Below, piece by piece: positions 1-55,703 of a DNA stretch of 55,703 nucleotides (position 1 is the first letter of the stretch; each line of letters begins with the position of its first letter). The notes below the pieces were generated by a model. That model had not been told where the DNA came from, ran no database searches, and saw only the letters and a program-made list of their open reading frames with translations. The translations under genes and the position numbers were made by a program. This stretch comes from Alphaproteobacteria bacterium (GTDB taxonomy: Bacteria > Pseudomonadota > Alphaproteobacteria > SMXS01): positions 1 through 55,703 of the forward strand of contig WGNW01000065.1 of NCBI GenBank assembly GCA_016124315.1, written 5' to 3'.

Positions 1-608
1 AAGATCGTGCCGAGGAAAACCAGCAGGTAGGCGACCCAGACGACGGTCAGCCACAGGTCCACGTACCATTCCGGCTCGGCGTATTCCTTCGATTGGGTGA
101 TGCCGAGGAGGTAGCCGGTCGCCGCCAGCACGATGAACAGCTGGTAGCCCCAGAACACGAACCAAGCGGCCTTGCCGAAGGCGAGGCGCGCGCCCGTGGT
201 CCGCTGCACCACCCAGAAGCTGGTGCAGATCAGCGCGTTGCCGCCGAAGGCGAAGATCACCGCCGAGGTGTGCAGCGGCCGCAGCCGGCCGAAATTGGTG
301 TAGGCGTCCAGGTTCAGCTCGGGGAACGAGAGCTGCAGGGCGATCACCAGGCCCACCAGAAAGCCGGTGATGCCCCAGAACACGGTGGCGATGACGCCGG
401 CGCGGATCACCCCGTCCTCGTACTTGCCGACGACGGGCTTCGGCTTGCCCTCCGGATCGAAGGTGTTGAGCCCGGCGACGATGGCGATCAGCGCCGCCAG
501 TACGACGATCCAGGCGTGGATCGCGAAACGGGGGTCGTGGGTGAGGCCCGCAGCGAGCAGCCCGAGCGCCGCCGTCAGGCCCATGATCAGATAGAAGAGT
601 CCGGCCAT
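1..608 (-). CDS. ccoN: cbb3-type cytochrome c oxidase subunit I (CcoN), 5' part
   Basis: N-terminal 202 residues of the catalytic subunit of the high-affinity cbb3 terminal oxidase, an inner-membrane haem-copper enzyme that reduces O2 and pumps protons. The gene runs off the left edge. Hydrophobic helices are visible near residues 30-47, 73-95, 107-130 and 145-165. The segment [17 protein letters not shown] carries the conserved His expected to ligate the low-spin haem b in this family. The ATG at 608-606 is the only sensible start before the first helix. It lies 17 bp downstream of the outer-membrane protein gene on the same strand, so the two are probably co-transcribed. The FNR box further upstream fits the microaerobic control known for cco operons. 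The remaining cco genes would lie left of the window. Confidence 0.9.
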
Positions 609-625
609 GCTTGCGCGCTCCGCTC

Positions 626-1495
626 TCAGAAGGTGATGACGGCGTCGGCGTAGACGCGCCAGCTGGTGATGTCCTTTCGGCTGGTCACCGGCGCCTCGTA
701 GGCGGCGCCCAGCAGGACGTTGTGCGCCACCCGGAAGCGCGCGCCTGCGGCCACCGTCGCTACGGTGCCGCCGCCGGTGGCGCCGAAATTGACCACGTCG
801 AAGCCCTCGAACGGCACCGGCAGGCGGTTGCCGTGGCCGATGACCGAGAACACGTTGAATTCCACCAGCGGGAAGAACCAGTCGGTGACGGCGTAGTTGG
901 CGTGGATCGAGCCGACGAACAGCGAGCTGTCGGCGTTGCTATCGAGCGCGATGTCGGCGTTGACGCTGGCCTGGATCTGGAACCGGTCCACCTGCTGCAG
1001 CGCCGTCACGAAGACGTTGACGAAGCCGTCGCCATGGCCTTGCAGGTTGATGCCGGCGGTCTTCAGGCTGCCGACCGGCGCCTCATAGCGCAGGCCGACG
1101 GTGACGGCCGTGCCGGACTGCTCGTTGAGCACGACCGCGTACTTCACGCCGGCGGCGATGTTGGCGAAACCGTGCTCGTCGGGCAGCACGCCGGCGAAGT
1201 GGATGTCGGCGTAGCCGTCCTTGGTGGCGATGATCGCCAGCCGGTCGGTCAGCGCGAGGCGCGCCTGTACCGCGCCGATGTCGATGTTGCCGCCGCCTGT
1301 CAGGAAGGACGTCGGGATGTCGTGGTGGATGTAGATCGGGCGGATCTCCGTGGTCACCAGCGGGCTCTCGTTGAAGAGCGGATTGCTGACCGACGGGATG
1401 TAGCGGAACGGCTCGGCCTGCGCCGTCGCCGCCGCCAGCATTGCTCCGGCCATCGTGGCCGCTGCCCCGATTGCGGGCTTGCCGATCATTCGCAT
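626..1495 (-). CDS. putative outer-membrane beta-barrel protein upstream of ccoN
   Basis: A 289-residue protein with an N-terminal signal peptide of about 27 residues ending in an Ala-rich ATAQA-type cleavage site. The rest is made of alternating beta strands rich in aromatic and small residues, and the last residue is Phe, as is usual for BamA-inserted barrels. I cannot assign a substrate. General resemblance is to transporter-like or MetA-like outer-membrane proteins. The start is supported by a strong ribosome site (AGGAGGA) 5 bases before the ATG. It precedes ccoN by 17 bp and follows an FNR box, so expression is probably induced at low oxygen. The role of an outer-membrane protein in a cbb3 operon is unclear. 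Confidence 0.75.
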
Positions 1496-1882
1496 TGTTT
1501 CCTCCTGTCCGGCATTGCGTGGCGGGTGCCCGGACGTCTGATCCCGCTCACAGCGCCAACCTCGTGCGAGGCGGCGCGGCGGGCCTTGATCGCGATCAAA
1601 AAGGGGGAAGGTCGGCGTGGCCTGGGGCGTCCGCCTGCTGGCGTGCAGCGCGGTCGAGCGGCGCCCGAATTGGTCTCAAGAGGTTGATCCGGCTGAATAA
1701 ATCTGTGATCTTGGCGGCTCGGGCGGCCTCCCCGAACGGCTCGGTGCGCTCTGCATGCAATTTCGCTGCATGGCAGCAATGCGCCGCCGGTCGGGCGCGG
1801 GCGCCGACGGCAGACCGTTTAAATGGCGGCGAAAACCCTATAGCATGTTCCAGCTTCCACCACGCTGCGGGAGACGGGGAAT
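1496..1882. other. intergenic region with divergent promoters
   Basis: This 387-base region separates the minus-strand barrel/ccoN genes from the plus-strand VOC gene. It contains the FNR/Anr box listed separately. A short AT-richer stretch near 1815-1850, just before the VOC ribosome site, may hold that gene's promoter, but I see no convincing -35/-10 pair. The short reading frames crossing the region have no recognisable protein features. Confidence 0.6.
1586..1599. promoter_or_regulatory. FNR/Anr/FixK-type binding site
   Basis: TTGATCGCGATCAA is a perfect dyad and matches the FNR-family consensus TTGAT-N4-ATCAA at every defined position. Its centre lies about 97 bases upstream of the minus-strand ATG at 1495. 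Activation of cbb3 oxidase operons by FNR/Anr/FixK under low oxygen is well established. The -10 element that should lie about 30 bases downstream on the minus strand is not obvious. Confidence 0.85.
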
Positions 1883-2479
1883 ATGGAAACGACGCGCAAC
1901 GACAAGTTCGAGATCATGGGGGTCAACCACCTGGCGCTGGTGTGCAAGGACATGCAGCGCACGGTCGACTTCTATTCCGGCGTGCTCGGCATGCCGCTCA
2001 CCAAGACCATCGACCTGCCCAACGGCGCCGGCCAGCACTTCTTCTTCGACATCGGCAACGGGGATTCGCTGGCGTTCTTCTGGTTTCCCGACGCGCCCGA
2101 CGCCGTTCCCGGCGTCACCCACCCGGCTAGCCTGGTCGGCCGCGGCTCCATCACCACCGCCCACGCCTCGCTCAATCACCTGGCCTTCAACGTGGCGGCC
2201 GAGAGGATCGAGGAATACCGCGAACGCTTGGCGGCTGCCGGCGTGGACGTGACCCCGGTGGTGAACCACGACGACTCGGAGCGGCAGGCCAGCATGGAAC
2301 TGACGCCCTCCACCTTCGTGCGCTCGATCTATTTCCTCGATCCGGACGGCATCCAGCTCGAGTTCGCCGCCTGGACGCGGCCCATGGGCCAGCCCGGCGA
2401 CGTGCGCCACGCGCCCGCCACCGCTGACGACCGGGCGCGCTACCTCAAGATGCGCCCGGTGAAGGAACCGGCCGAGTAG
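1883..2479 (+). CDS. VOC-superfamily (glyoxalase/extradiol dioxygenase fold) protein
   Basis: A 198-residue protein with two beta-alpha-beta-beta-beta modules of the vicinal-oxygen-chelate fold. Candidate metal ligands are His16 (NHLAL), a His in SLNHLAFNV near residue 98, and a Glu in IQLEFAAW near residue 160. Such enzymes are glyoxalases, dioxygenases or epimerases, and the substrate cannot be told from the sequence. A GGGAGACGGGG ribosome site precedes the ATG closely. The gene converges on the autotransporter gene, with 3 bases between their stops. Confidence 0.8.
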   Translation: METTRNDKFEIMGVNHLALVCKDMQRTVDFYSGVLGMPLTKTIDLPNGAGQHFFFDIGNGDSLAFFWFPDAPDAVPGVTHPASLVGRGSITTAHASLNHLAFNVAAERIEEYRERLAAAGVDVTPVVNHDDSERQASMELTPSTFVRSIYFLDPDGIQLEFAAWTRPMGQPGDVRHAPATADDRARYLKMRPVKEPAE

Positions 2480-2482
2480 GGC

Positions 2483-5400
2483 TCAGAACCGCCAGGTCAG
2501 GCTGGCCTTCACGCCGTGATCCCGCAGGCCGCTGCCGAACTGGCCGGAATAGCTCACGCCGAGCGTCGCTGACGGGCCGATCGCGGCGTCGAGCCCCGCC
2601 TCCACCACGGCCACGTCGTCGGCCAGGGGAACGCCCCCGGCGGCGAAGGGTCCGCCCGTCGCGAAGCGCAGCAGCGCCGAGGATGCGCCGTTGCCGCAGA
2701 CGTGGCGCCAGCCCGCCATGCCGCGGATCGACAGGGCGCTGCCGAGCGAGGCCGACAGCCGTGCGCCGATCGTCGAGAAGGTGGCGTCGGTGCTCTGCCT
2801 GGCGCCGGTCAGCGCCGCCGGGCCGCCATTCTCGGTGAAGCCGTCCACGTGCAGGTCGACATAGGCGAGATTGGCGAAGGGCTCGATGGAGGCGCTGTCC
2901 ACCGCGACGGTGAAGCCGATCTCGCCGAACACCTGCCCGGTGCGTGCGTCGTAGCGGCCGCTGAGACGGTCGGCGAAGCTCCCGAAGGCCACCGCCCGGT
3001 CCGTATCCACATTGTGCCAGGAGTAGGCGGCGCCCAGCCGCAGCCCGAGTCCGCCGAAGCGCGCGCCGGCATAGAGGCCGGCATGGACGTTGTCGGACGT
3101 CGCCGAGGAGCCGCGCGCATTCACGTCGAGGGAGGTGCGGCTGTAGCCGGCGACGGCGCCGACACGCAGGTTTTCGGCCAGCGCGGCGTCGGCGCCGGCG
3201 ACGAAGCCCTCCGTATCCCGCGACAGGCGCGCGGCGTTGCCGTCGCCCGCCCGGCGCCCCCATGACCCGAATCCCTGGCCCCACAGGGCGAAGCGCGGCC
3301 CGCCGGCGGCCGGTGCCACGCGGGCCCTGTCGAGGGCGGCCTCGCGCACGAAGCGGCTGTCCTCGACGAGGGCGCTGCGGGCGGAGGCATGGATTTCGCC
3401 GGAAAGGGAGTCGAGCGCGGCGCGGGCGCCCCCGGCGTCGAGCATCAGCAGTCCCCCGTAGATCGGTCCGGCGGCGTCCAGCCCGCTCGCCGCCCGGCCG
3501 ACGGCCACCTGGTTGGGGGTCTGGCCGATCGCGGAGAAGTCCACGTCGTTGCGGATCAGCGTCAGGAACACGGTGTTGTCGTCATAGCTCAGCACCGGCG
3601 TCAGGAACGCTAGGTCCGTGGTGGCGCCGGCGAAGCCGTCGGTCGGGCCGGCGCGGACCACGCCGGCGGTGGCGGTGAGGATGGTGTAGGTGGTGGAGGC
3701 CGCGTAGTCGCCGTCGGCCGCCAGCACCTGGACGGTACCACCGGCGATGCTGGCGGTGCCCGTCACCGCGATCAGGTCGGCTTCGCCTGCGGCGTTCGCC
3801 TCCACCTCGTAGGCCGAGCCCGCAGCGAAATTCAGGTCGCCGGCCACGTGGAGCGTGCCGATGCTGGCGCCCGGCGCCGCCGTGCCGCCGTCGAGGACGG
3901 CGGTGGTCCCGACCGTGCCGTTGCCGGCCAGCCGCCCGCCCGTCTGGACCGAGATGCTGCCGCCGAGGGTTCCGTCCACCTGCAGGGTGCCGGCCTCGAC
4001 GGTCGCAGACCCGGCGAAGGCCGAGGAGTCGCCGGTGAGCGCCGTGACGCCCTCGCCCGCCTGCCGCAGGGTGCCGTCGCCGCTGATGGCGCCGTCGAAG
4101 ACCAGGCGGTCGGCGCGGTCGAAGACAAGCTCGCCGTGGTCTTCCACCGGCCCCTGGATGCTGCCGGCGGTGCTGCCGTCGCCGATCTGCAGCGTGCCGT
4201 GGGCAATGACGGTGCCGCCGGTGTAGCCGTTGGCGCCGGTCAGGACCAGCGTGCCCAGATCGTCCTTCACGAGGCGTGTGCCGCCGACCAGGGCCGCGGC
4301 GATCACCGCGCGGTCGCCGGCCCCCGCATCGGTTCCGTCGCCGACCCGCACGGTGGTGCTGCCGTCGTCGCCCGCCAGGGTGATGGGATCGCCCGACAGC
4401 AGCCAGCCGGTGCCGATGAACTGCATCCCCCGGACGGCGATGTCGCCGGCGCTGCCGTCCACGGTCACGGCGACCGTGGTGCTCCCGCGCTCACCCTGGA
4501 AGATGGCGAAGCCGCCGTTCCAGGCGTCGCTTCGGCTGCCGTTGGCGTCGGTCCAGTTGCGGGTGCCGTCGGCGATCCAGGTGCCGGGTCCGCCTTCCAC
4601 CCGTCCGGTCGGGCTGGTGGTGGTGCCGTTCCAGAACTGGACGTCCGGCACCGCGCTGAACACGAGGTTGACCTGTCCGGCGACACTGGTCTGCACCAGC
4701 AGGCTGCCGGGACTGACGCCGGCGGGCACGCTGCCCACGGTCATGCCGCCATCGCTCAGCTGGCCGCCGTAGTCGAAGAGCCGGTAGACGCCCTCGCCGA
4801 AGCCGCCGGCGTCGGTCACGTCCAGCACGCCGGCGAGCGCCAGGTCGCCGGTCACGTCGAACAGGGCGGCGTCGCTGGGGGCGGCCAGGGAAACATGGAC
4901 CAGCGACCCGCCGGCGAGGCTGAGCGAGTCCATGGTGAGCGTCTGCCCGGCGACGCCCTCGAGCGTGCCGCCGTCGGCCGCCGTCACGTCGCCCAGGATG
5001 CTGCCCTTGCCGCCGAGGATGGCGCCGTCGGCCACCTGGACGGCACCGTCGATGGAGCCGTCGACCAGCAGCCGGCCGCCGCTCACGGTGGTGCCGCCGC
5101 CATAGCTGCTCGTGCCGGACAGCACCAGAGTTCCCGCGCCGGTCTTCTCCAGCGAGCCGGCACCGCCGGTGTCCGAGATGGCGCCGCCGACGGTGTCGTC
5201 GTCTCCCAGTCCGCCGACGACCAGGCGGCGCGTGCCGAGCAGGACCGCGCCGTCTCCCGACAGGGAGCCGATGGCCGTCGAGGCCGCGTCCAGGCCGGCG
5301 ATGGTGAGGGTACCGCGGTTGACGATGGCGGTCCCCGCCGCCGTTCCGGTGTTCGAGAAGGCCACTATCCCGTCATTGGTGACGGTTCGCCCGCCCAGTT

Positions 5401-7999
5401 CGACCGAACCGGCGACGGCGAGGGTTCCGCCGGCGCCGACGGTCGCGTCGCCGGTGCCGAGCGCTCCCGTCGCCGCCGCGACCAGCGTGCCCGCGTCGAC
5501 CGTGGTGCCGCCGGCATAGCCGTTGGCGGCGGCCAGGGTGAGGGTGCCGCCGCCGGTCTTGTGCAGTCCGCCGGTGCCCGAGATTGCGACGTTGACGGTG
5601 GCCGCGGCGTTCCCGTCGCCGCCGACGTCGATCACCGTGTCGGCGGTGTCGGTCAGCAAGCCGCCGGCCGCGCCGGCCTCGAACACGTAGTCGCCGCCGT
5701 CGAGGAAGCGCAGGCCGGTGATGGTCTGCGTGCCCTCGACGGTGACCGTACCGGCGCCGCCATTGGCTGAGAACACGGCGATCTGGGCGGCCCAGGGCGC
5801 GTTGATGGTCCCGGCCTGGTTGGTCCAGTTGGTGTTGCCGGCGTTCCAGGTGCCGCTGCCGCCGCGGCCGTCGGCCACCCCGCCCGGCGCCGGGTTGGCG
5901 CCGTCCCAGTACTGGGCGCCCTCGCCCACGGCCACCACCAGGTCGACCTGGCCGGCGGTCGCGGTATCCAGCATCCAGTCGCCGGGATTGAAGCCGGCCG
6001 GCACCGCGCTGATCACCACGCCGTTGTCGGTGAGCGCGCCGCCATAGTCGAACAGCCGGTAGGTGCCTTCTCCGAAGCCGCCGCCGTCGGTGACGTCCAG
6101 TATGCCGTCCAGCGTCAGCGCGCCGTTCACGTGGAACAGCGCGGTCGTGTCCGGCGGTCCGAGCTGTACCGCCGTCACCGCATGGCCCGAAAGCGACAGG
6201 GCATCCATGCCGAGGGTGCTGCCGGCCCGGCCCGAGAGGGTGCCGCCGTCCATCACGCTGGTGGTGCCGGAGATGGTGCCGGAGCCGGTGAGCGTGGCGC
6301 CCGCCGCCACGGTCGCGCCCGCGGTGGTCAGGGTGCCGTCGACCTCCAGGGTGCCGCCCTCGACCTGGAAGGCGCCCGAGATGCCGCCGGCACCCAGGGT
6401 TCCCTGCAAGATCCACGTTCCCGCGCCGGTCTTCCGGCCCACCTCGAAGTTGGTCACCGGATTGGCGGTGAAGTCGAAGGTGCCGGTGGTGCCGGCGGCG
6501 CCGTCGAGCACGAAGCTGTCGGTTTCCGGAACCGTCCTGGTGCTGCCGCCGTCGATGCCGCCGACGATGACGGCGGTCGGCAGCAGGGTCAGGGTGTCGG
6601 AGCCCGTGTCCAGGGCGATGGCGATGCCGCCGTTATGCCGTTCGATTCGCCCGGCCACGGTCAGGTTGTCGACGATGTTGGGATAGAACGAGTCGCCGTA
6701 GTCCTCCGCGTAGGCGGCGCCGCTCTGGCTGTACAGCACGCCGCCCTCGTGCACGGTGACGTTGGCGACGAAGTCCACCCGCGGATCGGCCGAGGAGCTG
6801 CGGTTTCCGCTGAGAAAGATCGTCGAGCCCGAGCCCAGGCTCTCGACGCGACCGTAGACGTCGATGCTGCCGCTGAAGGAATCGGGAGTCGTGTAGGCGC
6901 TCACGAAGATGGGGTGGTAGAAGCTGCGCGTCGTCACCCGCCCGGTCTCGCCGATCACGATGCTGTTGCCGGTTCCGGCGAAGATGCCGGTCGCCTTGTA
7001 GGTTTCCACCACGCCGTCGACCCGCACGCTGGTGTCGCTGGGAGCATTGTCGAAGACATAGATGCCGACCGCCCCGTTGCCGCCATTGCCGGTGTTGGTC
7101 GGGTTGCCGGTCACGACGCTGCCGGTCTCCGTCACCCAGATGTCGGCGCCCGGATCGGCGATGATGCCGTAGGCGCCGGCGGTGTTGGGGCCGGCGAGGT
7201 CTCCCAGCACCGAGACCGCACCGGCCACGGTCACCGTCGCGCCGGCGCCCACGTCGATGGCCGATCCCATGCCGTGGGTGGTGATGGCGCCGCCGTCCTC
7301 GACCGTGATGTTGGCGCCCGTCGCCGTCCCCGCATTGATGCCCAGGGCGGTGTTGGCGGGCCTGGCCTCCACGAGGCCGCCTGAATGGATGGTGAGCACG
7401 TCGCCCGCGCCGCCCAGCACGACGGCATCCCCGCCGACGCCGGCGGCGCGCACCGTGCCGGTGATGTCGATGGTGTTGTTGCCGCCCGAGCCGTTGATTC
7501 CCGCGCTGTTGCTGAAGGCCGCCGCCGTGACGATGCTGCCGTCGGCGCCGACGGTGACGTGGCTGGCCGACAGTCCCCCGCCCTGACCCGTGACGCCGTT
7601 CTGGCCGCGGACCAGCCCTTCGATGCTCAGCTGTGAGCCGCTGCCGAGCGCCACGCTGGGGGTGTTCACGGACAGGGCGTCGTTGCCCACGGCCGAGCCT
7701 TGCCCAAGCGTGACGTCGGCGCTGCCCCCCAGCGATATGGCCGAACCGGCGGTGGGGACGATGGTCGCGCCGGCATTGACCGTGAGGGCCACGCGGTCGC
7801 TGGCCGGTGCGACGACGCCGACCGTGCTGTCGCCGTCGCAGGTCACCGTCGCGTCGCTTGCCGGCGCGTTGCTGGTGCAGGCGGCTTCGGCCCGGCCCGG
7901 CCCCCAGGCAATCGCGGCGGTGGTCGTCAGCAGCAGCGCCAGGCGGCGGCCCCTCGCCGCCGCCGGCTGCACACGGTGCTTGCGCGCACCTTCCCCCAT
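2483..7999 (-). CDS. autotransporter (type Va) with beta-helix passenger and C-terminal barrel
   Basis: A protein of about 1838 residues. The signal peptide (residues 1-39, Arg-rich n-region, then an LALLLTTTAAIA core) is followed by a very long Gly/Asp/Thr-rich passenger typical of a right-handed beta helix. At least three autotransporter-associated repeats are visible, with the pattern K-x-G-x-G-T-L-x-L-x-x-x-x-x-Y-x-G-G-T. Two QxWxG...GTWxxxxxNWT inserts also occur. The last roughly 275 residues form the autotransporter barrel, from WGQGFGSWG to the terminal LTWRF. The start at 7999 is preferred over 8140 because it directly precedes the signal peptide and has an AAGGGA ribosome site; the 8140 start would add a 47-residue Arg-rich extension. 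It is probably a surface adhesin or matrix protein. It is transcribed divergently from a LuxR-type regulator. Confidence 0.9.
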   Translation of the reverse strand: MGEGARKHRVQPAAARGRRLALLLTTTAAIAWGPGRAEAACTSNAPASDATVTCDGDSTVGVVAPASDRVALTVNAGATIVPTAGSAISLGGSADVTLGQGSAVGNDALSVNTPSVALGSGSQLSIEGLVRGQNGVTGQGGGLSASHVTVGADGSIVTAAAFSNSAGINGSGGNNTIDITGTVRAAGVGGDAVVLGGAGDVLTIHSGGLVEARPANTALGINAGTATGANITVEDGGAITTHGMGSAIDVGAGATVTVAGAVSVLGDLAGPNTAGAYGIIADPGADIWVTETGSVVTGNPTNTGNGGNGAVGIYVFDNAPSDTSVRVDGVVETYKATGIFAGTGNSIVIGETGRVTTRSFYHPIFVSAYTTPDSFSGSIDVYGRVESLGSGSTIFLSGNRSSSADPRVDFVANVTVHEGGVLYSQSGAAYAEDYGDSFYPNIVDNLTVAGRIERHNGGIAIALDTGSDTLTLLPTAVIVGGIDGGSTRTVPETDSFVLDGAAGTTGTFDFTANPVTNFEVGRKTGAGTWILQGTLGAGGISGAFQVEGGTLEVDGTLTTAGATVAAGATLTGSGTISGTTSVMDGGTLSGRAGSTLGMDALSLSGHAVTAVQLGPPDTTALFHVNGALTLDGILDVTDGGGFGEGTYRLFDYGGALTDNGVVISAVPAGFNPGDWMLDTATAGQVDLVVAVGEGAQYWDGANPAPGGVADGRGGSGTWNAGNTNWTNQAGTINAPWAAQIAVFSANGGAGTVTVEGTQTITGLRFLDGGDYVFEAGAAGGLLTDTADTVIDVGGDGNAAATVNVAISGTGGLHKTGGGTLTLAAANGYAGGTTVDAGTLVAAATGALGTGDATVGAGGTLAVAGSVELGGRTVTNDGIVAFSNTGTAAGTAIVNRGTLTIAGLDAASTAIGSLSGDGAVLLGTRRLVVGGLGDDDTVGGAISDTGGAGSLEKTGAGTLVLSGTSSYGGGTTVSGGRLLVDGSIDGAVQVADGAILGGKGSILGDVTAADGGTLEGVAGQTLTMDSLSLAGGSLVHVSLAAPSDAALFDVTGDLALAGVLDVTDAGGFGEGVYRLFDYGGQLSDGGMTVGSVPAGVSPGSLLVQTSVAGQVNLVFSAVPDVQFWNGTTTSPTGRVEGGPGTWIADGTRNWTDANGSRSDAWNGGFAIFQGERGSTTVAVTVDGSAGDIAVRGMQFIGTGWLLSGDPITLAGDDGSTTVRVGDGTDAGAGDRAVIAAALVGGTRLVKDDLGTLVLTGANGYTGGTVIAHGTLQIGDGSTAGSIQGPVEDHGELVFDRADRLVFDGAISGDGTLRQAGEGVTALTGDSSAFAGSATVEAGTLQVDGTLGGSISVQTGGRLAGNGTVGTTAVLDGGTAAPGASIGTLHVAGDLNFAAGSAYEVEANAAGEADLIAVTGTASIAGGTVQVLAADGDYAASTTYTILTATAGVVRAGPTDGFAGATTDLAFLTPVLSYDDNTVFLTLIRNDVDFSAIGQTPNQVAVGRAASGLDAAGPIYGGLLMLDAGGARAALDSLSGEIHASARSALVEDSRFVREAALDRARVAPAAGGPRFALWGQGFGSWGRRAGDGNAARLSRDTEGFVAGADAALAENLRVGAVAGYSRTSLDVNARGSSATSDNVHAGLYAGARFGGLGLRLGAAYSWHNVDTDRAVAFGSFADRLSGRYDARTGQVFGEIGFTVAVDSASIEPFANLAYVDLHVDGFTENGGPAALTGARQSTDATFSTIGARLSASLGSALSIRGMAGWRHVCGNGASSALLRFATGGPFAAGGVPLADDVAVVEAGLDAAIGPSATLGVSYSGQFGSGLRDHGVKASLTWRF

Positions 8000-8067
8000 G
8001 GCTGTTCCCTTGCGGTTACAACGTGATGCCCATCCGCGGATATTGACGGGCGGCAGGCGACCGAACA

Positions 8068-8083
8068 CTATCCGAATGGATAG
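8068..8083. promoter_or_regulatory. inverted repeat between autotransporter and LuxR-type regulator
   Basis: CTATCC-GAAT-GGATAG is a perfect 6-bp dyad with a 4-base spacer, placed midway in the 140-base divergent intergenic region. Its position suggests an operator for the adjacent HTH regulator acting on one or both promoters. No match to a known LuxR-family consensus is claimed. Confidence 0.4.
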
Positions 8084-8139
8084 GGTGGTGCGGCGCCCGG
8101 CGGGCGTGTGCCGGCGGGGCGGACGCGGCAGGGGCTGCA

Positions 8140-9276
8140 ATGCCGGACGGTGACGACGAGGCGTCGTTATTGGACGCCATATATCGGATTGCCACCGATG
8201 ACAGCGCGCTGGCGCAGGTACTGGCGGCGCTCGGCGACCGTTATGGCTGCGACGGCGCGGCCTTCCTCTATTCGGACCTGCAGGACAACCGCTCGCAAAT
8301 TCTTCTTTGTCACGGCGCCTGGGGCGGCGATGTCTTCGAGCGTTACCGGGAGGTCGCCGAGTTCGATCCGGCGCCGCGGGCGTTCGCCCTGCTTCCGAAG
8401 CAGATGGTGTCGACGACCGACCAGCTGTTCAGCCCCGATTTCAAGGCGGCGTCCTTCTTCTGGAACGAGTTCTACCGGCCGGCCGGCTTCACCGAGACCG
8501 TTGGAGCCACCCTGTTCGCGGACGGGGGGCGCCACGCGGTGCTCGGGCTGCACCGCAGCGACGCTCGCCCGGTCTTCGCGGAAGCGGACATCGCCGACCT
8601 TCAGCGGCTCGTCGCCCATTTGGTGCGGGCGTTCCAGATGCGTCGGCAGTTCCGCGACGTGGCGGCCCGCGCTGTCACATTCGAGGCGGTGATCGGTCGT
8701 CTCGAAGCCGGCGTTCTCCTCCTGGACTCCGGCGGACGCCTCACCTTCGCCAACGGCGCTGGGCGAGCCGTCCTCGACCGGGGCGACGGCATCGGCCTCG
8801 GCCGCGCCGGCAATCTCGTGGTGGCCCAGCCGCAGGCCCGTTCCCGGCTGGCGGCGCTGATCGCCGACGTGGGCGCGGGAGGCGCCGGCGGCGTCGTCAG
8901 CGTGCCCCGGTCGGGCGGCAGGAGCGGCTACCCGCTGCTGGTGGCTCCGGCGCCGTCGGCTGCGGGGGGCATCGCCGATCCGCGGGACAGCCCGCGGCCC
9001 GCGATGCTGTTCATCCACGATCCGGAGCGGCAGCTGCGGGACGCCGCGGCCGTCCTGCAGCAGGCGCTGGGCCTGACGCCGGGAGCGGCGCGCCTGGTCG
9101 AGGCGTTGACGCGGGACGGCGACTTGAAGAGCTTCGCCGAGTCGAACGGCGTGACCATCCACACCGCCCGCTTCCATCTGCGCGCCGCCCTGGAGCGGAC
9201 ACAGACCCGCAGCCAGGCCGAGATCGTGCGTCTTGCCGTGAGGGTGCTGCGCGATTTGGCGCTGGGCGGCGGCTGA
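8140..9276 (+). CDS. LuxR-type HTH regulator with sensory N-terminal region
   Basis: A 378-residue protein. The C-terminal ~65 residues, from LTPGAARLVEAL through SFAESNGVTIHTARFHL, match the four-helix LuxR/NarL DNA-binding domain. The N-terminal ~180 residues look like a GAF-type sensor. A central stretch around residues 180-225 (FEAVIGRLEAGVLLLDSGGR) looks PAS-like and is followed by a Gly-rich segment. No phospho-acceptor receiver domain is visible. It is divergent from the autotransporter gene across 140 bases that hold a 16-bp dyad, so local control of the autotransporter is a reasonable inference. The signal sensed is unknown. Confidence 0.8.
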   Translation: MPDGDDEASLLDAIYRIATDDSALAQVLAALGDRYGCDGAAFLYSDLQDNRSQILLCHGAWGGDVFERYREVAEFDPAPRAFALLPKQMVSTTDQLFSPDFKAASFFWNEFYRPAGFTETVGATLFADGGRHAVLGLHRSDARPVFAEADIADLQRLVAHLVRAFQMRRQFRDVAARAVTFEAVIGRLEAGVLLLDSGGRLTFANGAGRAVLDRGDGIGLGRAGNLVVAQPQARSRLAALIADVGAGGAGGVVSVPRSGGRSGYPLLVAPAPSAAGGIADPRDSPRPAMLFIHDPERQLRDAAAVLQQALGLTPGAARLVEALTRDGDLKSFAESNGVTIHTARFHLRAALERTQTRSQAEIVRLAVRVLRDLALGGG

Positions 9277-9363
9277 CCGCCGCGCTTATTCTGGCCGCGC
9301 CAACCGATCCTGCGGCGTAGGGGGCCTGGCCCGCGCGCCAGCCTGTTCCACGGGGAGGAAATC

Positions 9364-10017
9364 ATGCCCAGACTGCGTCAGGTGCCGCGCGCCGAGGCGG
9401 CGCCGGAAGTGCTGAAATACTACGATTCGCTGTTTCCAGGCCGCGATCCCGTCGCCGAGCCAGGCACCGCAACGGGCACCCCGGGGAACTGGTGGACGGT
9501 CTTCGCCCTGCGGCCGGCGATCTTCAACCACGCCACGTCCCATTTCGGCATGTTCGGCATGTTCGCCGACCGGTCGGTCAGCACGCTCGATCCGGCGATC
9601 CGCGAGATCGGCATCCTGCGGGCCGGCTTCGCGACGGGCAGCCGGTTCGTGTTCTCTCAGCACTGCAAGGCAGCGCGCCGGAACGGCGTGCCGGAGGAGA
9701 AGATCGTCGCCATTCCCCACTGGGCGGTGAGCGACGCCTGGACGCCGCTGGAGCGCGCCGCGCTCGCCTACACCGACTGCCTGATCTACGACCGCGGCCG
9801 GGTGCCCGATGGGGTGTTCGACGCGCTGCACGCGCTGATGGAGGACGGCGACATCCTGGAGTTCAGCTATCACGTCTGCGCCTACAACCTGCACGCGACC
9901 ATGTGCCGGGCGCTGCGCCTGGAGTATGACGACGTGCCGGAGCGGATCGAGGAAGTCCCCATGCCCGACGGCCCGGGCGTGCAGGACTGGGCGGGGCGCG
10001 CCTGGTCACGGGATTGA
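9364..10017 (+). CDS. carboxymuconolactone decarboxylase (CMD) family protein
   Basis: A 217-residue all-alpha protein of the CMD/AhpD-like superfamily. The core region near residues 75-110 (REIGILRAGFATGSRFVFSQHCKAA) aligns with the family signature. Only one of the two Cys of an AhpD-type CxxC pair is present (QHC), so thiol peroxidase activity is unlikely. The ribosome site GGGAGGAA sits 6 bases before the ATG. Its stop overlaps the start of the downstream dehydrogenase by 4 bases, implying translational coupling. The two proteins may act on the same organic acid, but this is inference. Confidence 0.8.
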   Translation: MPRLRQVPRAEAAPEVLKYYDSLFPGRDPVAEPGTATGTPGNWWTVFALRPAIFNHATSHFGMFGMFADRSVSTLDPAIREIGILRAGFATGSRFVFSQHCKAARRNGVPEEKIVAIPHWAVSDAWTPLERAALAYTDCLIYDRGRVPDGVFDALHALMEDGDILEFSYHVCAYNLHATMCRALRLEYDDVPERIEEVPMPDGPGVQDWAGRAWSRD

Positions 10018-10958
10018 AGGCTGTCCTGCAGTACCGCGCCAGCCCGGGGTTCGTCCGGCAGCTGGAAGAGGTGCGGCCCGGCTGGCTGTCGCTTGCGGTG
10101 GTGGACGAGGCCGACACGGCGGCGTTCGCACGCGAGATGTGCTCGGCCGACGTGCTGCTGCATGTGCTCGAGCCGGTCACCGCCTCGGTGATCGCGGCGG
10201 CGCCGGGCCTGAAGCTGATCCAGAAGATCGGCGTCGGGGTCAACACCATCGACGTGGAGGCGGCCCGGGCGGCCGGAGTCGCCGTGTGCAACATGCCGGG
10301 CAGCAACAGCCGCGCCGTCGCCGAATCCGCGCTGCTGCTGATGCTGGCCGCGCTCCGCCGCGCCGCGGAAGTCGACCGGAGGACGCGGCAAGGCCTCGGC
10401 TGGCGACTCGATCCGGCGATCTTCGACGGGATGGGCGAACTGGGCGGGCGCACCGTCGGGCTTGTCGGCTTCGGCGCCATTCCCCGCGCGCTCGCCCCCG
10501 TGCTCGGGGCGCTGGGCTGCGAGGTGCTCTACACGGCGCGGTCGCCCAAGCCCGACGCGCCGGCGACGTGGTGCGGCCTCGATGAGTTGCTGCGGCGCTC
10601 CGACGTGGTCTCGCTGCATCTGCCGCTGACGCCGGACACCGCCGGACTCATCGGCGCGGCGGCGATCGACGCCATGAAGCCGGGCGTGGTGCTGGTCAAC
10701 ACGGCGCGGGGCGGCCTGGTGCACGAGCCGGCGCTGGTGGCCGCGCTGCGCAGCGGCAAGGTGCGCGCGGCCGGCCTCGACGTCTTCGCCATCGAGCCGG
10801 CGGCGGCGGCCAATCCGCTGTTCGGGCTGGACAATGTGGTGGTTTCGCCGCACGTGGCCTGGCTTACGCCAGAGACGCTGGGCCGCAGCGTGCGCATCGC
10901 CGTGGAGAATTGCGCCCTGCTGCGACAGGGCGCGCCGCTCATCAACCGGGTGGCCTGA
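10014..10958 (+). CDS. D-2-hydroxyacid dehydrogenase (NAD-dependent)
   Basis: A 314-residue member of the phosphoglycerate/D-lactate/formate dehydrogenase family. The Rossmann motif is at residues 149-157 (GLVGFGAIP), where Pro replaces the third Gly of GxGxxG. The catalytic set appears as Arg232 (NTARGG), Glu261 (FAIEP) and His280 (SPHVAW). The start is a TTG overlapping the upstream TGA (TTGA). This start keeps the N-terminal catalytic domain intact and no better ATG is available. The substrate is not predictable. Translational coupling to the CMD-family gene suggests a common pathway. Confidence 0.88.
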   Translation: MKAVLQYRASPGFVRQLEEVRPGWLSLAVVDEADTAAFAREMCSADVLLHVLEPVTASVIAAAPGLKLIQKIGVGVNTIDVEAARAAGVAVCNMPGSNSRAVAESALLLMLAALRRAAEVDRRTRQGLGWRLDPAIFDGMGELGGRTVGLVGFGAIPRALAPVLGALGCEVLYTARSPKPDAPATWCGLDELLRRSDVVSLHLPLTPDTAGLIGAAAIDAMKPGVVLVNTARGGLVHEPALVAALRSGKVRAAGLDVFAIEPAAAANPLFGLDNVVVSPHVAWLTPETLGRSVRIAVENCALLRQGAPLINRVA

Positions 10959-10979
10959 ACGGCGCTTGGGAGCCGGCGC

Positions 10980-11546
10980 TCAGGGCGCCATATTCAGCGG
11001 GCCGTACGACGGCAGGTTGGGATCGTCGTCGTGATGCTCTTCCTGCTCGGTCTGGGGCGTCTCGGGTAGTTTCAGCCGCTTGCCCTCGCGCCAGTCCCAC
11101 GGGGTGACGAATTCGCTGCTCCAGACGCCCAGGCCGTCGATCTTGGCCGCCTCCTCGTTCGGCACGTAGTCGCTCGAGATGGACCGGTCGGCGAAGGCCC
11201 AGCCATTGGACACCATCCAGCCGGCGAGATCGTCGCCGTTCAGGTCGCACACCGCCAGGATGTAGCCGCTCATGTTGCGGATGGTCTGGCAGCGGATGGG
11301 CTGCCCGCCGATATAGGCCGACAGCGAATTGGCGGCCTCCTGGCCGCACGGCCAGGGACGGTTGCCGTTCAGGCAGATCTCGTCGGGTTCGAGGGCGTCG
11401 ATTCCATAGAGTTTGACGACCTGTCCCTGCATTTGCAGGGTATCCCCGTTCACCACGTCGGCGGTGCTGGTGGCGTCGGCCCATGCGGCCGGCGGCATCA
11501 GCAGCAGCACCAACGCAAACATCAACGTATTCAGATACCTGCCCAT
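10980..11546 (-). CDS. secreted thermonuclease (SNase)-like protein, probably altered active site
   Basis: A 188-residue protein with a signal peptide (MFALVLLLMPPAAWA) and an SNase-like OB fold. The motifs VVNGDTLQMQG, LYGIDALEPDE and a C-terminal DYVPNEEAA...WSSEFVTPWDWR region are typical of proteobacterial thermonuclease homologues. At the position of staphylococcal Arg35 (the [IF]RL strand) there is Lys (VVKLYGID). At the position of Arg87 (usually GR before the AVC strand) there is Tyr (SGYILAVC). The Asp of NGDT and the Glu of ALE are kept. Nuclease activity is therefore doubtful. The gene converges on the dehydrogenase and is divergent from the matrix cluster that follows. Confidence 0.8.
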   Translation of the reverse strand: MGRYLNTLMFALVLLLMPPAAWADATSTADVVNGDTLQMQGQVVKLYGIDALEPDEICLNGNRPWPCGQEAANSLSAYIGGQPIRCQTIRNMSGYILAVCDLNGDDLAGWMVSNGWAFADRSISSDYVPNEEAAKIDGLGVWSSEFVTPWDWREGKRLKLPETPQTEQEEHHDDDPNLPSYGPLNMAP

Positions 11547-11929
11547 CGTTCTCCGAATCCCCAGGTTGACCGGTTCCCAAGCCTTTGACTTTCATATTCG
11601 ATCCCAAGAGCAATAAATCAACGCGGTCGGTTTGGCGATGCCCAAGGCGGGTTGGGGCGAGTGGGACGGCACTACAAATCTCCGTGAGGAGCCGTCGATC
11701 GCCGGCATGCCGCGATCGATCGGGTTGCGTAATCAATGTCAGCACTATTGACGTGGCCCGTCGGGGGCCTGCTAGAAGCACTTCCGATGCCAAAAACTGT
11801 CGCGTTTTCTATCTGTTAGGGGGCGGTGGTAGGATGGAGTTCACGAAAAATTACGTTGCTGCTGACCGGGCTCAATGATATGCCTGTACGCAGTCTGAAG
11901 GACCCATGGGGCGTTTGGAGGGGGTGAGC
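11547..11929. other. intergenic region upstream of the secreted/CsgG cluster
   Basis: This 383-base divergent region must hold the promoters for the nuclease homologue (minus) and for the cluster starting at 11930 (plus). It is AT-richer than the flanking genes, with TTGACT near 11586 and TATCTGTTA near 11810, but I cannot define a clean promoter. A strong ribosome site (GGAGGGGG) lies immediately before 11930. The short reading frames here have no protein-like features. Confidence 0.5.
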
Positions 11930-12613
11930 ATGAACAGGGCCAGCAATGTGATGGCGTCCGCCATCTGTGCGGCGGTTACTTTGGCCATCGGCGCGACAGC
12001 GGCGTATGCCAACGGCTTCCTCGAAAATCGACCCTGGCAGTTCGATACGGCGAACGACAAGATCGCCAAGGCGTCGATGACCGACCTTATCGAAAAGAAG
12101 AAGGGCGGCTACTACGACGGCTTCCAGACCAACATCAACAACACCTACTCCACGAACATCGCCGGCGACCAGATCAACTGCAATCTTACCGCGTCGGCGA
12201 TCGGCAATACGGGGGCGAATTCGGTCAGCAGCCATGCGTCTTCGCCGTCGGTGGACCTGCCGGGCTCGATCGGCGCCGATGCGACGGGTAACGTCAGCAC
12301 CACGTCGGCCAACGGCAAGGATCCATATACGTCGACCGGCGGTTCCCAGAGCGGCAGCGGGGGCCAGTCCTCGGCGGTCGGACAGGCCGGCCAGCTGACC
12401 AACACGTCGCAGGGCAACACCGACAGCCCGCAGCAAGCGTCGGTCGACAATTCATCCATTTCGAGCAGCGCCGACAACATGAATACGTCCGGGGGAACGT
12501 CGGACGTGGCGCTGAATTCGGACATGAGCAACAGTGACAGTCCGCAGTCTGCTTCGGTTGACAACAGCGAAGCGTGCGGGTTCAGTAAGTCCGCTGCGGC
12601 TCCGTTGAACTGA
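11930..12613 (+). CDS. small secreted Asn/Ser-rich protein, candidate matrix subunit
   Basis: A 227-residue protein. The signal peptide is residues 1-27 and ends ATAAYA before NGF. A polar region with GGYYDGFQTN follows, then QINCNLTASAIGNTGANSV near residues 81-99. This last segment matches the repeat motif of the giant protein encoded at 27544. The C-terminal half is Ser/Asn/Gly-rich and holds two copies of a duplicated unit: DSPQQASVDNSS near residues 164-175 and DSPQSASVDNSE near 203-214. After the signal peptide there are two Cys, in NCNL and EACG, which could pair. The start at 11930 rather than 11906 is set by the GGAGGGGG ribosome site. It is the first gene of a plus-strand run with the CsgG-OmpA gene 64 bases downstream. 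The setting recalls holdfast HfaA/HfaB or curli operons, but the sequence is not recognisably HfaA or CsgA. Confidence 0.7.
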   Translation: MNRASNVMASAICAAVTLAIGATAAYANGFLENRPWQFDTANDKIAKASMTDLIEKKKGGYYDGFQTNINNTYSTNIAGDQINCNLTASAIGNTGANSVSSHASSPSVDLPGSIGADATGNVSTTSANGKDPYTSTGGSQSGSGGQSSAVGQAGQLTNTSQGNTDSPQQASVDNSSISSSADNMNTSGGTSDVALNSDMSNSDSPQSASVDNSEACGFSKSAAAPLN

Positions 12614-12677
12614 GGAGCGGTGCTACCGGATGCTGGGCCATCCGGGGCGTTACAGCGAGGGGCAAGAGGGGGATACC

Positions 12678-13994
12678 GTGATCGTCAGCTGGTCAAAAAA
12701 GATCGTCACCTATTGCGCGATTGTGTCGCTGACCGGGTGCATGGCGTCCGTCGATCACTACAAGCGCAATCCCGACGAGGCGCCCACCATCCAGGGCCCG
12801 CCCGTCACCGACAACACCACGCCCCTTGAAGGCTCCTTCCAGTGCATGGCCCAGAAAATCCGCGAGTCGGGCCACAAGAAGCTCCGCATCGCGGTCGGCA
12901 CCATCAAGGACTACACCGGCAAGTTCAGCGAGGCGGAAGGCGGCAACCCGATCACCCAGGGCGGCTCGCTGATGGTGATGTCCGCCCTCGGCAAGCTGGG
13001 CGACTCGGTCCGGATGCAGGAGCGCTTCGACACCCAGGTCACCGAGCTCGAACTGCGCTATCTGGACCGCCGCTACCTGGGAGACGGCGCCGTCCACGAG
13101 GTGCGCGGCAAGACCGGTTCCAGCCAGAAGGTGCCGTGGAAGCCCTATTACGGCGGCACGATCATCGAGTCCGACTACTTCATCGTCGGCGGCATCACCG
13201 AGCTCAACTACAATGTCCATTCCGGTGGCATTGAGGCCACGGTCGACGGCATCGGCGGCAAGGGCCGCGTGTTCACCGTCAACGTGGCCGTCGACCTGCG
13301 CATCGTCGACACTTCGTCCCTCGAGGTGATCAAGACGGTCAGTCTGCAGAAGCAGATCACCGGCTACGAGGTGGGCGCGAACGTCTTCTCCTTCTTCAAG
13401 AACACCCTGGTCGACGTGAACGCCGGCCTGAAGAGCCAGGAGCCGCTGCAGCTCGGCGTCCGCACCACCCTGGAACTCGGCGTGCTGGAACTGGTCGGCG
13501 CCGTCACCGGCATCGACGAGAAGCCGCTGGTCAATTTCGACGGCGTCAATCCGTGCCCGCCCGCGGGTGGCGCGCCTGCCGCCGTGGCGCCCGAGCCGGT
13601 CGCCGAGGCCCCGCCGCCGCCGGCCGAGCCCGAGGTCAAGAAGCCGACCAACTTCACGGTCTACTTCGCCACCGGCAGCGCCGAGCTGACGGAAGAGGCC
13701 AAGAAGACCATCCACGAGGCGGCGGTGGCCGCGAAGGAAGGCCAGGCCGCGAACCTGCTGCTGGAAGGTCACACCGACACCCAGGGCGGCGAGCTCTACA
13801 ACCTCGATCTGTCACGGCGTCGGGCCGTGGTGGTGCAGGGGGCGCTGGTCTCCGAGGGCATTCCGAAGAACCGCATCTCGCTGGTGTGGTACGGCGAAAG
13901 CCAGCCCGCGGTGAACACCGGCGACAACGTCAACGAGCCGTTGAACCGCCGGGTCGTCATCCAGATCCTGGAAGATACCGCCCTGCTGAAGTGA
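12678..13994 (+). CDS. CsgG/HfaB-type secretion lipoprotein fused to an OmpA-like domain
   Basis: A 438-residue lipoprotein. The GTG start is chosen because it follows AGAGGGGGA and places the lipobox SLTGC so that Cys21 is the lipidated residue. Residues ~45-295 are the CsgG domain, the outer-membrane pore subunit that exports curli or holdfast-anchor proteins; typical segments are LRIAVGTIKDYTGKF, FIVGGITELNYNV and VAVDLRIVDTSSLEV. A Pro/Ala linker of about 30 residues leads to an OmpA/MotB-like peptidoglycan-binding domain at ~330-438. That domain contains VYFATGSAELTEEA, LLLEGHTDTQG, NLDLSRRRA and NEPLNRRVVIQ. Canonical CsgG ends without such a domain. I infer an export pore tethered to the cell wall. 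It is flanked by the small secreted protein and the duplicated-motif protein. Confidence 0.88.
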   Translation: MIVSWSKKIVTYCAIVSLTGCMASVDHYKRNPDEAPTIQGPPVTDNTTPLEGSFQCMAQKIRESGHKKLRIAVGTIKDYTGKFSEAEGGNPITQGGSLMVMSALGKLGDSVRMQERFDTQVTELELRYLDRRYLGDGAVHEVRGKTGSSQKVPWKPYYGGTIIESDYFIVGGITELNYNVHSGGIEATVDGIGGKGRVFTVNVAVDLRIVDTSSLEVIKTVSLQKQITGYEVGANVFSFFKNTLVDVNAGLKSQEPLQLGVRTTLELGVLELVGAVTGIDEKPLVNFDGVNPCPPAGGAPAAVAPEPVAEAPPPPAEPEVKKPTNFTVYFATGSAELTEEAKKTIHEAAVAAKEGQAANLLLEGHTDTQGGELYNLDLSRRRAVVVQGALVSEGIPKNRISLVWYGESQPAVNTGDNVNEPLNRRVVIQILEDTALLK

Positions 13995-14024
13995 TAGCCT
14001 GATGCGAGCCACGGGGGATGCGCG

Positions 14025-15419
14025 GTGAAGCAACGGTGGTTCATATCAGGTTTCGGGGCGGCAGCGCTCACGGCTCTGGTTGCAACCACCGGATGGGGCC
14101 AAGCTCTCAATACGGGCCCCGTCGGCGACACCACCGACGCGTATCCGGGCGAGCCGCTGGGCGGCGTCGACCGGCAGTGGGACGACGAGGACTCCGTTCC
14201 GCCCCAGGTACCCGCGCCAACGGCGTCGGCGAAGCCGGCCCCGGCCGCCGGCAAATCCGCTCCGGAAGATCTGACCTACGGCGTTGAATGGGCGGACCAT
14301 GTCTCGCCGTCGTTCCGGCGCTGGGTGAAGACCGGCAGCGGTCCCGAACCTGCGCCCGTTCAGGCCGAGAAGTGGTCGGCGGAAAGGCCTGCGGCGCAGG
14401 CCGCCGGAACGCCCCCCAACGGACAGCCCTACGGCGTGCAGTGGGCCGAGCACGTTTCGCCTTCCTTCCGGCGCTGGATATCGGGAGACACCACCCCGCC
14501 GCCGCGCGACCTCGGGCCGCTGGCGCGCAACCGGCCCGGTCCCGCCCAGATGTACAGCGACCTGAGCACCATCGAGAATGCGGTCGACAAGCCGTCGCCC
14601 CCGCCAGCGGACAAGGCGGGCGTCGACGGGACGGCGATCCTGATTCAGCGGGCCAGCCGCGGTCACGCCTACGACCTGGTGGCGCCGGAAGGGTCCACCA
14701 TGGGCGCCGAGCTGGTGGCGGGCGTGATCTCGGTGCCGCCGGAGCGCAGCGCCACCTGGGGCACCATCTTCGACCGGATTCCCGAGCGAGGCGCCGATCC
14801 GAAGCGTTTCGAGGGCCCGCTGCCGGGCAGCGGACCGCTGCAGACGATCCCGGTGGCGCAGACCTATGACGGCGGGCCCATCTTCGGCGCCCCCGAGCCG
14901 TTCGAGCGGCCGCCGCGGACCTATGCGGTGGCGCTGTCGCGCAATTCCTTCATGGGCGCGATGCTGAACAACGGCGTGTACGTGGTCTCGGTGACCCAGT
15001 TCGCCAAGGGAGACGTGCCCCAGCCGGGCGAGTTCGTCGTCTATCCCCGCTCGGACTTCCGGCCGTTCGGGGCGATCAACAGCTTCGAGGATCTGAACCC
15101 CTACCGGGACGTCAATGTGGGCCCGCTCCAGCTGGCATCCGATTCGAGCAGCCCGTCGCCGGTGGACCGCAGCCTGTACTCCATGAACAACTACGGCCCC
15201 TGGGGCTATGCCAACGTCCCGCTGAGCGACCGGTGGCCCTACGAGGTCCGCCAGATGCTGATCGACCGCGAGCGGGATCCGCGCCGCTGCTGCGGTCCGA
15301 ATCAAATCATCATCACGCACAATCCCCTGGCACTCATCGTCCTGCCAAATCCCTACGATTCGACGCCGGGGGCGACCTACGGGTTCGTGCCCCTGGCACC
15401 GGGCATGCCCGCCTGGTAG
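14025..15419 (+). CDS. secreted protein of unknown function with duplicated 16-residue motif
   Basis: A 464-residue protein starting at GTG, 30 bases after the CsgG-OmpA gene and therefore in the same operon. The signal peptide is about residues 1-27, ending GWGQA. Residues 85-100 read YGVEWADHVSPSFRRW and residues 136-151 read YGVQWAEHVSPSFRRW. The copies are separated by a Pro/Ala-rich linker. The C-terminal ~300 residues look globular, with many Pro-rich turns and a CC pair in DPRRCCGPNQ. I recognise no family. Operon position suggests a periplasmic or surface accessory to CsgG-mediated export, and the two motif copies could be docking sites. This is inference from context only. Confidence 0.75.
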   Translation: MKQRWFISGFGAAALTALVATTGWGQALNTGPVGDTTDAYPGEPLGGVDRQWDDEDSVPPQVPAPTASAKPAPAAGKSAPEDLTYGVEWADHVSPSFRRWVKTGSGPEPAPVQAEKWSAERPAAQAAGTPPNGQPYGVQWAEHVSPSFRRWISGDTTPPPRDLGPLARNRPGPAQMYSDLSTIENAVDKPSPPPADKAGVDGTAILIQRASRGHAYDLVAPEGSTMGAELVAGVISVPPERSATWGTIFDRIPERGADPKRFEGPLPGSGPLQTIPVAQTYDGGPIFGAPEPFERPPRTYAVALSRNSFMGAMLNNGVYVVSVTQFAKGDVPQPGEFVVYPRSDFRPFGAINSFEDLNPYRDVNVGPLQLASDSSSPSPVDRSLYSMNNYGPWGYANVPLSDRWPYEVRQMLIDRERDPRRCCGPNQIIITHNPLALIVLPNPYDSTPGATYGFVPLAPGMPAW

Positions 15420-15516
15420 GCCGCTCCGGCCGGCATTACGGTCGGCCCTCTGGGATGCCCGTCCGCGGCCTGTATGATACAGCATCGAGTCCACCTCACG
15501 GCAACGGAGAGTGTCC

Positions 15517-16671
15517 ATGCGCATCGGCATCCTGACGGGCGGCGGCGATGTCCCCGGTCTCAATCCCTGCATCAAGGCGATCGCGTCGACCGCCGCCGAA
15601 CTGGGTTGGGAGACCATCGGTTTCCGCCGCGGCTGGGGAGGCCCCCTGAACATCGACCCGGGCGACGAAGAATCGGTCTCCGCCCATACCATCATCCTCG
15701 ACCGCAGCCGCGTGCGCGGCATCGAACGCACCGGCGGCACGATCCTGCACACATCCCGCACCAATCCGGGACGGGTGTCGCGCGCGGATCTGCCGGGCTT
15801 CCTGGAAGGCAGCATCCAGCCCGGCCCCGACGGACGCCTGGACTGCACCCCCCATGTCCTCCGGGTGCTCGAGCGGCTGGGCATCGACGCGCTGGTCGCT
15901 ATCGGCGGCGACGACACCCTCTCCTACGCGGCCCGGCTGCACCAGGAAGGGTTCAAGGTGATGGCGTGTCCCAAGACCATGGACAACGACGTCTACGGCA
16001 CCGACTACTGCATGGGCTTCGGCACCGCGGTCAGCCGCAGCGTCGAGTTCATCGACGCCCTGCGCACGCCGACCGGCAGTCACGAGCGCATCGCCGTGAT
16101 CGAACTGTTCGGCCGCAATAGCGGCGAGACCGCCCTGATCTCCGGCTACCTCGCCTCGGCCGACCGGGTGCTGATCAGCGAGGTGCCCTTCGACGTGGAA
16201 CGTCTGGCCGACCTGGTGATGCAGGACAAGGCGGCCAACCCGGCCGGCTACGCCATGGTGGTGATCTCGGAGGGCGCCGGCACCAGCGGCGGCGACATCG
16301 TGCAGAGCGGCGAGGCCGATCCCTATGGCCACCGCAAGCTGGGCGGCATCGGCCAGACGCTGGGCGAGGAACTCAAGCGGCTGACCGGCCAGGGAATCGT
16401 CAACCAGTCCCTCGCCTACCTGATGCGGGCCGGCGCGCCCGATGCCCTCGATCGGATGGTGGCGTCGGCCTATGGCACCATGGCCGTGCAGAAGCTGGCG
16501 GCGGGAGAAACCGGACTGATGATGGCGCTGCGCGACGGCAACTACGTCACGGTGCCCGTCGACACCTGCATCCAGGGCAAGAAGCGGGTGGACGTCGCAG
16601 CGCTCTACGACACTGACACGTACCGTCCGGTCATCCGGCAGGTCCACGGCAAGCCCATGTTCCTGTACTGA
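15517..16671 (+). CDS. 6-phosphofructokinase, pyrophosphate-dependent type
   Basis: A 384-residue PfkA-superfamily protein that phosphorylates fructose 6-phosphate. Residues 130-134 read GGDDT and residues 152-159 read [11 protein letters not shown]-dependent enzymes have GGDGS and PGTIDND at these places. Asp in the first motif and Lys in the second are the established marks of pyrophosphate-linked enzymes, which run reversibly. The ATG at 15517 is preferred over the GTG at 15511 because the GGAGA ribosome site at 15506-15510 abuts the GTG but is 6 bases from the ATG. It follows the secreted-protein gene by 97 bases on the same strand and may be a separate unit. Confidence 0.88.
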
Positions 16672-16695
16672 GCCGAGGCCGGCCGTTCCCTCCGG

Positions 16696-17421
16696 TCAGG
16701 CGGCGGCGCGCTTCGGCGGTCGGCGCCGGGCCGCGGCGGCGATGCCGAACAGGCCCAGCCCCAGCAGCGCCGTCGTCGCCGGCTCGGGCACGTCGGTCGA
16801 GGCGGTCAGCGACTTGACGTAGAACTGGGTGCCGGCGAACTTGAAGGTCCACACCGCGTGGCTGCCCAGGCTGGTGAAGTCGCTGGTGCCGAACGATTGG
16901 CTGACGCCGTTGAGCAGGAAGGTGCCGGCGGTCAGCGCGTAGTGGTCCGCGTCGCGGAACAGCACGTTGCTCAGGCTGACCGCCTCGCTGAAGGTCAGCG
17001 TGAGGATTTCCTGGAATGTGGCATTGCCGGTGACGTTGTCGTCGTCGTTGGGCACGCACTGGGCGCTGCTGTTGAGCGTCTGGCACACGCCCAGGCCTGC
17101 AGGGCGCCCCGCGTCGTAGTCGTCGAGGTAGGCGTAGGGCGCGCCGCTGGCGCCGGTGGCGTTGGAGTTCTGGCCCGTGGCCACCACCTGCAGGGTCGGA
17201 CCGCCGGTCAGGCTGGTGCCGATCAGCCCGGTCGAAGCGAAGGCGAGACCGATGGCGGCCGCGTCGTTCTCGGCGGGATTGCCGCCCTCGTGGCCGATGG
17301 CGAACGAGCTGAAGTCGAAGTTGACCGCCGTCGCCTCCGCCGGGCGCGAAGACAGGACGACCGATGCCGCCATTGCGGCTACCACGCAGGCGATACGCCC
17401 GCCCGATCCCATGGTACGCAT
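16696..17421 (-). CDS. PEP-CTERM sorting domain protein
   Basis: A 241-residue exported protein. The signal peptide is at residues ~8-31 (IACVVAAMAASVVLS core). The body is beta-rich and holds two Cys in VCQTL...SAQCVP. The C-terminus has the full PEP-CTERM tripartite signal: VPEPATTA, a hydrophobic stretch ALLGLGLFGIAAA, and a basic tail RRRPPKR. Such proteins are processed by an exosortase (EpsH/XrtA) and are often tied to exopolysaccharide production. No exosortase is in this window. The start at 17421 follows CGGGGGC and begins the signal peptide; the longer frame to 17487 adds an implausible leader. An AT-rich stretch at 17480-17515 is the likely promoter area. Confidence 0.85.
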   Translation of the reverse strand: MRTMGSGGRIACVVAAMAASVVLSSRPAEATAVNFDFSSFAIGHEGGNPAENDAAAIGLAFASTGLIGTSLTGGPTLQVVATGQNSNATGASGAPYAYLDDYDAGRPAGLGVCQTLNSSAQCVPNDDDNVTGNATFQEILTLTFSEAVSLSNVLFRDADHYALTAGTFLLNGVSQSFGTSDFTSLGSHAVWTFKFAGTQFYVKSLTASTDVPEPATTALLGLGLFGIAAAARRRPPKRAAA

Positions 17422-17571
17422 GAGTCTGCCCCCGATGATCAAATGCCCCGCCTCAGGCGAGATGTCAGCCGGCGCCAAGAATAACATAAAATTTGAAACA
17501 AAAATATCCGGATTCGTAACGACCCCCGCTGAGCGGGCGCCGTGCCGGCCGCAGCCCCGGATGAGTGCCCG

Positions 17572-19119
17572 TCAGGGCCGCATGTGGAACGCCGACGGGC
17601 CGGGTGTCCGCAGCGGCGCCGCCAGGTTGGCGAACTCGCAGAGCAGCGGCCGGGTGTCCCGCGGATCGATCAGGTCCTCGATCAGGAATGCCTCGGCCGT
17701 GCGGAACGGCGAGCGGACCCGGTTCAGCCGTTGCTCGATGTCGTGCAGCATGGCGGCGGGATCCTCGGCGTCCTTCAGTTCCTGGGTGTAGGCGGCCTCG
17801 ATGCCGCCTTCGATGGGCAGCGAGCCCCAGTCGCCTGACGGCCAGGCGTAGCGGTAGCGCAGCCGCTCATGGTTGGTGTGAGCCGATCCGGCGACGCCGA
17901 AGGCCTTGCGGACCACCACCGAGCACCAGGGGACGGTGGCCTGGTAGACCGCCGCCAGCGCCCGCGAGCCATGGCGGATCGTGGCCGCTTGCTCGTGGGC
18001 CACGCCGACGGCGAAGCCCGGGTTGTCCACCAGGTGGATCACCGGCAGGTGGAACGTCTCCGCCATGTCGACGAACCGGATGCACTTGTGCGACGCGTCG
18101 GCCGTCCAGCCGCCGCCGTAAAAATACGGGTCGCTGGCCAGCACCGCGACCGGCCAGCCGTCCAGCCGGGCGAGCCCGGTGATCAGCGGCCGGCCGTTGT
18201 ACTTGCCGATCTCCATGAACGAGCCCGCGTCGACTACCGCCTCGACGATCCTGCGCATCTTGTAGACCTTGCGGCGGTCGTGCGGGACGATGTCGAGCAG
18301 GAACTCCTCGCGCCGCTGCGGGTCGTCGGTGGCCGGACCGCGCGGCGGCAATTCGTGGACGCTCGGCGGCAGGTAGGACAGGAACCGCCGGGCCCGTTCG
18401 ATGGCCTCGTCCTCGGTCGCCACCTCGTCGTCCACCGAGCCGTTGCGCGTGTGCATCCAGCTGCCGCCGAGCTCCTCCTTGGTGACGTCCTCGCCCACGT
18501 GCCGGGCGACGGGGGGACCGGCCACGAACACCTGGCTTAGTTCCTTCACCATCACCGAGTAGTGGCTGGTGACGAGGCGCGCGGCGCCCAGCCCGGCGAC
18601 CGGGCCCAGGCCAAGCGCCACCACCGGCACCGTGCCCATGTTGGCCACCACATAGTCCCAGCCGGGGTTGCGCGGCAGGTAGGTGCGGCCGTCCTTCTCC
18701 AGCACTTTGACCGAGCCGCCGCCGCCGGTGCCGTCGATCAGCCGGACCAGCGGGATGCGCAACTCGAGCGCCATCTGCTCGGCGTAGGCCTGCTTGCCGG
18801 CGATCGCCGCGTCCGAGGCGCCGCCGCGCACGGTGAAATCGTCGCCCTGCACCATGATGGTGCGGCCGTCCACCGTGCCGCGCCCCATCACCGTGTTGGC
18901 GGGCATCACCTCGATCAGCGTGCCGTTATCGTCGTAGGTGGCCTTGCCGGCCAGGGTGCCGACCTCCCGGAAGGAGCCGGGATCGACCAGCCGGGCGATG
19001 CGGTCGCGCACCGTCAGCTTGCCTCGCGACGTCTGCTTGAGGACCTTGTCCTCGCCGCCCATCTTGAGGGCCATCTTCTCGCGGCGGCGCAGTTCCGCGA
19101 CCTCGGCTTCCCAGCTCAT
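17572..19119 (-). CDS. acyl-CoA carboxylase, carboxyltransferase (beta) subunit
   Basis: A 515-residue carboxyltransferase of the propionyl-/methylcrotonyl-/geranyl-CoA carboxylase type. The N-terminal crotonase-fold half contains RGKLTVRDRIARLVD, then VQGDDFTVRGGASDA and IDGTGGGGSVK. The C-terminal half contains ITGLARLDGWPVAVLAS and HLVDNPGFAVG. It transfers the carboxyl group from carboxybiotin to an acyl-CoA. The biotin-carrying alpha subunit is not adjacent: the next genes are a phasin upstream and a PEP-CTERM gene downstream. Substrate chain length cannot be assigned. Confidence 0.88.
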   Translation of the reverse strand: MSWEAEVAELRRREKMALKMGGEDKVLKQTSRGKLTVRDRIARLVDPGSFREVGTLAGKATYDDNGTLIEVMPANTVMGRGTVDGRTIMVQGDDFTVRGGASDAAIAGKQAYAEQMALELRIPLVRLIDGTGGGGSVKVLEKDGRTYLPRNPGWDYVVANMGTVPVVALGLGPVAGLGAARLVTSHYSVMVKELSQVFVAGPPVARHVGEDVTKEELGGSWMHTRNGSVDDEVATEDEAIERARRFLSYLPPSVHELPPRGPATDDPQRREEFLLDIVPHDRRKVYKMRRIVEAVVDAGSFMEIGKYNGRPLITGLARLDGWPVAVLASDPYFYGGGWTADASHKCIRFVDMAETFHLPVIHLVDNPGFAVGVAHEQAATIRHGSRALAAVYQATVPWCSVVVRKAFGVAGSAHTNHERLRYRYAWPSGDWGSLPIEGGIEAAYTQELKDAEDPAAMLHDIEQRLNRVRSPFRTAEAFLIEDLIDPRDTRPLLCEFANLAAPLRTPGPSAFHMRP

Positions 19120-19290
19120 CCGTCTCTCCCCGGCAACGACCGGGGCATTCTCACGGATTATCGGGGCCGAGGCAATTCACGGCGTGGATGCCGCGCGGGA
19201 AGGCGTTCGGAAAAACGCCGGAGACGGGGAAGGCGCCGGCAGGGCCCCTCGCCGGAAGCGGGGGCCCGCCGGGAAATCGTCGGAAAGGCC

Positions 19291-19698
19291 CTACTTGGCC
19301 TTGCCCATGTTCTTCTCGACCTGGGAGGTCAGGATGCTCCAGATGTCGGTCTGCGCCTTGCGGGCGATCTCCGAGAGCTCGCCGAAGCTCTTGGCGGCCG
19401 TCTCGGCGTTGGTGCGGAAGTTCTCGGCCGACTGGGTCAGCACGGCCTGGGCATCGCCCTTGGCGAGCTTGCCCGCAGCTTCCTGCCACTGGGAAACGGC
19501 CTGGGTGGCGATCGACTGCTGCTGCTTGACGATCTCCTGCAGCGCGCCGGCGGCGATGCGCGCCACCTCGCTCATCGCCTGCAGGTTCTCCTGGCCGGCC
19601 CTGGATACGCTCTGGAAGTCCACCGCGGGAAAGCTGCCGCCCGCCATCTTCTGGACGGTCTCATACCACTCGGTGAAAGGATTCTTCATCTCGGCCAT
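19291..19698 (-). CDS. phasin family protein
   Basis: A 135-residue, mostly helical, amphipathic protein rich in Ala, Gln and Glu, with the phasin pattern NPFTEWYETVQKM at the N-terminus and AENFRTNAETAAKSFGEL later. Phasins coat polyhydroxyalkanoate granules. The start at 19698 is set by a GAGGAG ribosome site; the longer frame to 19806 would begin with an Arg-rich, non-phasin leader. A PhaR-like site lies about 93 bases upstream of the start. No PHA synthase gene is in the window. Confidence 0.82.
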   Translation of the reverse strand: MAEMKNPFTEWYETVQKMAGGSFPAVDFQSVSRAGQENLQAMSEVARIAAGALQEIVKQQQSIATQAVSQWQEAAGKLAKGDAQAVLTQSAENFRTNAETAAKSFGELSEIARKAQTDIWSILTSQVEKNMGKAK

Positions 19699-19790
19699 GT
19701 CTGGCTCCTCTCTCTGTCTCGTTCGCCCCTGGGGCGGTTCGCCCCCGTCCAAGCGTGATGATAGGCGACAAAACCGCCGGGGCCGCGATT

Positions 19791-19805
19791 TTGTGCAATG
19801 CAACA
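19791..19805. promoter_or_regulatory. PhaR-like site in the phasin promoter
   Basis: TTGTGCAATGCAACA contains TGC-AAT-GCA flanked by near-symmetrical ends. This resembles the TGC-N3-GCA pattern bound by the PHA regulator PhaR upstream of phasin genes in alphaproteobacteria. It overlaps a possible minus-strand -10 (TTATGT), with a TTGCAA further upstream at 15-base spacing. The assignment is by resemblance and position. Confidence 0.35.
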
Positions 19806-19863
19806 TAACCCCGAGTTTCTATTTTGCAAGTGCGAAATAACGCGTGTCGTAAAAAATTCGCGG

Positions 19864-20868
19864 CTAGTCGAGACGGTAGACCCTACGCGCAGTGCCGGAG
19901 AACAGCGCCTCCTTCTCGGCGTCGCCGAAGCCTGCGGCGATCTCCTTGAAGGCGTTCCACAGCACCCGGTAGGAGCAGGACAGCTTGTCGACGGGGAAGT
20001 TGCTCTCGAACATGCAGCGCCCGGGGCCGAACGCGTCGATCATGTGCAGGTACCAGTCGCGCGTCGCGGCCGCCAGTTCGTCCGAGGTGGGCGGCCGCTC
20101 GCGCTTGTGCCAGCCGAACCCGTTGACCGCCATGTTGATGCCGCCCAGCTTGGCATGGACGTTGGGGCACGTCGCCAGTTCGGCCACGTCATTCTTCCAC
20201 CGGGTGAAAATCTCGTCGCGCTTGCCCTCATAGGGACCGATGCCCAGCGGGCCGCCGAAATGATCGAGCACGATGACGACATCGGGAAAGGCGCGCGCCA
20301 GCTCGGTGACCTCGGGGATCTGCGGATGGTAGCACCAGGCGTCGAAGCTCATGCCCAGCCGGTCCAGTTCGGCGAAGCCCTCCCGAAAGGCCGGGCTCAG
20401 CATCATCCTCTCGGTCGGGTTGGTGTGGGACTTGCGCACCCGGTCGTCCGGGTCCCAGCCCGCCGCGTGCCGGATGCCGCGGAAGCGGTCGGGCGCCGCG
20501 GCACGGTGCGCCTCCAGCACCTCGCCCGCGGCCGCGCCCAGGGTCAGGTCGGCGAAGCCCACGATCGCCGCGCAGGCGCGGGTGGGGCCGTAGATGCCGC
20601 TGGCGCTCATCGCCGCGATGCCGTTGACGAACTCGGTCTCGCCGACCGGCTTCATCGCCTCGGGACCGTCCGCCCGGTACATCGCCGCGCACTCCATGAA
20701 CACGGTGGCGACGACGTTGTGACCGCTGCCCGTGTCGGCGAGCAGCTCGTCGAGCAGGTAGCGGGATGTCGGGTGATCCCACAGATGGTGGTGGGGATCG
20801 ATGATCGGCAGGTCCGGATCGAGCACCGCTTCCTCGACCTGCGCCAGCCACGTCGCGTCTCCCGCCAT
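19864..20868 (-). CDS. amidohydrolase-family TIM-barrel hydrolase
   Basis: A 334-residue metal-dependent hydrolase of the Amidohydro_2 group. Near the N-terminus is IIDPHHHLWD with the HxH metal motif. Later elements are VIVLDHFGGP (conserved His) and CMFESNFPVDK near residues 285-295, which carries the late barrel-strand carboxylate region. Related enzymes are lactonases and decarboxylating hydrolases, and the substrate is unknown. It lies between the phasin and tamB, with 88 bases to the tamB stop. Confidence 0.82.
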   Translation of the reverse strand: MAGDATWLAQVEEAVLDPDLPIIDPHHHLWDHPTSRYLLDELLADTGSGHNVVATVFMECAAMYRADGPEAMKPVGETEFVNGIAAMSASGIYGPTRACAAIVGFADLTLGAAAGEVLEAHRAAAPDRFRGIRHAAGWDPDDRVRKSHTNPTERMMLSPAFREGFAELDRLGMSFDAWCYHPQIPEVTELARAFPDVVIVLDHFGGPLGIGPYEGKRDEIFTRWKNDVAELATCPNVHAKLGGINMAVNGFGWHKRERPPTSDELAAATRDWYLHMIDAFGPGRCMFESNFPVDKLSCSYRVLWNAFKEIAAGFGDAEKEALFSGTARRVYRLD

Positions 20869-20956
20869 GCGTCTCCCCTTCGCTGCGATGCCTGCGCCAG
20901 CCTAACCCGGCGCAGCCGATGTGCGAAAGGGCCGACGACGGCCGGCCGCGTCCCGC

Positions 20957-23900
20957 TCAGTAGTCCAGCTTGTATTGCAGCTTGAACTTCTGGTTGCCGG
21001 TGCTGGTCGCTTCCGTGCCCACGCTCAGATGCTTGGTGATGTCGATGTCGACGGAGGCCGAAGTGGCGTTCTCCTCCTCCGTGGCGCTGCCGAACTCCAC
21101 GTAGATGTTCTTGGTAAGGTACTTGCCGCCGCGGATCACCGGTCCGCCGCCGCTGTCGTTGGTGCTGCCCGGCGTGTCCCGGGTGCCGACGGTCAGGCGG
21201 TCCAGGCTGAAGGCGTTGCGCAGCTTGCCGAGCACGTCGAGGCCGGAGCCGGAGCTGCTGAGCGAGGCGACGGCGGCGCCGAGCTGGGCGGCCTCGAAGG
21301 CGGTCAGATTCTGCTTCTCCTCGCCGAACAGCACCCGCGAGATGATCTCGTCCTGGGGCAGCTCGGGATTGGAGGACAGCTTGATCTGCGGGTTCGACGC
21401 CCGGCCGGTGAGGGCGATCTCGGCCGACAGGGAGGAGGTGGAATAGACGGCATGCGCGTTCAGGACGGGATCGATGTCGCCGCCGCCCACCAGCTCGATA
21501 GAGGAGCCGTCCTGCAGCTCGAACTTGCGGCCGGCGAAGTCGAACCGGCCCCGCACCAGCTCGATGCGGCCCTGCAGCGACGGATTGGCGAGAGTGCCGC
21601 GCACCCGTACCTTCCCGCTCCACTCGGAGTCGAGGCCGCGACCGCGGACGAAGAGCTGGTTCTGCGCCTGCACGTCGATCTTGAGCCGGGTGCTGAACTT
21701 GCTTTCCTTCGGCTTCTCCGGCAGCTCGATGAGGCCGGGCGGCCGGTGCAGTTCCTTGACGTTGAGCTTGATGATGTCGTCGGAGGCGCTGGTCGCCAGC
21801 GAATATTCGGCCGTGTTGACCGTGGCCTGTCCGCTGAGCACCGCGTTGTGCGCCTTGCGGACATATTCGATCGATCCCGTCGCCTTGGCCGACATGTTGC
21901 GCTTGTTGAGCACCCGCGCCTTGTCGAACGCCACCTTGATGTCGGCCTCCATGCCGTGGGGCGCCAGCGGCTTCACCCAGCCCGACAAGGTGATCGAGCC
22001 GTTCTTGCCGTCCGTCGCCGCCGTGGAGGGCAGCTTGAGAAGGTTGTTGTCGAGGGTGAAGCGCACATCCCGTGACTCGATCTTGATGCCCGTGGACAGG
22101 CTGCGATATTTCAGGCCGGCGATGGTGAAGGTGCCGTTCAGGGTGGGCGAGGTCACGCTGCCGGTGATATGGGCGTTCATGGTCGCCTGGCCGTCGAGGA
22201 TGTGCTCGTAGGCGCCGGTCAGCGGCCACACCTGGCCGAGGTCCAAATTGCCTTTCAGCGCCACGTCGAGCGGCTTGGTCTCGTCGACCTGCAGCGACGT
22301 CGGTCCGTCGCCCCTGGTCACCGGCAGGTCGGCGTTCACCGACAGCGCCTCCTGGGCGCCGGTCCGCACCGTGAGATCGGCGTTGAGCCGGTTGTCGCGC
22401 AGCGTGCCCTTGGCGTGGAAGTCCACCTGCTCCTGGTCGAGCGTGTCCTCGACGACGAGGTGGTCCACCTGGATGTCGAACTGACCGGTCGGGGAGGGGC
22501 CCAGATCCACGTCGGCGTCGACGCTCAGCTTGCCCTGGACCTTGAGGCCGCCGGTGAGCAGGGCGAGCGCGCCCAGGTCGACCTGCTTCGCCGAGACCTT
22601 GGCCTTGCCGGTCTTGCCGGTGAGCAGTGCCTGGGCCTCGATGGGGGCGCCGTTGTAGGTCAGGCGGACGGGCCCGACCTGGGTGCGGTTCTCGGCCAGC
22701 ACCAGGGTCGCCGGCGACGACAGGGCAATCTTCTGTCCAGCCAGGGTGCCGTCGAGCGACTCCAGGGTGATGGTGTTGGGGGGGCCGAGGACCGCCCGGT
22801 CCGCCCGCGCCTTCAGGGTCACCGACAGCGGGCCCTGATAGTCGCCCTTGGTGGAGGCCGCGATCTCGAGCCCGTTGCCCACGGGCGTCACCTTCATGGA
22901 GAGCTCGGTGAGCTTGGCGCGGTTGATGGTGATGGTGCCGCTTTCGAGCCCCAGATGCCGGATGTCGAGCGCCTTGCCCAGCACCAGGTCGCCGGTCAGC
23001 CGGGCGTTGTCGGCGGCGACCGAGTCCGCAGCGGTCGGCGACAGGGAGAGGTTCTTGGCGGTGATGTCGAACGTAACGCCCTGGGCGTCGTCCACCGGCT
23101 TGAGGTCGACGTCCAGGTCCACATCGCCGGCGGCGGGCATCCCGGCCAGGGCGGTCAGCAGTGCCTTGCCCGACACCTTGCCGGTGAGCTTGCCGCTGAT
23201 CGGCGCGCCCAGGCCCGCCGCCTCCAGCCGTCCCTTGAGGTCGATGGTGGCGCCGCTCACGGTGATCGGATCGGCGGTCCAGTGCCCGTTCTCGTCCATC
23301 TCGAACGGGATCCTCGCCTGCACCTTCTCGCCGTCCATGACGGCCGCGGCCTGCGCCTCGCCATGGGCGGCGCCCGCGACGTCCTTCACGTCGGCCGAAA
23401 GCGACAGGTCGCTGAACTGGAGGCCCGAGACCGCGGCGGACTTGAGCGAGGTCTGCAGGGTGACGTCGGGAGAGCTGGTCTCGCCCTTGAGCGTGCCGTG
23501 GAGTTCCAGCGGCCCGGCGGTCTCCAGCGAGCCGCCGGTCAGTGCTGCCGCGTCGGCGAAGCGCGCCTGGAATGCCGCGTCCACCGTCTCGCCGATCCGG
23601 CCGTCGATCCGGGCCGTCACCTGGGCGCCGTCGAGGGAGCCTTTCAGGTCGCCCGTCCCGCTGCCGGCAGGGTCGTCCATGGTCAGCTGGAAGCTGGGCG
23701 AGGCGCCCACCAGGCCGGCCAGCTTGGGATCGGCGAGCGCCAGACCAGAGCCCTTGCCGTCTGCGCGCACCAGGAGGCGGCCGCTGTCGGGGCGCCACTG
23801 CACCTTTGCCGAGGCCTCGATCCGGCCCGACTTCGCCGCTTGCGTCCACTGTCCGAGGTCGGCGGCCACGACCGAGACGTTGCCGTCGATCGCGAGAGGA

Positions 23901-25294
23901 TGGAGCGAGACCGTGCCGTCGGCCGCGATACGGCTGCCGTCGTCCGAAAGCTTGGCGCTGGCGATGCGGATGCGGCCCTTGTCGGGATCATAGCTGCCGT
24001 CGACGCTCCAGTCGGCGCGCAGGGTCCGCGCGCCGGTCTTGACGCCCTCGGCCGCGCCGGAGCCCTTGATGCCGAACGGCGCCCCCGAACCGGCTTGGGT
24101 GAGGGTGACGGCGCCGCCGAGGCGCGATGCCGTGAGCTTGGGCCCGCTCAGCCCGTCGATGCGGACGTCTGCGGTCACCGTGCGGCCGTCGCCGCCGGCC
24201 TTCGCCCGGCCGTCCACGGTCACCTGGTCGTAGCGCCAGTCGCCCAGCAGGGGCGCGAACCAGGCCGCATTGCGGGAGCGAATGGCGAAGCTGGGAGACA
24301 TCATCGCCTCCCGGTCCTCCAGGCTGCCCTGGATGCGGAGTTCGGCGCCCTTGTTCAGCAGGGTCGCGTCGTAGTCGGCAGGCATGCCGTCCTTGAGCCC
24401 GACCACGATGGTGACCGCCGGCTCGCCGATCAGCGCGGTCGTCTGGTTCTTCGCCAGGAACGGCCGCGGGTCGATGGTGCCGGCGATCCGGACGCGGTCG
24501 GTGACCGCGATGTTCAGGTCGGCGATGCGGTCGCCGCCCCGGCTGCCTTCCAGCGAGCCGTGCCAGTTGTCGATGGGCCCCTTCCCGGACAGCGTCAGCG
24601 CGATGTCCGCCTTCTCGCCGGGGAACAGGAAATTGCCCAGGCCGCCGCCGGCCTTGGCCTTGAGCTTGCCGTCGAGGGTGAGCTGGCCGCGCGGCTTGTC
24701 GTAGTCCAGCGCCAGCCGCGCGAACTCGCCCTGGGCATCCTGCGGCGCGAGGGCGAGCCGGATCTCGATGGCCGGCCCGCCGCTCCAGCGGCCGGCGCCG
24801 AGCAGCGTGAAGGGCGTCTCCTCGCCCTCGAAGCGCACCGTGTCCACCTTCAGCCGCTCTAGCCGCAGGTCGACGGGCAGGTTGGGGATGAGCGGGCCGG
24901 TGCTCTTCTGCTGGCTGGGCGGCGGCTGCGCCAGGGCGAGGCTGTCGGCGTGCAGCCGGTCGATCCGCACCTTGCCGGCCAGCAGCCCGAGATGGCTCCA
25001 GTCCACGCTCAGCCCGCGCAGGTCGGCGACGGTCTGGCCCTGCTGGGCGTAGACCAGGCGGTCCACGGTGAAGTGGGAGAGCGGATCGCCCTTCAGGCCC
25101 TCCACCTTGGCCACCGTGTCCGTCGCGGGATCGCTCAGCGCGTCCTCGACGATGCCGGCGATCATGCCGTCGAAGGCGCCCGCGCGCACCAGCACGTAGG
25201 CGATCAGCAGCAGGCCCAGCACGACCCCGAGGATCGCCGCCGGGATCCAGACGAGAGGCGGAACGCGCCGCGTCTTTCCGGTGTCTTCGGCCAT
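20957..25294 (-). CDS. tamB: translocation and assembly module protein TamB
   Basis: A 1445-residue protein. An N-terminal membrane anchor (LVWIPAAILGVVLGLLLIAY, residues ~13-32) is followed by a long periplasmic region of repeated beta strands of the AsmA/TamB type. The conserved C-terminal DUF490 domain contains FRGRGLDSEWSGKVRVRG-like and LELVRGRFDFAGRKFEL-like segments and ends KFKLQYKLDY. TamB spans the periplasm, works with TamA to insert some outer-membrane proteins, and is also linked to phospholipid transport. Its ATG shares one base with the tamA stop (TGATG), so the two are translationally coupled. Confidence 0.93.
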   Translation of the reverse strand: MAEDTGKTRRVPPLVWIPAAILGVVLGLLLIAYVLVRAGAFDGMIAGIVEDALSDPATDTVAKVEGLKGDPLSHFTVDRLVYAQQGQTVADLRGLSVDWSHLGLLAGKVRIDRLHADSLALAQPPPSQQKSTGPLIPNLPVDLRLERLKVDTVRFEGEETPFTLLGAGRWSGGPAIEIRLALAPQDAQGEFARLALDYDKPRGQLTLDGKLKAKAGGGLGNFLFPGEKADIALTLSGKGPIDNWHGSLEGSRGGDRIADLNIAVTDRVRIAGTIDPRPFLAKNQTTALIGEPAVTIVVGLKDGMPADYDATLLNKGAELRIQGSLEDREAMMSPSFAIRSRNAAWFAPLLGDWRYDQVTVDGRAKAGGDGRTVTADVRIDGLSGPKLTASRLGGAVTLTQAGSGAPFGIKGSGAAEGVKTGARTLRADWSVDGSYDPDKGRIRIASAKLSDDGSRIAADGTVSLHPLAIDGNVSVVAADLGQWTQAAKSGRIEASAKVQWRPDSGRLLVRADGKGSGLALADPKLAGLVGASPSFQLTMDDPAGSGTGDLKGSLDGAQVTARIDGRIGETVDAAFQARFADAAALTGGSLETAGPLELHGTLKGETSSPDVTLQTSLKSAAVSGLQFSDLSLSADVKDVAGAAHGEAQAAAVMDGEKVQARIPFEMDENGHWTADPITVSGATIDLKGRLEAAGLGAPISGKLTGKVSGKALLTALAGMPAAGDVDLDVDLKPVDDAQGVTFDITAKNLSLSPTAADSVAADNARLTGDLVLGKALDIRHLGLESGTITINRAKLTELSMKVTPVGNGLEIAASTKGDYQGPLSVTLKARADRAVLGPPNTITLESLDGTLAGQKIALSSPATLVLAENRTQVGPVRLTYNGAPIEAQALLTGKTGKAKVSAKQVDLGALALLTGGLKVQGKLSVDADVDLGPSPTGQFDIQVDHLVVEDTLDQEQVDFHAKGTLRDNRLNADLTVRTGAQEALSVNADLPVTRGDGPTSLQVDETKPLDVALKGNLDLGQVWPLTGAYEHILDGQATMNAHITGSVTSPTLNGTFTIAGLKYRSLSTGIKIESRDVRFTLDNNLLKLPSTAATDGKNGSITLSGWVKPLAPHGMEADIKVAFDKARVLNKRNMSAKATGSIEYVRKAHNAVLSGQATVNTAEYSLATSASDDIIKLNVKELHRPPGLIELPEKPKESKFSTRLKIDVQAQNQLFVRGRGLDSEWSGKVRVRGTLANPSLQGRIELVRGRFDFAGRKFELQDGSSIELVGGGDIDPVLNAHAVYSTSSLSAEIALTGRASNPQIKLSSNPELPQDEIISRVLFGEEKQNLTAFEAAQLGAAVASLSSSGSGLDVLGKLRNAFSLDRLTVGTRDTPGSTNDSGGGPVIRGGKYLTKNIYVEFGSATEEENATSASVDIDITKHLSVGTEATSTGNQKFKLQYKLDY

Positions 25295-27168
25295 CAGAAC
25301 GCCTGCCCGATGCTGACGTAGATCTGGAAGGTACTGTCCTGCGGCCGGCCGTTGATGGGGAAGGCGACGTCGACGCGCAGCGGTCCGAACCCGGTATAGT
25401 AGCGCACGCCGATGCCGGCGCCCCAGCGCAGGGTGCGCGAGAAATCGGGATACGAGCTGTCGAACACGCTGCCTCCCTCGATGAACGGCACGACGCCCCA
25501 GGTGTCGGTCAGCTTGATGCGCATCTCGGCGCCCACCTCGAACAGCGACCGGCCGCCGATGGGGTCGCCGTTGGCGTCGAGCGGGCCGATGCGCTGGTAG
25601 CCGTAGCCGCGGATCGAATCGCCGCCTCCTGCGTAGAACCGCTTGGCGGCGGGAACGTTCCTGATGTCGGAGGCGCCGACCAGCGAGCCGAGCTTGAGGC
25701 GCCCGGCCGCCACGTAGCGGCCCGCGTCATCGAGGCTCACATAGACGCTGGCGTTGCCCTCGATGCGGATGAAGTTCTTGGTGTCGCCGAACACCAGGTA
25801 GGGTGCGACCTTCAGGCCAAGCCGGTAGCCGTGCTTCGGGTCCAGAAGGTCGTCCGTGTGATCGTAGCTCGCCTGGCCGACCAGACCCAGCAGCACCGAC
25901 TTGGCGGGCGAGAAGGCATCCTTCGTGTCGACATAGGAAAGTTCGGGGCCGACCCGGACCCGCAGCCGCTTGTTGACCTCGCGTTCGACGGCGGCGCGGA
26001 TCACGCCGCGATACTCCAGGTAGGCGTCGGTGTCCTCGCGCGCGGCCTCGACGCCGAGCAGCAGCTTTTGGTCGATCCGCAGGAAGCGCGGCTTGGTGAA
26101 GTCCGCGGTCGCCTTCTGGAGCTTCTGGTCGCCCTCCGCCTCGAGCTTCAGCCGCTCGCCGGCGCCGAACAGGTTGCGGTGCTCCCAGAACACCGAGCCG
26201 CCGAAACCGTTGACGGTGGAATAGGATGCGGTGGCGCCCACCGAATGATGGTCAGCCTCGCGCAGCTTCACCTTGATCGGCTGGCGGTCGCCGTCCTGCA
26301 GCGGGTCGTCGGTATCGATGCGGATCGAGGCGAACAGGTTCATCTCGGTCAGGGTCTGGCGGAACTTGTCCAGCTTGCGGCTGTCGTAGCGCTCGCCCGG
26401 TTTCCAGGTGACCACCTTTTTGACCACCCCCTGCTTCACCGAGGTGAGCCCGCTGATACTGACCTGGCCGAACTTCACCAGCGGCCCGGTCTCGATGCGG
26501 ACCTTGGCGGTGAACTTCTTGGTGCGGTGGTCGGCGGTGAAGTCCTGGTCCGTCACCTTGGCCCGGGGGTAGCCGTTCTCGGGCAGGGCGGACATGACCG
26601 TGCCGAAGGCGGCGGCCACCGTCTCGCTGCGCGCCGCCTTGCCTTCCTGGGCCTTGGCGGTCTGCCGGGCCAGCTTGGTGACCTTGTCGGGAAGCGCCGC
26701 CGGGGAATCGAGCGTGATGGTGTAGGAGCCGATGGTGAACCGTTCGCCCGGCTCGATCTTGATGGTCACCTTGATGGGTTTGCCCGAGCGGTCCACGTCG
26801 TAGCTGATCCGGGCGCCGTAGTAGCCTTCGGCCCGCATCACCTCGGCGAAGCCGGTGATGTCGCGCCGGATTCGTGCGCGCAGGTCCCAGATGGAGACGG
26901 GCTCCTCCTTGCGCAGCCGGACCAGATCGGAACGGTCCTTCAGGGGCTGCTCCAGCCCGGTGCCCTTCAGGCCGGTGATGTCCACCTTGTAGGCGTAGGA
27001 CGGAAGACCCTGCTCCTGATCTCCCGTGTCCGCGTCCGCACTCGGCTTGTCCTTGGCGGCCCAGGCCGGCAACGCGCCGGCCAAAATGAAAAGCGCCCCG
27101 ATGCCCAGGGCCAGCGTCAGCATTTTAGAGGCCGGCCGAATCACCGCTCTCCCTTTGGCGGGCGTCAT
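25294..27168 (-). CDS. tamA: autotransporter assembly factor TamA (Omp85 family)
   Basis: A 624-residue Omp85-family outer-membrane protein. A signal peptide (MLTLALGIGALFILAGALPAWA) is followed by three POTRA-like domains up to about residue 290 and a 16-strand-type barrel. The barrel contains the lid-loop motif GGGDSIRGYGYQ (family motif [V/I]RG[F/Y]) and ends in VSIGQAF with a terminal Phe. It is the first gene of a tamA-tamB unit. Upstream it is divergent from the giant repeat protein gene. The start could also be the internal Met16, because neither has a strong ribosome site. Confidence 0.92.
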   Translation of the reverse strand: MTPAKGRAVIRPASKMLTLALGIGALFILAGALPAWAAKDKPSADADTGDQEQGLPSYAYKVDITGLKGTGLEQPLKDRSDLVRLRKEEPVSIWDLRARIRRDITGFAEVMRAEGYYGARISYDVDRSGKPIKVTIKIEPGERFTIGSYTITLDSPAALPDKVTKLARQTAKAQEGKAARSETVAAAFGTVMSALPENGYPRAKVTDQDFTADHRTKKFTAKVRIETGPLVKFGQVSISGLTSVKQGVVKKVVTWKPGERYDSRKLDKFRQTLTEMNLFASIRIDTDDPLQDGDRQPIKVKLREADHHSVGATASYSTVNGFGGSVFWEHRNLFGAGERLKLEAEGDQKLQKATADFTKPRFLRIDQKLLLGVEAAREDTDAYLEYRGVIRAAVEREVNKRLRVRVGPELSYVDTKDAFSPAKSVLLGLVGQASYDHTDDLLDPKHGYRLGLKVAPYLVFGDTKNFIRIEGNASVYVSLDDAGRYVAAGRLKLGSLVGASDIRNVPAAKRFYAGGGDSIRGYGYQRIGPLDANGDPIGGRSLFEVGAEMRIKLTDTWGVVPFIEGGSVFDSSYPDFSRTLRWGAGIGVRYYTGFGPLRVDVAFPINGRPQDSTFQIYVSIGQAF

Positions 27169-27543
27169 TGCCGCCGGCTTGCATTTCTTGCGCGCATCCC
27201 GTCGCCCCCGCCGGGGGACACCGGTGTAACGTCGCTACGGCCCCAAAGTTCACGCCGCTCGGTCATCGGGCGCTGTTTCATTCCGGCGGCCGTAGCCACC
27301 CGGCCCGCGCCGTACAACGTCATGGCGCGTCAGGGTAAATTATGTCCGCGGGCACAGGAATCCAGTGGCGGCGGCCGGTAGTGATATGTTCGTGACCGCA
27401 CAATACCGTGTTGTAAGGGTCATTTCGCTTGAGTATGCTGAGCAGCAATCATCGGTGCCTCTGCGAGGGAAGGGCCGGTGGTGCCTATTAGGGCATGGCA
27501 GGCCGCTGTTCGAGGGGTGGCGGCGATTTTGATGGGGGCTTTC
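27169..27543. other. divergent intergenic region, tamA / giant repeat protein
   Basis: This 375-base region holds both promoters. An inverted repeat, GCTACGGCC at 27234-27242 and GGCCGTAGC at 27288-27296, brackets 45 bases. AT-richer patches occur at 27330-27345 and 27385-27430 (GTGATATG, ACAATACCG, TTGTAAGGG). A clear GATGGGGG ribosome site lies before 27544. I cannot place a definite promoter or known operator. Confidence 0.5.
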
Positions 27544-30500
27544 ATGCGTAAGAATCAGGTGCTGGCGACAGTCAGCGGTCTCGCTATCGCGGTGGGAATG
27601 GCTGGCGGTGCTCTGGCCGACACGAATCCCAACCTACAGATCGACTGGCTGGCGCAGACCATCGCCATCGACCCCGGATCGAATGCGGACGAGATCGCGA
27701 ACGTCCAGATCAACAGTGCCGTGGCTTTTACCGCATCGGTTCTGACAGCCGATATCGGCGATCCCTCTTCCGGCTTCCAGGACTATGATGGAGGCATCGT
27801 GGCGATCGACGTGCTGTCGAACCAGGTGTACACGTCGGCTTACCCCCTGATCTCGACCAACACCGCCGACTTCTGGATTGCGACCAGCACCGATCCGGAT
27901 GGTTCGGCCGTCACCGTCTCGTCGCTCAGCGTCAACAAGGCCGCTTCGTCCGTGCTGTCCACGGTGTCCGCGGCCGAGGTCCTGGCTAGTTCGGAGGATC
28001 TGGGCGCGGGCAGCTCCCAGAATGTCAACAGCAACTCGATCACCGCCTCGGCCACGGCCAATACCGTGAACAGCGCGCTCACGGGCGACATCAACCCGGA
28101 CATCCTGGGTGGCGAGCGCGGCGTGGCGGAAATCAACCGCACTTCCGGCCAGATCAACGCCAGTGCCACCGGCCTCGTCTCGTCGGCCCAGTACAATGCC
28201 GACATGGCGGATTCCAGCGCGTCGGTCGATTCGTCGCGCATCGGCTCGCTGGCGACGGTCAACGACAAGACCACCACCATCCAGGGCGTCGACCTGAACG
28301 TGGTCGGCAACAGCATCGAGGCGGCGTTCACGGGCAATGACGGCACCAATACCGTCGACATCAACGACGCGCTCGACCCCAACCACACCAGCTATTCGAC
28401 CCTCGCGGGCGGTTCCCTGGGCGTGGCGAGCTCGCAGACCAACGGCCCGTCGAACAATCCGTCGACCTACACGGCCCAGGTGAAGGGATCGGTCATCGAG
28501 GCCGGCGACAGCGGCACGGCCACCGAGATCGGCAATCTGACGGACAGCGCGATCACGTTCAGCGCCAACGACATCCAGTCGATGGCCACCGGCAACACGG
28601 CCACCAATACGCTGCATACGATCGGCGTGAACATCGACGGCGAGTTCCCGGGCGGCACCCGCGAATATTCCGCCATGGCCAATTCCGGATCGCCCGTATT
28701 GGCGGGCGGTCAGGTCCGTGCGATCGGCGATCTGTTCGTTGCAAGCCTGCAGGACGGCGAGGCGCTGTCACTTGTCAGCGACGTCGGCACCGGCGGCGAC
28801 GGCGACCTGAATGTGCTGGTCGAGAACGTCGCGTCGTCCACCGTACTGGCGGGCGACGGCAATCTGTCCGACAAGGTGGCCGACGGCAACAGCATCGGGG
28901 CCAGCGCCACGTTCAACACCGTCGTCAATACCATCAACGTCGAGGACGCGACCACATTCAGCGGCGCCGTCTCCATGTCGAGCGGTCAGGCGATGGCCAA
29001 TGGCAGCGCCGCTAAGTCGACGTCCAACGGCGATCTCACGGTCAGCGTGGCCACCGCCGGCAGCAAGGTCGGCAGCATCAAGGACAGCGCCGTGACCGTC
29101 GACGGCAACAGCCTGTTCAGCCAGACGGAGGGCAATGTCGGGACCAACACCATCTCCATCGCTGGGACGGACATCACCGGCGGCAACGTGAAGTCCCAGA
29201 CGGGTTCGGGCTTCCATCCCACCCGTTCCGACCATTTCAACCTGGCGCCGCGTACCTCGACGGACTTCGCGCTGGTCAGCGCTCAGCGCGCCTCCGACTC
29301 CGACGCCTCCGCCGCGACCGTCGGCAGCGTCGTGGTCAAGGCGGCCGACGTATCGGGTCTGGCGGCCTCGACGATCGACACGTCGGCCATCAGCGCCTCG
29401 GGCAACAGTTCCTCCTCGCTGGCGATCGCCAACCGGATCGGCGAAAACAGCATCACGGTCGACGGAACCAGTGTGGACGCGACCATGGGCGTCGTGAACT
29501 GGCAGCTGACCCAGGGCGGCGACGGCGTGGCGACCGACCATTACGCGCTGAGCGCGTCGGTGTCTCCCACCGACGACGTCGCCCTCGCCGGCGATGCCGT
29601 GGTGGATGTGAACGCCACGGTCCTGCGCACGGTCGATTCCTCCATCAATGCCGACGCCAACGACATCAGCGCGCGGGTCTACGGCAACCTGGTGGACGCC
29701 AACACGAATTCGCTGAACGTCACCGGCGTCACGGTCAGCGACGCGCTGGCGATCGACAACGCCGAGGCGAAGGTCGACCGGCTCGCCAATGCCGACAGCC
29801 TGCCCCTCACCTACATCGACGGCGGCTTCATGGTCCTCAACGACCAGAGCGTCGAGGACACCAGCAACAAGATTCTCGGTGACGTTCCCTGGGCGGCGAC
29901 GGTGACCGGCAACTTCGTCGACGTGAGCGTCGGCAGCACGGACACCACCGCGTCGATCAAGAACTCGACGGTGACCGCGAGCGACAACACGATCACGGGC
30001 GCCATCACCGTAAACCAGGGCAACAGCGGCCTCACCGTTGCTGCGACCTCGCTCGATGCCAACAGCACGCTCGTCAATACCCAGTCGTACCTCAACGAAG
30101 CCGGCGGCGTGTCCGACCGGTCGGGCAGCCTGAAGGTCAGCGTGACGGGCAACACCCAGGTGGCCATCGACTCCGGATCCGGCGCCTCGATCGTCGACAC
30201 GACCGCCCAGGCGAACGGCAACGACGTCCTCGCCTCCGGCCGGATCAACAGCGCCGCCAACGCGGTGGACATCACCGCGCAGACGCAGACCGTCACCAAC
30301 GTGATCGGCGCGGTCGACAAGAACGAGGTGAGGGTGGGCGTCACCCTGTCAGCGGGACTTTATCGCAGCATCACGACGGTCCGCTCCGAAACCGGGCTCG
30401 CCAACGACCAGGCGTTCGACGCTCTCGCGCCGACCGGCATCGCCGTCTCCATCGACAATGCGGACACGCTGCTCACGCTCACCACCAATGCCGGCACCAT

Positions 30501-32823
30501 GGTTGACAGCGTCGGTGAGACCAACGGCAACTCGTTGCGCTCTCAGGCGCTCGGCAACGACGCCTCGAACTCGCTGGCCCTCAATGTCGGCTCCTTCGAC
30601 CTGACCGGCGCCGGTACGGGCGGCGCGCTGGTCAACGGCCCGCTGGGCGTCATCGGCAACAACCAGACGGCCGTCAACAACGCGGTCGACAGCGGCTCCT
30701 TCGCGCCCACCATCAGCAAGTCCGACATCATCACCAACGCGGACGCGGTGGATGCCATCAGCGGGTCCAACCTGTCGGCCGACTCCAACAGCATCCGCAC
30801 CTTGGCCCGCATCAACAACGGCGTGAACACGCTCGATGTCTCCGGTTCGACCTACGACAACATCGTGACGGCGACGCCGCGCATCCGTGCCCTGGATGTT
30901 GACACGGTTGGCAACCCGGGCATCTCGGCGGCGGCCGACGATCTGGCGTTCGGCATCGGTTCCTACCAGATCAACGCCTACAACATCGCCACCAAGCTCG
31001 ACACCAACACCATCCAGGTGCAGTCCAGCGGCGCGGCCACCATCGACGGTTCGTCCCTGTCGGTGTCCGGCAATGCCCTGGTGGCCGAGGGCCGCGCCAA
31101 CGACGTGGCGAACAGCTTCGGCGGCGGCTTCACCAACGACGCCCTGTCCGGCTTCATCGTCACCGTCCAGCAGACCGAGGATGGCGGCGCCACCCTCGGT
31201 GCCACGGCCAGCACCAATACCGTCAAGCTGACCGCCGATGCCGGCGCCAACACCCTGACCGACAGCAGCTTCAATGTGGACGGCAACGCCGTTGCCGCGC
31301 TGATCTCGGCCAACCGGGCCTCCAACTACGCCGCGGCATCGGTCACCAACGCCACCAGCGGCAGCGGATATACCACCCCCAGTGCGGTGGTCGATGCGTC
31401 GCTCACCAAGGGCGACCTGACGGCCAACGTGGACTTCGGCATCGTCAACGCGCAGGGTTCCGAGACCACTGCCGGGCCGGCCGACAAGCTGACCGCGACC
31501 GTGTCCACGACGACCATCGTGTCGGATCTCGACACGCTGGTCTCCGGCACGGCGACCGTGGACAACAACCTCGTCCTCGCCCAGTCGGTCATCCATAGCG
31601 CCACCAAGTCCACGTCCGACCCGTCGATGAACTACGGCAATCTGCTGACCATCGATGCGTCGGCCAATGTGGGGACCGTCGGCGACATCCCGAGCGCGGC
31701 GATCATCTCCCAGCAGGTGATCTCGGCCGGCAGTACGTCGACCGCCGCCCTCACGACCACCAAGATCGGCACCACCATCAACGATCCTTCCAACGCCGCG
31801 TCGGCCTCGGCGTCCGTATCGGGCAACCAGGCTCTCGCTCAGGCGACCGGCGGCGTCGCCACCAACCGGCTGAACGTGAATGCGGGTGCCGACATTCTCG
31901 GCGGTACGCCGGCCGCGGCGCCGGTGTTCGGCACCGCCAACAAGTACACGCTCAATGCAGACTACAACGTCCTCAACGACCAGTTCGGTACCGGGACCAT
32001 CGCGGCGAGCGCCACGACGACGACTCTCCTGGCGACTCTCAACGACTCGGTGAGCTCCGACTCGGTAACCGTCGACGACAACGTGGTGCAGGCGGCCGCC
32101 ACCGGCTTCAGCGAGACCTCGATCCTCGACATGACGGCCGGGGCATCGAGCGACGTGACCGGTCAGGTGGGGAACGCCCAGACACTGACCAACTCCGGCG
32201 TCAGCACCTCGCTGACCGGGACCACCATCGCCAGCACCATCGACGGCGACGCGCTCAACAGCGGCCTGACGGTGTCGGGCAACCAGGCCTCGGCGCTGAC
32301 GACCGGCAACACCGCCCTCAATGCCCTGCTCACCAGCGCCGACGCGTCGTTGCAGGAAAGCAGCGGCGCAGGCGGCACCGTGAGCTCGGCCACGGGCATC
32401 TCCGTCACCGGCGCCGACTACGCCGTGCTCAACTGGCAGCAGAACAATGGCGGCACCCTGTCCAGCAGCGTCAGCACCACCGGGATCGGCGCGGACAACC
32501 TCAGCGGCGCGGGCGGCGTGGACAGCAGCTCGGTCGAGGTGATGAACAACCAGGTTCAGGCCAGCACGACCGCCAACAATGCGGTCAATACGCTGGTGCT
32601 GAACACGGGCACGTTCCAGCACCCGAGCGCGTCGGTCTCCAACCTGCAGACCGCCTCCAACACCTCGGTCAGCGCCTCGGTCGACACCGCCGGCGTCGGC
32701 ATTGGCCTGGGCGGCGGCCTGATCAGCGGCACCAGCAGCAACAGCTCGTTCACCGTGCGCGGCAACTCCATCGGCGCCACGGCGGTGGGCAATGCGGCGA
32801 CCAACAGCGTGCTGGGCAACTGA
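27544..32823 (+). CDS. giant secreted repeat protein, about 20 imperfect GN-motif repeats
   Basis: A 1759-residue protein of unknown function. Start 27544 is chosen because GGGGG lies 6 bases before the ATG and a signal peptide follows at once (QVLATVSGLAIAVGMAGGALA, cut before DTN); the in-frame GTG at 27478 adds a poor leader. The mature protein is low in Cys, Lys and aromatics and rich in Ser, Thr, Ala, Asn, Asp and Gly. The motif [GSD]-N-x-[ILV]-x-A-x-A-x-G-N-x3-N-[ST]-[ILV] recurs about 20 times at an average spacing near 87 residues (range roughly 67-109), the last copy at the C-terminus (GNSIGATAVGNAATNSV). It is usually preceded by [DN]-S-[ST]-[IVL]-x-V-x and followed ~25-50 residues later by a second submotif, [VL]-[NS]-x-Q. 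A beta-solenoid or amyloid-like fibre subunit is likely. No membrane anchor or sortase signal is visible at the C-terminus. An intrinsic terminator follows the gene. Confidence 0.85.
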   Translation: MRKNQVLATVSGLAIAVGMAGGALADTNPNLQIDWLAQTIAIDPGSNADEIANVQINSAVAFTASVLTADIGDPSSGFQDYDGGIVAIDVLSNQVYTSAYPLISTNTADFWIATSTDPDGSAVTVSSLSVNKAASSVLSTVSAAEVLASSEDLGAGSSQNVNSNSITASATANTVNSALTGDINPDILGGERGVAEINRTSGQINASATGLVSSAQYNADMADSSASVDSSRIGSLATVNDKTTTIQGVDLNVVGNSIEAAFTGNDGTNTVDINDALDPNHTSYSTLAGGSLGVASSQTNGPSNNPSTYTAQVKGSVIEAGDSGTATEIGNLTDSAITFSANDIQSMATGNTATNTLHTIGVNIDGEFPGGTREYSAMANSGSPVLAGGQVRAIGDLFVASLQDGEALSLVSDVGTGGDGDLNVLVENVASSTVLAGDGNLSDKVADGNSIGASATFNTVVNTINVEDATTFSGAVSMSSGQAMANGSAAKSTSNGDLTVSVATAGSKVGSIKDSAVTVDGNSLFSQTEGNVGTNTISIAGTDITGGNVKSQTGSGFHPTRSDHFNLAPRTSTDFALVSAQRASDSDASAATVGSVVVKAADVSGLAASTIDTSAISASGNSSSSLAIANRIGENSITVDGTSVDATMGVVNWQLTQGGDGVATDHYALSASVSPTDDVALAGDAVVDVNATVLRTVDSSINADANDISARVYGNLVDANTNSLNVTGVTVSDALAIDNAEAKVDRLANADSLPLTYIDGGFMVLNDQSVEDTSNKILGDVPWAATVTGNFVDVSVGSTDTTASIKNSTVTASDNTITGAITVNQGNSGLTVAATSLDANSTLVNTQSYLNEAGGVSDRSGSLKVSVTGNTQVAIDSGSGASIVDTTAQANGNDVLASGRINSAANAVDITAQTQTVTNVIGAVDKNEVRVGVTLSAGLYRSITTVRSETGLANDQAFDALAPTGIAVSIDNADTLLTLTTNAGTMVDSVGETNGNSLRSQALGNDASNSLALNVGSFDLTGAGTGGALVNGPLGVIGNNQTAVNNAVDSGSFAPTISKSDIITNADAVDAISGSNLSADSNSIRTLARINNGVNTLDVSGSTYDNIVTATPRIRALDVDTVGNPGISAAADDLAFGIGSYQINAYNIATKLDTNTIQVQSSGAATIDGSSLSVSGNALVAEGRANDVANSFGGGFTNDALSGFIVTVQQTEDGGATLGATASTNTVKLTADAGANTLTDSSFNVDGNAVAALISANRASNYAAASVTNATSGSGYTTPSAVVDASLTKGDLTANVDFGIVNAQGSETTAGPADKLTATVSTTTIVSDLDTLVSGTATVDNNLVLAQSVIHSATKSTSDPSMNYGNLLTIDASANVGTVGDIPSAAIISQQVISAGSTSTAALTTTKIGTTINDPSNAASASASVSGNQALAQATGGVATNRLNVNAGADILGGTPAAAPVFGTANKYTLNADYNVLNDQFGTGTIAASATTTTLLATLNDSVSSDSVTVDDNVVQAAATGFSETSILDMTAGASSDVTGQVGNAQTLTNSGVSTSLTGTTIASTIDGDALNSGLTVSGNQASALTTGNTALNALLTSADASLQESSGAGGTVSSATGISVTGADYAVLNWQQNNGGTLSSSVSTTGIGADNLSGAGGVDSSSVEVMNNQVQASTTANNAVNTLVLNTGTFQHPSASVSNLQTASNTSVSASVDTAGVGIGLGGGLISGTSSNSSFTVRGNSIGATAVGNAATNSVLGN

Positions 32824-32850
32824 TCGCCCGAAGCGGCGCAACCCGATCAG

Positions 32851-32884
32851 AAGGGCCGGAACCATGTTCCGGCCCTTTCTCTTT
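32851..32884 (+). terminator. intrinsic terminator after the giant repeat protein gene
   Basis: A perfect 12-bp stem (AAGGGCCGGAAC / GTTCCGGCCCTT) with a 3-base loop (CAT) is followed by a T-rich tail (TCTCTTTG). It lies 27 bases after the stop of the giant gene and ends about 40 bases before the next ATG. Confidence 0.85.
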
Positions 32885-32924
32885 GCGCTATAGTGAACGG
32901 CGGCACGTCCGGGGGTGAACCGCC

Positions 32925-33995
32925 ATGATCTTCCGCCAGCTCTACGACCCGCAATCCTCCACCTACAGCTACCTGCTCGCCGATCCCAGATCCCGGGAAG
33001 CGGTGCTGATCGATCCGGTGTTCGAACAGGTCCGCCGGGAGGCAGCGCTGATCGAGGAACTGGGCCTGCGGCTGCTCTATACGCTGGAAACCCACGTCCA
33101 CGCCGACCATGTCACCGGCGCCTGGCTGCTGCGCAGCCGCCTGGGCAGCCAGATCGGCGTGTCCGCCCGGGGCGGCGCCGAGGGCGCCGACCTCGTGTTC
33201 GACGACGGCGACCGGATTGCGTTCGGTGCGCGCCACCTGGAGGTGATGGCGACGCCGGGCCATACCAGCGGCTGCAGCACCTTCGTGCTCGACGATCGCT
33301 CCATGGCCTTCACCGGCGACTGCCTGCTCATCCGGGGCTGCGGACGGACCGATTTCCAGCAGGGCGATCCCGCCGTCATGTACCACTCGGTGCGCGACCG
33401 CATCTTCGGCCTGCCGGACGACTGCCTGCTCTACCCGGGTCACGACTACAAGGGCTCCACCGTCACCAGCGTGACCGAGGAAAAGCTCTACAACCCGCGC
33501 CTCGGCATCGATATCGGCATCGAGGACTTCTCGGGCTACATGCGCAATCTCGGCCTGCCGCACCCGAAGATGATGGATCTCGCGGTACCCGCCAATCTGC
33601 GCTGCGGCGAGCCGGAAGGCCCCGCTTCCCAGGCGGCCGATCCGGACTGGGCGCCGCTGAACTACACCTATGCCGGCTTGTGGGAGGTCCAGCCCCAGTG
33701 GCTGGAGGAACACCACCAGACGGTCCAGATCGTCGATGTCCGCGAAGCCGAGGAATTCGACGGCATCCTCGGCCACATCGAGGGCGCGCGCCTGATGCCG
33801 CTCCAGGACCTGAAGCGCCAGGCCGAAGGGCTCGACCGGCACAAGCCGGTCGTCACCGTCTGCCGTTCCGGCGCCCGCTCGGCCCAGGCGGCGATCCTGC
33901 TGGAGAAGGAAGGATTTGGCAGGGTGGCCAACCTGGCCGGCGGCATGTTGCGCTGGCGCGCCCAGCGCCTGCCGGTCGAGGGCGTGCACGGCTGA
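32925..33995 (+). CDS. persulfide dioxygenase-rhodanese fusion
   Basis: A 356-residue protein. Residues 1-~240 are a metallo-beta-lactamase fold of the ETHE1 type with THVHADH (residues ~56-62), [21 protein letters not shown] and LYPGHDYKG. These supply the iron ligands and substrate loop of glutathione-persulfide dioxygenase. Residues ~255-350 are a rhodanese domain with [18 protein letters not shown] and the active-site loop CRSGARS, whose Cys is intact. Together they oxidise and transfer sulfane sulfur during sulfide detoxification. Fusions of this kind are known. It is a single gene after a terminator and converges on an SDR gene. Confidence 0.9.
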
Positions 33996-34028
33996 TCGCG
34001 GTCGCCCTCCGACGGCTGTGGGCGAGCC

Positions 34029-34853
34029 CTATCCTCGCTTGCCGGCCTCGCGAAGCACCGCCGGCTCCTGCTGGTGGAAGGCGGCGCTGCCTGGCGCGGT
34101 GGTCGCCCCGGCGTCCACCGCCAGCGTCTGACCGGTGACGTAGCGCGCCTCGTCGCTGGCCAGGTAGAGCAGCGCATTGGCGATATCCACCGGATAGGCG
34201 GCGATGCCGAGCGGCGAGGTCGCCTTGAAGGCCGCCGCCGTCTTCTCCTCGTCGTTCACATCGCCGGTCACCGCGCTCGCCGTCATGGGCGTCACCGTGC
34301 CGGCGGGCGCCACCGCGTTCACCCGGATGCCGCTGCCGGCCAGTTCCGACGCCACCGACTTGGTCAGACCCACCACGCCGTGCTTGGCGGCGGTGTAGGC
34401 GTGCGGCCCGAGCCCGCCGAGAATGCCCGCCGTGCTCGACAGCGACAGGATGACGCCAGAACCCTGCGGCTGCATCACCCGCGCCGCGTGCTTCATGCCG
34501 AGGAACACGCCCCGCAGCAGCACGGCGATGGTGGTGTCCCACGCCTCCACCGTGGTCCTGGCGATGGGCCCGATGGCGCCGACGATGCCGGCGTTGTTGA
34601 CCATGATATCCAGCCGGCCGAACTCGGCCACGGCGAGATCGACGGCCGCGGCCACGTCCACCTCCTTGGTGACGTCCGTGCGGATGAACCGGCCCCGGTC
34701 GCCGAATTCCGCCGCTGCCCGCGCGCCCGCCTCGCCCTGGAGATCGGCGATCACCACCGAGGCTCCCTCCTCGACGAAGCGCCGGGCGGTGCCCAATCCA
34801 ATGCCGCTGCCGCCGCCCGTGATGACGGCGATCCTGCCCTGAAGTCTTGCCAA
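34029..34853 (-). CDS. SDR-family oxidoreductase
   Basis: A 274-residue classical short-chain dehydrogenase/reductase. The NAD(P) motif TGGGSGIG is at residues ~13-20, NNAGIVG near 90, catalytic Ser in SLSSTAG near 142, and the YxxxK pair in AYTAAKHG near 155. Asp in IADLQG at the end of the second strand favours NAD(H). The substrate is unknown. It converges on the persulfide dioxygenase gene and is divergent from the TonB-dependent receptor gene. Confidence 0.88.
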   Translation of the reverse strand: MARLQGRIAVITGGGSGIGLGTARRFVEEGASVVIADLQGEAGARAAAEFGDRGRFIRTDVTKEVDVAAAVDLAVAEFGRLDIMVNNAGIVGAIGPIARTTVEAWDTTIAVLLRGVFLGMKHAARVMQPQGSGVILSLSSTAGILGGLGPHAYTAAKHGVVGLTKSVASELAGSGIRVNAVAPAGTVTPMTASAVTGDVNDEEKTAAAFKATSPLGIAAYPVDIANALLYLASDEARYVTGQTLAVDAGATTAPGSAAFHQQEPAVLREAGKRG

Positions 34854-35150
34854 GCCTCGCTCTCCCCTTCACCGCCGGCCGACGTGATTGCCGTCCGGCC
34901 CGTCGATCCTAGAACCTGGAGTGCCGCGAGTGAATCACGGAACCGGCGATTCCGCGGAAAAATCCGACCGCACGGCGATTGAAACGCCGTTGCAACCCCG
35001 GTCGGGAAAATTCCTTTGCGGCTCAACTGTGTATTGTCCCCGGCCACATGTAAGTTTTAACATGGCGCCGCATCGATGGGCTGGGGGATCGCCGTCGGGC
35101 CAGGGCACTAGACGTTAAGTAATTGAGCATCCGGCACGGAGGCGAAGGCC

Positions 35151-37490
35151 ATGGTGACGAATGCCAGTCCCTTGTGGTCGGCCGTCGCCTTTATCAGCCT
35201 GCTGACGACAGGCGCCTGGGTTGGGGGCGCGGAGCCTGCTTGGGCTGCCGCAAAAGAAGAGCCGCGTCCGCACGGCGCCGTGCTAGAGGAAATCATCACC
35301 ACCGCCCGCAAGCGGGTCGAGAACGTGCAGCACGTCCCCGGCACCATCACCGTGCTGCCCGAATTGCTGCTGAGCCACTACGGAATCGACTCCCTCGACG
35401 ACCTGTCCGTCGTCGCGCCCAACCTGATCATCGAGCCGGACAACGTCTCCAGCCGGACCACGCGCATCACGCTGCGCTCCCAGGTCCAGAACGATACGCT
35501 GATCAGCGTTGACCCGGCGGTCGGCCTGTACCTCGACGGCGTCTACGTGGCGCGTAGCGCCGGGTCGCTGTTCGACCTGGTGGACGTGGAACGCGTCCAG
35601 GTGCTGAACGGCCCGCAGGGCACCCTTTACGGGCGCAACACCACGGGCGGCGCCATCACCATCTCGGCGCGCAAGCCGGAGCCGGAGTTCGGCGGCCGCG
35701 TCACCGCCGGCATCGGCATGTACACGGACGGGCCGGGCAGCCACAACGGCGTCAACCATGACGTCTCGGCGGTGCTCAACGTGCCCTTCTCCAGCAAGCT
35801 GGCGGGGCGGTTCGTCTTTCAGACTTCCGGGCGTGCCGGCTATTCCGAAAACACGCTTCTCAATCGGCCCCTGGACAACGACCAGAGCCTGTCATGGCGC
35901 GCCAGCTTCGCCTGGCAGGTCAGCGACGACGTGGACGTGCTGCTGATCCATGACGGCATGCATTCCCGCGGAAATGAGCGGCTGGCCCAGGTATCCCAGA
36001 TCATTCCCGCGGGGCTCGATCCGCACTGCAGTCTCGCTGATCCCGATCCGGCGAGCGGGGCCGCTTGCGCCATCAACCTGATCCTGACGAACGGCCAGTG
36101 GGGCAAGGCGGCGCTCGATGGCGATCCCCGCCGCAACCAGCAGAACGCCCTGGTGCAGACGGGCCAGCCCGGCCGGCTCGCCACCGACGTGCAGGGCCTG
36201 GCGCTGATCACCACCGCCCATCTGGGCGGCGTGGTGCTGAAGAACATCTCCGCATGGCGGCACATGCAGATGTACAGCTCGTTCGATTTCGATGGCACGG
36301 CCTTCGACATCGGCGAAGCGATACAGACGGACAAGCAGCACCAGCTGTCCACCGAGTTCCAGCTTGCCAACGCCCACGAGAACGCCCGGATCGACTGGCT
36401 GGTCGGCGCGATCTATCTCTACGAGAGCGGCCGCACCGACAACCACGCCCGCGCCCTGGCCTATCTCAATCCCACAAACCCGTTCAGCACCACGGGGCGC
36501 GGCGTCAATCGCACCGCCGGCATCTACGGGCACGTCATCGCCCACCTGAACGACGTGTTCTCGCTGGTGGGCGGCGCCCGCTTCACCTGGGAGCAGCGCA
36601 ACCTGACCGCCGACAGCAGCGACGCGCTCGGCTGCACCGTGCCACCCGAACTCAACCTCGACCTGGCGACCGGCGGCTGCCGCGGCGAGTTCTCCAAGGA
36701 CTACACCCAGGTCACCTGGGAAGCGGGCGCCAACGCCCAGCTGTCGCCGCAGACCATGGTCTTCGCCAAGGTCTCCACCGGCTTCCGCAGCGGCGGTTTC
36801 AACCTGCGCGCCAAGACCGTCCGCTCGTTCGAGCCGTTCAGGCCGGAAAAGGTTCTCAGCGTCGACACCGGGGTGAAGACCTCGTTCCTGGACGGGGCGG
36901 GCCGGGCGAACCTCACGCTGTTCTATGCCAACTACACCGATATCCAACGCAGCGACTTCACCATCGAAGCCGGCAACCTGACCACCTTCATCACCAACGC
37001 CGCCCAGGCCAATGTCTGGGGCGGCGAGCTGGAACTGGATGTCGCGGCGACGTCGGCGCTGCGGCTGCGCGGCACGCTCGGCGTTTCCATCGCTCGATAC
37101 CGCAAGTTCGACTTCGGCGGCCAGGACTTCTCCATGAAGCGCTTCCCGCTCTCGCCGGACGTATCCGCGGGCATCGGCATCGTCTACACCCTGCCGCTGG
37201 ATCTTCTCGACGCCGACTGGACCGTCACCGGAGACTACAACTGGCGCTCGACGGTTTATGACGACGTCGCCAACACGCCCAGCCTGACCCAGCCGGCCTT
37301 CGGGCTGCTGGACCTGCGGCTCGACATCGCCGCGCACGGCCCGCCGGTGACCCTGAGCCTGTTCTGCAAGAACGCCACCAACAAGACCTACCGGGTGACC
37401 GGCAGCACGTTCCTCGACCAGCTCGGCTGGGCCTTCAGCCAATACGGCGAGCCCCGGCGCATCGGCATGCAGGTGGACGTCACCTGGTGA
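35151..37490 (+). CDS. TonB-dependent outer-membrane receptor
   Basis: A 779-residue receptor. The signal peptide (residues ~1-33, ending PAWAA) is followed by a TonB-box-like segment EEIITTARKR. The plug domain runs to about residue 165 and contains LYLDGVYVARS and the typical VLNGPQGTLYGRNTTGGAI. The 22-strand barrel ends MQVDVTW. It imports a scarce ligand, possibly an iron complex or an aromatic/carbohydrate compound; the sphingomonad-like architecture does not tell which. GGAGG precedes the ATG. Upstream, CATGT-N8-ACATG at 35047-35064 is a weak operator candidate. No FecR/FecI pair is nearby. Confidence 0.9.
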   Translation: MVTNASPLWSAVAFISLLTTGAWVGGAEPAWAAAKEEPRPHGAVLEEIITTARKRVENVQHVPGTITVLPELLLSHYGIDSLDDLSVVAPNLIIEPDNVSSRTTRITLRSQVQNDTLISVDPAVGLYLDGVYVARSAGSLFDLVDVERVQVLNGPQGTLYGRNTTGGAITISARKPEPEFGGRVTAGIGMYTDGPGSHNGVNHDVSAVLNVPFSSKLAGRFVFQTSGRAGYSENTLLNRPLDNDQSLSWRASFAWQVSDDVDVLLIHDGMHSRGNERLAQVSQIIPAGLDPHCSLADPDPASGAACAINLILTNGQWGKAALDGDPRRNQQNALVQTGQPGRLATDVQGLALITTAHLGGVVLKNISAWRHMQMYSSFDFDGTAFDIGEAIQTDKQHQLSTEFQLANAHENARIDWLVGAIYLYESGRTDNHARALAYLNPTNPFSTTGRGVNRTAGIYGHVIAHLNDVFSLVGGARFTWEQRNLTADSSDALGCTVPPELNLDLATGGCRGEFSKDYTQVTWEAGANAQLSPQTMVFAKVSTGFRSGGFNLRAKTVRSFEPFRPEKVLSVDTGVKTSFLDGAGRANLTLFYANYTDIQRSDFTIEAGNLTTFITNAAQANVWGGELELDVAATSALRLRGTLGVSIARYRKFDFGGQDFSMKRFPLSPDVSAGIGIVYTLPLDLLDADWTVTGDYNWRSTVYDDVANTPSLTQPAFGLLDLRLDIAAHGPPVTLSLFCKNATNKTYRVTGSTFLDQLGWAFSQYGEPRRIGMQVDVTW

Positions 37491-37511
37491 CCGGCCGGGC
37501 TGCGACCCGCC

Positions 37512-38354
37512 CTATGCCGCTCCCATCAGCGACGGCAGTTCGGCAACGGACTCGATCCGCGCCCACGGCTTGATCTCCCGGCCCTCGTCGCCGGTCCGGT
37601 ACTTGCCGGTGCGTACCTGCACGGTTCGCAGCCCGGCCGCCAGCCCGCCGCCGATGTCCGCCTCCAGGTCGTCGCCCACCATGACCGCGTCCTCGGCGGC
37701 GACGTCCATGTCCGCCAGCGCGAGCGAGAAGAACGCGCCGGCGGGCTTGCCGACCACAAGGGCCTCGATGCGCGCGGCGTATTCGAGGGCGGCGACGAAG
37801 GGGCCGAGGTCCAGAACCACCTCGCCCTGCGACAGGCAGTGGCGGTTCTTGTGCAGGGCGATCAGCATCGCGCCGCCCCGCAGCATGCCGAACAGCCGGT
37901 TGAGCAGATCCCAGTCGAAGCGCCGGCCCAGATCGCCCAGCACTACCGCGTCCGGCGACTCCTCCACCAGCTCGAATCCCGCGAGGTCCTCGGCCAGCGC
38001 GGCATCGGCGGCAAGATGGACGCGGCGCGCGCCCGTCCGTTGCAGCACGCGGCGCGCCGCCATGCAGGGCGTGAAGATGCGGTCTTCCGATGCCTCGAAA
38101 CCCATGCGCGCCATCCGCTCGGCGATCTCCCGGCGCGGCCGTGTCGTGGTGTTGGTCAGGAAGCGGATGCGAACCCCCGCGTCGGCAAGGCGGCGCACGG
38201 CCTCCGGCGCGCAACCGAAGGTCTGGCCGTCCTGATAGAGAACACCCTGCAGATCGAACAGAATTCCTCGAGCGATCACGTCATGCAGCCCTGCTCGCGC
38301 CGTTCGTTGACCCACCCTAATCCTTCGGACCGGCGACGGCCATGCCGCCAGCAC
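37512..38354 (-). CDS. HAD-superfamily hydrolase, LHPP/HDHD2-like subgroup
   Basis: Up to 280 residues. Motif I is ILFDLQGVLYQDG, with Gln where most HAD phosphatases have the second Asp. Motif II is FLTNTTTRPR, the Lys motif is VVGKPAGAFF, and the acidic motif is MVGDDLEADIGGG. This layout (HAD-IIA cap, D-L-[SNQ]-G-[VT]-L in motif I) fits the LHPP/HDHD2 group, whose members also deviate at that Asp. The substrate is unknown. The start is uncertain: 38354 gives a 25-residue Arg-rich leader, while a GTG at 38279 begins just before the first strand and is perhaps more likely. Confidence 0.78.
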   Translation of the reverse strand: MLAAWPSPVRRIRVGQRTARAGLHDVIARGILFDLQGVLYQDGQTFGCAPEAVRRLADAGVRIRFLTNTTTRPRREIAERMARMGFEASEDRIFTPCMAARRVLQRTGARRVHLAADAALAEDLAGFELVEESPDAVVLGDLGRRFDWDLLNRLFGMLRGGAMLIALHKNRHCLSQGEVVLDLGPFVAALEYAARIEALVVGKPAGAFFSLALADMDVAAEDAVMVGDDLEADIGGGLAAGLRTVQVRTGKYRTGDEGREIKPWARIESVAELPSLMGAA

Positions 38355-38394
38355 GCGGCGGGCATGAGATCAGGCTGGATTGACAGCCCAGGAC

Positions 38395-38417
38395 TTGATA
38401 AGAGGGGTGCTTATTAG
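38395..38417. promoter_or_regulatory. imperfect inverted repeat upstream of the MarR gene
   Basis: TTGATAAG at 38395-38402 and CTTATTAG at 38410-38417 form an 8-bp dyad with two mismatches and a 7-base spacer. A TTGACA lies 9 bases upstream. MarR proteins often bind such sites in their own promoters. The dyad ends on the ribosome site of the MarR gene. Confidence 0.3.
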
Positions 38418-38430
38418 GAGTAACGAAATC

Positions 38431-38904
38431 GTGAACGCGCCTCACGAACTGTTGAGCCCGGAGGAGCTGGAGACCTGCCAGTCGGCGGTCGACGTGTGTC
38501 CAAGCTTCAATCTCAAGAAGGCCGCCCGGGCGGTCTCCCGGCTGTTCGACGAGGCGCTTCAGCCCGCCGGCCTGAGATCGGGCCAATTGGTCATGCTGCT
38601 CAACGTCGCGTCGTCGGGCGAGCCCACCTACAGCCAGCTCGCCCGCGATCTGGTGATGGACAATTCGACCATCGCGCGCAGCTTGCGTCCGCTGGAGCGC
38701 GAAGGGTTGCTCGAGGTCGTGGCCGGGCCTGACAGGCGGCGCAAGACCGTGCGTCTCACCTCCGTCGGGGCGGAGCGGATCCGGCAGGCCGTGCCGCTGT
38801 GGAACCGGGCCATGGCGGAATTCTCCCGCAGCGTCGGCGACGCCGACTGGAAGCGGACGGTGGGCGACCTGAACGGCCTGCTGGAAAGCGTCCGGGGCTA
38901 CTGA
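38431..38904 (+). CDS. MarR-family transcriptional regulator
   Basis: A 157-residue winged-helix protein. LRSGQLVMLLNVASSGEPTY and SQLARDLVMDNSTIARSL give helices 2-4, REGLLEVV and GPDRRRKTVRLT form the wing, and helices at both ends form the dimer interface. The GTG at 38431 is preferred because AGGAG lies 10 bases upstream; the frame is open to 38380 without a better site. It overlaps by 7 bases the 3' end of the convergent acyl-CoA ligase gene. The ligand is unknown. Its own promoter and the nearby HAD gene are the obvious targets. Confidence 0.85.
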   Translation: MNAPHELLSPEELETCQSAVDVCPSFNLKKAARAVSRLFDEALQPAGLRSGQLVMLLNVASSGEPTYSQLARDLVMDNSTIARSLRPLEREGLLEVVAGPDRRRKTVRLTSVGAERIRQAVPLWNRAMAEFSRSVGDADWKRTVGDLNGLLESVRGY

Positions 38905-40715
38905 GCCCGGCTGTACAGGGCTTCCAGCACATCTCCGTAGGCGCCGATGATGACGTGGCGCCGGATCTTGAGGGTCGGCGTCATCTGTTCGTTGTCGATG
39001 GTGAAGGGCTCGCTCAGCACGGCGAACCGGCGCACCTTCTCGACGGCCGCCAGCCGCTGGTTGACGCGCGCCACCGTCTGGTCGAGCGCCGCGTGAAAAG
39101 TCGGGTTGCCGGCGAGTGACGCGGGGTCCGGATCCGCGCCCTGGGCCTTCGCCCACGCCGCCGCCCAGTCCCGGTCCGGCACCAGCAGGGCGACCATGTG
39201 CGGACGGCGGTCGCCGTAGAGCATGGCCTGGGCGATCTCGGTCTCCAGCGTGAGCAGGCCCTCCACGCGCGCCGGCGCGACATTGTCGCCCTTGTCGTTG
39301 ACGATGATGTCCTTCTTGCGGTCGGTGATCCGCAGGTGGCCGTCCTCGTCGATCAGGCCGATGTCGCCGGTGTGCAGCCAGCCGTCGACGATGGCGCGCC
39401 GGGTCGCCGCCTCGTCGCGCCAGTAGCCCTTCATCACCAGCTCGCCGCGGATCAGGATCTCGCCGTCCACGGCGATGCGCACCTCGGTCGCCTTCATCGG
39501 CGGTCCCACCGTGTCGATCTTCACCAACCCCGGCCGGTTGACGCTCACCACCGGGCCGGATTCGGTCTGGCCGTAACCCTGCAGCAGGCGCAGGCCGAGG
39601 GCGTGGAAGAACAGGGCGACGTCCGGATTGAGCGGCGCCCCGCCCGAGACCAGCGCCTTCACCCGGCCGCCGAAGCGCTGGTGGACCTTGCGGCGGACGA
39701 AGCGGTCGAGCGCCCAGTTCTCGGCGCGCTCCCGCAGGCTCAGGCTGCGCCGGGCGGTCATCCGCCTGACGCCCAGGTCGAGCGCGCGGTGGAACAGCCT
39801 GGCGCGCCGTCCGCCCTGCTCCTCGACGCCGCGGGTGATCCGGTTGCGTAGCATCTCGAACAGCCGCGGCACCACCGTCATGATGGTCGGGCGCGCCTCC
39901 AGCATGTTGGCGGCCAGCCGGTCGATGCCCTCGGCGTAGTAGATCTGGGCGCCGATGGAAACGGGGAAGAACTGCCCGCCGGTGTGCTCATAGGCGTGGG
40001 AGAGCGGCAGGAACGACAGGAACACCTCGTTGCGCTCCAGCCCCTCGTCGAGCCCGAGCTCCTCGATCACCTCGCGGGCGCCAGCGCAGTTGTGCAGGAT
40101 GGCACCGTGGCTGGTCATCACCCCCTTGGGCGCGCCGCCCGTGCCCGAGGTGTAGATCAGGCAGGCGAGGTCGTCCCGCCCGATGGCGGCCACCGCCTGG
40201 CGCAGGTCGGTGACGGTGCCCGGGCTGCCCGCCAGCAGGTCGTCCCAGAGGCGGATGTCCAGGTCGAGCCCCTGGGTGAGCCTGGGCTGCTCCATGGCGA
40301 TGACGAAGTCGAGCGAGCCCTGCTCGATGGCGGCCGAGAGCAGCGGCCGGGCGAGCTTGTCGGTGGAGACGATGGCGCCCCGCGCGCCGCTGTCCCGCAG
40401 GATGTGGGCGTGGTCCTGCCGCGTGTTGGTGATGTAGGTCGGCACGGTGACCGCGCCGGCGCCCATGATGCCCAGATCGGCTATCAGCCATTCCGGCCGG
40501 CTCTCGCTCACCAGCGCGACGCGGTCGCCGGGTTCGATGCCCAGGTCGCGCAGCGCCTGGGCCAGCCGGGCGGCGCGCTCGGCCACGGTGCGCCACGACA
40601 GCGGGGTATAGGGCCGGTTGCGGGCGGATTTCCACCACACGCAGGGGCGGTCGCCGCGGCGCTCCGCCTGGTCGAGGAACATCTCGACGAGATTGCGCGC
40701 CTTCTCCGCCGTCAT
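38898..40715 (-). CDS. long-chain acyl-CoA synthetase (AMP-binding, FadD15-like)
   Basis: A 605-residue ANL-superfamily ligase. The P-loop motif is YTSGTGGAPKGVM, followed by SFLPLSHAYEHTGG, the A5 motif GYGQTESGPVVS, the A7 motif WLHTGDIGLIDEDGHL and RKKDIIVNDKGDNV. The long-chain signature fits bacterial FadD15-type enzymes that activate fatty acids with ATP and CoA. The start at 40715 follows GGAGGGGGAG. Near the C-terminus, TPTLKIRR carries the Lys that catalyses adenylation in this family. It overlaps the MarR gene by 7 bases, tail to tail. Confidence 0.88.
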   Translation of the reverse strand: MTAEKARNLVEMFLDQAERRGDRPCVWWKSARNRPYTPLSWRTVAERAARLAQALRDLGIEPGDRVALVSESRPEWLIADLGIMGAGAVTVPTYITNTRQDHAHILRDSGARGAIVSTDKLARPLLSAAIEQGSLDFVIAMEQPRLTQGLDLDIRLWDDLLAGSPGTVTDLRQAVAAIGRDDLACLIYTSGTGGAPKGVMTSHGAILHNCAGAREVIEELGLDEGLERNEVFLSFLPLSHAYEHTGGQFFPVSIGAQIYYAEGIDRLAANMLEARPTIMTVVPRLFEMLRNRITRGVEEQGGRRARLFHRALDLGVRRMTARRSLSLRERAENWALDRFVRRKVHQRFGGRVKALVSGGAPLNPDVALFFHALGLRLLQGYGQTESGPVVSVNRPGLVKIDTVGPPMKATEVRIAVDGEILIRGELVMKGYWRDEAATRRAIVDGWLHTGDIGLIDEDGHLRITDRKKDIIVNDKGDNVAPARVEGLLTLETEIAQAMLYGDRRPHMVALLVPDRDWAAAWAKAQGADPDPASLAGNPTFHAALDQTVARVNQRLAAVEKVRRFAVLSEPFTIDNEQMTPTLKIRRHVIIGAYGDVLEALYSRAQ

Positions 40716-40779
40716 GCCTCTCCCCCTCCGCAATGCACCGACGGTACGGCATGGCGTGGAGGCCGGCAAGGCAGCGTCG

Positions 40780-41628
40780 TCAGGCCAGCAGCTCGCTCAC
40801 ATAGGGCGGCAGGGCGAAGGCGGCCCGGTGCACCTCGGGAGTGTAGTAGCGCGTGGCGAGGCCGGCGGCGGCGAACCGTTCCGACAGCGTCTCCACGGGT
40901 GTTTGGCGCAGGGCGGGATCGTCGCTCGCCCAGCCGAACGCCATGGCGCCGCCCGAATAGGAGGGCACCGCCGCCAGAAAGCACGACGCGTCGGCGAACA
41001 GCGCGCGGTGGGCGGCGCCGGTGCGGCGCAGCGTCTGCGGATGGGTGAACGGCACGCCCGCCTGGGTCGCCAGCACGCCGCCCGGCGCCAGCCGGTCGCG
41101 GCAGTTCCGGTAGAAGGCCTCCGAGAACAGCACCTCGCCGGGGCCTTCCGGGTCGGTGGAGTCGACGATGATCAGATCGAAGTTCTCGCGGCTGTCCGCC
41201 ACGAAGGCCGCGCCGTCGGCGATTTCCACGGCGAGCCGCGGGTCGTCGAAGGCGTCGCCGCAGATCGCCCGGAGATGGGTGCGGGAGAAGTCGATCACCG
41301 CCGGGTCGATCTCCACCAGGGTGACGTGCTCGACGGTCCGGTGCTTCAGCAGCTCCTCGGCCATGCCGCCGTCGCCGCCGCCCACGATCAGCGCGCGGCG
41401 TACCGCGCCGTGGGCCAGCACGGGTACGTGGGCGAGTATCTCGTGATAGATGAACTCGTCGCCCTCGGTGGTCTGGATGGCGCCGTCCAGCGCCAGCACC
41501 CGGCCGAACAGCGGGCTGCGGAACAGCACCAGCCGCTGCAGGCCGTGGCGCTCCTCGTGCAGGGTCTCGAGGATCTCCAGCCGGAGCCGCAGCCGCGGGT
41601 CGACCGTCTCCTCGAACCAGTCGCTCAT
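40780..41628 (-). CDS. speE: spermidine synthase (SpeE)
   Basis: A 282-residue aminopropyltransferase. The N-terminal beta domain contains LALDGAIQTTEGDEFIYHE. The Rossmann core has VGGGDGGMAEELLKH, VEIDPAVIDFSR, and the catalytic-Asp segment VDSTDPEGPGEVLFSE. It moves aminopropyl from decarboxylated S-adenosylmethionine to putrescine. The ATG overlaps the stop of speD by 4 bases (ATGA), so the two proteins are translationally coupled. The open frame extends upstream over speD and is a shadow there. Confidence 0.93.
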   Translation of the reverse strand: MSDWFEETVDPRLRLRLEILETLHEERHGLQRLVLFRSPLFGRVLALDGAIQTTEGDEFIYHEILAHVPVLAHGAVRRALIVGGGDGGMAEELLKHRTVEHVTLVEIDPAVIDFSRTHLRAICGDAFDDPRLAVEIADGAAFVADSRENFDLIIVDSTDPEGPGEVLFSEAFYRNCRDRLAPGGVLATQAGVPFTHPQTLRRTGAAHRALFADASCFLAAVPSYSGGAMAFGWASDDPALRQTPVETLSERFAAAGLATRYYTPEVHRAAFALPPYVSELLA

Positions 41629-42116
41629 GCGGCGGCCGTGCCGCGCAGCATCTCGTGCACCTCCACGTCGTCGGCCTCGAACGCCTCGCGCAGCACCGCG
41701 ATGGCGGCGTGCGGGTCCGCCTCGCCGCACATGAACACGTCCATGGCCGCATAGTCGCGCTCGGGCCAGGTGTGGATGCTGATGTGGGATTCGGCCAGCA
41801 CCGCCACGCCCGACACGCCGCCATTGGGCGTGAAGTAGTGCAGGTGGATGTGCAGCAGGGTCGCGCCTGCCTTCTCCACGCAGCGCCGCAGGGTGCGGTC
41901 GATGTGGGTCAGGTCGTCGAGATGGGCGGCGCCGATCAGGTCCACCACCAGATGGACGCCGGCGCACAGCACGCCGTCCTTCTCGATGAAGTGATCCTTG
42001 CTGGCATCTTCGTCGCCGCTGGCGAGGGCGACCGATGTTTCTTCTTCCGTTTGGGAGCTGGTTGAACCGTCAAACAGGTCCATCCCCAATTGGAAGAGGG
42101 ATTGTGCTTGGGACAC
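41625..42116 (-). CDS. speD: S-adenosylmethionine decarboxylase proenzyme (SpeD)
   Basis: A 163-residue pyruvoyl enzyme. The motif AESHISIHTWPE contains the Glu-Ser self-cleavage site whose Ser becomes the pyruvoyl group. HLHYFTPNGGVSGVAVL and the conserved Cys in VFMCGEADP are further family marks. An N-terminal polar extension of about 40 residues before GVLCAGVHLVVDL is longer than in the shortest homologues; similar extensions occur in alphaproteobacterial SpeD as far as I know. It supplies decarboxylated SAM to the coupled SpeE. Confidence 0.92.
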   Translation of the reverse strand: MSQAQSLFQLGMDLFDGSTSSQTEEETSVALASGDEDASKDHFIEKDGVLCAGVHLVVDLIGAAHLDDLTHIDRTLRRCVEKAGATLLHIHLHYFTPNGGVSGVAVLAESHISIHTWPERDYAAMDVFMCGEADPHAAIAVLREAFEADDVEVHEMLRGTAAA

Positions 42117-42226
42117 ATGCTCCTCCCCAACCAGTAGATGTTGCCGGGTCAGCCGACAGGCCGGACCATGTACCGTTCGGGACGGTGCCAGATCAAGGCT
42201 TGTTTGGGCGGATCGTCAAGAAAGTG

Positions 42227-42601
42227 TCACGCGGCCCGGCGCCAGACGCAGTATTCGGCGCAGCTCGGCCGCGCCACCTTCACCCAGGTGAGGCCGGGGA
42301 AGCGCGCCTCCAGCCGGGAGCCGATCCAGCGGGAGATGGTCTCCAGCGACGGGTTCTCCAGGCCGGGCACGTCGTTGAGCGTGTTGTGGTCGAGGGCGTG
42401 CTTCACCTCGTCCATCGCCTTCGCCACCTCGGCGAAGTCCTCGATCCAGCCCGACACCGGATCGGGCGTGCCGGCGATCGCCACCTCTACGTGGTAGGAG
42501 TGGCCGTGCATGCGCTGGTAGCCATGCCCCACGGGCATGTGCGTGAAGTGGTGCGCCGCCTCGAAGGTGAACGCCTTGACGATTTCCAGCCGACCGGTCA
42601 T
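42227..42601 (-). CDS. QueD/PTPS-family protein lacking the catalytic Cys
   Basis: A 124-residue 6-pyruvoyl/6-carboxytetrahydropterin synthase homologue. Zinc His ligands are in FEAAHHF and RMHGHSYHVEV, GWIEDFAEV is present, the Asp-His pair is in LDHNTLNDVPGLENPS, and a substrate Glu is expected in the TSE/SLE region. E. coli QueD has HKCGRLHGH, where Cys27 is the catalytic nucleophile/base. Here the same segment reads HGYQRMHGH, with Tyr at the Cys position. The protein may belong to a functionally different PTPS subgroup or may be altered. The start at 42601 directly precedes the first beta strand. No other queuosine genes are adjacent. Confidence 0.85.
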   Translation of the reverse strand: MTGRLEIVKAFTFEAAHHFTHMPVGHGYQRMHGHSYHVEVAIAGTPDPVSGWIEDFAEVAKAMDEVKHALDHNTLNDVPGLENPSLETISRWIGSRLEARFPGLTWVKVARPSCAEYCVWRRAA

Positions 42602-42704
42602 GGCGCGGCTATGTAGGCGAAAGGGCGGGTTTAGGCAAGCGGCGATGGCGCGGGACGGGGGTGCGGACCGGCATTGGCTTCGCCGCCTGAGGGCCCACAC
42701 CCAT

Positions 42705-42811
42705 CCGCTCGCGTCGAGTGCCGGCCCGCGGGCCGGCGTATCGAGACGCCTCTCGCCCGGTCCCGCGTCTCGATACGATGGCGCAGCCGCGCCATCGCTC
42801 GACGCGAGCGG
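42705..42811. repeat. nested inverted repeat with cloverleaf folding potential, copy 1 (complete)
   Basis: Outer arms CCGCTCGCGTCGAG (42705-42718) and CTCGACGCGAGCGG (42798-42811) pair perfectly over 14 bp. Between them lie three separate perfect hairpins: an 18-base palindrome at 42720-42737; GTATCGAGACGC (42738-42749) with GCGTCTCGATAC (42765-42776); and GATGGCGC (42777-42784) with GCGCCATC (42789-42796). Almost every base of the 107 is in a stem or a short loop. A shortened second copy lies at 43775-43847. It may be a mobile palindromic element or a structured RNA, but no function is known to me. Confidence 0.85.
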
Positions 42812-42849
42812 AGAAGACGGGCGCTAACCCGGTTCACCGGCGTTCGCGG

Positions 42850-42896
42850 GAGTTACGGCGACGGTTTACCAAATTTGAGAGACGGCTCCTCGGGGT
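42850..42896 (+). repeat. MITE-like element, copy C (left end only)
   Basis: GAGTTACGGCGAC and the following bases, through AAATTTGAGAGACGGCTC, are nearly identical to the left ends of elements A (43568) and B (44763). Similarity fades after about 42896, apart from a later GGCCGGGCCGT shared with A. The right terminal repeat is absent, so this copy is truncated or internally deleted. Confidence 0.75.
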
Positions 42897-43000
42897 TGCA
42901 ATGGGTCGGATGCGGCCGGGCCGTTGAGGGTGGGCAGCCGCCAATCGCGCGGTGTCCCGAACTGGGCTAGGGTTTCCTCTTCAGTACAACGGAGGAGAAG

Positions 43001-43519
43001 ATGCTGGACCTGATATACAAGCTGTCGGAAATCCTGGCCGCCATCGCGGTGATCGTGTCGCTGGTGTTTGTCAGCATCCAGTTGCGAAACAACACCAAGG
43101 CCGTCAGAGCGAGCATGGCGCAGGCGAGCGTCGCCATCTGGGCGGATAATGCATTGGCGGTTGCGACGACCAGTGATCTGATGGACGCTCTCAGGGCCGA
43201 TCACTTTCCGATGCGCACACCGCTGACGAAGGATCAGTTCAAAGTGGCCTGGTATGTGAATTTGACCTTGAAGAACTTTGAGTTCAACTACTTGCAGTGG
43301 CTGGACGGCAACTTGTCCGACGACATTTGGGATGGTGCTCGCTTCGCCATGCTGGATCAGTTCGCGTCTCTTCAGTCCTACGAAAGGTCATGGCCTTTCG
43401 CTAGAGGCTATTATTCCTCCAAGTTTGAGACGCTGGTGAACCAGCAGATTATCCCGGAAGCGCGGGCCAAGCGCGCCAAGTCCCGCCGTGACTATCCGGA
43501 CCAGGTAGTACCGTCTTAG
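43001..43519 (+). CDS. uncharacterised protein with one N-terminal membrane helix
   Basis: A 172-residue protein. The N-terminus is a short amphipathic stretch (MLDLIYKLSEIL) followed by a single membrane helix (AAIAVIVSLVFVSIQL) and RNNTKAVRASMAQ. It then continues with a helical, aromatic-rich soluble domain (WYVNLTLKNFEFNYLQW, RSWPFARGYYSSKFE). This layout matches a widespread uncharacterised proteobacterial family with a 'VSLVYLAxQxRxNTxAxRA' start, so I call it a member without assigning a function. GGAGGAG precedes the ATG. Codon use is AT-richer than in neighbouring genes. The gene sits between repeat element C on the left and element A on the right, suggesting acquisition or mobility. 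Confidence 0.72.
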   Translation: MLDLIYKLSEILAAIAVIVSLVFVSIQLRNNTKAVRASMAQASVAIWADNALAVATTSDLMDALRADHFPMRTPLTKDQFKVAWYVNLTLKNFEFNYLQWLDGNLSDDIWDGARFAMLDQFASLQSYERSWPFARGYYSSKFETLVNQQIIPEARAKRAKSRRDYPDQVVPS

Positions 43520-43567
43520 CCGTCAGCCGCCACCGAGACGCCCAAGTAGCCCTCCGTTGAGTTCGTT

Positions 43568-43770
43568 GAGTTACGGCGACAGTTTGCCAAATTTGAGAGA
43601 CGGCTCTTCGGGGGCGGATGGATTGATGGCAACGCTGGCGCGGACGGTGGTCCCAGGTCGCAGCAGGATTGCCGGTCTGGAGCCGGGCCGTCAGAGGTCT
43701 CGCCTGGCGACAGGGGAGGCCGAATCCGAGGACGGTCGATGATCTATTGAGTAAACTGTCCCCGTAATTC
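43568..43770 (+). repeat. MITE-like element, copy A
   Basis: A 203-bp element without coding capacity. The left end GAGTTACGGCGACAGTTT and the reverse complement of the right end, GAATTACGGGGACAGTTT, form terminal inverted repeats of about 21 bp with few mismatches. The interior (AATTTGAGAGACGGCTCTTC, ATTGATGG, GGCGCGGACGGTGGTCCC, GACAGGGGAGGCCGAATCC) is highly similar to element B. No transposase gene is nearby, so it would depend on an enzyme encoded elsewhere. Confidence 0.85.
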
Positions 43771-43774
43771 CATT

Positions 43775-43847
43775 CCGCTCGCGTCGAGTGCCGGCCGAAG
43801 GCCGGTGTATCGAGACGCCCCCGGATGGTCCCGCGTCTCGATACGAT
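43775..43847. repeat. cloverleaf-like repeat, copy 2 (truncated)
   Basis: It starts with the same CCGCTCGCGTCGAG arm (43775-43788), then a hairpin built on GCCGGCC (43790-43796), then GTATCGAGACGC (43807-43818) pairing with GCGTCTCGATAC (43833-43844). The third hairpin is degenerate after GATG, and the closing outer arm found in copy 1 is missing. Loop sequences differ from copy 1 while the stems are kept, which suggests selection on the stems or independent spread. Confidence 0.75.
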
Positions 43848-44041
43848 GCTGTGTGCGCCACCGACACGGGCCAGGCCGCGGATATCCGCATGGGAAAGTG
43901 GACACGCTAGCTAGCCATACGAAGCGCGCTACCGCTGGTCCAGAGGCCGATCATGAACTAGCATCAAAACAGGACCACCTATCGGTGGAGGGGCATTTTA
44001 TCCAATGGTTGAGTCGCTCATTGGCCTGGGGAACTCAGTTG

Positions 44042-44692
44042 ATGCTAAGTAAGGTCCAAACATGGTCCGTAGTTTTGGGCCCTTTATTGCTTATTATTTT
44101 ATTGATAGCGGCACCATTGACAGCAAAATGTGATGAAGGGACGGCTATCCATTATTATTGCCTAAAATATGGAGCTGGAATTGATTTTACAGAATCAAAG
44201 GTAGACTGGCGTTTTTCGCTTCAATGGCCAGACACGGCTAACTCATCGCAGGTTTATGTGGCGTCGGCGGGGGGGGAGATAAAAGACTGTAGCAGCGGCG
44301 AATTTCTCTGCAAACGACAACAAGTCTCCAGCAGATTAGAGCGAGTGGCGCCTCAGGAGTTGATTTTTGCCGTGCCGAGGGTGTTGTCTCGATTGTCCCA
44401 TTATGAAATATTGGGCTATAAATTTCGCGTGTTGAAATTCCCTAAATATACAAAGTGGGAAAATCGGGTTGTCGTCATCGCAGAGCCCATCGAGGAGAGC
44501 GCGGCAGCACCAAAGTATAAAATGGTGATTGAGCCCAATTATGGAGTTGTGTCATTTTATTTTAGTCACGTTATTTCCGCTAATCCTGGACCAGGGGCTC
44601 CATTGGAGGTCCGAGAATTTTCAGACATCACATGCAGCTTGGTGTCTAAAGCTGGATTGTTTTCCACCGTGTCTTTTACAAAGGATTTCTAG
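44042..44692 (+). CDS. AT-rich orphan gene for a secreted or membrane-anchored protein
   Basis: A 216-residue protein that I do not recognise. The N-terminus (SVVLGPLLLIILLIAAPLTA) is a signal peptide or anchor. Cys residues occur in KCDEG, YYCLKY, KDCSS, FLCKR and TCSLV, so disulfides are likely if it is exported. The start at 44042 is chosen because it precedes the hydrophobic segment and has GGGGA about 9 bases upstream; the upstream open frame crosses a repeat. Base composition is far more AT-rich than the window as a whole (runs such as TTTATTGCTTATTATTTTATTG), a strong sign of recent transfer. It is bracketed by repeat elements A and B. Confidence 0.7.
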   Translation: MLSKVQTWSVVLGPLLLIILLIAAPLTAKCDEGTAIHYYCLKYGAGIDFTESKVDWRFSLQWPDTANSSQVYVASAGGEIKDCSSGEFLCKRQQVSSRLERVAPQELIFAVPRVLSRLSHYEILGYKFRVLKFPKYTKWENRVVVIAEPIEESAAAPKYKMVIEPNYGVVSFYFSHVISANPGPGAPLEVREFSDITCSLVSKAGLFSTVSFTKDF

Positions 44693-45082
44693 CATACCCA
44701 CCAAACGTGGGGTGCTAATGCGGCCGCAAAGGCTTCCGGAGCCCGCTTGGATTCCCAGTTACGAGTTACGGTGACAGTTTACCAAATTTGAGAGACGGCT
44801 CTTCGGGGTCGGAGGGATTGATGGATACGCTGGCGCGGACGGTGGTCCCAGGTCGCAGCAGGATCCGTCGGCCTGGAGGCCGGGCCGTCAGATGCTTCGC
44901 CCGGCGACAGGGGAGGCCGAATCCGAGGACGGTGGATGATCTATTAAGTAAACTGTCCCCGTAATTCGTAATTGGAAGGGCGCAGCTTCGCCCCCGAGCC
45001 TTTCCCTGAATCATTGTTGCGCAGAATCGGGTTGAAAGACTCGCGCGCCGACTTTTTCAACACAATCGGTCGAAATCGGCCC
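44693..45082. other. repeat-containing region, right edge of the accessory islet
   Basis: A 390-base stretch holding MITE-like element B (44763-44967). To its right, about 45000-45082, composition returns toward that of the core genes. I see no gene, RNA gene or clear promoter in the remainder. Confidence 0.65.
44763..44967 (+). repeat. MITE-like element, copy B
   Basis: A 205-bp element closely similar to A and in the same orientation. The left end is GAGTTACGGTGACAGTTTAC and the right end, reverse-complemented, is GAATTACGGGGACAGTTTAC. In this copy the inverted similarity extends outward: CCAGTTAC just before the left end (44755) pairs with GTAATTGG just after the right end (to 44975). This gives terminal repeats of about 34 bp and a 221-bp outer size, and copy A lacks the extension. 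Confidence 0.85.
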
Positions 45083-46678
45083 TCATCCCCCATTTCCCAT
45101 CTCTTCTTCCGCCAGCCGTCGCAGTTCCGCGCGCTTGATCTTCTCGCCGTTGGCGCTTGGGGTGACCGGAAAGGCGGCGAGGGCGATGCAGCGGACGGGC
45201 TGCTTGTAGCGGGCGAGCGGGGCGCAGTGGGCGATCAGGGCGGCCTCGCCCAGGGCGTGGCCGTCCTCCAGGATGACGAAGGCGACGGGGCGCATGCCGC
45301 GCTCGGTGCCCACGGCCACCACCTGGGCGCCGCGAACCGAGGCGTGGGCCTGCAGGTGCTCCTCGATCTCGGCCGGGTTCACCAGGAAGCCGCCGAGGCG
45401 CAGCACGTCGCCCATGCGGCCGAGGAACTCGAAGCCGCCGTCCTGCTCCAGGCGCGCCATGTCGCCGGTGCGGAAGAAGCCGTCGGCGGTGAAGGCGGCG
45501 GCGGTGGCGTCGGGATTGCCCTCGTAGCGGTGGAAAAGGCTGGGGCCGGCCACCTCCAGGGCGCCCGCCTCTCCCGCCGGCAGCGGCCCGCCCGACTCGG
45601 GGTCGACCACCCGCACCCGCGCCTCGGGCGACACGGGCATGCCGCCGCTCCTGCCGCGCTCGGCCACGGGCGCGGCGAGCGGACGGACGCTGAAGAGTGC
45701 CATGCACTCGCTCATGCCGTAGAGGCCGCGCAGGGCGATGCCCTTGGCCTCGGCGCGCCCGGCGATGTCGGCCAGCGCGGTGTTGAAGGCGGCATAGCCG
45801 ATCCAGGACAGGCTGGGGAACGGCCGCTCCCCCGCGCCCTGGGCCAGCAGGCGGTGGACCATGTCGTCGCTGCCGCAGAAGTCGGTCACCCGCCAGTCGC
45901 GGACCAGCCCGGCGGCCTGGGCGGCGTCGAACAGCGGCAGCATGACCAGCCGTCCGCCGCCCGCCAGCACGCCCAGCGCCTGGGCGAAGCCGAACACGCC
46001 GCACAGCGGCAGCGCCTGCAGCGAGACCGTGTCCGCGCCGAAGCGGAACCCGGCCGCCACGTCCTGCGCGTGGCGGGCGAGGCTGCCCTGCCGCTGGACG
46101 ACGATCTTGGGCGCGCTGGTGGTGCCCGAGGTGGTGAAGGTGGCGCCGTCGCTGTCCGGCCCGGCCAGGCTGCCGGCGAACGGCGCGGCGGCGCGCAGCG
46201 CCTCCAGCCGCAGCCGGGGCGCGTTCTCCCATCCGGCGGCGCCCACCGCCGCGCCGCCCGCCTCGATCAGCCAGTCCAGGTCCGGCAGCGCCGAGGCGTC
46301 GATCCGTTCCATCACCGGGTCGGCGGCGAGCCCGCCGAAGCCCGGCCACAGCGCCAGCGCCCTCACCCGGGTGCGGCCGAGGATGTCGGCGACCTCCTGC
46401 GGGCCGTAGCGGGTGTTCACCGCCACGGCGCACACGCCCAGCCGGGCGCAGGCCAGCAGCAGCACCACATAGGCGGGCACGTTGGGCAGCCAGAAGGCGA
46501 TGCGGTCGCCGGGCCCGAAGCCGTGGCCGCGCAGGCCGCCGGCCACCCTCTCGGCCTGCTCCCTCAGCTGGCAATAGGTGATAAGCTCGTCGTCCCACAT
46601 CAGGGCGACGCGGTCGGGATGCCGTTCGCAGACCGCGTCCAGCAAACTCGGGAGATCGTTGAACCGTGTCATCCACAT
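45083..46678 (-). CDS. AMP-binding acyl/aryl-CoA ligase
   Basis: A 531-residue ANL ligase. The P-loop region is TFTTSGTTSAPKIVV, A5 is YGMSECMALFSV, A7 is FFRTGDMARLEQDGGFEFLGR, followed by GDVLRLGGFLVNPAEIEE. The catalytic Lys is in TPSANGEKIKR. It activates a carboxylic acid as its CoA thioester; length and motif spelling fit medium-chain or aromatic acid ligases, and the substrate is not assigned. The start may be Met1 (46678) or Met3 (46672). It is divergent from, and very close to, the SDR gene, so the two share a promoter region of at most about 45 bases. Confidence 0.85.
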   Translation of the reverse strand: MWMTRFNDLPSLLDAVCERHPDRVALMWDDELITYCQLREQAERVAGGLRGHGFGPGDRIAFWLPNVPAYVVLLLACARLGVCAVAVNTRYGPQEVADILGRTRVRALALWPGFGGLAADPVMERIDASALPDLDWLIEAGGAAVGAAGWENAPRLRLEALRAAAPFAGSLAGPDSDGATFTTSGTTSAPKIVVQRQGSLARHAQDVAAGFRFGADTVSLQALPLCGVFGFAQALGVLAGGGRLVMLPLFDAAQAAGLVRDWRVTDFCGSDDMVHRLLAQGAGERPFPSLSWIGYAAFNTALADIAGRAEAKGIALRGLYGMSECMALFSVRPLAAPVAERGRSGGMPVSPEARVRVVDPESGGPLPAGEAGALEVAGPSLFHRYEGNPDATAAAFTADGFFRTGDMARLEQDGGFEFLGRMGDVLRLGGFLVNPAEIEEHLQAHASVRGAQVVAVGTERGMRPVAFVILEDGHALGEAALIAHCAPLARYKQPVRCIALAAFPVTPSANGEKIKRAELRRLAEEEMGNGG

Positions 46679-46722
46679 TAGTTAGCGACCAGTCGCAGGC
46701 GGCTACAAGCGGGCATCTTCGG

Positions 46723-47460
46723 ATGCTCGCCGGTAAGGTGGCGATCGTCACCGGCGCCGCCTCGGGCATCGGCCGGGCGAGCGCCCAGCTCTTCGCCGAA
46801 CAGGGCGCCCGCGTCCTCGCCGTCGACCTGCCGGACAAGGGGCTGGTGGACGCCCACAGGGAGTTCGATTCCATCGTCGAGTTGGAGCACGACATCACCG
46901 CGCCCGACGCGCCGGACAAGATCGTCGACGCGGCGGTGGCCACCTGGGGCCGGCTCGACATCCTGTTCAACAACGCCGGCGTCAGCGGCCGGGCGAACGC
47001 CGTCGACATGCCGGACGCCCACTGGCAGCGGATCCTCGACGTCAACGTCACCGCCCAGTTCCGCCTCGCCAAGGCGGCGATCCCCTATCTGCGGGAGGCC
47101 GGGTCGGGGCGGATCATCAACACCGCCTCGGTGATGGCTGAGGGCACCGACTTCGGCCTCGCCGCCTATTGCGCCTCGAAGGCCGGCGTCGCCGGGCTCA
47201 CCCGCACCCTGGCGCTGGAGGAGGGCCGTTACGGCATCACCGCCAACTACATCGAGCCGGGCGCCATCGCCACCGGCATGACTACGGCCATGACCGACGA
47301 TCCGGCGATCGCCGACGTCTGGGCGCGCAAGTCGCCGCTGAAGCGGCTGGGTCAGCCGATCGACATCGCCCGCGGCGCCCTGTTCCTCGCCTCGGAACTG
47401 GCCGGCTTCGTCACCGGCCACGGCCTGCGGGTCGACGGCGGGCTGATGCTGCGGGTGTAG
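46723..47460 (+). CDS. SDR-family oxidoreductase
   Basis: A 245-residue classical SDR: TGAASGIGRAS near the N-terminus, AVDLPDK (Asp, NAD preference), NNAGVSG, NTASVMAEG with catalytic Ser, and YCASKAG with the Tyr-Lys pair. The C-terminus ends FVTGHGLRVDGGLMLRV. The ATG at 46723 begins the first beta strand. The frame is open to a GTG at 46666 that would overlap the divergent ligase gene, so the longer form is less likely. It converges on the GNAT gene, with 6 bases between stops. Confidence 0.87.
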   Translation: MLAGKVAIVTGAASGIGRASAQLFAEQGARVLAVDLPDKGLVDAHREFDSIVELEHDITAPDAPDKIVDAAVATWGRLDILFNNAGVSGRANAVDMPDAHWQRILDVNVTAQFRLAKAAIPYLREAGSGRIINTASVMAEGTDFGLAAYCASKAGVAGLTRTLALEEGRYGITANYIEPGAIATGMTTAMTDDPAIADVWARKSPLKRLGQPIDIARGALFLASELAGFVTGHGLRVDGGLMLRV

Positions 47461-47466
47461 CCGGCC

Positions 47467-48312
47467 TCAGCCCAGCTCGTAGGAGGTGATGCCGTAGATC
47501 TCGCCCAGCGGCAGCTTGGGCTCGGGGCCCGCATACATGCGGGCGGTCTCGAACACCTTGGTCATGCCCTTGCGGGCCACCATGTCGAGGGCCGGCTTGT
47601 TGGTCTCCGGCACGTCGAGGAAGACGGGCCCGGCCGCGCCCCGCGCGGCTTCGTCGAACAGGCGCTCGGCGACGCCGGGCGAGACGGCGAACAGCGGCGC
47701 GATCTTGGTGCCCTCGCGGCACGGCCGGGCGACGGTGAAGCCGTCGAGCCGGCTGCCCTTGAAGCAGCCCAGTGCCCGGTGGCCCTCGGCGGTCACCCAG
47801 GCGTCGAGGAACGCCTTGCGCTCGTAGCCGAAGCAGGCGAGGTCCATGGCGTAGACGGCGTGCATGTCCTCCGGCGTCAGCGGGCGCACGTCGGGGTCGG
47901 CCGGGCCGGGATCGGCCGGCGCGCCGCCGAAGCGGAAATTGCGGTGCGCCAGGGTGAAGCCCCAGTCGGCATAGTTGTCCTGCTGCTCGACCACGCCGTC
48001 GAGGCCGATGGTGCGGCACTTCAGCGCCTCGCGCGCATAATTGGCGAGCTGAAAGCTGTGCCCGTGCTGCCGGTGCTCCGGCACGCAGATGTAGAAGCCC
48101 ATGAAACCGAAGTTCGGGCCGTAGGACACGGCGGAGACGGTGGTGATGACCTTGCCGTCCAACTCGCCGACGAAGAATCCTTCCGGATCGGCGGCATAGA
48201 AGCAGTCGGCGTCGCGCAGGCCGGGATTCCAGCCTTCCTGCGCGGCCCAGTCGACCATCAGGTCCACCTCGTCCCGCGTCGCTACGCGCATGGTGTAGGT
48301 TCCCTCGTCCAT
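47467..48312 (-). CDS. GNAT-family N-acetyltransferase, two-lobed
   Basis: A 281-residue protein. The N-terminal half is a GNAT domain (MRVATRDEVDLMVDWAAQEGW, FFVGELDGKVITTVSAV, FGFMGFYICVPEHRQHG, the last being the acetyl-CoA loop). The C-terminal half (VRPLTPEDMHAVYAMDLACFG onward) looks like a second, degenerate GNAT-like lobe found in YitH-like proteins. The substrate is unknown. It is the last gene of the minus-strand series ACAD, crotonase, CoA ligase, GNAT, 62 bases after the ligase. Confidence 0.82.
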   Translation of the reverse strand: MDEGTYTMRVATRDEVDLMVDWAAQEGWNPGLRDADCFYAADPEGFFVGELDGKVITTVSAVSYGPNFGFMGFYICVPEHRQHGHSFQLANYAREALKCRTIGLDGVVEQQDNYADWGFTLAHRNFRFGGAPADPGPADPDVRPLTPEDMHAVYAMDLACFGYERKAFLDAWVTAEGHRALGCFKGSRLDGFTVARPCREGTKIAPLFAVSPGVAERLFDEAARGAAGPVFLDVPETNKPALDMVARKGMTKVFETARMYAGPEPKLPLGEIYGITSYELG

Positions 48313-48374
48313 GGATGCTTTCCCTAGGATGCTGAAGCTGTGGCCGTCATTACACCATGTCGGCGGCCGCGGCT

Positions 48375-50234
48375 CTAGGCGCGCAGGTCGATCACGTCCG
48401 GGCCCGGACTGGCGGCGAACAGCGCCGCCACCAGGTCGGCGCGCCGGTCGAGCGCCGCCCGCTGGTTGACGTAGCCCTTCTCGGTGATCTCGTGGTCGCC
48501 CATGGAGGGCGGCTCCTCCATCAGCATCGCCCGCACCACGCGGGTGGACGAGCCGGGGAACGCCCTGTTGTGCGCCTGCAATCCCTTGCGGACGTGCTCC
48601 ACCACCCTGGGATGGCGGATCAGCTCGGCCACGGGAATGTCGTCGCCCGCGCCGGAGATGCGCCGGCAGGCGGCCAGGTTCGGCCACAGCAGCACGCCGA
48701 CATGGTCGCGGTCGTGGCCGGCCACCAGGTTGTCGGCCACCAGCGGCGCGCAGGCGTCGTTCACCTGCACCCGGAGCGTGCCGACCGAGACGAAGGTGCC
48801 GGAGAGCAGCTTGAAGTCCTCGACCACGCGGCCGTTGAAGATCAGGCCCTTGTTGATGTCGGTCTCGTCCACCAGCTTCATGGCGTCGCCGATCTTGTAG
48901 AAGCCCTCCTCGTCGAAGGCGTCGGCGGTCTTCTCCGGCTGGCGGTAGTAGCCGGGGAAGATGTTGTCGCCCTTCACCCGCACCTCCAGCTTGTCGCCGT
49001 TGGGCACCAGCTTCAGGGTCGTGCCCGGCATGGGCAGGCCGACGTTGCCGGTGCCCTCGATCGGCCAGTACAGGGTGGAGGAGACGGGCGCCGTCTCGGT
49101 GGAGCCCCAGCCGGTGCGGAACAGCAGCCGCTGGCCGGTCTCGCGCACCGCCAGGTCCTGGTAGCGCTGCCACACCTCGTGGGGCAGGCTGGCGCCGCCA
49201 TAGCCGAGCTTGCGCATCCGGCTGAAGAAGTTGCGGCGCAGGCCCTCGTCCTCCTCCAGCGCGTGGACCACCATGGCGTGGCCGGCGGCGACGGAGAGGT
49301 ATTCGGTGGGCGCTATCTCGCGCAGGTTGTCGAGGGTGCGGCCGACCAGCTCGGGCACCGGCTTGCCGTCGTCGATGTAGAGCGAGCCGCCCTCGCGCAG
49401 GATCCCGTTGAAGTTGGAGTTGCCGCCGTAGCAGTGGTTCCAGGGCAGCCAGTCGACGATCACCGGCACGTAGGACGGGTCGTTGGGGAAGATCACCTCG
49501 CCGGCCTTCTGGTTCGAGCACATCATGCGCTGGGTCTGCGGCACGCCCTTGGGCATGCCGGTGGAGCCGGAGGTGAACAGGTACTTTCCCACCGTGTCCG
49601 GCCCGGTGCGCTCGTAGGCGGCCCTGACCGCGTCGGTGGGCGTGGTCGCCAGCAGGTCGGCGAACGGCGTGCCGGCGAAGCCGCGCGGCGGGTCGTCATG
49701 CACCACCAGCTCGACGCCGGCGAGGTCGAGCGCACCGAGCGCCGCCTCGAAGGGCGTGCCCTGCTCGACGAAGAGGAGCTTCGGCTCGATCAGGTCGAAG
49801 ACGTGGTGCAGCTTGGCGTGGGCGCCGGGCATGGTGGAATAGGCGGTCGCCACCGGCGAGGCGGGCACGCCCACCTGCAGCGCGGCCATCACCAGCAGGG
49901 CGTGGTTGATGGAATTGCCCGACAGGATCATCAGCGGCTTCGCCTGGTCGAGGCCCCGGTCGAGCAGCGCCTGCGACAGGGCGTTCACCCGCGCCAGTCC
50001 CTCGGCGTAGGTCACCGTCTCCCACGAGCGGTCCTTCGCCCGCTGGGCGAGCCACACCTGGCCGGGCCGCTTCTGCGCCCATTTGTGCAGGTAGGCGACG
50101 ACGTTGCGTTCGTAGGGGCCGAGCTCCAGCAGGTTCTCGACGATGATCGAGCCGTCCGGCCGCCGGGTCATCCGCCCGCGCGGCTCCGCGTGGGGGATCG
50201 GCATGAAGGGGGCGAGGGTGGTCTTCTGGTCCAT
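48375..50234 (-). CDS. feruloyl-CoA synthase-like AMP-binding ligase
   Basis: A 619-residue ligase resembling the Fcs group. Signature stretches are LFTSGSTGMPKGVPQTQRMM (P-loop), DWLPWNHCYGGNSNFNGIL, GWGSTETAPV (A5) and DAFDEEGFYKIGDAMKLVD (A7). It carries a long family-specific region before the C-terminal lobe. It would activate an aromatic or similar acid to a CoA thioester. It lies 8 bases after the crotonase-family gene, so the pair is co-transcribed. The exact acid cannot be told from sequence. Confidence 0.87.
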   Translation of the reverse strand: MDQKTTLAPFMPIPHAEPRGRMTRRPDGSIIVENLLELGPYERNVVAYLHKWAQKRPGQVWLAQRAKDRSWETVTYAEGLARVNALSQALLDRGLDQAKPLMILSGNSINHALLVMAALQVGVPASPVATAYSTMPGAHAKLHHVFDLIEPKLLFVEQGTPFEAALGALDLAGVELVVHDDPPRGFAGTPFADLLATTPTDAVRAAYERTGPDTVGKYLFTSGSTGMPKGVPQTQRMMCSNQKAGEVIFPNDPSYVPVIVDWLPWNHCYGGNSNFNGILREGGSLYIDDGKPVPELVGRTLDNLREIAPTEYLSVAAGHAMVVHALEEDEGLRRNFFSRMRKLGYGGASLPHEVWQRYQDLAVRETGQRLLFRTGWGSTETAPVSSTLYWPIEGTGNVGLPMPGTTLKLVPNGDKLEVRVKGDNIFPGYYRQPEKTADAFDEEGFYKIGDAMKLVDETDINKGLIFNGRVVEDFKLLSGTFVSVGTLRVQVNDACAPLVADNLVAGHDRDHVGVLLWPNLAACRRISGAGDDIPVAELIRHPRVVEHVRKGLQAHNRAFPGSSTRVVRAMLMEEPPSMGDHEITEKGYVNQRAALDRRADLVAALFAASPGPDVIDLRA

Positions 50235-50242
50235 GGCGGTCC

Positions 50243-51049
50243 TCAGCGGCCTTTGAACGAGGCGGGGCGCTTCTCCAGGAAGCTGGCCACCCCTTCCTTG
50301 TGGTCCTCGGTCTGGAACAGGATGCCCAGCACGTGGGCGATCCAGCTGCCGATCTCCCGGTGCTCGCCGTAGGTGGTCTTGCGCAGCCCCTCCTTGAGGT
50401 GCTGCACGGCGAGCGGCGGGTTGGCGGCGATCTTGCCGGCCAGTTCGTAGGCGGTGGGCATCAGCGCGTCGTGGGGCACGGTCTTCAGCACCAGGCCGAT
50501 GCGCTCGGCCTCGGCGGCGTCGATGACGTCGCCGGTGAACAGCAGTTCGGCCGCCTTCTGCACGCCCACCACCAGCGGCAGGCGGGTCAGCCCGCCCAGG
50601 TCGGTGATCAGGCCGCGCTTGACGAACAGCTCGCCGAACTTGGCCTTCTCCGAGGCGATGCGCAGGTCGGCCATCAGCGACAGGTCCATGCCCCAGCCGA
50701 CCGCGGCGCCGTTGACGGCGGCGATCACCGGCTTGCCGCAGTCCAGGATGGCGGTGGCGGCGGGCGTCGGCGTCGGCTTGACGCGGGTCAGCCGGTGGAC
50801 GCTGCCCTCGCGCTCGCTGCCGGCCATGATGGCGCGCACGTCGTCGCCCGAGCAGAAGCCGGGATCGGCACCGGTGAGCACCACGCAGCGCACCTCCGGA
50901 TCGTCGTGGGCGAGCAGGAACGACGTCTCCAGCTCGTCATAGGCCCGGTGGTTGAGGGCGTTGTAGATTTCCGGACGGTTCAGCGTGACCGTCGCGACAT
51001 GGTCCTTCACGTCGTAGAGGACGTGGACGAATTCCTCTGGCTTCAGCAT
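50243..51049 (-). CDS. crotonase-family enoyl-CoA hydratase/isomerase
   Basis: A 268-residue crotonase-fold protein. The oxyanion-hole segments are FCSGDDVRAIM and AAVNGAAVGWGMDLSLM. Aligned with rat crotonase, the Glu144 position is Asp (GMDL) and the Glu164 position is not acidic (FGELFV). An Asp is present in GLITDLGG. In dienoyl-CoA isomerase, Asp in the first and in the DxG element are catalytic, so isomerase or another crotonase reaction is as likely as hydration. It sits between the acyl-CoA dehydrogenase (82 bases upstream) and the CoA ligase (8 bases downstream). Confidence 0.87.
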   Translation of the reverse strand: MLKPEEFVHVLYDVKDHVATVTLNRPEIYNALNHRAYDELETSFLLAHDDPEVRCVVLTGADPGFCSGDDVRAIMAGSEREGSVHRLTRVKPTPTPAATAILDCGKPVIAAVNGAAVGWGMDLSLMADLRIASEKAKFGELFVKRGLITDLGGLTRLPLVVGVQKAAELLFTGDVIDAAEAERIGLVLKTVPHDALMPTAYELAGKIAANPPLAVQHLKEGLRKTTYGEHREIGSWIAHVLGILFQTEDHKEGVASFLEKRPASFKGR

Positions 51050-51131
51050 CCCGCCTTCCCCGTTTCCCGCGCCAGTCTATGCGGCCCGGCGCGGCCTTGG
51101 CAACGCGGTCCGTCGCCGGTCGGGAGCGGTC

Positions 51132-52370
51132 TCAGGCCGCCTTGCCGCCGGTCGGGATCTCGTTGAACGGCACGTCCTTGTCGACGCGGATGTCGCCGGG
51201 CAGGCCCAGCACCCGCTCGGCGATGATGTTGCGCATGATCTCGTCGGTGCCGCCGGCGATGCGGCCGGCCGGCGAGCCCAGCAGCGACTGTTGGAAGGCG
51301 GCGTGCAGCGGCGCGATCTTCGGGTCCATGATGCCGCCGGCCATGTCCTGCAGGTCCATGGCGAAGGACGCCATGTTCTGCTTCTGCGGACCCACCACCA
51401 GCTTGGAGATGGAGGCTTCCGGGCCGGGCGTGCCGCCCCGCGACAGGGCCGAGATGGTGCGCGCGTTGACGTTGCGGATGCCGGCCTCGCGCACGTACCA
51501 GTCGGCCAGCTTCTCGCGCACGCCGGCGTCGCGGATCACCGGGCCGTCCTCGCCTTCGAGGGTGCGGGCGAGATCGAACAGCGATTCCCAGCTGGCGCCG
51601 ATGCCGCCCGCGCCGCCGGTGGAGCCGACCGCCAGGCGCTCGTTCATCAGGATGGTCATGGCCACCTTCCAGCCGTCGCCCACGGCGCCGATGCGGTTGG
51701 CGTCGGGGATGCGCACGTCGGTCAGGTAGACCTCGTTGAAGTGGGCGGCGCCCGAGATCTGCTTGATGGGGCGCGGCTCGATGCCCGGCGTCTTCATGTC
51801 GACGACGAAGAAGGTCAGGCCCTTGTGCTTGGGAACGGTCGGGTCGGTGCGGGTGACCAGGATGGCCCAGTCGCTCTGGTGGGCGCCCGACGACCAGATC
51901 TTCTGGCCGTTCACCACCCACTCGTCGCCGTCCTTCACCGCGCGGGTGCGCAGCGCCGCCAGGTCCGAGCCGCCGGCGGGCTCGGAGAACAGCTGGCACC
52001 AGATGATGTCGGCCCGCGCCATCGGCGGCAGGTGCTTCGCCTTCTGCTCGTCGGTGCCGTGCACCATCAGCATCGGGCCGGTCATGCCCAGGCCGACCAC
52101 CAGCATGGCGGCGGACGGCGGCGCGACCTTGGATTCCTCCTGCGACCAGATCACCGACTGGATGGGCGTGAAGCCCTGGCCGCCATATTCCTTCGGCCAG
52201 TTCAGGCAGGCCCAGCCGGCGTCGTACTTGATGCGCTGCCATTCGCGGCAGACGTCGTGGATGTGGCCCGCCGCGGCGCGCTCGCGCCAGCCCTCGGGCA
52301 CGTTCTCGGCCAGCCAGGCGCGCGCCTTGGCGCGGAATTCGGCTTCTTCCGGCGTGTCGTTGAAATCCAT
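51132..52370 (-). CDS. acyl-CoA dehydrogenase
   Basis: A 412-residue flavoprotein of the acyl-CoA dehydrogenase family. The flavin-binding stretches are QLFSEPAGGSDLAALRTRA and WVVNGQKIWSSGAHQSDW. The C-terminal helical domain ends with GGTDEIMRNIIAERVLGLPG. It oxidises an acyl-CoA to the enoyl-CoA and passes electrons to ETF. The start at 52370 (MDFNDTPEEAEFR) follows GAGGAAGAGGAA; the frame open to 52412 adds an Arg/Glu-rich leader. As the first gene of the minus-strand set, its upstream region probably holds the operon promoter. Confidence 0.92.
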   Translation of the reverse strand: MDFNDTPEEAEFRAKARAWLAENVPEGWRERAAAGHIHDVCREWQRIKYDAGWACLNWPKEYGGQGFTPIQSVIWSQEESKVAPPSAAMLVVGLGMTGPMLMVHGTDEQKAKHLPPMARADIIWCQLFSEPAGGSDLAALRTRAVKDGDEWVVNGQKIWSSGAHQSDWAILVTRTDPTVPKHKGLTFFVVDMKTPGIEPRPIKQISGAAHFNEVYLTDVRIPDANRIGAVGDGWKVAMTILMNERLAVGSTGGAGGIGASWESLFDLARTLEGEDGPVIRDAGVREKLADWYVREAGIRNVNARTISALSRGGTPGPEASISKLVVGPQKQNMASFAMDLQDMAGGIMDPKIAPLHAAFQQSLLGSPAGRIAGGTDEIMRNIIAERVLGLPGDIRVDKDVPFNEIPTGGKAA

Positions 52371-52520
52371 GTCCCGTTCCTCTTCCTCGGGCGCGCGGTG
52401 AACGCGCCGCATCCGTTGGTTCTTATGGCCATCCGGTCCCGCCGGATCATTCGGGGCAAGACGCTAGCACGGCCGATCCGCCCGGCGCAGCGGAAAAAGC
52501 GGTCGTGAAGGTGGGGGGCC

Positions 52521-53447
52521 CTAGCGCTGCGCCAGGAACGCCGCGCGGACCGCCAGCGCGGTGTCGGGGAAGTCGGCGAACACGCCGTCGACGCCCAGGG
52601 CGAAATAGGCCTCCAGCTCCTGGCGCACGTCGGCGAAACCCGGTCCCACCATGTCGTCGCGGAACGTCCAGGGATGCACCTGCATCCCGAAGGCGTGGGC
52701 TTCTTCCAGCAGGCCGGTGGAGGCGCGGGTCTTCGGATCGAGCAGCAGCGACTTCTGAGGCCCGACCGCCGCGGCGACCGACGCCGCGGCGGCCAGCGGC
52801 ACGTGCGGCTGGCCGTCCCGGTCCTCCAGCAGCTGGGTGAGCCGCATGTCGGTCAGCGGGCGCAGGCGCTGCAGGAAGGTGTGGTCGAAGGACTGGACGA
52901 ACAGCGACGTGCGGCCACCGTCGTAGCCGAAGGAGCGCAGCGTCTGCAGCAGCGGCGGCAGCATGTCGAGGCCGATGGAGAGCAGGTAGTCCGGGTGCTT
53001 AATCTCCGGGTGGAAGCCGATCGGCGCGCCGCGCGCGGCTTCCGCCTCGCGCAGCAGCGCCAGCAATTCCTCGAGGGTGAGGATCGGCGAGCGGCCGTCC
53101 CATTCCCGCGACCGGCCGGGAAACGGCTGGCGCGCCCGCAGCGTGCGGATCTCCGCCAGGGTGAAGTCCTCCACGTACCAGTCCGGCACCACCCGGCCTT
53201 CCTTCAGCGTCCGGCGGCCGGCGAATTCGGGATGGTCGGCCACATCGGTCGAGGTGCTCAGATAGCGGTCGTGGCGGATCACCAGCGCGCCGTCGCCGGT
53301 CATCACCACGTCCGGCTCCACCGCGTCGGCGCCCATGGCGAGCGCCAGCTGGTAGGCCTCGCGGGTGTGCTCGGGCCGGTGGCCGCTGGCGCCGCGGTGG
53401 GCGATGACGATGGGCGGCTGCCCGTGCAGCGTCGGGGGATTCTTCAT
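52521..53447 (-). CDS. glycerophosphodiester phosphodiesterase
   Basis: A 308-residue GDPD-family TIM barrel. It has IAHRGASGHRPEHTREAY with the HRG motif and catalytic His, then AVEPDVVMTGDGALVIRHD with the metal Glu/Asp and second His. FHPEIKHPDY carries the third metal Glu and Lys. It releases sn-glycerol 3-phosphate from glycerophosphodiesters. No signal peptide is seen, so it is probably cytoplasmic. The start at 53447 directly precedes the first strand; the frame extends much further upstream as a shadow over the divergent secreted-protein gene. Confidence 0.9.
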   Translation of the reverse strand: MKNPPTLHGQPPIVIAHRGASGHRPEHTREAYQLALAMGADAVEPDVVMTGDGALVIRHDRYLSTSTDVADHPEFAGRRTLKEGRVVPDWYVEDFTLAEIRTLRARQPFPGRSREWDGRSPILTLEELLALLREAEAARGAPIGFHPEIKHPDYLLSIGLDMLPPLLQTLRSFGYDGGRTSLFVQSFDHTFLQRLRPLTDMRLTQLLEDRDGQPHVPLAAAASVAAAVGPQKSLLLDPKTRASTGLLEEAHAFGMQVHPWTFRDDMVGPGFADVRQELEAYFALGVDGVFADFPDTALAVRAAFLAQR

Positions 53448-53612
53448 CGGCCCATTGTCGCTCGCGGTCGAAGTTCCCGCCAGTCTTGCGCGACGGGAAT
53501 GTTGTGCCCGGCGCAGCGGGACGCCTGTGGCGCGAGCAGCCCGCCGCTCCATATCTTCTGGAGGCCGTTTCGCGTCCGTGACGGGCCGAACGCAGGAACA
53601 GGGAGACGGGAC

Positions 53613-54242
53613 ATGAAGACACGCCTCTTGATCGCCGGCTGCCTCGCGGCCGCCGTCGCCGCGCCGCAGATCGCCGCCGCGGCGCCGGTGAAGCTCTATC
53701 CGTTCGAGAAGGCGACCCTCACCTACACCATCAGCGGCGGCCAGACCGGCACCCAGACCGTCTACATCAAGGATTACGGCCGCTCCATGGTGCAGCACTA
53801 CGAGGCGACCATGCCGGCGGGCGACGGCGAGCAGAAGATCGACGTCGCCACCTTCACCGATCCGCAATGGGTCTACACCTACGACTACGTCACCGGCGAG
53901 GCGACCAAGGCGCCGAACCGGCAGGCGGAGGTGGCGGAGACGGCGGGCAGCGGCAAGGCCTTCTTCGAGCAGATGACCCGGGCCAATGGCGGCGTGCAGT
54001 CCGGCACGGACACCTACAACGGCACGCCCTGCACGGTCTGGAAGATGGGCGATTCCGGCACCACCCTCTGCGTCGACGACAACATGGTGATGCAGTACAT
54101 GCGCAGCGACGGCGACATGGTGCAAGGCAACGTAGAACTGCAGAAGGTCGACGTGGGCAGGGTGGACGACTCCAAGTTCCAGCGGCCCTCGGCGGACTAC
54201 CAGACCGTCGATCCGTTCGGCGACGGCCCGCCGCCGCAATGA
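53613..54242 (+). CDS. uncharacterised secreted protein
   Basis: A 209-residue protein with a clear signal peptide (LLIAGCLAAAVAAPQIAAA, cut before APVKL). The mature part is beta-rich with the pattern VKLYPFEKATLTYTISG, QTVYIKDYGRS, WVYTYDYVTGEATK. Two Cys, in TPCTVWK and TTLCVDD, probably form a disulfide. I recognise no named family. GGGAGACGGG precedes the ATG. It is divergent from the phosphodiesterase and lies 150 bases before the Rrf2 gene, across which the SUF promoter lies. Confidence 0.78.
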   Translation: MKTRLLIAGCLAAAVAAPQIAAAAPVKLYPFEKATLTYTISGGQTGTQTVYIKDYGRSMVQHYEATMPAGDGEQKIDVATFTDPQWVYTYDYVTGEATKAPNRQAEVAETAGSGKAFFEQMTRANGGVQSGTDTYNGTPCTVWKMGDSGTTLCVDDNMVMQYMRSDGDMVQGNVELQKVDVGRVDDSKFQRPSADYQTVDPFGDGPPPQ

Positions 54243-54270
54243 CCGCCGCAGCGCGGGCCGCAGCGAATTC

Positions 54271-54309
54271 TTGACAGAATCGCTCCGATTTAGTCAAACC
54301 CGGTTGACT
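54271..54309 (+). promoter_or_regulatory. candidate SUF operon promoter and Rrf2-type operator
   Basis: TTGACA at 54271-54276 is a good -35. About 15 bases further, AGTCAA (54292-54297) and TTGACT (54304-54309) form a perfect 6-bp dyad with a 6-base spacer over the expected -10. This would suit repression by the Fe-S-sensing Rrf2 protein encoded downstream, as IscR/SufR proteins commonly autoregulate. No clean -10 is visible, and the dyad does not match the enterobacterial IscR type-1 site closely. Confidence 0.4.
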
Positions 54310-54392
54310 CACGGGCGCGCCTGCCCCATGTGACGTCATACCGGACCGCATCGGTCCGGAATGGTTTGGCGATTGCGAGCGAGGGCCCGTCC

Positions 54393-54863
54393 ATGATCCG
54401 CCTCACGCGGCTGGCAGACTACGCGGTGCTGCTGATGACCCATCTGGGCCATGAGTGGGCGCGCCATCCGGACCGCATCCACAATGCGGGCGGCCTGTCG
54501 GCCGAGACGCACATCCCGACGCCCACCGTGAGCAAGCTGCTAGGCGTGATGTCGCGCGGCGGTCTGCTGGTGTCCCATCGCGGCCAGGCCGGCGGCTACA
54601 GCCTGGCGCGCGCTCCCGAGGCGATCTCGGTCGCCGACATCGTCGGCGCGGTCGACGGGCCCATCGCGCTCACCGACTGCCTGACCGACGACAGCGACTG
54701 CGGCATCGAATCCCTCTGCGGCGTGCGCACCAGCTGGCAGAAGATCAACCGGGTGATCCGGCACGCGCTGTCCGAGATCAGCTTGGCCGAGTTGTGCGCC
54801 GACCAGTTGCAGATGTTCGCGCCGCGCAAGCCCGCCGCCCGCGAAACCGTATCGGACCTATAG
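54393..54863 (+). CDS. Rrf2-family Fe-S regulator of the SUF operon
   Basis: A 156-residue winged-helix regulator. [19 protein letters not shown] begins the domain, [19 protein letters not shown] is the recognition region and GGYSLAR the wing. Three Cys in [17 protein letters not shown] are placed to bind an Fe-S cluster, as in IscR and SufR. The start at 54393 precedes the conserved N-terminus; the frame open to 54330 is unlikely. It lies 25 bases before sufB, matching the known gene order in which an Rrf2 regulator heads the SUF operon and senses Fe-S demand. Confidence 0.9.
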
Positions 54864-54888
54864 GAACAGGAAGCCGAAGGCATACCCC

Positions 54889-55703
54889 ATGGCAGCCAGT
54901 GTCGAAACCAGGAAGACCGTCAAGGAACTCACCGGCGAGTACAAGTACGGCTTCGTCACCGACATCGAGACCGACGTCGCGCCCAAGGGCCTGAACGAGG
55001 ACGTCATCCGGCTGATCTCGGCCAAGAAGGAAGAGCCCGAGTGGCTGCTGGAATGGCGGCTCGAGGCCTACCGCAAGTGGCTCACCGCCGAGGATCCCGA
55101 CTGGGCGAAGGTCCATCACCCGGCCATCGACTATCAGGACATCCACTACTACGCGGCGCCGAAGAAGAAGGAAGGGCCCAAGAGCCTGGACGAGGTCGAC
55201 CCGGACCTGCTGGACACCTACGCCAAGCTGGGCATTCCGCTGAAGGAGCAGGAAGTGCTGGCCGGCGTGGTCGGCTCGGCCAACGTCGCCGTCGACGCGG
55301 TGTTCGATTCGGTGTCGGTCGCCACCACCTACAAGAAGAAGCTCGAGGAGATCGGCGTCATCTTCTGCTCGTTCTCCGAGGCGGTGAAGGAGCATCCCGA
55401 GCTGGTGAGGAAGTATCTCGGCTCGGTGGTCCCGGTGTCCGACAATTTCTACGCCACGCTCAATTCCGCCGTGTTCTCCGACGGCACCTTCGTCTACGTG
55501 CCCAAGGGCGTGCGCTGCCCGATGGAGCTGTCGACCTATTTCCGCATCAACACCAAGGACACCGGCCAGTTCGAGCGCACCCTGATCGTCGCCGACGAGG
55601 GCTCGTACGTCAGCTACCTGGAAGGCTGCACCGCGCCCCAGCGCGACGAGAACCAGCTGCACGCGGCGGTGGTGGAGCTGGTGGCGCTGGACAACGCCGA
55701 GAT
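54889..55703 (+). CDS. sufB: Fe-S cluster assembly scaffold SufB, 5' part
   Basis: The first 271 residues of SufB, running off the right edge. Conserved stretches include [70 protein letters not shown] and [20 protein letters not shown]. SufB forms the SufBC2D scaffold that builds Fe-S clusters on sulfur delivered by SufS. The ATG follows AGGAACAGGAAG with typical spacing. The usual partners sufC, sufD and sufS are expected to the right. Confidence 0.93.

Follow-up and report, generated by a model that had tools for sequence, protein, structure and literature searches.

A CsgG-OmpA pore gene linked to a small secreted protein and giant repeat proteins: a candidate surface-fibre system related to HfaB-type export

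CsgG-family pores are known to export the subunits of curli and of holdfast anchors, substrates that are much smaller than the giant proteins described here. One report on Caulobacter describes that the targeting of HfaA and HfaD depends on HfaB and that HfaA multimers require HfaD (PMC6707917). For curli, a 2012 survey gives CsgA homologues of up to 529 aa (PMC3521004). In titles and abstract openings, with most subscription journals outside the search, we found no CsgG-OmpA fusion accompanied by giant repeat proteins.

We analysed an alphaproteobacterial stretch of DNA of 55,703 nucleotides (the window), in which the following features were located:

11930..12613, + strand: P0002, small secreted partner of 227 aa with signal peptide, conserved stretches, one AIGN motif and two cysteines
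12678..13994, + strand: P0003, CsgG pore of the HfaB family, OmpA domain at the C-terminus, ORF from 12630 (assigned by domain profiles, structure matches and tree)
12738-12740, + strand: lipobox Cys of P0003 (read from the sequence)
12876-13511, + strand: CsgG domain of P0003 (domain profile)
13662-13946, + strand: OmpA domain of P0003 (domain profile)
14025..15419, + strand: P0004, secreted protein of 464 aa, family unassigned, possible accessory
14277-14342 and 14430-14495, + strand: two copies of the P0004 motif YGV.WA.HVSPSFRRW (residues 85 and 136)
27544..32823, + strand: P0001, giant repeat protein of 1759 aa, ORF from 27478
about 28009 to 32811, + strand: 16-17 units of about 88 aa in the giant (motif and unit profiles)

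The coordinates and sequences reported for the small and giant proteins in an earlier note on this DNA were found in place: P0002 contains NLTASAIGNTGANSV and the giant ends in SIGATAVGNAATNSVLGN. The reading frame of the giant opens at 27478, and the start at 27544 (MRKNQVLATVSG), which yields 1759 aa, agrees with the starts of its paralogues.

The exporter gene at 12678 was confirmed with both of its domains (CsgG: E 1.9e-16, 60.5 bits versus a Pfam cut-off of 20.8; OmpA/Pal type: E 4.3e-20). A solved CsgG structure matched P0003 at 1.4e-14, and a solved Pal structure was matched as well. The lipobox LTGC reads as a lipoprotein signal, its Cys37 being invariant in all seven aligned rows. The NCBIfam HfaB model (NF037935) gave 234.9 bits for P0003 and 214-240 bits for five other members of the pore clade, all under its cut-off of 300 bits and short of an equivalog assignment. 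In the pore tree P0003 falls into a clade of 12 rows (support 100/98) next to holdfast HfaB. A third HfaB subgroup of 10 rows (100/100) likewise combines an HfaB-family pore with partners carrying an ATAVGN motif, but forms a separate tree group with different partners. P0003 is a CsgG lipoprotein of the HfaB family that carries an OmpA/Pal domain, which corrects its earlier family placing.

With curli the system shares a CsgG-domain lipoprotein pore and repeat proteins that are secreted and have Asn/Gln at regular positions. Unlike curli, its repeat unit measures about 88 aa, and neither the curlin repeat (PF07012) nor CsgF (PF10614) was found in any of five genomes, E. coli controls being positive for both; the absence of classical CsgA repeats proposed earlier holds, as does that of CsgF. 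The Fap functional amyloid also involves surface repeat proteins, whereas the pore here is of the CsgG type.

A co-occurrence survey bore out the proposal that the genes of the small protein, the CsgG-type pore and the giant are linked. Each of the 12 loci of the pore clade has a small-family gene adjacent to the pore gene and a repeat protein in the vicinity; the linkage therefore goes beyond the shared motif on which it had been based. Six of these loci come from one family, and the others include Halomonas and an Arenicella MAG. The distance between repeat protein and pore is at most 2.4 kb in nine loci and about 12-13.5 kb in the remaining three, namely the window and two congeners. In the window 12.1 kb separate the end of P0004 from the giant, as the earlier note stated, and in G003 and G006 a giant directly follows P0004. 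Two genomes count against the linkage. The congener G004, which is 100% complete in 110 contigs, encodes giants along with a truncated P0004, yet gave no match to the small protein or a CsgG/HfaB pore, and a giant fragment was found in G008, where the small protein and the pore gave no match.

The earlier note described a single giant that repeats its motif about 20 times. Repetition is clear, with two regular expressions matching 8 and 10 times, whereas 1000 shuffles averaged 0.28 and 0.63 matches and never exceeded 3 and 4, respectively. The count was slightly high: a 25-aa motif profile, built by iteration over 23 giants, detects 16 copies in the giant of the window (11-19 per giant, none in 115 shuffled sequences of giants), and 17 units emerge with a whole-unit profile. 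The median spacing of motif copies is 88 aa over 349 gaps. The single-giant picture is corrected as well, the window giant being one of many paralogues: its genome carries one pore of this clade, one small-family gene and 11 long giant paralogues of roughly 1700-1780 aa. Across loci the repeat proteins measure 362-2159 aa. Four long frames (L033 13474, L098 8812, L099 636 and L112 2056) were missed by the set of 23 giants because of an ending filter or contig ends; all four are recovered by the unit profile. The tree of giants left out these frames and a 1260-aa frame of G001.

When 277 of the 349 gaps, those of 66-100 aa, were aligned as units, the Asn of the motif was kept in 99% of units and a Gln at a fixed column outside the seeding motif in 97%. 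The giants have no cysteine, are poor in Lys and Arg and carry low charge. Past the N-terminus cysteine is absent from 26 of the 27 repeat proteins examined, and in the exception both cysteines precede its likely start; this survey left out the repeat proteins of G087 and G514, the former (362 aa) having two cysteines in its sequence. The Gln column and the near-universal lack of cysteine in the mature repeat proteins are amyloid-like features.

The gene linkage, pore family, repeats and paralogue expansion observed here tip the balance slightly towards a secretion system for nucleation and anchoring, built on a CsgG pore of the HfaB branch, for which we infer secretion route, fibre state and adhesion. 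Pore, small protein and giants would be exported by Sec, as suggested by their signal peptides and lipobox. The pore would then form a lipid-anchored CsgG-type channel in the outer membrane, tied to peptidoglycan by its OmpA domain if domain homology is a guide. The small protein with its two conserved cysteines would either stay at the pore or pass through it, and may hold or nucleate the giant, comparable to the HfaA multimers that need HfaD in Caulobacter. Cysteine-free and poor in Lys and Arg, the giants would leave unfolded and take up their structure on the surface as beta-solenoid fibres or adhesins, each unit contributing one position to an Asn ladder and one to a Gln ladder. A single pore would serve the giant paralogues of the genome. 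More tentatively, a single OmpA-anchored CsgG-type pore might export about eleven giant amyloid-like fibre proteins as an exchangeable surface coat, with substrates far above curlin size and a patchy distribution in Alpha- and Gammaproteobacteria.

We consider it rather unlikely that the repeat proteins are instead monomeric long adhesins, or a sheath- or S-layer-like coat, without amyloid character. Such proteins would fit the large size, the low charge and the all-beta prediction for the C-terminal 592 aa of the giant (pLDDT 69.9, pTM 0.72; three of five models reached a pLDDT of only about 31), a prediction that suits the fibre reading as well. The giant model had no Foldseek match in the PDB at E<=0.001; its weak top matches include autotransporter passenger domains, and FapC appears at rank 38 with a non-significant E of 4.6. 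On the other hand, the regular Asn/Gln positions and the linkage to a CsgG-type pore resemble functional amyloids as these are outlined in PMC12822426.

The gene of P0002 lies directly upstream of the pore gene. Pfam and NCBIfam profiles assigned P0002 to no family, and the small-family profile hit no non-member under E 0.42. Conserved stretches are RPWQFDTANDKIAK and GDQINC, and both cysteines are kept in 8/8 members; the structure model was unusable (pLDDT 34). Similarity between small and giant protein beyond composition, as proposed earlier, passed weakly: hhalign gave E 0.025 at a probability of 1.9%, compared to E 0.72 and 0.76 for column-shuffled controls, and the 25-aa motif profile matched P0002 at E 0.012, while P0002 was not among the matches listed for the whole-unit profile. 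Over 15 family pairs the real pair ranked above both column-shuffled controls in 14, the giant paired with the third-group small protein being the one that did not. Since the probabilities were 0.1-17.3%, we do not claim homology between small and giant proteins or across families from hhalign.

A short AIGN-type motif occurs in 8/8 small, 28/29 repeat, 5/6 HfaA and 4/5 HfaD proteins versus 29 of 637 background ORFs, and an alternative expression matched 7/8 small proteins versus 28 of 637 background ORFs; these counts are descriptive, the expressions having been written after the families were viewed and the members being related. In long proteins its presence says little, because 19.5 matches are expected in shuffles of the 29 repeat proteins, in which 92 were found. 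A two-part expression (A then B) was dropped as a common signature (14/29 repeat, 1/6 HfaA, 2/5 HfaD and 0/8 small proteins).

The Caulobacter HfaABD system resembles the locus in its HfaB-family pore, small upstream partner and third repeat-bearing partner, in its gene order hfaA-hfaB-hfaD and in the (S/T)A(I/V)GN motif of the partners. The locus differs in its separate pore clade, in the OmpA domain that the pores of the window's family and of Halomonas carry, and in a multi-copy repeat protein of up to 2159 aa. Its partners also match neither model: HfaA (NF037934) had no match in P0002 or in 7/7 small-family members, and HfaD (NF037936) none in P0001 or in 5/5 repeat proteins of other genomes, while the canonical control locus L076 scored 137.5 and 366.5 bits, respectively. 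Neither giants nor small family were among the best ten matches of HfaA and HfaD profiles. This lack of matches, together with the separate pore clade, agrees with the distinct branch proposed in the earlier note. In a true holdfast-type anchor, the pore together with the small and repeat proteins would attach a secreted polysaccharide to the envelope, with the giants as elongated HfaD equivalents and not free fibres. Such an anchor would share gene order and pore family, and PF02563 polysaccharide-export genes occur in 5/5 genomes tested. However, PF02563 is a general family, and given the unmatched partners we think such an anchor improbable. The system would rather resemble HfaABD and curli in its working, with passage through the pore and fibre formation, and yet appears to be a separate branch.

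Least probable seems a division of labour in which the pore serves the small protein alone, the giants taking another route, for instance with TamA-TamB help, and sharing the locus for co-regulation. In its favour, the window giant has TamA and TamB as divergent neighbours, genes that look similar by eye stand next to a giant in G002, G003 and G006, and G004 encodes giants but gave no pore match. Against it, other genes flank most paralogues, inspection by eye of the loci from Halomonas, Arenicella, Rhizobiaceae and G496 showed no TAM pair next to the repeat protein, and in 9/12 loci the repeat protein is close to the pore.

Scanning 11500-15600 for promoters and terminators yielded 0 and 3 sites, respectively, where 0.5 and 2.5 are expected. 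The duplication of the motif in P0004 was confirmed (copies at residues 85 and 136); Pfam and NCBIfam profiles did not assign the protein. The motif is single-copy in four orthologues and absent from the truncated one in G004. A role as accessory to the pore system is weakly suggested: P0004 occurs in 7/60 genomes, comprising the window's genus and one 35% partial match (G007), and the protein in its slot in the Halomonas locus is unrelated.

If substrates of this size and copy number do use a pore with its own peptidoglycan anchor, the cargo range of the CsgG-type route would be wider than known, and a common, testable substrate motif for HfaB-type pores would be suggested. Repeat proteins of 362 to 2159 aa would offer a natural series for relating repeat number to fibre shape. 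One member of the clade is found in a named isolate, Halomonas alkaliantarctica FS-N4.

The small secreted protein P0002, the pore P0003 and the giant repeat protein P0001 form a system that is real and linked and, within the literature searched, undescribed. Its pore is a member of the HfaB family (HfaB being the CsgG-type pore of the Caulobacter holdfast anchor HfaABD) in a separate clade, and its partners P0001 and P0002 fit no family that we searched. The genome to which the window belongs, as contig C65, is a draft of 3.95 Mb (84% complete), and the genes are arranged as follows:

11930-13994, P0002 (227 aa, from 11930) together with P0003 (ORF of 454 aa, likely start 12678; lipobox, CsgG domain, OmpA domain)
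14025-15419, P0004, a secreted protein and possible accessory, followed by a phosphofructokinase-like gene (by eye)
16696-17487, minus strand, PEP-CTERM protein, 1.3 kb downstream of P0004
20957-27168, minus strand, TamB and TamA, divergent neighbours of the giant
27544-32823, giant P0001 (ORF opens at 27478)

No Pfam or NCBIfam family matched P0001 or P0002 over the cut-off. The best NCBIfam match of P0003 was HfaB, at 234.9 bits where the cut-off is 300, and its family profile matches the solved structures of CsgG and Pal. Small gene and HfaB-type pore are present in one copy each in this genome; a second CsgG-domain protein (L001, G000:C16:4280-4813, 99.7 bits) gave no match to the HfaB model.

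Orthologues were compared in 60 genomes, the window's own among them. Those of P0003 show 84-85% identity in G001, G002, G003 and G006 and 74% in G007; in G005 the orthologue is present but cut. The order small gene, pore, P0004, giant is found in G003 and G006, and in G007 a giant on the strand of the pore lies 1.0 kb downstream of it. The distance from the pore to the nearest giant is 13.5 kb in the window, 11.8 kb in G001 and 13.4 kb in G002; this giant adjoins TamA-TamB in the window and, by eye, in G002. Pairs that resemble TamA-TamB, also judged by eye, lie next to a giant in G002, G003 and G006. Scanning named genomes brought up 13 loci, with three carriers besides close relatives: Halomonas alkaliantarctica, whose pore has an OmpA domain, an Arenicella MAG and a Rhizobiaceae MAG, each with a small-family gene and a repeat protein (2159, 1597 and 467 aa, respectively) beside the pore. 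Genome G087 combines a small-family gene with a pore that lacks the OmpA domain; its repeat protein, of 362 aa, lies 2.3 kb away from that pore. Small gene, pore and repeat protein (1002 and 1029 aa) are likewise found in G496 and G514, where the small gene is present by construction since both genomes were located via the small protein; that of G514 is a small-protein profile match absent from the ORF calls. The repeat protein never served as query in finding the Halomonas, Arenicella, Rhizobiaceae, G087, G496 and G514 loci. The earlier note had proposed a surface-fibre system of these genes, and a survey of related genomes agrees with it in that small gene, pore and repeat protein recur together across the loci (12 in all, 6 of them from one family).

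Counting against the system as proposed, the congener G004 retains giants and a cut P0004, yet neither the small protein nor any CsgG/HfaB pore was matched there; the genes may have been lost recently, the assembly may have a gap, or the giants may get by without the pore. The cut P0004 is located at a contig end (L094 2-1699, C87) next to a transposase-like fragment (by eye). Neither pore nor small protein was found in G008 and G009; G008 has a giant fragment with a 166-aa frame. Across the phylum, 3 of 398 genomes (window's own counted) matched the small-protein profile, as did 1 of 151 within the Halomonas family; P0002 alone as query matched 7 of 60. So patchy an occurrence, in both Alpha- and Gammaproteobacteria, suggests horizontal transfer.

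Searching the window's genome with the giant yielded 14 places, 11 long paralogues and three contig-end pieces. The long ones have open frames of 1561-1793 aa, one of which continues past the end of its contig; in two, the match shows one internal stop, yet the ORFs are uninterrupted (1723 and 1739 aa). G003 and G006 have five giants each and G007 three, and profile A3 found one each in Halomonas, Arenicella, G087, G496 and G514; it missed the Rhizobiaceae 467-aa protein, which the motif and unit profiles picked up. In a tree of 22 giants with an outgroup, there are groups shared between species as well as same-genome pairs, two of these each on one contig (C46, C83). Giants diverge fast: same-genus giants show 36-50% identity to the window giant (L095-L114, L033, L035), compared with 84-85% for the pore and 71-76% for the small protein.

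Motif counts by regular expression in the window giant exceed those of 1000 shuffles. An iterated profile found 11-19 copies in each of 23 giants and none in 115 shuffled giants, with a median spacing of 88 aa (349 gaps). The repetition noted earlier is thus real, at 16 (motif profile) or 17 (whole-unit profile) copies in the window giant rather than about 20. Alignment of 277 of the inter-motif units shows Asn in 99%, a second Asn in 87% and Gln in 97%; Asn conservation is partly built in because both Asn sit within the seeding motif, and the Gln column falls outside it. Cysteine is absent from 26 of 27 repeat proteins once the first 60 residues or the signal region are set aside, and the exception has two, both ahead of the likely start; 17 other window ORFs (300-1500 aa) average 7.4 Cys per 1000. 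Lys plus Arg make up 1.0-3.2%. The short G087 repeat protein, outside the 27, has two cysteines, and two are kept in all eight small-family members.

From four sequences, the C-terminal 592 aa of the giant were predicted as all-beta (best model pLDDT 69.9, pTM 0.72; other models 62.9 and, three times, about 31). Foldseek returned no PDB match to the giant model at E<=0.001; many of the weak top matches are beta-helix proteins, and FapC ranks 38. The model would fit a beta-solenoid but is no proof of one. Curlin repeats and CsgF were each found in none of five genomes, the E. coli control being positive for both, so the stated lack of classical CsgA repeats and CsgF holds. The curlin repeat consists of two N-x-hydrophobic-x-hydrophobic-x-Q motifs with an x-G-x-x bridge, according to a review (PMC12822426); in our comparison the unit described here has Asn/Gln positions and alternation in common with it but a different layout. 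The closest published echo found is in a 2012 curli survey (PMC3521004), which noted curli-like repeats in four adhesins of Shewanella that are very large.

A midpoint-rooted tree of 38 pores separates three groups: canonical HfaB (16 rows, support 96/97), the window pore's branch (12 rows, 100/98) and a third group (10 rows, 100/100). The tree supports the distinct branch that had been postulated. The OmpA domain occurs in the window's genus, G007 and Halomonas, the remaining five pores of the branch being too short for it or without match; it is a variant within the branch, not a defining feature. In the third subgroup (L041, L042, L043, L044, L045, L089, L091 and L092, from G037, G003, G024, G167, G223 and G103) what follows the pore is a protein of 274-584 aa in which the ATAVGN motif recurs, in many cases along with a small secreted protein; genes resembling response regulators lie nearby (by eye). 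G024 has five such pore copies and G003 a second pore; two partners tested (L089) matched no NCBIfam family at E<=1e-5.

The NCBIfam HfaA and HfaD models, which score 137.5 and 366.5 bits on a canonical control locus, matched neither P0001 nor P0002, nor any of seven small-family members or five repeat proteins from other genomes. A short motif, (S/T)A(I/V)GN, written post hoc, is common to partners of all three pore groups: small 8/8, repeat 28/29, HfaA 5/6, HfaD 4/5 and third-group partners 7/7 and 3/3, against 29 of 637 background ORFs. Shuffled short proteins gave 0.1-0.6 matches per family; repeat proteins gave 92 versus 19.5 in shuffles. A giant-trained motif profile built without small proteins listed 4 of 7 small-family ORFs (E 0.0009, 0.012 for P0002, 0.12 and 0.35) and one HfaA (0.32), the only ORFs among 611 at E<=1 besides giants, giant fragments and the G087 repeat protein. 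With the unit profile (724 ORFs) the first match below the repeat proteins was the Arenicella small protein (1.1e-4), and P0002 was not listed; profile-profile scores between families were weak and reverse searches did not connect them. The small/giant similarity beyond composition is weak, P0002 being listed by the motif profile and not by the unit profile. Because the HfaA/HfaD models miss the partners and family links are weak, the system is not an HfaABD member by partner models, although it would be alike in its way of working.

Secretion via the pore and fibre formation may be the roles of the system. Alternatively it may anchor a polysaccharide: PF02563 polysaccharide exporters, a general family, occur in all five genomes. 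Giants of Halomonas and G007 have PG_binding_1 proteins as neighbours (L117 18836-20190; L037 503-1225), possibly a second link to peptidoglycan.
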